Source of the DNA: Bodo saltans
Taxonomy: Eukaryota > Euglenozoa > Kinetoplastea > Eubodonida > Bodonidae
DNA length: 25,968 bases
Reading direction: 5' to 3'
Assembly (NCBI GenBank): GCA_001460835.1
Contig: CYKH01002061.1
Span: 3,121-29,088 of the forward strand
The position numbers and the translations under genes were made by a program. How positions within the stretch are numbered: position 1 is the stretch's first letter; each line of letters begins with the position of its first letter. The notes below the pieces were generated by a model, which was not told the origin of the DNA, searched no databases, and saw nothing but the letters and a program-made list of their open reading frames with translations. Below are positions 1-25,968 of this stretch, piece after piece.

Positions 1-1
1 G

Positions 2-592
2 GAAGCGCAGCTCAAACGAAACACCGAGGATATGCAAGGCGTGGAACGAGCCCTGTCGGTTGGCGGTGATGAGCGTCACATTGTGATCTGCCACTCCTTG
101 TTCCCGTGGGTCGCGACAGAATTTGTTCGTAGCTTCTTGTCCACCACCGGGTACGCTGCTGGAGTGAAGTGCGGGCGCGTTCTTATTTGCCCAAGTGACG
201 CAATCTTGCAGGATCCCTCCAACGCCCTTTGCCGCTTAAGCCAAGAGCATGTCGAGGCCGTCACTGGATTTCCCCAAAGCCCTGCGAACTTTTGTAACCC
301 CGTCGTTGCGTACAACACCTGGGAAGCGGAAACGGAGCGTCTGTTCCACATTCCAACCGGTGAGGGCAAATATGTCGCACCTCTGGTTATCGTGTGGGAC
401 GCGGATGACAAGTTATTGGGCAATCCGTGTGCATTTGAGCAGTTTTGCCGCTCCATTCCGTCGCCACACGGACTGATCGTCATGAGCCGCAGCGGACACA
501 TTGGCTCTACAGTGGATCGCTCGCTTGCCAACGTGACAGCCATCCCTTTAGGTCCGGTTTGCGAAAGGACATGCATAAAGTGGAAGCACTGA
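2..592 (+). CDS. Array copy 1: half-length P-loop NTPase-like paralogue, 5' end outside the window
   Basis: The frame is open from the first bases of the window, so the start lies upstream. What remains aligns with the middle of the family: the region before the P-loop, the CGRVLIC strand, an EHVEAVTGFPQ helix, an AYNTW motif and a degenerate Walker B, VIVWDADD. The Walker A GSGKT is replaced by PWVAT (104-118), so the catalytic lysine is lost and ATP binding is unlikely. About 18 residues between Walker B and the SIPSPHG segment are missing. The frame stops 15 residues after ANVT, where copies 3, 5 and 10 also end. The GG-PR lid and C-terminal domain are absent. No internal stop interrupts about 195 codons, so it may be a functional pseudo-NTPase or a young pseudogene. 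Confidence 0.7.
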   Translation, partial: EAQLKRNTEDMQGVERALSVGGDERHIVICHSLFPWVATEFVRSFLSTTGYAAGVKCGRVLICPSDAILQDPSNALCRLSQEHVEAVTGFPQSPANFCNPVVAYNTWEAETERLFHIPTGEGKYVAPLVIVWDADDKLLGNPCAFEQFCRSIPSPHGLIVMSRSGHIGSTVDRSLANVTAIPLGPVCERTCIKWKH

Positions 593-715
593 AACCTTCG
601 CGGGCGTCGTTTTCTAATGGAAAGGGAAGATCGTTTGGTTTGTAAACAGTTTCAGTGTTTCCCACGATCCAAACTATGCTTCCTTCAGATCAAAACACAA
701 CAAGACAAAGAAAAA

Positions 716-752
716 CAACAGCAACAACAACAACAACAACAACAACAACAAC
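716..752 (+). repeat. (CAA)n microsatellite
   Basis: CAA units run from 716 to 752 with a single interruption (CAG) near 719-721. The stretch 722-751 is ten uninterrupted CAA units. It lies in the presumed 3' UTR or spacer after copy 1. Confidence 0.95.
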
Positions 753-984
753 GAGAATACGTAGAGATTTCTACGATTCTATTCTCGACTCCCCTTCTAG
801 AACCAGAGGAGTTCAACAAGCCCACATTTACGTGTGACTGCTAAAGAGTGAACTTGTACTTGGCCCCCCTCCATAAAACCAAATCAAAACCCCCAGAACA
901 GCATAAACGAGAAGCATCGCTCTCCTGCGGGCAAGATGCAGACAAGTGAGATTTTTTAAAGCGAAAGACCCAACCAACCAGATA

Positions 985-1017
985 CTTGATAGTGCGCCCA
1001 GTGATTGCACTATCAAG
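985..1017. repeat. Perfect 11-bp inverted repeat, 11-nt loop
   Basis: The arm CTTGATAGTGC (985-995) is exactly the reverse complement of GCACTATCAAG (1007-1017). The 11-base spacer is 996-1006. The pairing does not extend further outward. It would form a stable hairpin in RNA or a cruciform in DNA. Its function is unknown. Confidence 0.9.
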
Positions 1018-1084
1018 CTACAGTTCCCTCAGTGTTTGCATAGTTCGTGTTGCTTCCGGCTTTGTGCTGCGGAAAAGAACAAGA

Positions 1085-1375
1085 ATGTTTGTGACGTTGA
1101 TGTCTGCCACTTCGTTTGTTGAACAATACACGAATAATGTATTTTTGATGCATTGTGGAAGGGATACCGCACACTTTTTGAACATGATTGGAGCAGGATT
1201 CGCAGCTCGGGGCCCATTGAATTGGCGGTCAACATTGAAGCCCACGTTGTTCATGGAGGCGACAGTCGTCCAACTGGCGTTGTTGTCTGAGAGTGCGAGT
1301 GTAATTCATCCCCATGGAAAATATTTCCATGAAGTAATGCCCTTGTTATTTGACCAGGTATTTGACCACCAGTGA
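1085..1375 (+). other. Open frame of uncertain status (96 codons)
   Basis: The first ATG of a longer open stretch is at 1085. The predicted 96-residue product has no recognised motif, no convincing membrane segment and no resemblance to the array family. It overlaps antisense open frames of similar length, so chance openness is likely. It could also be a fragment of an unrelated gene. I keep it only because it is the longest ATG-initiated + strand frame between copies 1 and 2. Confidence 0.15.
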
Positions 1376-1449
1376 TTCTTAACTCCGTACGCCCATCAGT
1401 GCCGTCTGCCTTCAGGGAAAAATGGTATAACATAACAATATTTTAATAA

Positions 1450-1467
1450 CTGAGTCAAGAGACTCAG
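1450..1467. repeat. Perfect 7-bp hairpin, 4-nt loop
   Basis: CTGAGTC (1450-1456) and GACTCAG (1461-1467) are exact reverse complements around an AAGA loop. This is a compact hairpin about 170 bases upstream of the copy 2 ATG. Confidence 0.7.
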
Positions 1468-1635
1468 ACCAATATGTACGACTTTCATCTCACAAGAAAT
1501 ATAAGTAGACGTTGTGTTTCCGCACTTGTGAAGGTGTGTCAACCAACGCCTTCATATTGGGTGCCAATTGACTATATATACTTAAGGCAAACCATAAACA
1601 TTATCATAGCCAATTGATATCGCTTACACAACTCA

Positions 1636-3849
1636 ATGCGAAAGGTTTTAGCGGAATTTGTGTTGTGTGCTGGACGTCAATCCATCTATGCACACTTTGA
1701 CTCCCGCAGCATGATGTCATCCGCGTCGTGCGGTGACGAACATAAGATCTTGCCTCCCACGGTCCTTTTCAACGATCCCCACACTTGGCCCAAGCACTGG
1801 ACGCAACGTGAAATTGAACGCTTGCTCCGCAGCAATCTCGTGAATCCAGCAGCTCCGCCAAACTACGCGTCACTTGCCACCCTTTTCCATTGCAATGATT
1901 TCAAATCCCTGGCGCTCCTAGTTGGCGCGTACACCAAAACGCCTGCCCCGAGTGAAGTGGACTTGGAACAGAACCTACGAGACAATCTCAACAATGTGTT
2001 AGACAGTGCAGCGATGCCGCTACAGGAGCGATCCAATCAATTGGATACACTCGACATCGAATTGTCACCTGAATCTGAAGGCAGCTTGGATGAACATCGT
2101 GAGGGAGATAATACTGTCCCTCTCGCTCAGAATCCTGGTCGGCGCAATGTTGTCTGTTGCACCTCACCACGCGGCTCAGGCAAGACACAATTCATCAAAC
2201 GGTTTGTTTTTGCGAAGCGTGCGGCAGCAATGAAATACGGACGAGTCATCGTACGCTGCTGCGACAAAACTGCACATCACACGACGAGCACGTCGAAAAG
2301 GTCATGGGTCACACAAGTGCTGGACGATCGTGAAACAACCAGCAGCAATTTGGAAAAGCGGCAACATCTTCAGTCATTAGCAGAGGAGTCGTACAACCTG
2401 CACGCTCGCTCGACAATTGCTGCACTTTGCGAGTTGATACGCGTGCATGTGGAGGCCGTCACTGGCACTCCGCAAGATTTGTCCAAGTATTGTGATCCTA
2501 CCACTGCATACGCAACATGGACCCATGAAACAGCGAAGTACTTTAAAATCGCACCAAACACGAAGTACATGGACCCGCTGATCATCCTTGACACCTGCGA
2601 GCTTCTCGCCGAGCATGACCACAAGTCTTTCACTCACACCACCGGGGCTCCTTACACATTGCTCGAGACATTTTGCCTTGCAGTCCCTGCACTCTACAGC
2701 ATTCTTGCAATAGGGTGCAACGCTGTGATAGGCTCGAAAGACCCAGCGTACTTGGCCATGGCAAACGTGACAGACATCGGACCGCTGGTGCCGCTGAGTG
2801 AGCGCGGCTACGAGAAGGCCCTCTCTGAATCGTGGAAGTACGAGGCTGACTCCGCTCTTCGTGCTCCACTGCATCACTTAGCTGGGGGTGTGCCGCGACT
2901 GTTGCGCCTTGCGTTCATGAAGCAGCCACAAACAATGAGCCTTGCTTGTGGTAGTGTCAATGCGTTCTCCCGCTGCTTTGAGGTGTACTCAGCAGCAGCA
3001 AGGGCGCAGTATCCCGTCCAACCCGCGTGGTTCCCCCAGGCATACACGTGCCTGCTCGCCTCAAGCACCAAAGCTAAGGTGAAGGGTAGTGATACCATTC
3101 CTGTCAACCCTGCGTGGAAGAACATCAAGGCTGATGAAGAGTGGGACTCCCGACGTACGCTTACGTACGACGAAGCGGCAATGATGTCGATGGGCACGCA
3201 CAACCCAGAAACCAACCGCTTCATGGTCCCACCAATCACATTCGGCGACACAGAGGCAGCGATGAGGCCCGGGGCTCCGATACTGCCATCGCAGTTGCAC
3301 CCGTTCCTGAGCGCTGAAGCCACCACTCGTCCAAAGAACACGAGTACTGGTCGCCAGAAGTTTTCGCATTTATTTCTGTACGCGGTGTACGCACGTTACC
3401 TGCTAGCGTTCTGGGAGAACACGAGCAGTCCGTGGGTGTCGCTTACCAAAACATTTGAGGGTGCAGTCCACTCTGATCAGATGGCGTTGCTGGAGGAGTA
3501 CGAAATGAATCTGTCCAGCGGAGTGAAGGTAGTGGGCCAATCTCACTCGACTGAGAATGCAGTGACGTACCTTGAAGGGAATGATTCTTCGAAGGCGTTT
3601 ATTTGGTGCCGACAGAAGCATGGCCGCAACAGCGAGCATTTTGCTGTTCCCCTGTATCTACACAAGGAACCAAACGCATTGACGAACAATGCCACAAAAG
3701 AAATTCTACCTTTCGTTCTTTCACTTCACCAGAACGATGTTGTTACCCATCAAGAGCTCTGTCGAAGCAGGGCCCATAAAAGCACTATTCTTGTCGAGCC
3801 GGATGCAATGTGCAGTGGGAGTCGGCTCTGGCTTGACTCCAATGGTTAG
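1636..3849 (+). CDS. Array copy 2: full-length STAND/AAA-like P-loop NTPase, unknown function
   Basis: This 737-residue protein shows the complete family layout. The start is the first ATG of the frame and gives the leader MRKVLAEFVLCAGR. A DPHTWPKHW motif follows, then the N-terminal helical region. Walker A is SPRGSGKT with G180-SGKT-184 (Lys183). The GRVIVRCCDK strand follows. Walker B is PLIILDTCE with Asp319 and Glu322. Next come a sensor-like AIGCNA strand, VTDIGPLVPLSERG and the lid motif GGVPRLLRL. The C-terminal domain carries LPSQLHPFL, the YAVYARYLL helix, SPWVSLTKTFEGAV, AFIWCR, FAVPL and the end motif MCSGSRLWL. All catalytic landmarks are present, so NTP hydrolysis is plausible. 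Substrate and role are unknown. A 65-nt block (2971-3035) is identical to copy 4. Confidence 0.92.
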   Translation: MRKVLAEFVLCAGRQSIYAHFDSRSMMSSASCGDEHKILPPTVLFNDPHTWPKHWTQREIERLLRSNLVNPAAPPNYASLATLFHCNDFKSLALLVGAYTKTPAPSEVDLEQNLRDNLNNVLDSAAMPLQERSNQLDTLDIELSPESEGSLDEHREGDNTVPLAQNPGRRNVVCCTSPRGSGKTQFIKRFVFAKRAAAMKYGRVIVRCCDKTAHHTTSTSKRSWVTQVLDDRETTSSNLEKRQHLQSLAEESYNLHARSTIAALCELIRVHVEAVTGTPQDLSKYCDPTTAYATWTHETAKYFKIAPNTKYMDPLIILDTCELLAEHDHKSFTHTTGAPYTLLETFCLAVPALYSILAIGCNAVIGSKDPAYLAMANVTDIGPLVPLSERGYEKALSESWKYEADSALRAPLHHLAGGVPRLLRLAFMKQPQTMSLACGSVNAFSRCFEVYSAAARAQYPVQPAWFPQAYTCLLASSTKAKVKGSDTIPVNPAWKNIKADEEWDSRRTLTYDEAAMMSMGTHNPETNRFMVPPITFGDTEAAMRPGAPILPSQLHPFLSAEATTRPKNTSTGRQKFSHLFLYAVYARYLLAFWENTSSPWVSLTKTFEGAVHSDQMALLEEYEMNLSSGVKVVGQSHSTENAVTYLEGNDSSKAFIWCRQKHGRNSEHFAVPLYLHKEPNALTNNATKEILPFVLSLHQNDVVTHQELCRSRAHKSTILVEPDAMCSGSRLWLDSNG
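2971..3035 (+). repeat. 65-bp block identical to 7796-7860 in copy 4
   Basis: The block encodes CFEVYSAAARAQYPVQPAWF and matches copy 4 at every base. Beyond it, similarity stays high to about 3093 and then falls to normal paralogue divergence. Bases 3028-3075 also match copy 6 (12445-12492) at 47 of 48 positions. It is best explained by gene conversion. Confidence 0.85.
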
Positions 3850-4141
3850 GTTACAGGGCTTTTTTGAGTGCTCGTAGTGGACTTCGCTCCACACGCTTTT
3901 CTCCTCTTCCCTTTTCGGACACTTCCCTGCACGCTAATGGGTACTGAATGTGCAGTGCTTTACACATGTCCAAACATATCGTGCCGTTCTTCGCGCGGCT
4001 CGTTTTTACTGTGTTTATCGCTAGCCTCCTCCCTTTCTTCCTCTCCCCAGTTGGGTTGAGCGTTAACGCACACACCATTCCATAGTGCAACGTATCATAA
4101 GGGAAGTGATATTCTCAGGCGGCGTTTCTTAGGTGCCATCT

Positions 4142-4281
4142 GAAGTATTCCGTCTTTCCCATTTTCACGTAACCAGAAGCAAACTACCAGTCACCAAAAG
4201 CGGCAAAGGCGGCTCCTTTGAAGGCACATGGTGATCGTCGAAGCGGACGCAGTGGGAGTTGGTTGCCGGTCGGCTTGCTAG
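4142..4281 (+). pseudogene. Relic of the C-terminal end of an array paralogue
   Basis: The frame from 4228 reads MVIVEADAVGVGCRSAC then stop. This parallels the last residues of copy 2 (ILVEPDAMCSGSRLWL) and the family end signature of a hydrophobic strand, Asp/Ala and MSS. At the DNA level GCAGTGGGAGT recurs in both. Upstream, from 4142, GAAGTATTCCGTCTTTCCC parallels the copy 2 stretch that begins at about 3700, with a frame change in between. Only about 45 codons are recognisable. It appears to be the stranded tail of a lost or recombined copy. Confidence 0.5.
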
Positions 4282-4759
4282 GTTAGCACTGGTGGTTTTG
4301 CAGACCAAGCTGCGCGGGTGGTGTGCACGCCAACAAAACGCAAGGTTTTTTCCCCTACCCCTTCCCCCTTTTTTCGCACACGTACAGTACACATATACTG
4401 TAGAATTCCGCATTCTGTGCAGTATTGAAACACTTTGCACAACTGTTCTGAGCACAGTTCATAGCGTCCTCCCTTTCTTCTACCTCACCCTAATGTGATG
4501 AAGTCAACGAACGGTGCGCACGTTACAGCACTCCATGTTGTTCCTGTGTTCGCAACAACAGACGGAAGGTGACCTTGTGGCGGAGAGCGTTTCATATCTT
4601 CTATGTTTCGAACATGCCAAACAGTACATTACAAGTGCGGTGTATGCCTTTAGCTTGTTGAAAGAGACATGCAATATTCTTCGTCGTTCGCTCCCTACTC
4701 TTTTAGAGACGAAAATACAACACATTTTGCTGCACTAGATTACACTAGCCAAGAACAGG

Positions 4760-4780
4760 CTAGAGTAGACTAGAGTAGAT
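4760..4780 (+). repeat. Tandem 10-bp repeat CTAGAGTAGA(C/T)
   Basis: Two abutting units, CTAGAGTAGA-C and CTAGAGTAGA-T, lie about 80-100 bases upstream of the copy 3 ATG. Related GTAGAC/AGAGTAGAT words occur at the equivalent position before copy 4. Confidence 0.7.
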
Positions 4781-4820
4781 TTCAACTCATCAAACTAAAA
4801 AATATATATACCACAAGCAC

Positions 4821-4831
4821 TTTTTTTTTAG
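4821..4831 (+). promoter_or_regulatory. Candidate spliced-leader acceptor for copy 3 (T9-AG)
   Basis: Nine T residues followed directly by AG, 25 bases before the ATG at 4857, with a short (CA)n tract (4835-4847) in the presumed 5' UTR. This is the clearest acceptor-like site in the window. It supports the copy 3 start. Confidence 0.55.
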
Positions 4832-4856
4832 AAGCACACACACACACTGAGACAAC

Positions 4857-6010
4857 ATGATGCGTCGGTTTGCTTCCAAAAAGCTTCGTCGGTTCGCAGC
4901 TGTGACAGGCAACACGTCAACCTCACCACATGGGACTGGCATGACACAGTCTTTGAAATCGTTTCTGCTCACTTTGTGCGCAGAAGTGGTGCGGAACAGG
5001 CGCATCAATTCTCAGCGCTCTGACAAAAGAGACAACCGCTTTCCCGTGAATGTTGTTGAGTACAGCGATGCATCGACGTGGAAGTCGGATTGGACTGCTC
5101 ATGACATCAAGCACCTCCTCCATAAACACCTTTTGAACCCTGCTACAGCTCCAAATTACAACTCACTCAGTGTGTTGCTAAGCGAGGGGCACATCGAAGC
5201 CATACAGCACCTCCTGCGTGAATGCGTCAAGATTCCAAAAAATCCGAAAGAGATGTCAACTGCGGAGTACATCGACGAATCTTTGAAGTATGACTCCTTG
5301 AAGAACTCCTCGCGCACCTCGTCCCTCCCGAATATTGACAGCACATTGGATTTGATCGAGAGTGGCTTGTCTCCTCGTCCAGGCTGCAGCGAGCGTAACC
5401 TTGTATTGTACGACTCGCCATTGCAGTGGGTAACGATGCACATCGTGAAACGTTTTTTATCTGAGCGACGCGCAAATGCATTAAGGAACGGACTTGTGAT
5501 TGTGTGCTGTGGCAACACGCTCCCGCAGAAGGAGTTTATTTATCGATTGTTTGAGGCGTATTTGACAAATTCGAAGGGATGCTCGACCCAAGATGCCGTG
5601 TGTGAACTCATCCGCACGCATGTGGAATATGTCACCCATTGTCCTCAAGATCCGTCCAACTATGGCAACCCCCTAGTTGCGTATGCAACGTGGAAACGCG
5701 AAACAGCACGTCATTTTAACATCCCAGGGAAGATGGATGAACCACTGATTGTTCTCGTCGAGAAGTGTGTGCAATTCTCTCACAGTTTAAGCACGCAACA
5801 CTCGTTCATAAATCGACAGGAGAACCGTACACAGTGCTGGAGGCACTCTGCCTTGCGATCCCGTCGCCACAGAGCATTTTAATGATTGGACGCAATGCAA
5901 AGGTCAACGCAACGGATCCAACGCTTTTGGCGCAAGTGAATGTGACCAACGTGCCCCCATTCCCGCGCCCCTCGCCCCCAGAGCAAACAAGAACAAAGGT
6001 GAGAAAGTGA
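4857..6010 (+). pseudogene. Array copy 3: half-length paralogue with frameshift and lost Walker motifs
   Basis: The ATG at 4857 gives a strongly basic, acid-free leader, MMRRFASKKLRRFAAVTG. Family homology runs through the N-terminal region, CELIRTHVEYVTH and AYATWKRETARHF. The Walker A GSGKT is replaced by QWVTM (5424-5438). Near 5757-5765 the frame changes: the first frame runs on to a stop at 5882, but homology continues in the +2 frame through HATLVHKSTGEPYTVLEALC to NVTNV and stops at 6010. About five bases (5757-5761) would have to be extra, or one missing. The Walker B Asp and Glu are not preserved in either frame. As in copies 1, 5 and 10, the lid and C-terminal domain are absent. This is a pseudogene unless the frameshift is a sequencing error. 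Confidence 0.8.
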
Positions 6011-6429
6011 GACGCACTCGTTGACAAAGAGAAACAAATCACGTGGTTATTTTACTGTGACTTTTTGCTCGCCCTCCCAACACAAACGCATTCTTTCAAA
6101 AAAAAATATTATGTGTGCGACACGGTTTATTGCACTTTTCCCTGTGCCACACGTTTAAAAAAATGTTCCTTTCACCGCAGCGTTCGCTTCCTCCACTTGG
6201 GCTTGCCCGATCTCTGTTGTCACACCACTTCTTTATTTTTTGACCACTCCTGCTGCACGCGACCCTCTCAAAACGTTTGTTTATTCCAAATGTTCGGTGA
6301 AAGTGGATACTTCAGTGCGTTGTCAATATTGGCAGTAACGTTGCTAAAACACCGCCTCATTTCAACGATTCGGACAACTCTGATTACGCCCTTCCTTTTT
6401 CCTTTTCTGTTTTATCACAAGTGCATTAG

Positions 6430-6502
6430 TGTAGACGTATTAGACTAGACATTCTAGATTCTCGACTGCAGTAGACCAGTTGAGTAGTAGACGAGAGTAG
6501 AT
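6430..6502 (+). repeat. Cluster of TAGAC / GTAGA words upstream of copy 4
   Basis: The words GTAGAC, TTAGACTAGAC, TCTAGAT, AGTAGAC, GTAGTAGAC and GAGAGTAGAT occur within about 75 bases, 60-130 bases before the ATG. They resemble the tandem CTAGAGTAGA units before copy 3, so the element may be a shared 5' flank. Confidence 0.45.
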
Positions 6503-6510
6503 CGACAAAC

Positions 6511-6524
6511 TTGGGTTTATTTAG
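6511..6524 (+). promoter_or_regulatory. Possible spliced-leader acceptor for copy 4
   Basis: A short T-rich tract ends in TTTATTTAG at 6524, 38 bases before the ATG at 6563, with no ATG in between. It is weaker than the copy 3 site. A longer pyrimidine tract further upstream (6385-6415) is an alternative. Confidence 0.3.
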
Positions 6525-6562
6525 AAACAAAACCCTAGATAGAGGCAACGAACTGGCAATAA

Positions 6563-8599
6563 ATGTTCCGCATCGTTCGTAACCGACATCGGCTTACTCC
6601 AAGCGCAGCCTACGCTACCCAACGTATGTTCAACAGCAGAGGAACACCATGGAATCGTGACATATCATCCACGGACCCCAGCACGTGGCCGAAGAGCTGG
6701 AACGCCTCGGATATCGAAGGCTTTCTCCGTGGTAGCCTTCTCAACCCCGCTGCAGCACCAAACTATAAATCGTTCGAGACACTACTTTCGTCTGGAGATC
6801 TCAAGTCCCTAGCGCAGCTGCTCAAGGCATACGTCAAGCCGCCAGCACCAAGCGAGGTAGACCTGGAGCAGTACCTCGCGCGGCACGTGAACAACGTCGT
6901 TGACAAGGCCTCGATGCCTGCTCAGGAACGCCTACAACATCTGACAGTTTTGGACAAGGCCCTCGCACCCAAGCCAGGAAGCGAACTGCGCAATATTGCG
7001 TTCATCTCCTCACCGCGTGGCACCGGCAAGACACAGTTCTTGAAGTGGTTTGTGTTTATGAGGCGCGCGGAGGCGATGAAATACGGCCGAGTGATTGTGC
7101 GGTGCTGCGACAAAACGTCGCATGACACAACCGACCGACGCCGCCCGTCATGGATTACACGTGTATTGGACGACCGCTGTGCGACTGCGACGCAAAAGCA
7201 AAACCCTTCAGCAGCAACCGATGCCATTGCTGAAGGCCTCTGCGAGCTGATTCGCACGCACGTGGAATCTGTCACCGGAGACACCCAGGACCCAGCCAAA
7301 TACAACAATCCACCTAATGCATATGCAATGTGGATGAGTGAAACCGCACGGCACTTTAAGATTCCTGCGAACAAACAAAACCTAGACCCGCTCATCATCC
7401 TTGATACGTGCGAGTTGCTCGCTGAGCACGACCACAAGTCACTTGTGCACGCACCCTCTCGAAAGCCGTACACATTGCTCGAGGCATTTTGCCTTGCTGT
7501 TCCAGCACCCTACAGCATTCTTGTCATTGGATGCAACGCACAAATCGGCCAAACAAAAGAAACGGAAGCAAGTCTTCTTGCAAGGGCAAACATCAAGAAC
7601 GTTGGGCCGCTGCTGCCCCTCACCGAAAAGGGATACCGCAGCGCCATTACTGAGTCATGGAAGGTGGATGTCGACGACGCAACACTTGTCCCCCTCCACA
7701 ACTTGACTGGAGGCGTGCCGAGGCTACTTCGGCTCGCCAACATGAATCAACCCCAGACTATGAGCCTTGCTAGTGGTAGCGTCAATGCGTTCAACCGCTG
7801 CTTTGAGGTGTACTCAGCAGCAGCAAGGGCGCAGTATCCCGTCCAACCCGCGTGGTTCCCACAGGCATACACGTGCTTCCTCGCCTCAAGCACCAAAGCT
7901 AAGGTGAACGGCAGCGGCATCATTTCTGTCAAGCCCGAATGGAGAAAGACAGCAGGGGCTCTCACGTACGCGGAGGCAACGACGCTATCAATGGGCTCGT
8001 ACGACCCTGATAAGGGGCGATTTATGGTGGCGCCTATTACGTTTGTGGACGCCGTCGTGACGAAGCCCGACGCACCGATTCTGCCATCGCAGCTGCATCC
8101 GTTTCTGAATGCTGATGTCGTTGCTCGTCGCAGTGCGCCGTCGGTTGATAGCGCGTTTGAGGTTGCGTTCCTCTACGCGGTGTATGCCCGCTACCTTCTG
8201 GCGCACTGGGAGAATACCTCTAGCCCGTGGGTCTCCCTTGCAAAGGTGTTCGAGGGTGCAATCCCCCCAAAACAAGTGCCTATGCTAGAACGGTTCGACG
8301 TTGACATGTCTAAAGGTCTACCGGCGACTACGGCTACAGTTATGGAAGTTGGTGAAGTGCACTTGACCTGCCGTCGGAACAACATGAAACGTACTTCCCC
8401 TCTCATCGAGATGCCGTTGCTACTGAAACGTCAAGACGCCCAACTTAAGGCCAAAGGTACAGCGAAGGTAGGGTACCGCGTGGCATCAGATGCACCGTTC
8501 CTGTTGTCAGTGATCCCAAAGGCTTCAACGGACAACGAGGGTGTTGTGTTTCTCGATGCGGATTTGATGAGCAGCATTAGTTGGCTGAAAAGCAGGTAA
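6563..8599 (+). CDS. Array copy 4: full-length STAND/AAA-like P-loop NTPase, unknown function
   Basis: A 678-residue complete member and a good reference copy. Its leader MFRIVRNRHRLTPSAAYATQ is Arg-rich and free of acidic residues, as expected of a mitochondrial presequence. The N-terminal motif is DPSTWPKSW. Walker A is SPRGTGKT with Lys156. The strand GRVIVRCCDK and the helix CELIRTHVESVTG lead to Walker B PLIILDTCE (Asp281, Glu284). ILVIGCNA, NVGPLLPL and the lid GGVPRLLRL close the NTPase core near residue 400. The C-terminal domain has LPSQLHPFLN, YAVYARYLLAHWENTSSPW, EMPLLLKR in place of the usual FAVPLQL, and the end motif MSSISWLKSR. The AYIWCR motif is poorly kept, so the C-terminal domain is diverging. 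It shares a 65-nt identical block with copy 2. Confidence 0.93.
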   Translation: MFRIVRNRHRLTPSAAYATQRMFNSRGTPWNRDISSTDPSTWPKSWNASDIEGFLRGSLLNPAAAPNYKSFETLLSSGDLKSLAQLLKAYVKPPAPSEVDLEQYLARHVNNVVDKASMPAQERLQHLTVLDKALAPKPGSELRNIAFISSPRGTGKTQFLKWFVFMRRAEAMKYGRVIVRCCDKTSHDTTDRRRPSWITRVLDDRCATATQKQNPSAATDAIAEGLCELIRTHVESVTGDTQDPAKYNNPPNAYAMWMSETARHFKIPANKQNLDPLIILDTCELLAEHDHKSLVHAPSRKPYTLLEAFCLAVPAPYSILVIGCNAQIGQTKETEASLLARANIKNVGPLLPLTEKGYRSAITESWKVDVDDATLVPLHNLTGGVPRLLRLANMNQPQTMSLASGSVNAFNRCFEVYSAAARAQYPVQPAWFPQAYTCFLASSTKAKVNGSGIISVKPEWRKTAGALTYAEATTLSMGSYDPDKGRFMVAPITFVDAVVTKPDAPILPSQLHPFLNADVVARRSAPSVDSAFEVAFLYAVYARYLLAHWENTSSPWVSLAKVFEGAIPPKQVPMLERFDVDMSKGLPATTATVMEVGEVHLTCRRNNMKRTSPLIEMPLLLKRQDAQLKAKGTAKVGYRVASDAPFLLSVIPKASTDNEGVVFLDADLMSSISWLKSR

Positions 8600-9840
8600 T
8601 GCTGCTTTCATGTGAGGAGGTATGGGGCAAACATGCTCACAACTCGCGACGAGGTTTTTTTTTTTTTTTGCACACTAGATGCACAACAGTATTTGTACTT
8701 TGTAGAAATTTAAGACCTTTTTTTCCACAATTCCTCTCTCACCAGTCTCATGTATGTACACTAGAGTCTAACTCTCTCTTAAGACTAAGAAAACGCATTC
8801 ACACGTTGGTAATGTTGCTGGTTTTGAGTTGCACAACTTTCTTCATTTGCTCGTTGTCGTTTTGTTGTTCGCGTACATTTGGTGTCTCCGAAGAAGGATA
8901 AGAAGGAAGAATTTGAAGTGCCGCTTCGACACGGGCTCCAAGATAGTAAACAAGTGCTGGAAAAACAGCTGCACAAGTTGCCAGCGACGACAGATTAGCT
9001 CGCAGCATCCTCAGCCAAAGCCGACGAAGAAGCCCGCATCGTCCAATGACCGTGTACCATTCCTTCTTTCGGTGAACCAAAGATCCCATACTCCCAACAA
9101 GGGCCTTGATGAGCAAAACATCACATGATGATTGACACGGATGCAATAAGTAGCATCAGCTGTATGTGGCACGTTGCACCGGAGAAAGATGAATAACTGA
9201 ATCAAACGGGAGATTTTTTGAGGACCATGCCAATAGTGCGTACATGGATTTGAGAAAGGCGAACACTCATCAAGACATTTAGTAATGAAGTAGTGCATTC
9301 TGCCAAGGGATTTTGTGGGCATAACTTGTGTGAAATGAATATTTTGGATGCTTAGAGAGGTTGAGGCATAACAACAAAGATTACGTTGGGAGTTCCAGAA
9401 AGTTCTTTCACAGTTTCATTGGCATTTACCCCGACAACGAAGACTGCTATCATCTGATATCGTTCCCTTGTCTCGTGATCGCAACTTTAGATGTCCAAAA
9501 GGCGAGAGCTACAAAGGTATCTTGCTTCGCGCGATAAACGCCATCCAATCCAGGATCTGTTTCTAGAACTCTCATGGCTTTTTAAGCCCTCGTTTGTAAG
9601 CGGAGATCGCAGGAGATATGTGACTTTCTGGGAATGGTGGAGGGGTGAATAGTGTCATACGTCGCGTCCAGTGATCACCAACGAGCACCCTGTAGCATCA
9701 TTTATGTGAGAATGATTTTATTCGTTGGTCGTACTACACTGGATAATTGCTTGCGTTGTGGCTGAACGCATTTATATGTCTACCGTCAAGGAACGTGCGA
9801 TTCTTGAATTGCTTGCTGTAATCTGTAGATAAGTCGACGC
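8600..9840. other. Intergenic region, copy 4 to copy 5
   Basis: About 1.24 kb. It has a T15 run at 8655-8669, then the decayed C-terminal fragment of a paralogue (8790-9196). The remainder (9197-9840) holds no + strand gene that I can support. Two short antisense open frames at 9352-9575 are discussed as a finding. Confidence 0.6.
8790..9196 (+). pseudogene. Relic of the C-terminal domain of an array paralogue, with frameshifts
   Basis: Family landmarks appear in the right order but in alternating frames. FAYIWC (8868-8885) matches the AYIWCR motif. EEFEVPLR (8906-8929) matches FAVPLQL. VPFLLSV (9054-9074) matches the copy 4 segment APFLLSV. MMIDTDAISSISCMW (from 9125) matches VFLDADLMSSISWL and ends at a stop at 9194-9196. 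Each step changes frame, so it cannot be translated as one protein. Spacing and order resemble the last 130 residues of the family. No matching N-terminal half lies upstream, because copy 4 has its own intact tail. This is a stranded 3' fragment left by recombination within the array. Confidence 0.65.
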
Positions 9841-11001
9841 ATGATGAAACGAATCACCTCTGGTGGACGAGCGGCGTCTGTTGCTACTGCCGCTACGCTT
9901 GTTCCACAGTGCGCCAATCCCAACCCTGTGCCACCAACGACGATGGCTCACAGCGTCTCGTTGGGACGCAGAAGCACCGACTCAAGCTTGTTGCAACTCG
10001 CTAGAGCAACGGTCGACGTTCCTGCGAAGCACTACAACCCAACCACGTGGCCCAAACACTTCACGGCAGACGACATCAAACGACTGTTGGTCGGCCACCT
10101 CTCCAGTGCATCAACTCATCCACAGTACGATTCCCTAGCGATGCTGCTGCACAGTGGTGATACCGATTCCCTGACTACGTTGGTGAGGGTGTACACCATG
10201 CCTCCTTCATCGTCGGAAGGAGTGGTGGTGGAACAGTTCTTGAACAAACGGCTGGGCAACAACGTCAACAACAACAACGACGACGAGCTCTCGAAAGCTG
10301 CTGCTACGATGCCAATGCACGAGCACACCAACGAACTCTTTACCATCCTGGAGAAGGCGCTGCCACCTTGGCGCGGCAGTGAAAAGCGTAACATTCTGTG
10401 CTGTACCTCCTCACTAGGCAGCAGTAGTGGAACAACACAATTCGTGAAGACATTTGTGTCCTCGCGTCGACACGATGCAGCCAAGTATGGCCGCGTGATT
10501 GTCTGTCGCTGCAATCTGCCATCGGAGAAGGAGATGCCATGGATGAGGCACGTCTTTGAGGAGGAGCAGTTGACAAACGCAATGGGTGGCGCTCCAAACA
10601 CCACAATGTATCGAGGCCTTTGTGAGCTGGTTCGTTCACACGTGGAGTCGGTAACCGGCTGTCCGCAAGACCCGTCTAAGTACTGCGATCCACAAACAGC
10701 GTACGCAACGTGGATCAGCGAAACGGCGTGGTACTTTGGTATCCCACCAAACGCACATGATATGGAACCGTTGATCGTTCTTGCCAGCTGTGAAGAGCTG
10801 GCTGATCGTAAACACAGGTCACTTGTGCATAGATCGTCCGGCAAGCCATACACGCTCCTCGAAGCGTTTTGCCTCGTGGTTCCCTCCCCGCACAGCGTAT
10901 TTGTGATTGGAAGCGATGCTCACATCGATACAACAGATCCTGTAATGCTGTCGATCGCAAATGTTAGAGTGCTGGAGCTTGGAGGCGTTATCCGCCAATA
11001 G
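9841..11001 (+). CDS. Array copy 5: half-length paralogue lacking Walker A and B residues
   Basis: A 386-residue uninterrupted frame. The ATG at 9841 gives the basic leader MMKRITSGGRAASVATAATL. The family motif NPTTWPKHF, the N-terminal region, YGRVIVCRC, CELVRSHVESVTGCPQDPSK and AYATWISETAWYFGIP are all well kept. The nucleotide-binding residues are not. Walker A is GSSSGTT (from residue 193), with Thr198 in place of the lysine. Walker B reads LIVLASCEEL, with Ala315 in place of the aspartate. The frame stops 11 residues after IANV, before the GG-PR lid, so the C-terminal domain is absent. Good conservation elsewhere without any stop argues for a maintained pseudo-NTPase rather than a dead gene, though recent truncation is possible. 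An Asn-rich patch lies near residues 140-146. Confidence 0.82.
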   Translation: MMKRITSGGRAASVATAATLVPQCANPNPVPPTTMAHSVSLGRRSTDSSLLQLARATVDVPAKHYNPTTWPKHFTADDIKRLLVGHLSSASTHPQYDSLAMLLHSGDTDSLTTLVRVYTMPPSSSEGVVVEQFLNKRLGNNVNNNNDDELSKAAATMPMHEHTNELFTILEKALPPWRGSEKRNILCCTSSLGSSSGTTQFVKTFVSSRRHDAAKYGRVIVCRCNLPSEKEMPWMRHVFEEEQLTNAMGGAPNTTMYRGLCELVRSHVESVTGCPQDPSKYCDPQTAYATWISETAWYFGIPPNAHDMEPLIVLASCEELADRKHRSLVHRSSGKPYTLLEAFCLVVPSPHSVFVIGSDAHIDTTDPVMLSIANVRVLELGGVIRQ

Positions 11002-11106
11002 ACAAGCACATTTTGCACACATCTTTGCAAACTCAAAAGACGATGTTTGTTTCTGATTATGTGACGTGTGAATATTTTCCTACAATTCGATTTTTTATTA
11101 TTGTGA

Positions 11107-11128
11107 CCCTTCCCTCTTTCCTCTGAAG
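11107..11128 (+). promoter_or_regulatory. Candidate spliced-leader acceptor for copy 6
   Basis: The pyrimidine tract CCCTTCCCTCTTTCCTCT is followed by GAAG, with the AG at 11127-11128. No ATG occurs between it and 11233, which supports the chosen copy 6 start. The 5' UTR would be about 104 bases. Confidence 0.5.
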
Positions 11129-11232
11129 TAGCACCATCAGAGCAGACAGTCCACTAAATTTATACAGAACTCAAAGGAGAGTCGGGGGTGAATTTCACTA
11201 CAATAGTTTTGGGTGAGCAAAGACCGCTGACC

Positions 11233-13227
11233 ATGCGACTTGCCGCACGACGACTTCTCCCACACACCGCCACGCGCACCGCGAGTGCCATTGGCACAAT
11301 TCTTGCCGCAAACAAAGCGTTTGCTATGCCAGAGAAGCTGTGCGAGTCGCCGAAGTACTACGATTCGCGCACGTGGCCGAAACATTGGACTGAGGATGAC
11401 ATTGCAGACCTCCTTCACCGCCACCTCCGAATTCCAACAATGCCAAATTACGCTTCCCTTGCCCTTCTTCTGAGACTGAACGACCTCAAGAGCCTGAACC
11501 ATCTCCTTGGGTCAGTGGTCAAACCGCCTCCACCGGCCAATGTGGACGCGATGGCGTACATGATCAAGCACTTGAACTCGACGGAGAAAGACATTATCAC
11601 GCCGATCCATGAGCGTGAACACCACATCAACGCAATCGACAGCGGATTATCAATCGCAACAGGCGACAAAAGTAATGTCGTCTGCTGTACAGTGTCGCGT
11701 GGTCTCGGCAAATCACAAACCGTGATTTCATTCGTGATGACGAAACGTGCGGCTGCGTTGCGCTACGGCCGTGTAATTCTTCGTTGCTGCGACAAGGCCA
11801 GAAATGCCTTTCAGCGCTTGATGGCAGCCAGAGCTGACGGCCAACCAACACGAGGCGGTAACTCAGCGGAATATGATGCCGCTGCCGAGTGCCTTTGCGA
11901 TCTCATTCGAGAGCACGTCGAAGAAGTTACCGGTGCTCCCCAGGACCCATCCAAGTACTGCGATCCTCAAACTGCGTACGCAACGTGGATCAGTGAAACT
12001 GAACGCTTCTTCGGTCCGATCCCAAAGGGCGGTGAAAATGTTGATCCGCTCATCATCCTTGATACGTGCGAATTGCTTGCAGAAGTCGACCACAAGTCCC
12101 TTGTGCACAAACCGTCTGGAAACCCTTACACATTGCTGGAGGCATTTTGCCTTGGAGTACCACCGACGTTTGGCATTTTTGTAACGGGTTGCAACGCTGA
12201 AGTTGACGCAACGAAGTTACGGTCGGTGGCTAACGTCACGGGCATTGGTATCCTTGAGCCGCTGACTGTGAGCGGTTTCCAGAGCGCCATAGCATCGTGG
12301 GGGAAGCCGGTGCGACGTGACATTCGTCTCCTGTACCACCCTGCTGGTGGGATATTGCGATTGTTGCGGTTGAGCACCACCGATGGGATGTGGTCGGAAT
12401 CATCGATCGCAATTGCGAAGGCATTGTACCCCGTCAAAGCTAACTGGTTCCCCCAGGCATACACGTGCCTTCTCGCCTCAAGCACCAAAGCTATCGTAAC
12501 GGGCAATGTTGCAGTCAATCCTGCATGGAAAGGCCAATCTGGAACACTAACGTACGTGGAGGCTATGAAGCTGTCGATAGCAGTTTACAATCGCAAGAGT
12601 GGCCAAGTCGTGTTGCCACCCATTACGTTCGATGATGCTGACGTGGACAGTCGCAATGCGCCGATCCTGCCTTCGCAGCTTCACCCATTCCTACTCACCA
12701 AAGCGCTCGAAGATATCCCTACCCTTACGAATGTGGAGCGCGAGAAGATGTTTGCGGTTGCGTTTATGTACGCCGTCTACGCACGCTACCTGCTGGCATA
12801 CTGGGAGGACAGCAGAAATCCTTGGGTACCTCTCGCAAAGGTCTTCGAAGGTGCATTCGACGCAGATCAAGGCGCCGCTCTGGAGGGCTACGAAGTCAAC
12901 CTCTTAGGAGGGGTTAGGATCAATGCAAACGACCCAAAAGAAAATGCTATAACGCGCTCCAACGCGAGCACTGTGCTCATGTGGTCCCGCAACGCCAAGA
13001 CAGATGGTGCCGCTTTTGCAATTCCTCTGCAATTGCTCAAACAGAACAGAACAGCATCGTCAGTGAAGGCGCCGCTTCGTTTGGTCCTTGACCACACTAT
13101 GCAAAAAGTAGACAGTGATACGACGGTAATGATCCGCGCCGACGACATGTCAAGTGCCACATGGCTGCTCGCCCACGACTTCACTGTACAGCCAACAGAC
13201 AAGCAGTCTGCACAAATAGTTGCTTAA
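11233..13227 (+). CDS. Array copy 6: full-length STAND/AAA-like P-loop NTPase, unknown function
   Basis: A 664-residue protein. The frame is open from 11188, but the first ATG is at 11233 and gives a textbook basic leader, MRLAARRLLPHTATRTASAI. The N-terminal motif is DSRTWPKHW. Walker A is the variant SRGLGKS with Lys160. Walker B is PLIILDTCELL with Asp277 and Glu280. IFVTGCNA, VTGIGILEPL and a weaker lid, GGILRLLRL, follow. The segment after the lid is shorter than in copies 2 and 4. The C-terminal landmarks are present: LPSQLHPFL, YAVYARYLLAYWED, PWVPLAKVFEGAF, LMWSR, FAIPLQL and MSSATWL. The last 17 residues beyond the end motif are unique to this copy. Bases 12445-12492 nearly match copy 2, which suggests gene conversion. 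The nucleotide-binding residues are intact, so it is probably an active NTPase. Confidence 0.92.
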   Translation: MRLAARRLLPHTATRTASAIGTILAANKAFAMPEKLCESPKYYDSRTWPKHWTEDDIADLLHRHLRIPTMPNYASLALLLRLNDLKSLNHLLGSVVKPPPPANVDAMAYMIKHLNSTEKDIITPIHEREHHINAIDSGLSIATGDKSNVVCCTVSRGLGKSQTVISFVMTKRAAALRYGRVILRCCDKARNAFQRLMAARADGQPTRGGNSAEYDAAAECLCDLIREHVEEVTGAPQDPSKYCDPQTAYATWISETERFFGPIPKGGENVDPLIILDTCELLAEVDHKSLVHKPSGNPYTLLEAFCLGVPPTFGIFVTGCNAEVDATKLRSVANVTGIGILEPLTVSGFQSAIASWGKPVRRDIRLLYHPAGGILRLLRLSTTDGMWSESSIAIAKALYPVKANWFPQAYTCLLASSTKAIVTGNVAVNPAWKGQSGTLTYVEAMKLSIAVYNRKSGQVVLPPITFDDADVDSRNAPILPSQLHPFLLTKALEDIPTLTNVEREKMFAVAFMYAVYARYLLAYWEDSRNPWVPLAKVFEGAFDADQGAALEGYEVNLLGGVRINANDPKENAITRSNASTVLMWSRNAKTDGAAFAIPLQLLKQNRTASSVKAPLRLVLDHTMQKVDSDTTVMIRADDMSSATWLLAHDFTVQPTDKQSAQIVA

Positions 13228-14227
13228 CTTTTTCACGTAGCAAAACACTTTGCAACCTGCATTGTTTTACTCTGAATGATTAAGCATCTCACTTATTGCA
13301 CCCGCACAGGGAACACAGAAAACTGATGTGTGGTGGTTGCGCCATTATATTTTTCGTTACCGGTATGTTGAAATCAGAATAGAATCCTTGCAACACATTA
13401 TTCATGTTCGTTCGAATGTTCGATCGCAATAAAAAAAGAAAAAAAGAAAAGCATGAATGTTGCCTTTTTCCCCGCTCCCCTCTCTTGTGAGTGCTCCCCT
13501 TCCAATCATTTGCACTGTTCTTCGGAATAGCACCTTCAATCTATCAATCAATGAGATCGTGGTTTCCTTCCTCGTTTTGTTGCTCCTGCTTTTTTTTTTC
13601 ATTTTAAAGAAAAAAACACTTAGGTCATCGATCAGTGACCCGCGGCTACTAGCGGAAAGATGCCTGTGGTGAAAGGACTTTTTGTGGCTCAGTACAAGTG
13701 ATTTTTAATACCAGCCATCAGCAAGGCAATAAAAAAGTACAACACGTTGTCATGCTCGTAACGCATTATCATGAATGTTTACTTTTCTTCCGCGCTGATT
13801 CCCTTCCACTCTCTCTCTTTGTGCTTCCCCCCAATGCAATGCATTTGCGCCATTCTACGCCCTCAGTGACCCCTTGAAAAAGAAAGCGGTGAATAAGTGC
13901 AGCGATGAGCTCGTTTTACAACGCGCCTCAATCCCAATTGTTGTCTTCTTTTTTTTTATTCCTTGTTTGGTGTTTTTTTCTTGGCGTGTGAAATTCTCAT
14001 CAACTGATGCAAATCAAACAATAGTGATGTAGTCCGTTACCAAGACTGCCTGGTGTTTGTCGAAAGTTGCGAGAAACGTTTTTCTGGACTACCACATCTT
14101 TCTTCTTCTTGAAGGTTATCATCATCTTCGAGCAACAATGCAAAATTTTAAACACAAAACGTATTCTCCACTATCTTTTTTGGAGAAGCTCCTCTGTCTG
14201 GAGTGGATCATCGTTCTGCTACACAAG
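13228..14227. other. Intergenic region, copy 6 to copy 7, with a diverged direct repeat
   Basis: AT- and pyrimidine-rich spacer without a gene that I can support. The stretch around 13426-13545 (CAATAAA, A-rich, CATGAATGTT, pyrimidines, ATTTGCACTGTTCT) recurs in diverged form at 13724-13860 (CAATAAA, CATGAATGTT, pyrimidines, ATTTGCGCCATTCT). This suggests an old local duplication of about 300 bases. Confidence 0.5.
14097..14114 (+). promoter_or_regulatory. Candidate spliced-leader acceptor for copy 7
   Basis: TCTTTCTTCTTCTT then GAAG, with the AG at 14113-14114. The first ATG downstream is 14138, in frame with copy 7. If this site is used, the protein would begin 30 residues before the homology-supported start at 14228. 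Confidence 0.4.
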
Positions 14228-16261
14228 ATGTTTCGTGTGGCTTTGCCGAATTTTTTGAGCCATTCTACTGTTGACTACTACAGCCCAAGAACGTGGCCAA
14301 GAAACTGCACTTCAGCTGAGATCAAAGAACTTCTCAAGGACCACCTTATCAATCCGACGTCGCCCCCAAATTACGAAAGTCTCAAGCAACTACTCGACCT
14401 CGAAGATTTCGTCAATATTGAAATTCTCGTGCAGCAGTACGTCAATAAACCTCCGCCGCGTGAAATGTCAGTTCCCCAGTACTTACACTGCCATTTGAGC
14501 AAATCGTGCGACGATGCTGCGATGCCGCTCCAGCAGCGCACTCGTCAACTGGACGTGTTGGCCAATCTTGGTGCAACCAACAATGCATGCAACAACGTCG
14601 CGTTCTGCCACTCGCCACGCGGCAGCGGTAAAACACAATTCGTCAAGTGCTTTGTGTCCACACGGCACGTAGCCGCAGCCAAACACGGGCGCGTGATTGT
14701 ACGGTGCTGCGGGAATGCGGCGCACAGCCCCCAGGCACCGTGGATCAAAAAGATCATGGAGGACTGTAAGGGCTGCGATCCCAACAAGTTACGGGATGAG
14801 GCCCCAAGTCCCCGGGGGGTGACAGCGTTTCTGTTGTCATGTCTTGTTCGAGTCTTAACTCTGTGCAAGAGAAGTCCTTCAAGTGAGAAATCAATGAAAG
14901 CGTCACCTGTTGCACAAGGGCTGTGCGAGATGATACGTGCACACGTGGAGTTGGAGACCGGCAATCCACAAGACGTGTCGAAATATTCCACTCCTCAAAA
15001 AGCATACGAAACGTGGAAACGCGAAACAGCACGATTTTTTAAGATTTCACCTAGGACGCAGGGTGTGGAGCGCGACTAGTAGGAACTGTGGACGCTCTAG
15101 GAACGCCTCGTACTTGTATTCAGGGAGTTCGTGGTCGGCAGCCCGTTCGGAATGTGTAATGACCTCCGTAACACGGAGCGACAAGGTGTAGGTATAGCGT
15201 ATAAACAGTAACCTACGTTGCGATTTCAGCTTCCACGCGAGTTGTAACCTGGTGAGAATGGCGACTCGTTTCTCTCAAAACTACGCCGTCAGGTGCTTAG
15301 AACCTCCTGGAGAGTGCTTGAGTTGCTTCACGGACTTTACGTCCGGCGACTGTTGTATTGCTTGACTGGGGGACTGCCGCGCTTGCTCCGTTTGCAGATA
15401 CCAACTGCGACGACCCTCACCCAGTGCTTTGGCCTATGCAGAGAAAGTGCTCAGTCGCTATTTCCAATCGCCCAACGCTCGATCGCATACACGTGCTTGC
15501 TCGTTTCCAGCACGAAGGCTCGAGTAAAGGGGAGTGACGTGGTTGCAGTGAATCCTGCGTGGAGGGATCCTGCTGATCATGCCCGCACATTCGACGACGC
15601 CATGTCACATTCTATCGGAACGCATGATCCGGTGAGTGATCGCTTTCATGTGGCGCCCATTACGTTTGTAGATCCGATGTGTCCGCGCGACGCGCCTATC
15701 CTGCCGTCACAGCTACACCCGTTCCTGAAGGAGGACATTGTTAGCCGCTTTGGGATGCATACTGCTGCGGAGGGTACAACACTGTTTGGGAGGATATTTC
15801 TGACTGCACTCTATGCGCGGTACTTGTTGACATCCTGGGAAGACACCACCACGCCGTGGGTATCGTTGGCGAAGGTGCTCAATGGTGCGGTCCACCCAAC
15901 TCGAGTGCCCATCTTGGAGCGTTATCAAGTAAACCTGTCCAGCGGCGTAGTGAACGCAACAGTGGACGCAACACAACGGCGAAGAGCTAGGGCCGTGGAA
16001 AACGCGGTGACCTACATGGGGAGGACGTCGGAGCCTCAGTGCGCGTATATTTGGTGCCGCGACGTGGGAGGACGCGGCGCAACGTTCGCAGTGCCGCTGC
16101 AACTGCGGAGTGGCGGCATATTGAACGCCCGCAATCCATCACAGTTGCTGCTGATCGTTCATCGTTTGAATAGCGAAGAAGTGGCAAACGAGAATCGATT
16201 CGTAGCGATCAACGCAAGCTCCATGAGTTGCATCGATTGGCTGGAGTCAACAACGTCGTGA
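14228..16261 (+). pseudogene. Array copy 7: broken paralogue with intact N-terminal half and C-terminal domain
   Basis: The ATG at 14228 gives the leader MFRVALPNFLSHST before the SPRTWPRNC motif. An upstream in-frame ATG at 14138 is possible. Walker A is intact (SPRGSGKTQF, GSGKT at 14621-14635), as are GRVIVRCC and CEMIRAHVELETGNPQDVSK, with an extra segment of roughly 40 residues before CEMIR. The frame then stops at 15077-15079, just where Walker B should begin. Family homology resumes by about 15300 in another stretch of the same frame with LTGGLPRLLRL and continues to SMSCIDWLESTTS at 16261, including LPSQLHPFL, YARYLL, AYIWCRD and FAVPLQL. Walker B, the LLEAFC helix and the GCNA strand are missing from the sense strand. 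The intervening 180 bases seem partly inverted. It is non-functional as a single protein; the C-terminal part has no ATG at its start. Confidence 0.8.
15072..15240 (-). other. Probable inverted segment inside copy 7
   Basis: The antisense strand is open for about 75 codons across this gap. It contains LRVTEVITHSERAADHEL followed by PEYKYEAF, which parallels the copy 2 segment ANVTDIGPLVPLSERGYEKA followed by SESWKYEAD, including the shared 11-mer AAGTACGAGGC. This is the part of the protein that the broken copy lacks in sense orientation. The match is gapped and by eye only. Confidence 0.45.
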
Positions 16262-17087
16262 CAGATGCACTTGGGAACATCGGGGATCCTTTTGATCAAA
16301 ACGACCAAGGCAACGAATATCTGGATTTTTTTTTGGAGTTAAGGAAGAGTTTCCGGAGTGCACAAAGGAGTTGCGTGACCCACACATTTCTCGAGCCTGG
16401 AGAACGAACTCCTGTGCGCAACAGAGTCAATAGGTAGATGCAATCTTCTGAAGAGATACGCAAATAATCTTGTTGCAACGAGGTAATCTCATTGTTGTTG
16501 AAACAAACAACGAACATGCAAACAAAGAAAGGTGAAGAGAAGCAAACGGTGCCAGTGGCAAAATTGAATTGTGTCGTGAGTGATACCAGCTATATCCCCT
16601 GCGTCCGCGCTGAAACAAAAAATCCCAAAATATAAATTTTATGATTTAAGAAAGGGGACGAGAGCAAGTAAATGAATGTAGCCGTGTTCAGGTTGGAAAG
16701 ATCCGGGTTTTTTATTCCCTTCACAAATGATTGTCACATGTAAACGTGTGTGTGAGTACAGAGACGCACACGTTGCTGACGATGAAAGTGCACTGTGTTC
16801 CTGATTTAAAGAAAAAATGAGGTCTGCTATTATTATTTTTTGGACAGGCATTGCTGAAGGACTTGCGGCAGACCTCACACAAGAACTGCAAAATCAAAAT
16901 CTCATAATGATTGTTCAAACGGCAAGGAGGGCTTTTGTGATTCGAGACATCAAGGTCAGTTTCAGTTGTCTGTCTTCGAATTAACTTTTCTCGTTGTGCG
17001 TTGTGTTGTCATTGGCTGTTGAGGGAGACTCTATTGGAGATTCATTGTTCGCACATTTTCCCGCCACCGCATCCGCTAACTATTATC
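16262..17087. other. Intergenic region, copy 7 to copy 8
   Basis: About 830 bases. A + strand frame stays open to 16437 through the end of copy 7 but has no recognised motif. The rest is AT-rich with GT/CA-rich and A-rich patches. I see no relic of the array family here. Confidence 0.55.
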
Positions 17088-19280
17088 ATGAAGTATTCCT
17101 CGTTTCGTGCCTGTGTCTGGCGAATGAAAGTCCTCAAGTGCCTTGCGATGGCTGCATTGTCGTCGCGGTGGCCTCACGAGGGATTGGCTACCATTCAGCG
17201 TCTATGGGTGGCGACAGCAGCGGGCCGCATCACTCGCACACTTCTGCATCGCAGACGAGGGACATTTCCTGAAAACGTAAGCTATCGTGACCCTCGTACG
17301 TGGCCGAAGGTGTGCGTTGCGGCTGATATTGAGGCACTTCTGCGTGGAAACCTTGCACATTCTGCCAGAGTGCCCGACTACAAAGCGGTGGCAAGGCTGC
17401 ACAACTCAGGCGACACAGAGTCATTGACGGTCCTGCTTCATTCGTACACGAAACCCCTGCCCCCCGTCGAAGTAGACATGGAGGAATACCTGAGAACGAA
17501 CCTGAATAATGTTTCAGATAGCGCCAATATGCCTCTCCAAGAGCGGACACAACAATTGAACGCACTGGCGAGAGCACTGTCGTCTCAGCCTGGCAGCGAA
17601 ACGCGACAAATCGCGTTCAGCTCGTCGCCTCGAGGCAGCGGCAAAACGCAGTTTATCAAATGGTTTGTCTTCAAGAAACGTGCCGATGGAATGAAATTTG
17701 GTCGCGTGCTCGTTTTATGCTGCAGTAAGGCTGAGGGGACGTCATTGCTCGCTCGCATCATCCACGGCACGGTCATGACGGCGGCCGATTCCACTGATCA
17801 CGCCCTTTGTGAACTCATTCGCAATCATGTGGAATCTGTGACCGGCAAACCCCAGGACGAACGCAACTACTCCAATCCTCATTCGGCTTACGCAACATGG
17901 ATACGCGAAACATCGCGCCATTTTCGTATTCCTGATCACATGGAAAACATGGAGCCGCTGATCATTCTTGACACCTGCGAACTTCTTGCGCAGCACGATC
18001 ACCACTCCTTCGTGCACAACGTGACTACGGGCCAAAAGCCTTTCACAATGTTGGAAGCTTTATGCCTTTCTGTCCCGTCACCGTACAGTCTCTTCGTCAC
18101 TGGCTGCAATGCACGAATCGACACTTGCAACTCTTTAGTTTCAGCGGTGGCGACGGTAACTGACATCGGTCCTCTTCTGCCCCTGAGTGAAGTGGGCTCA
18201 TCGAAAGCGCTGGAAGAGTCATGGGGTGTGAAGGTGTCCCCCAACACTGCGCATGCACTGCACCACTTGACACAAGGTCATCCAAGGATGCTCCGCGCCG
18301 CACAATCGTGCGACGCTACAAAGGGAAAGACTTGCCTTGCGAGTCCTTCCCTTCCCCACTACCTTCTCGAGCTGCGTGAAGCTGCTCGGGCTCAATACCC
18401 TTTTGGTGCCAAAATGTTTCCGTGTGTGTACTCCTGCTTTCTTGCCTCGATGACCAAAGCAAGAGTGCGAGGCAACAATATTATCCCCATTAATCCTCTG
18501 TGGAGCCGCACTGCGACAGACCTCCCAAGTTTCACTTACGATGCCGCCGCATTGCTATCCATCGGGACGTACGACCTCGACAATAAGCGCTTTATCGTCC
18601 CGCCAATCGTTACTGCAGCAATGTCAGCAAGGGCTGATGCGCCGATCATGCTGTCGCAATTGTGTCCGTTTCTCGATGCTGAAGTGGTTGAACGCTTTGA
18701 CCAGCACGAGGACATCGATACCGCGACTCACTTGGATAAGTCATTTCTGTACGCACTGTACGGGCGCTACCTGCTGGAGTTCTGGAACAACACCAGCAGC
18801 CCGTGGGTCCCTCTTGACAACGTATTCGAGGGTGCAGTCCACCCAGATCAATTGAGAGTGTTGAAACGTTACGAATTGAATCTTTGTCAAGGCGTAAGAA
18901 CGAGCAGCGTCCTCCAACGCGCAGTATTGGAAAGATCACTCACATATCTTGGGCATCACGGCTCGTACATGTGGTGCCGTGACCGGGTAACTGGAGACGC
19001 GCCATTTGCAGTCCCTGTTTGGCTCTGGGAGACCCCCGCCACCTTGACGCTGAACGACCGCCAATCGTACAGTTCTGCGCCACTTGCACTATTTGTAAAT
19101 CGATGCGACATGATGTACCACGACATTACTACTTCAGACAGCAAAAACATACTCGTGGACGCAAATGAGATGAGCTGCCTTAGCTGGTTTGCATTGAGTA
19201 GAAGAATGAACAAGACGCAAGACCTCCGAAGACAGCCATGTCGCTGCACAACAGTACATACATACACACACAAAAAGTAG
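17088..19280 (+). CDS. Array copy 8: full-length STAND/AAA-like P-loop NTPase, unknown function
   Basis: The frame is open from 17001, but the ATG at 17088 gives a basic, acid-free leader (MKYSSFRACVWRMKVLKCLA) and a 730-residue protein. The motif DPRTWPKVC opens the N-terminal region. Walker A is SPRGSGKTQF with Gly183 and Lys186. GRVLVLCC, CELIRNHVESVTGKPQ and AYATWIRETSRHF lead to Walker B PLIILDTCELL with Asp295. LFVTGCNA, VTDIGPLLPL and a divergent lid, TQGHPRMLRA, replace the usual GGVPRLLRL. The C-terminal domain has LSQLCPFLD, YALYGRYLLEFW, SPWVPLDNVFEGAV, YMWCRD, FAVPVWLW and MSCLSWF. It ends in a unique basic tail of about 25 residues rich in Arg, Lys and Cys. All nucleotide-binding residues are kept. 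Confidence 0.92.
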   Translation: MKYSSFRACVWRMKVLKCLAMAALSSRWPHEGLATIQRLWVATAAGRITRTLLHRRRGTFPENVSYRDPRTWPKVCVAADIEALLRGNLAHSARVPDYKAVARLHNSGDTESLTVLLHSYTKPLPPVEVDMEEYLRTNLNNVSDSANMPLQERTQQLNALARALSSQPGSETRQIAFSSSPRGSGKTQFIKWFVFKKRADGMKFGRVLVLCCSKAEGTSLLARIIHGTVMTAADSTDHALCELIRNHVESVTGKPQDERNYSNPHSAYATWIRETSRHFRIPDHMENMEPLIILDTCELLAQHDHHSFVHNVTTGQKPFTMLEALCLSVPSPYSLFVTGCNARIDTCNSLVSAVATVTDIGPLLPLSEVGSSKALEESWGVKVSPNTAHALHHLTQGHPRMLRAAQSCDATKGKTCLASPSLPHYLLELREAARAQYPFGAKMFPCVYSCFLASMTKARVRGNNIIPINPLWSRTATDLPSFTYDAAALLSIGTYDLDNKRFIVPPIVTAAMSARADAPIMLSQLCPFLDAEVVERFDQHEDIDTATHLDKSFLYALYGRYLLEFWNNTSSPWVPLDNVFEGAVHPDQLRVLKRYELNLCQGVRTSSVLQRAVLERSLTYLGHHGSYMWCRDRVTGDAPFAVPVWLWETPATLTLNDRQSYSSAPLALFVNRCDMMYHDITTSDSKNILVDANEMSCLSWFALSRRMNKTQDLRRQPCRCTTVHTYTHKK

Positions 19281-19538
19281 AGTTGGAGCACGAATCTGCT
19301 CACGAAACGCTTGCTAAGAAACATGCACACCTTCCCCTGTGTCATTGCTTTGTTTTTTTTTCCCCTGAACGAATTGTTAGTGGGATCACCTTGAGTGACG
19401 TATTTGCTGCCATGAAAAGTTCCTCTCAGTTGTAGACACCAAAAGTCGCACCGCACAGAAGGAAGCGAGTGAATTTTCTTCTTGTTCTTCATCGTTTTCT
19501 AAATTCTAAAATGCGTGACAAACGTAGTTACGTCACTG

Positions 19539-21734
19539 ATGCACAACACGATTTTTCAGCACCTTTGCGCCTTTGCGTGTGAGGCTCGTACGATCACGAG
19601 CCACAATTTTTATCGTTTCTTCGGAGTTTGTTGCTCCGCTTCGCACGGACTTCGTTTGTGGACTAACGAATGCAAAGGGGTACGCTATCACGACCCCCGT
19701 ACATGGCCACGTCACTTATCTGAAGCTGACATAAGACGTCTACTCAGTGACAACCTCATTTGCACAGGCGGTGTGTCACCGAACTACAAGACGTTCTGCG
19801 AACTCCTTCGCATGGGGGATACTGCCTCCTTGTCTGTGCTGCTTGAACACCATGTCATGCCACCACGTTCGCCGCATGTGGATGTGGATCAGTACCTCGC
19901 ATTGTGGTTGGGCAATCACAATAGCGGCGCAGCCATGGTGCTCCAAGAGCGTGCGCTTCAGCTTGGTTCGCTACGCAGAGCACTTGCACGCCAACCTGGA
20001 AGCGAGAAGCGGACCATTGTCACGATCAGCTCGCCGTGTGGCAGCGGCAAAACACAATTGATCAAGCGGCTTGTGTCGGTAAACCACGTCGACGCGACGA
20101 AACGTGGACGTGTGATTGTCCGTTGCTGCAGCACGACAGCCGCAGACAAAGACTCGGAAAGATCCTCGTGGCTGACCGCCTTGTTGACGAACCACTCAAT
20201 CGACGCAGCACTGTGCGAGCTTGTCCGCACACACGTCGCGTCTGTCACCGGCCATCCGCAAGATCCGTCCAAGTACTGCGACCCTCAAGCTGCTTACGCA
20301 ACGTGGATGAGCGAAACAGCACGATACTTCAGAATTCAGTCACAGGAGGAGTCCATGGACCCCGTCATCATTCTCGACACATGTGAATTTCTTGCCGATC
20401 GTGACCATACGTTTCTTGTGCACAAATTCAATGGCAAGCCATATTCATTACTTGAAGCATTTTGCCTTGCTATTCCTTCACCCTACCGCATTCTGGTCGT
20501 CGGGACTACCGTTCGCATCGACACAACGGACCCAATTATGCTTGCCATCACAAATGTATTTCACATCGGACCTCTTCCCCCGCTCAGCGAGCAAGGCGCC
20601 ATGAACGCATTCAGGGAATCTTGGCAAACGGAAATAAGCTCTGATGTTGCTCGGCTGCTCTTCCATTGGGCTGGTGGAGTCCCACGATTACTCCGGCACA
20701 TTGCACATGCAAATCACCTTGAGTTTCTTCATCGAGCAGAGCAAGATGCACGATCAACTGGGCACATCACAAGTCGATTTTCCTTCGTTTGGCTATCCCA
20801 GCGACTTGCATCTTCGCTCCATCTCCAGCATCCGCATCTCGCCGACGACGACGCAATGTTTGCAATCGCATACTCATGCTTGCTAGCCTCAAGCACGAAG
20901 GCCAAAGTAAAGTGTAGTGATCGCATTGCTGTCAACCCTGCGTGGAGGGATCGAAATCCTCACCATCATGCTCGTCGTCTCACGTACGGTGAAGCGATGG
21001 TTTGCTCGATAGGCCCCCAACATATGCTCGCCGACAACAAGCACCGAGATAACGTCTGGCGGAGTTTCGGATCGTATGACCCTTGCACGAATCGCTTCAT
21101 TGTCCCACCTATCACGTTTGTCGACGAGTTGGTGACGAGGCCTGACACACCGATCCTCCCATCGCAACTGCATCCGCTCCTTAACGCCGAGTTCGTTGAG
21201 AAGTTTGATAACATCCAGCTAATTGATCACGAACAAGTTTTTATTAAGGCGTTTCTGTACGCGGTGTACGCGCGTTATTTGCTCGCGCACTGGGAAGACG
21301 ACACCACTCCGTGGGTCTCACTTGCGAAGGTGTTCGAGAGTGCTGTCCACTGTGATCAAGTGTCAATCCTTGACCGTTATGAAGTGAACCTTTCAAGCGG
21401 CGTGACGATGCGCAAACAGCACATTTCGCAACACGGTGCAGCAGAAAATGCTGCCACATACTTTGATGAGGGCGCAGCATTCCTGTGGTGTCGCGAAAAG
21501 GAACAGACAGGCGTTACGTTTGCCGTGCCGCTGCAACTGTGGAATGACCTTCACGTCCGGGGTGGTCAATTCATCTGCACGAAAAAAGAATTCGCAGCAG
21601 ACATCGCAATCAAGAACGCCCCTGTTGTGCTACTCGTGTGCCAACAAATGAGTGACTGTCTCAAGGCGTTAGCAACAGATGCGGCGGTCATGATGATCAA
21701 TGCTTCGGCGATGAGCAGTATTTGCTTACATTGA
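19539..21734 (+). CDS. Array copy 9: full-length STAND/AAA-like P-loop NTPase with internal insertions
   Basis: The first ATG in frame is 19539, which gives 731 residues. The leader MHNTIFQHLCAFACEARTIT is less basic than in the other copies. DPRTWPRHL is followed by the N-terminal region. Walker A is SPCGSGKTQL with Lys171; Cys replaces the usual Arg. GRVIVRCC, CELVRTHVASVTGHPQDPSK and AYATWMSETARYF precede Walker B PVIILDTCEFL (Asp280, Glu283). The lid is GGVPRLLRH. Two insertions distinguish this copy: one after the lid, with extra Leu/His-rich sequence before AYSCLLASSTKAKV, and one of roughly 22 residues splitting the SIG-x-YDP segment near 21010-21070. The C-terminal domain keeps LPSQLHPLLN, YAVYARYLLAHWED, PWVSLAKVFESAV, FLWCREK and FAVPLQLW. 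The end motif is cut short as MSSICLH. Confidence 0.92.
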   Translation: MHNTIFQHLCAFACEARTITSHNFYRFFGVCCSASHGLRLWTNECKGVRYHDPRTWPRHLSEADIRRLLSDNLICTGGVSPNYKTFCELLRMGDTASLSVLLEHHVMPPRSPHVDVDQYLALWLGNHNSGAAMVLQERALQLGSLRRALARQPGSEKRTIVTISSPCGSGKTQLIKRLVSVNHVDATKRGRVIVRCCSTTAADKDSERSSWLTALLTNHSIDAALCELVRTHVASVTGHPQDPSKYCDPQAAYATWMSETARYFRIQSQEESMDPVIILDTCEFLADRDHTFLVHKFNGKPYSLLEAFCLAIPSPYRILVVGTTVRIDTTDPIMLAITNVFHIGPLPPLSEQGAMNAFRESWQTEISSDVARLLFHWAGGVPRLLRHIAHANHLEFLHRAEQDARSTGHITSRFSFVWLSQRLASSLHLQHPHLADDDAMFAIAYSCLLASSTKAKVKCSDRIAVNPAWRDRNPHHHARRLTYGEAMVCSIGPQHMLADNKHRDNVWRSFGSYDPCTNRFIVPPITFVDELVTRPDTPILPSQLHPLLNAEFVEKFDNIQLIDHEQVFIKAFLYAVYARYLLAHWEDDTTPWVSLAKVFESAVHCDQVSILDRYEVNLSSGVTMRKQHISQHGAAENAATYFDEGAAFLWCREKEQTGVTFAVPLQLWNDLHVRGGQFICTKKEFAADIAIKNAPVVLLVCQQMSDCLKALATDAAVMMINASAMSSICLH

Positions 21735-22170
21735 GCTGCTTTTTCGTTGCCTCCACCCTTGAGATGATTCCTTTATTATTTTTAAAACTATTTTTTTGCA
21801 ATTGCCAAAAAGTGACTTGGGAATGAGTAACGCTGCTGTTTTTTTTTTTTTTTTTCCCCCATTGCGTGTGTGTCTGCTTGTGCTTTTCGTGTCACTCCGT
21901 CAATATACCTGTTCCCCACTGCCGTGTCTGCCTTCGCAAGCACAGCGCCCCTGAGCTAGTGTAAACCTCAGGCAAATAAAACAAGAAAACGTGTTGGCTA
22001 AGGGACATCATGCACTGCAATGTCCCCTTCGCTTTCCTTTTCAACATGCGAAATACGCTTCTCTAATTATCAACAATAAATAATAAGCTTGACATGCCGT
22101 GTGCACTGTGAGCCGCCTCCGATATCTTTTCTACTACTTTCCATCGCTCTTACGAGAGTCACATATTTTG
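21735..22170. other. Intergenic region, copy 9 to copy 10
   Basis: It contains a T18-C5 run (21839-21861), a 7-bp hairpin with GGGACAT (22002-22008) and ATGTCCC (22020-22026), AATAAA words near 21975 and 22074, and the copy 10 acceptor tract. No gene is visible. Confidence 0.6.
22123..22156 (+). promoter_or_regulatory. Candidate spliced-leader acceptor for copy 10
   Basis: A long pyrimidine-rich tract (TATCTTTTCTACTACTTTCC onward) ends in CGAG, with the AG at 22155-22156, about 14 bases before the ATG at 22171. It favours that ATG over the upstream open GTG codon at 22099. Confidence 0.45.
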
Positions 22171-23241
22171 ATGCTGCGCATTCGAGTTGTTCGCGGCTAC
22201 AACGCAATGGTTCCTTCCCACCGAAACGCCCACGGCAATACATTTCCAACGCCGCTACTCCTTCAGCAATGCAGATATGTCGTAGGTGGTGATCGTACAC
22301 ACAACGACTATGAGTACTGGAATCCCTACACGTGGCCAATGACCTGGTCTTCGTCTGACATCAAACATCTCCTCAGCAGGAATCTGTTGGACTCGGGCAA
22401 CCCGCCGAATTACGATTCCATGTCGACGTTGCTTGGCAACAATGATATCAGTTCTTTGGAGTGGTTGGTGCGCGAGTATGTCAAGCCTCCTCCCCCACGT
22501 GTCGTTGATGTTGCGAGCTATTTGCTGGAGCACCTAAGCTCCACCGCTCATTGTGCCGAAATTCCACGTCGAGAACAAGAGAAACTGTTGGCGCTATTCG
22601 AACTTGGGCTGTCTCACAGAATCGGAAGCGAAAAACGCGGGGCTGCGTTGTGTCACTCGCGCCGAGGCAGTGGCAAAACGCTCCTCGTGAAAGACTTTGT
22701 CAATCATAAGCGTTCGGAAGCGATGACGTGTGGCCGTGTCATTGTGCGGTGCTGTGACGTAACGACACGCGGTAACCCCCAGCCATTGTGGCTCACGAAA
22801 GTGCTGCAAGATTGCAAGCAGAATCAACAGTCTGGAGGGTCGTCGAACTCGACAGATGCAGGTTTATGTGAATTGATTCGTGCACACGTTGAGTCCATCA
22901 CCGGCTATCCGCAGAATCCATCGCAGTATATCACACCCAACGACGCTTATGCAACATGGAAACGGGAAACGGCGTGGTGGTTTGGGATTCCTCCAGCCAA
23001 GGAAAACGTAGACCCGCTGATCATCCTTGACACGTGTGAGTTACTGGCTGAGCGTGAGCACAAGTTCCTTGAACATGCGGCTTCAGGAATCGCCGCAAAA
23101 ACGTCGTACACGTTGCTCGAAGCGTTTTGCCTCGCGATACCGTCGCCACATGGAATTGGCTTTGTCGGTTGCAACGCGACGTTTGACGACCGATTTTCCT
23201 TGACTTTGGCAAACGTGACGAATATTGGACCACTTAATTAA
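22171..23241 (+). CDS. Array copy 10: half-length P-loop NTPase with intact Walker motifs
   Basis: A 356-residue uninterrupted frame from the ATG at 22171. The leader is MLRIRVVRGYNAMVPSHRN, Arg-rich and free of acidic residues, and similar to that of copy 11. NPYTWPMTW starts the conserved region. Walker A is SRRGSGKTLLVKDF with Lys169. GRVIVRCC, CELIRAHVESITGYPQNPS and AYATWKRETAWWFGIP lead to Walker B PLIILDTCELL with Asp287. The protein ends cleanly at LANVTNIGPLN then TAA. The lid and C-terminal domain are wholly absent, and no homology follows downstream. Unlike the other half-length copies it keeps both Walker motifs. It could be an independent N-terminal-only NTPase, or a truncation too recent for the active site to decay. 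Confidence 0.85.
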   Translation: MLRIRVVRGYNAMVPSHRNAHGNTFPTPLLLQQCRYVVGGDRTHNDYEYWNPYTWPMTWSSSDIKHLLSRNLLDSGNPPNYDSMSTLLGNNDISSLEWLVREYVKPPPPRVVDVASYLLEHLSSTAHCAEIPRREQEKLLALFELGLSHRIGSEKRGAALCHSRRGSGKTLLVKDFVNHKRSEAMTCGRVIVRCCDVTTRGNPQPLWLTKVLQDCKQNQQSGGSSNSTDAGLCELIRAHVESITGYPQNPSQYITPNDAYATWKRETAWWFGIPPAKENVDPLIILDTCELLAEREHKFLEHAASGIAAKTSYTLLEAFCLAIPSPHGIGFVGCNATFDDRFSLTLANVTNIGPLN

Positions 23242-23471
23242 GAATCAACTTATTCGTGGAACCGCAACAGGCCTACTTTGTTTTGGACTTGACACAGCAA
23301 CAAACGTTTGAGCTCATTTTCTTATTAGTATTCCATTTTCATGTGTTTGGTTACCAAACGTAGAACCGTGTTTGTCCAGTTTCCCAGATGAGTTGGAAAT
23401 AAACAATGAGCCGTGTTCGTCGTTTCAACAATGAAGCGATCAAACAAACAAACAAACAAGAAACGTCCAAT

Positions 23472-23494
23472 TTCCAGCTATGCGGTAGCTGGAA
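23472..23494. repeat. Perfect 9-bp inverted repeat, 5-nt loop
   Basis: TTCCAGCTA (23472-23480) pairs exactly with TAGCTGGAA (23486-23494) around TGCGG. It is followed by AATTAATTTTTTAATTTTTTT, so the stem plus T-run resembles a hairpin-plus-U-tract. Confidence 0.85.
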
Positions 23495-23856
23495 TTAATT
23501 TTTTAATTTTTTTGAAACAGAAACGAGACGATAATCGCTCAGTCACAATACAGCGCATTTGTTATGCACGTGAGTGCATGTTTGAACTCAGTCGTAACGT
23601 CAACACTACTGGATATCTGTGTTTTCACCCTCGTCTTTTTTACTCCTGCAAATGATGTGAAGATAAGAGAACTTTCTTTTCTTTTTGTTTGATGCCTTAC
23701 ACAGAAACGAATCCAAGAAAACGAGATTGTTGGTTCTTGCATTACTTTACCGTATTTTCCTTATCATTTATTTTTCAAAAATATCTTTTTGATCGCACTC
23801 TTCCATAACATGACTTCACCACTATGAGGTCGTTATGACACCCAAGACGGAATGTG

Positions 23857-23881
23857 TTTCCTCCCTGTGCTGTTCTTGCAG
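23857..23881 (+). promoter_or_regulatory. Candidate spliced-leader acceptor for copy 11
   Basis: TTTCCTCCCTGTGCTGTTCTTGCAG is a strong pyrimidine tract ending in CAG at 23881. No ATG occurs between it and the copy 11 ATG at 23960, so it supports that start. The promoter-side signals seem intact although the gene is broken. Confidence 0.5.
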
Positions 23882-23959
23882 TGCGTGAACTGGGCGTTTT
23901 GTACTTAAGGTGATTTTTTCTTGTTGTTAATTTGCGCTGCATCAGACACCCGTAGCAAG

Positions 23960-24652
23960 ATGCGCGTCAGAGTGGTCAGTGCCTGTGGTGCACACCCCTC
24001 CATTCAGCGCTTTTTTTCCAACATGTTTTCGGCCACCTTGCCGCGTCTGTGCGCGAGTGTGAAACCCGTCTACTACAATCCGCGAACGTGGCCCAAGCAC
24101 TGGGCAGCATCAGACATACAAAATCTCCTTGAAGGTCACCTCTTGAATCCAAGCGACGCACCAAAAATTTATGAATCACTGAAGATCTTCCTCAATAGCA
24201 GCCATTTAGATAGTGACTTGATGAGTTTACACATCCTGGTGCGCCATACAATCAAACCTCCGCCACGTAGCGAAGTTGATGTGGAACGCTACTTGCGCAA
24301 ACATCTGGATCCCAATTGTGATAATGTCGAGATGAGGCTTCAAGAACGGGCACCTCAATTGGAAAAGGCAAGCGCCTAGTTGCGAAAATCACCCGGAAGT
24401 GAAAAGCGCCAAGTTTCGCTGTGTTATTCGCCACGAGGCAGCGGTAAGTCTCAGTTCTTGAAATCGTTTGTCCATGAGAAGCGCTTGGAAGCGATGAAAT
24501 GTGGGCGAGTCATCGTCCGTTGCTGCGACTTAGCTGTGCAAACGAAGGTATTGTTATCACTGCTTGACTTGAAAAAAAAGGAGCGTTGTCCTCGCTTGCT
24601 CAACTGCTTTTTTATTCTTTTGATTTTCCTTCTTTTGACACGTTTTCATTAA
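23960..24652 (+). pseudogene. Array copy 11: paralogue with an in-frame stop, homology ends after Walker A
   Basis: The ATG at 23960 gives the basic leader MRVRVVSACGAHPSIQRFF, then NPRTWPKHW and the N-terminal region with VDVERYLRKHL. A TAG at 24377-24379 interrupts the frame in the middle of the stretch before the P-loop. The same frame then continues with PGSEKRQVSLCYSPRGSGKS (Walker A, AAG at 24446-24448), KRLEAMKCGRVIVRCCD and loses homology at about 24540. The remaining codons to the stop at 24652 are Leu/Phe-rich and look like translated pyrimidine spacer. Walker B, lid and C-terminal domain are absent. This is a pseudogene by nonsense mutation and truncation; readthrough would still give only the Walker A half of an NTPase core. 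Confidence 0.8.
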
Positions 24653-25968
24653 CACTATTGTTTCGATCTGAGAATGGAGCATCGCTGCGGAATCTTGCGT
24701 AGTGCTCGAAACAAGCTTCCCTCTGCACTCAATAACAGAAAGTGTTTATTCCCCCTTACAGCTTCTGCTTGGCTGTCTTCTCCTTTTTTTTTTGTATGGG
24801 TGACATGAACGTACGAGGTGCCCCTACTGCTCCTGCGAATCGACCGCAAACTTGTGGTGGGGCTGCGCTTCACGAAGAAAGAAAACTGGCAGCACAAACA
24901 ACAAGAGTTGAAAGTTGACAAGGAATACTTGTAAATCTTGAACCAATCAACTACAACACAACGTAGCGTTGTTGACAATCTCCACAATCCTTCAAAATTA
25001 ATTGAACTGCCGTTTCGATCTGGAGCAGAATCGATCATCGCTGCGACACTTGAGGGTGTACTCGAACGCTGGAACGATGTTTCGCCCTGCAACAAGCGAG
25101 AACGGAAAGAGTGTTTGCCAAGAGAGTGACGACATGTTTGTCTTCCCCTTCCCACTACATCGTGCACATCAATCTCCTGCCGTTGCTCGCTTCTACCCGG
25201 CGGCCGGCGTCTCTTTTCTTTTGTTTTGATTATTTCCTTACAGCACGGCGAGCATAACAGCTAAAGCGCAACAAATGTGATGAACGTTTATTAGTTGTTG
25301 TACAGTAATAATGTAAGCTTAACACCGGAAAAGACTCGAAAATAAGATGTGCCAAAGATGTTCACTATCGGACACCAAACGCGCCAAGATTCGGCGTGAC
25401 TTCCGTCAGCACAATCAGGCACACAATGGAATGCCACGTGCTCTTCTGAGACAGCAAACACGTCCACTCTGAAGCCATTCTGATACTCGCCACTCCAAAG
25501 AACGTCACCTCTCGCCTTTCGGCGAACAAGTTTTACTCGAACCACCCCTTGATGCTTTCGCTTGCAAGGCTTGCCCGCTTGAGGCAGTGAAGGAGTCGCG
25601 TATCTCTCGACGTGCTGGTCGACCGTTACTGTATTATTTGCGAATTCATCATTTGTGTGACTATGGCCCTAACGTAGCCGAGCCACCAGGTTGCCTAATT
25701 TCAGTACTAATAAGTAAGAACCTTTTAATGTGCAATGTATTTTGTTACGGGTGACACGGAAACAAACAAACATGAAATTTCCGTAAATTTGCATCGTTGG
25801 TGATTTGAAATTCTAACTACAAACGTTGCGGTGAATATCGTAGTTTATTGTGGGTTTCACTTGCTGGCGTTTGTGTTTCCACCATCGATGTATTCCTTGC
25901 TTTTGAAAGTGATTATACTGCATTTTTATGATGCGCCTTATTCAGCCCAACACACTTGCGCAATACTG
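24653..25968. other. Terminal region without a recognised family member
   Basis: About 1.3 kb. No array landmark (Walker motifs, SPWVSLAKVFEGAV, MSSxSWL) is visible in any frame that I read. Short + strand open frames (for example 24938-25129) and a longer antisense one (24655-25167, initiated by GTG only) have no recognised motifs. An antisense open frame at 25291-25668 is listed separately. Confidence 0.5.
25291..25668 (-). other. Antisense open frame of 125 codons without methionine
   Basis: The minus strand is open from just after a TAG (25669-25671) down to a TAA at 25291. It has balanced, globular-looking composition, with a basic stretch AGKPCKRKHQ followed by VRVKLVRRKARGDVLW and EYQNGFRVDVFAVSEEHVAF. 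It contains no ATG at all, so it cannot be a complete gene. It could be the tail of a decayed gene or element on the opposite strand, or chance. The family is not recognised. Confidence 0.2.

Follow-up and report, generated by a model that had tools for sequence, protein, structure and literature searches.

We found that the window (the whole 25,968-nucleotide stretch of DNA analysed here) holds a real tandem array of P-loop genes, but its eleven relatives are not equal copies: they comprise a long form (L) and a short form (S). The family consists of seemingly undescribed, diverging ATP-switch proteins in tandem arrays. The reading that we favor is a lineage-specific family of mitochondrial STAND/ORC-like ATPases with pseudo-ATPase partners; as a whole statement this is tentative, and we would give it slightly less than an even chance. 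The two-form anatomy and the fold class are much surer than the role.

Long and short copies in tandem arrays

The window comes from a contig of 29 kb, one of 934 in an assembly of 29,294,288 bases. The organism is probably a kinetoplastid: PF05149, a euglenozoan flagellar rod family, had nine matches in the genome and none in 14 control genomes. Two spliced-leader patterns had no match in the genome, an outcome that lends the kinetoplastid assignment no help and may count slightly against it. The flagellar-rod protein found nothing in the PDB at E 1e-10. To delimit the array, we performed tblastn with copy 4 (L4) as the query, which gave eleven related head-to-tail segments on the + strand (window 2-24652), with all ten other segments matching at E 8e-13 or better. 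This bears out the preliminary description, which had claimed eleven such copies and whose quoted motifs are found in the sequence. The array is made up of five intact long copies, one broken long copy, four short copies, and one fragment (Table 1). Five in-frame stops separate the two open parts of L7, and the final ~80 residues of L4 are divergent. The preliminary description had also given all copies one architecture, which does not hold, as the lid and C-terminal domain are missing from the four short copies. Similarly, the SPRGSGKT motif that it assigned to all copies is a feature of the long form; of the window's four short copies, three have lost GK[S/T]. The split into two forms and the in-frame S-L fusions described below were both missed.

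Table 1. Members of the array in the window; lengths of intact long copies are counted from the given ATGs
Copy	Form	Position	Strand	Length (aa)	Remarks
S1	short	2..592	+		5' end beyond window; Walker A lost (SLFPWVATE)
L2	intact long	1636..3849	+	737	sister C650:6671-8854
S3	short	4857..5962	+		frame break near 5756; Walker A lost
L4 (copy 4)	intact long	6563..8599	+	678	presequence-like start MFRIVRNRHRL
S5	short, open frame	9841..11001	+	386	insertion disrupts Walker A
L6	intact long	11233..13227	+	664	ATG at 11233; GTG at 11188 was called under the bacterial code
L7	broken long	14057..16261	+		open parts 14057-15079 and 15293-16261, one frame
L8	intact long	17088..19280	+	730	ATG at 17088; sister C650:9430-11622
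L9	intact long	19539..21734	+	731	ATG at 19539; sister C650:12027-14333
S10	short, open	22171..23241	+		GKT kept
Copy 11	fragment	23960..24652	+		in-frame TAG at 24377; homology stops after RVIVRCC

A genome-wide count of paralogues, as proposed in the preliminary description, gave 58 matches, every one on the + strand of its own contig. Grouped by hand, these amount to ~44 copies, which is a lower bound since the genome search scores the best candidates only and covered just the readable parts of the genome. Besides the 11 copies in the window, five further contigs bear arrays that likewise mix long, short, and broken copies (C650, 6; C831, 7; C829, 5; C16, 6; C587, 3), and six broken copies are solitary. 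The frames examined were long and without introns. Long copies open along their full length number 17 genome-wide, two of them being halves of fused frames; 18 rows had been listed, and one was removed as a short copy read through.

In the short copies of the window, homology ends at copy-4 residue 345-356, and in open short copies outside the window at residue 339-359. At this point the strand ANVTNIGPL has just been completed, and neither a lid nor a C-terminal domain comes next. The gap between S5 and L6 is 231 bases, so there is no room for a decayed C-terminal domain of ~1 kb. GK[S/T] and the D..E/D Walker B are preserved in every one of the 17 intact L copies; the Walker A lysine, read by eye, is present in 17/17 L vs 4/13 S (Fisher P 5e-5). 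On contigs C16 and C587, S runs into L in one frame with 9-12 bases between the copies, forming ORFs of 1033 codons (L038:392-3490) and 1002 codons (L019:2387-5392). The two fusions are probably one event inherited by both contigs, because the fused genes are sisters in the S half and in the L half of the tree. A single origin of S is the best tree that we found rather than a proven clade. On the N-domain and core tree of 33 rows, the S/L labels need 2 changes vs 10.0 when shuffled (0/500), and on a free tree of 28 rows (five broken or partial rows removed) they need 5 vs 8.2 (8-9 of 500), with a likelihood higher by 5.8 for the tree that holds S as one clade (p-AU 0.62). We also counted neighbors across six contigs, excluding the fragment in the window and those at contig ends: the copy after an S was another S once vs 3.8 times expected (P 0.02), and it was an L 10 times vs 7.7 expected (P 0.10).

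Next, we compared 19 pairs of copies. Amino-acid identity was 42-68% over aligned codons. In five pairs dS was saturated; the remaining 14 had finite dS and a dN/dS of 0.15-0.36, a ratio lowered somewhat by the exclusion of poorly aligned stretches. The members are thus old, constrained genes and not assembly duplicates. Assembly duplication, which the preliminary description had raised as a possibility, is ruled out for the 19 pairs, since the most alike share only 68% of amino acids at dS ~0.6. The youngest pair compared is that of the two fused genes, with dS ~0.6 and dN/dS of 0.32 in the L half and 0.36 in the S half. In trees, the nearest kin of L9, L8, and L2 lie in another array (C650:12027, C650:9430, and C650:6671, respectively). 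Core and C-domain trees built separately both recover five pairs with starred support, these three included, so the arrays partly descend from old block duplications. Among the supported pairs we saw no sign that domains had been shuffled. Turnover of copies, also part of the preliminary description, is supported by the many broken copies.

The S copies could be plain truncated pseudogenes, L alone mattering. We consider this unlikely, even with the Walker A lysine lost in nine of 13 S (in C650:1351-2052 the site falls at a frame break) and with frames broken in S3, C650:716-2052, C831:5229-6047, and C829:5608-6526. S copies tend to group as a lineage and not with their L neighbors, though more weakly in the 28-row tree, and the five S pairs with finite dS have dN/dS of 0.16-0.36. 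When neutral drift was simulated for S5 and S10, stops numbered ~4 at 0.1 substitutions per site, ~9 at 0.3, and ~12 at 0.5; the observed frames have none. Finally, the fusion of S to L in frame on two contigs argues against mere decay.

Core fold and N-terminal composition

The preliminary description had likened the core to STAND/AAA-type NTPases. The core models as a P-loop fold (AF2 model), and by Foldseek and VIA it resembles ORC and STAND folds, which supports its assignment as a P-loop NTPase of the STAND/ORC type. In Pfam, NACHT, AAA_16, and ATPase_2 gave weak matches (best E 6.8e-4) that involve 4-9 of the 25 members searched, and the bit scores of seven proteins and of the first of the 25 members were all below curated cut-offs. 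The 25 members match 17 Pfam families in total (E up to 10, with filters that drop most matches above E 0.1). A PDB profile search at E up to 10 yielded only two matches (E 0.56 and 2), and PADLOC and NCBIfam, with five proteins each, yielded nothing better than E 0.025. Scans with short peptide patterns, which miss distant kin, found no relative in prokaryotic genome contigs or in viral contigs. A prokaryotic or viral origin thus found no relative to rest on, and the lineage-specific amplification suggested earlier is supported as far as these contigs and patterns reach. The window family differs from STAND NTPases (NACHT, NB-ARC/AP-ATPase, Avs) and ORC/Cdc6 in having its own N-terminal helical domain and C-terminal domain, in showing no repeat superstructure or known effector domain, and in bit scores that, for the proteins just named, stay below the curated Pfam cut-offs. 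We also noted, in each long copy, an insert inside the P-loop core, after RVIVRCC (copy-4 residues 191-225), that varies in length and sequence (mean pair identity 0.23); it is a candidate specificity surface.

Upstream of the TWPK motif, the proteins carry a basic stretch without acidic residues, starting from a Met that is mostly 38-74 residues away. This feature, overlooked in the preliminary description, is present in several L and several S copies; examples are MRRLAPLLRRSFGLSATSMCRSG, MMRRFASKKLRRFAAV (the presequence-like start of S3), and MRLAARRLLPHTATRTAS (the start of L6). S5 starts with MMKRITSGGRAAS and S10 with MLRIRVVRGYNA. Basic composition without acidic residues is that of mitochondrial presequences. 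Applying one rule to both sets, we found presequence-like N-termini in 20/29 family frames vs 1/23 background frames, and in 19/29 vs 1/23 when only the first Met was considered; the other nine family frames fail the rule. Three of the 32 family frames were left out (C650:716-1390, C650:14836-15894, and C641). The background comprised all complete + strand frames at eleven flanking or flagellar-rod loci that reach 300 codons, with no fewer than 250 of them counted from the first Met, and may contain chance frames. By composition, which is not proof of import, the family's proteins look addressed to the mitochondrion.

In the favored reading, the presequence-like N-terminus would, judging from its composition, direct the protein into the mitochondrion (kinetoplast). 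It is followed by a helical N-domain (TWPKHW..DI..LL..PNY..LA.LL) and an ATP-binding core with SPRGSGKT as Walker A and LIILDTCE as Walker B. A lid (GGVPRLL) and the C-terminal domain, of unsolved fold, would then relay the ATP-dependent state to a target. S, with the same N-domain and core, no lid or C-terminal domain, and a Walker A that is usually dead, would be a pseudo-ATPase partner of L, which we infer because S and L are fused in frame on two contigs and both coding sequences are constrained. The likeliest task would be ATP-switched binding of a variable mitochondrial ligand, either nucleic acid or protein, and the birth and death of copies would track changes in that ligand.

A cytosolic, NLR-like recognition family is a doubtful alternative. 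Here L would act as a STAND sensor and use the variable strands at its C-terminus to bind ligands that come from giant viruses or from bacterial prey; the basic character of the N-termini would be incidental. The core fold matches do include the STAND sensors CED-4, Apaf-1, NRC, and Avs3/4, the C-terminal end is variable (copy-4 residues 601-678, mean pair identity 0.28 vs 0.55-0.57 in the core), and an array with birth, death, and many broken copies is what such a family would show. Yet no LRR, WD, TPR, ankyrin, death-fold, or TIR family is among the 17 Pfam families matched by the 25 members, the viral contigs held no relative by the patterns used, and a presequence-like start in 20 of the 29 frames speaks against a cytosolic protein.

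C-terminal domain and comparison with known systems

The preliminary description held that the C-terminal domain matches nothing recognizable, and we likewise found no match with Pfam (25 members) or with Foldseek, for which the model was poor. In the AF2 model, pLDDT is <50 over nearly all of residues 382-571, and a winged helix is therefore neither visible nor excludable there. The C-domain modeled alone had a mean pLDDT of 49 and a best Foldseek E of 2.1, which we read as no information. No repeat family that would indicate a C-terminal superstructure is among the Pfam matches of the 25 members.

The preliminary description had named the RHS genes of trypanosomes as an example of families in conflict or recognition roles; kinship with them is not supported. 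The family might have diverged from within the RHS/Crinkler (CR) class, with an NTPase, an HTH, and a restriction-endonuclease-like domain whose nuclease site has decayed in most copies; we consider this quite improbable. In PMC5289972, CR proteins (trypanosome RHS, oomycete and fungal Crinklers) are amplified P-loop NTPases with a C-terminal domain after the NTPase, a part order similar to that of the window family. An F[E/D]...D...QLR pattern occurs in C831:6310-8727, LF16, and LF587, each of the two low-confidence AF2 models ends C-terminally in a helix followed by strands, and a clearer FE..AD..QLK arrangement was seen by eye in a second P-loop family of this genome. However, the candidate catalytic residues, in columns picked by eye, are not conserved (D 5/17, Q 6/17, K 1/17), and the guess of a C-terminal nuclease domain is not upheld by these counts. 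PF07999 is absent from the 17 Pfam families matched by the 25 members, under filters that drop most matches above 0.1, and had no match in the genome, although control genomes gave none either. No Crinkler-named family is among the matches of the 25 members, nor is a Crinkler/ubiquitin-like header, for which the library may hold no model. A profile comparison with the second family aligned nothing beyond the P-loop region (probability 4.5%, E 0.009), so homology of the two families through the C-domain was rejected, and the C-domain model has no structural match. RHS membership therefore has no sequence-level support, and the presequence-like N-termini set the window family further apart from RHS and Crinklers.

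Other known systems offer weaker likenesses. One mitoribosomal chain, 6rw4_X, presumably the P-loop protein mS29 (DAP3), was Foldseek rank 39 (E 0.035), but no DAP3-named profile was matched by the 25 members, and neither of the two PDB profile matches is mitoribosomal. Restorer-of-fertility-like PPR genes are clustered and undergo turnover, and PPR repeats bind RNA without a P-loop. These plant genes are described as nuclear families that act on mitochondria in an arms race; the likeness is one of lifestyle only, an analogy, and we claim no sequence relation.

The family may have a role in conflict, as the preliminary description had suggested. In the most specific version, which is a long shot, a nucleus-versus-mitochondrion system would use an amplified set of imported L ATPases and S pseudo-ATPase partners, with constant turnover of copies, for recognition and silencing; its targets would be guide RNAs, kinetoplast DNA that varies, or mitochondrial transcripts of a selfish kind. 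By analogy, this would be a protist counterpart of restorer-of-fertility clusters, with an ATP-driven switch replacing PPR repeats. The amplified, fast-evolving families familiar from kinetoplastids are chiefly those of cell surfaces and the RHS genes. A comparable one that looks mitochondrion-addressed would imply that some component of the kinetoplast may change at a pace sufficient to keep a nuclear array turning over, and conflict between the kinetoplast genome and the nucleus would become directly testable. The family also offers a natural experiment, in which an ATPase is both split from and fused to its presumed pseudo-ATPase partner. We found no paper on the family among the open-licence papers searched; a term search of the main texts of PMC4728078 and PMC2621209, which report on the Bodo saltans genome, found no occurrence of "P-loop" or "NTPase".

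Second P-loop family and neighboring loci

The second P-loop family encodes proteins of ~1020-1090 aa, with intact frames at L040:817-3870 (C641) and L051:19-3276 (C682). It has 24 genome matches, many of them partial or broken, and these two are the intact frames seen. Its motifs include VSGETGSGKTTS, VIDELG, and LSRNPRM; its C-terminal part appears by eye to be RHS/Crinkler-nuclease-like (GFESMMCSLLYLH .. FADVIV .. LLLQLK), and its Pfam matches are weak AAA matches only. Of the six solitary broken copies of the window family, two (L023:1137-1586 and L024:1020-1885) are located 0.3-0.5 kb downstream of these intact genes, perhaps as the result of one ancient segmental duplication.

Two other loci share a contig with copies of the window family. 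On C840, a solitary copy adjoins a Ser/Thr-rich repetitive frame of 879 codons with no Pfam match (L029:2-2638), a possible member of the large families of surface proteins that have been reported from free-living kinetoplastids. On C451, a ClpB/Hsp100-like gene in two overlapping frames (L033:2953-5459; Clp_N, AAA_2, and ClpB_D2-small) lies ~4.4 kb upstream of a broken copy.
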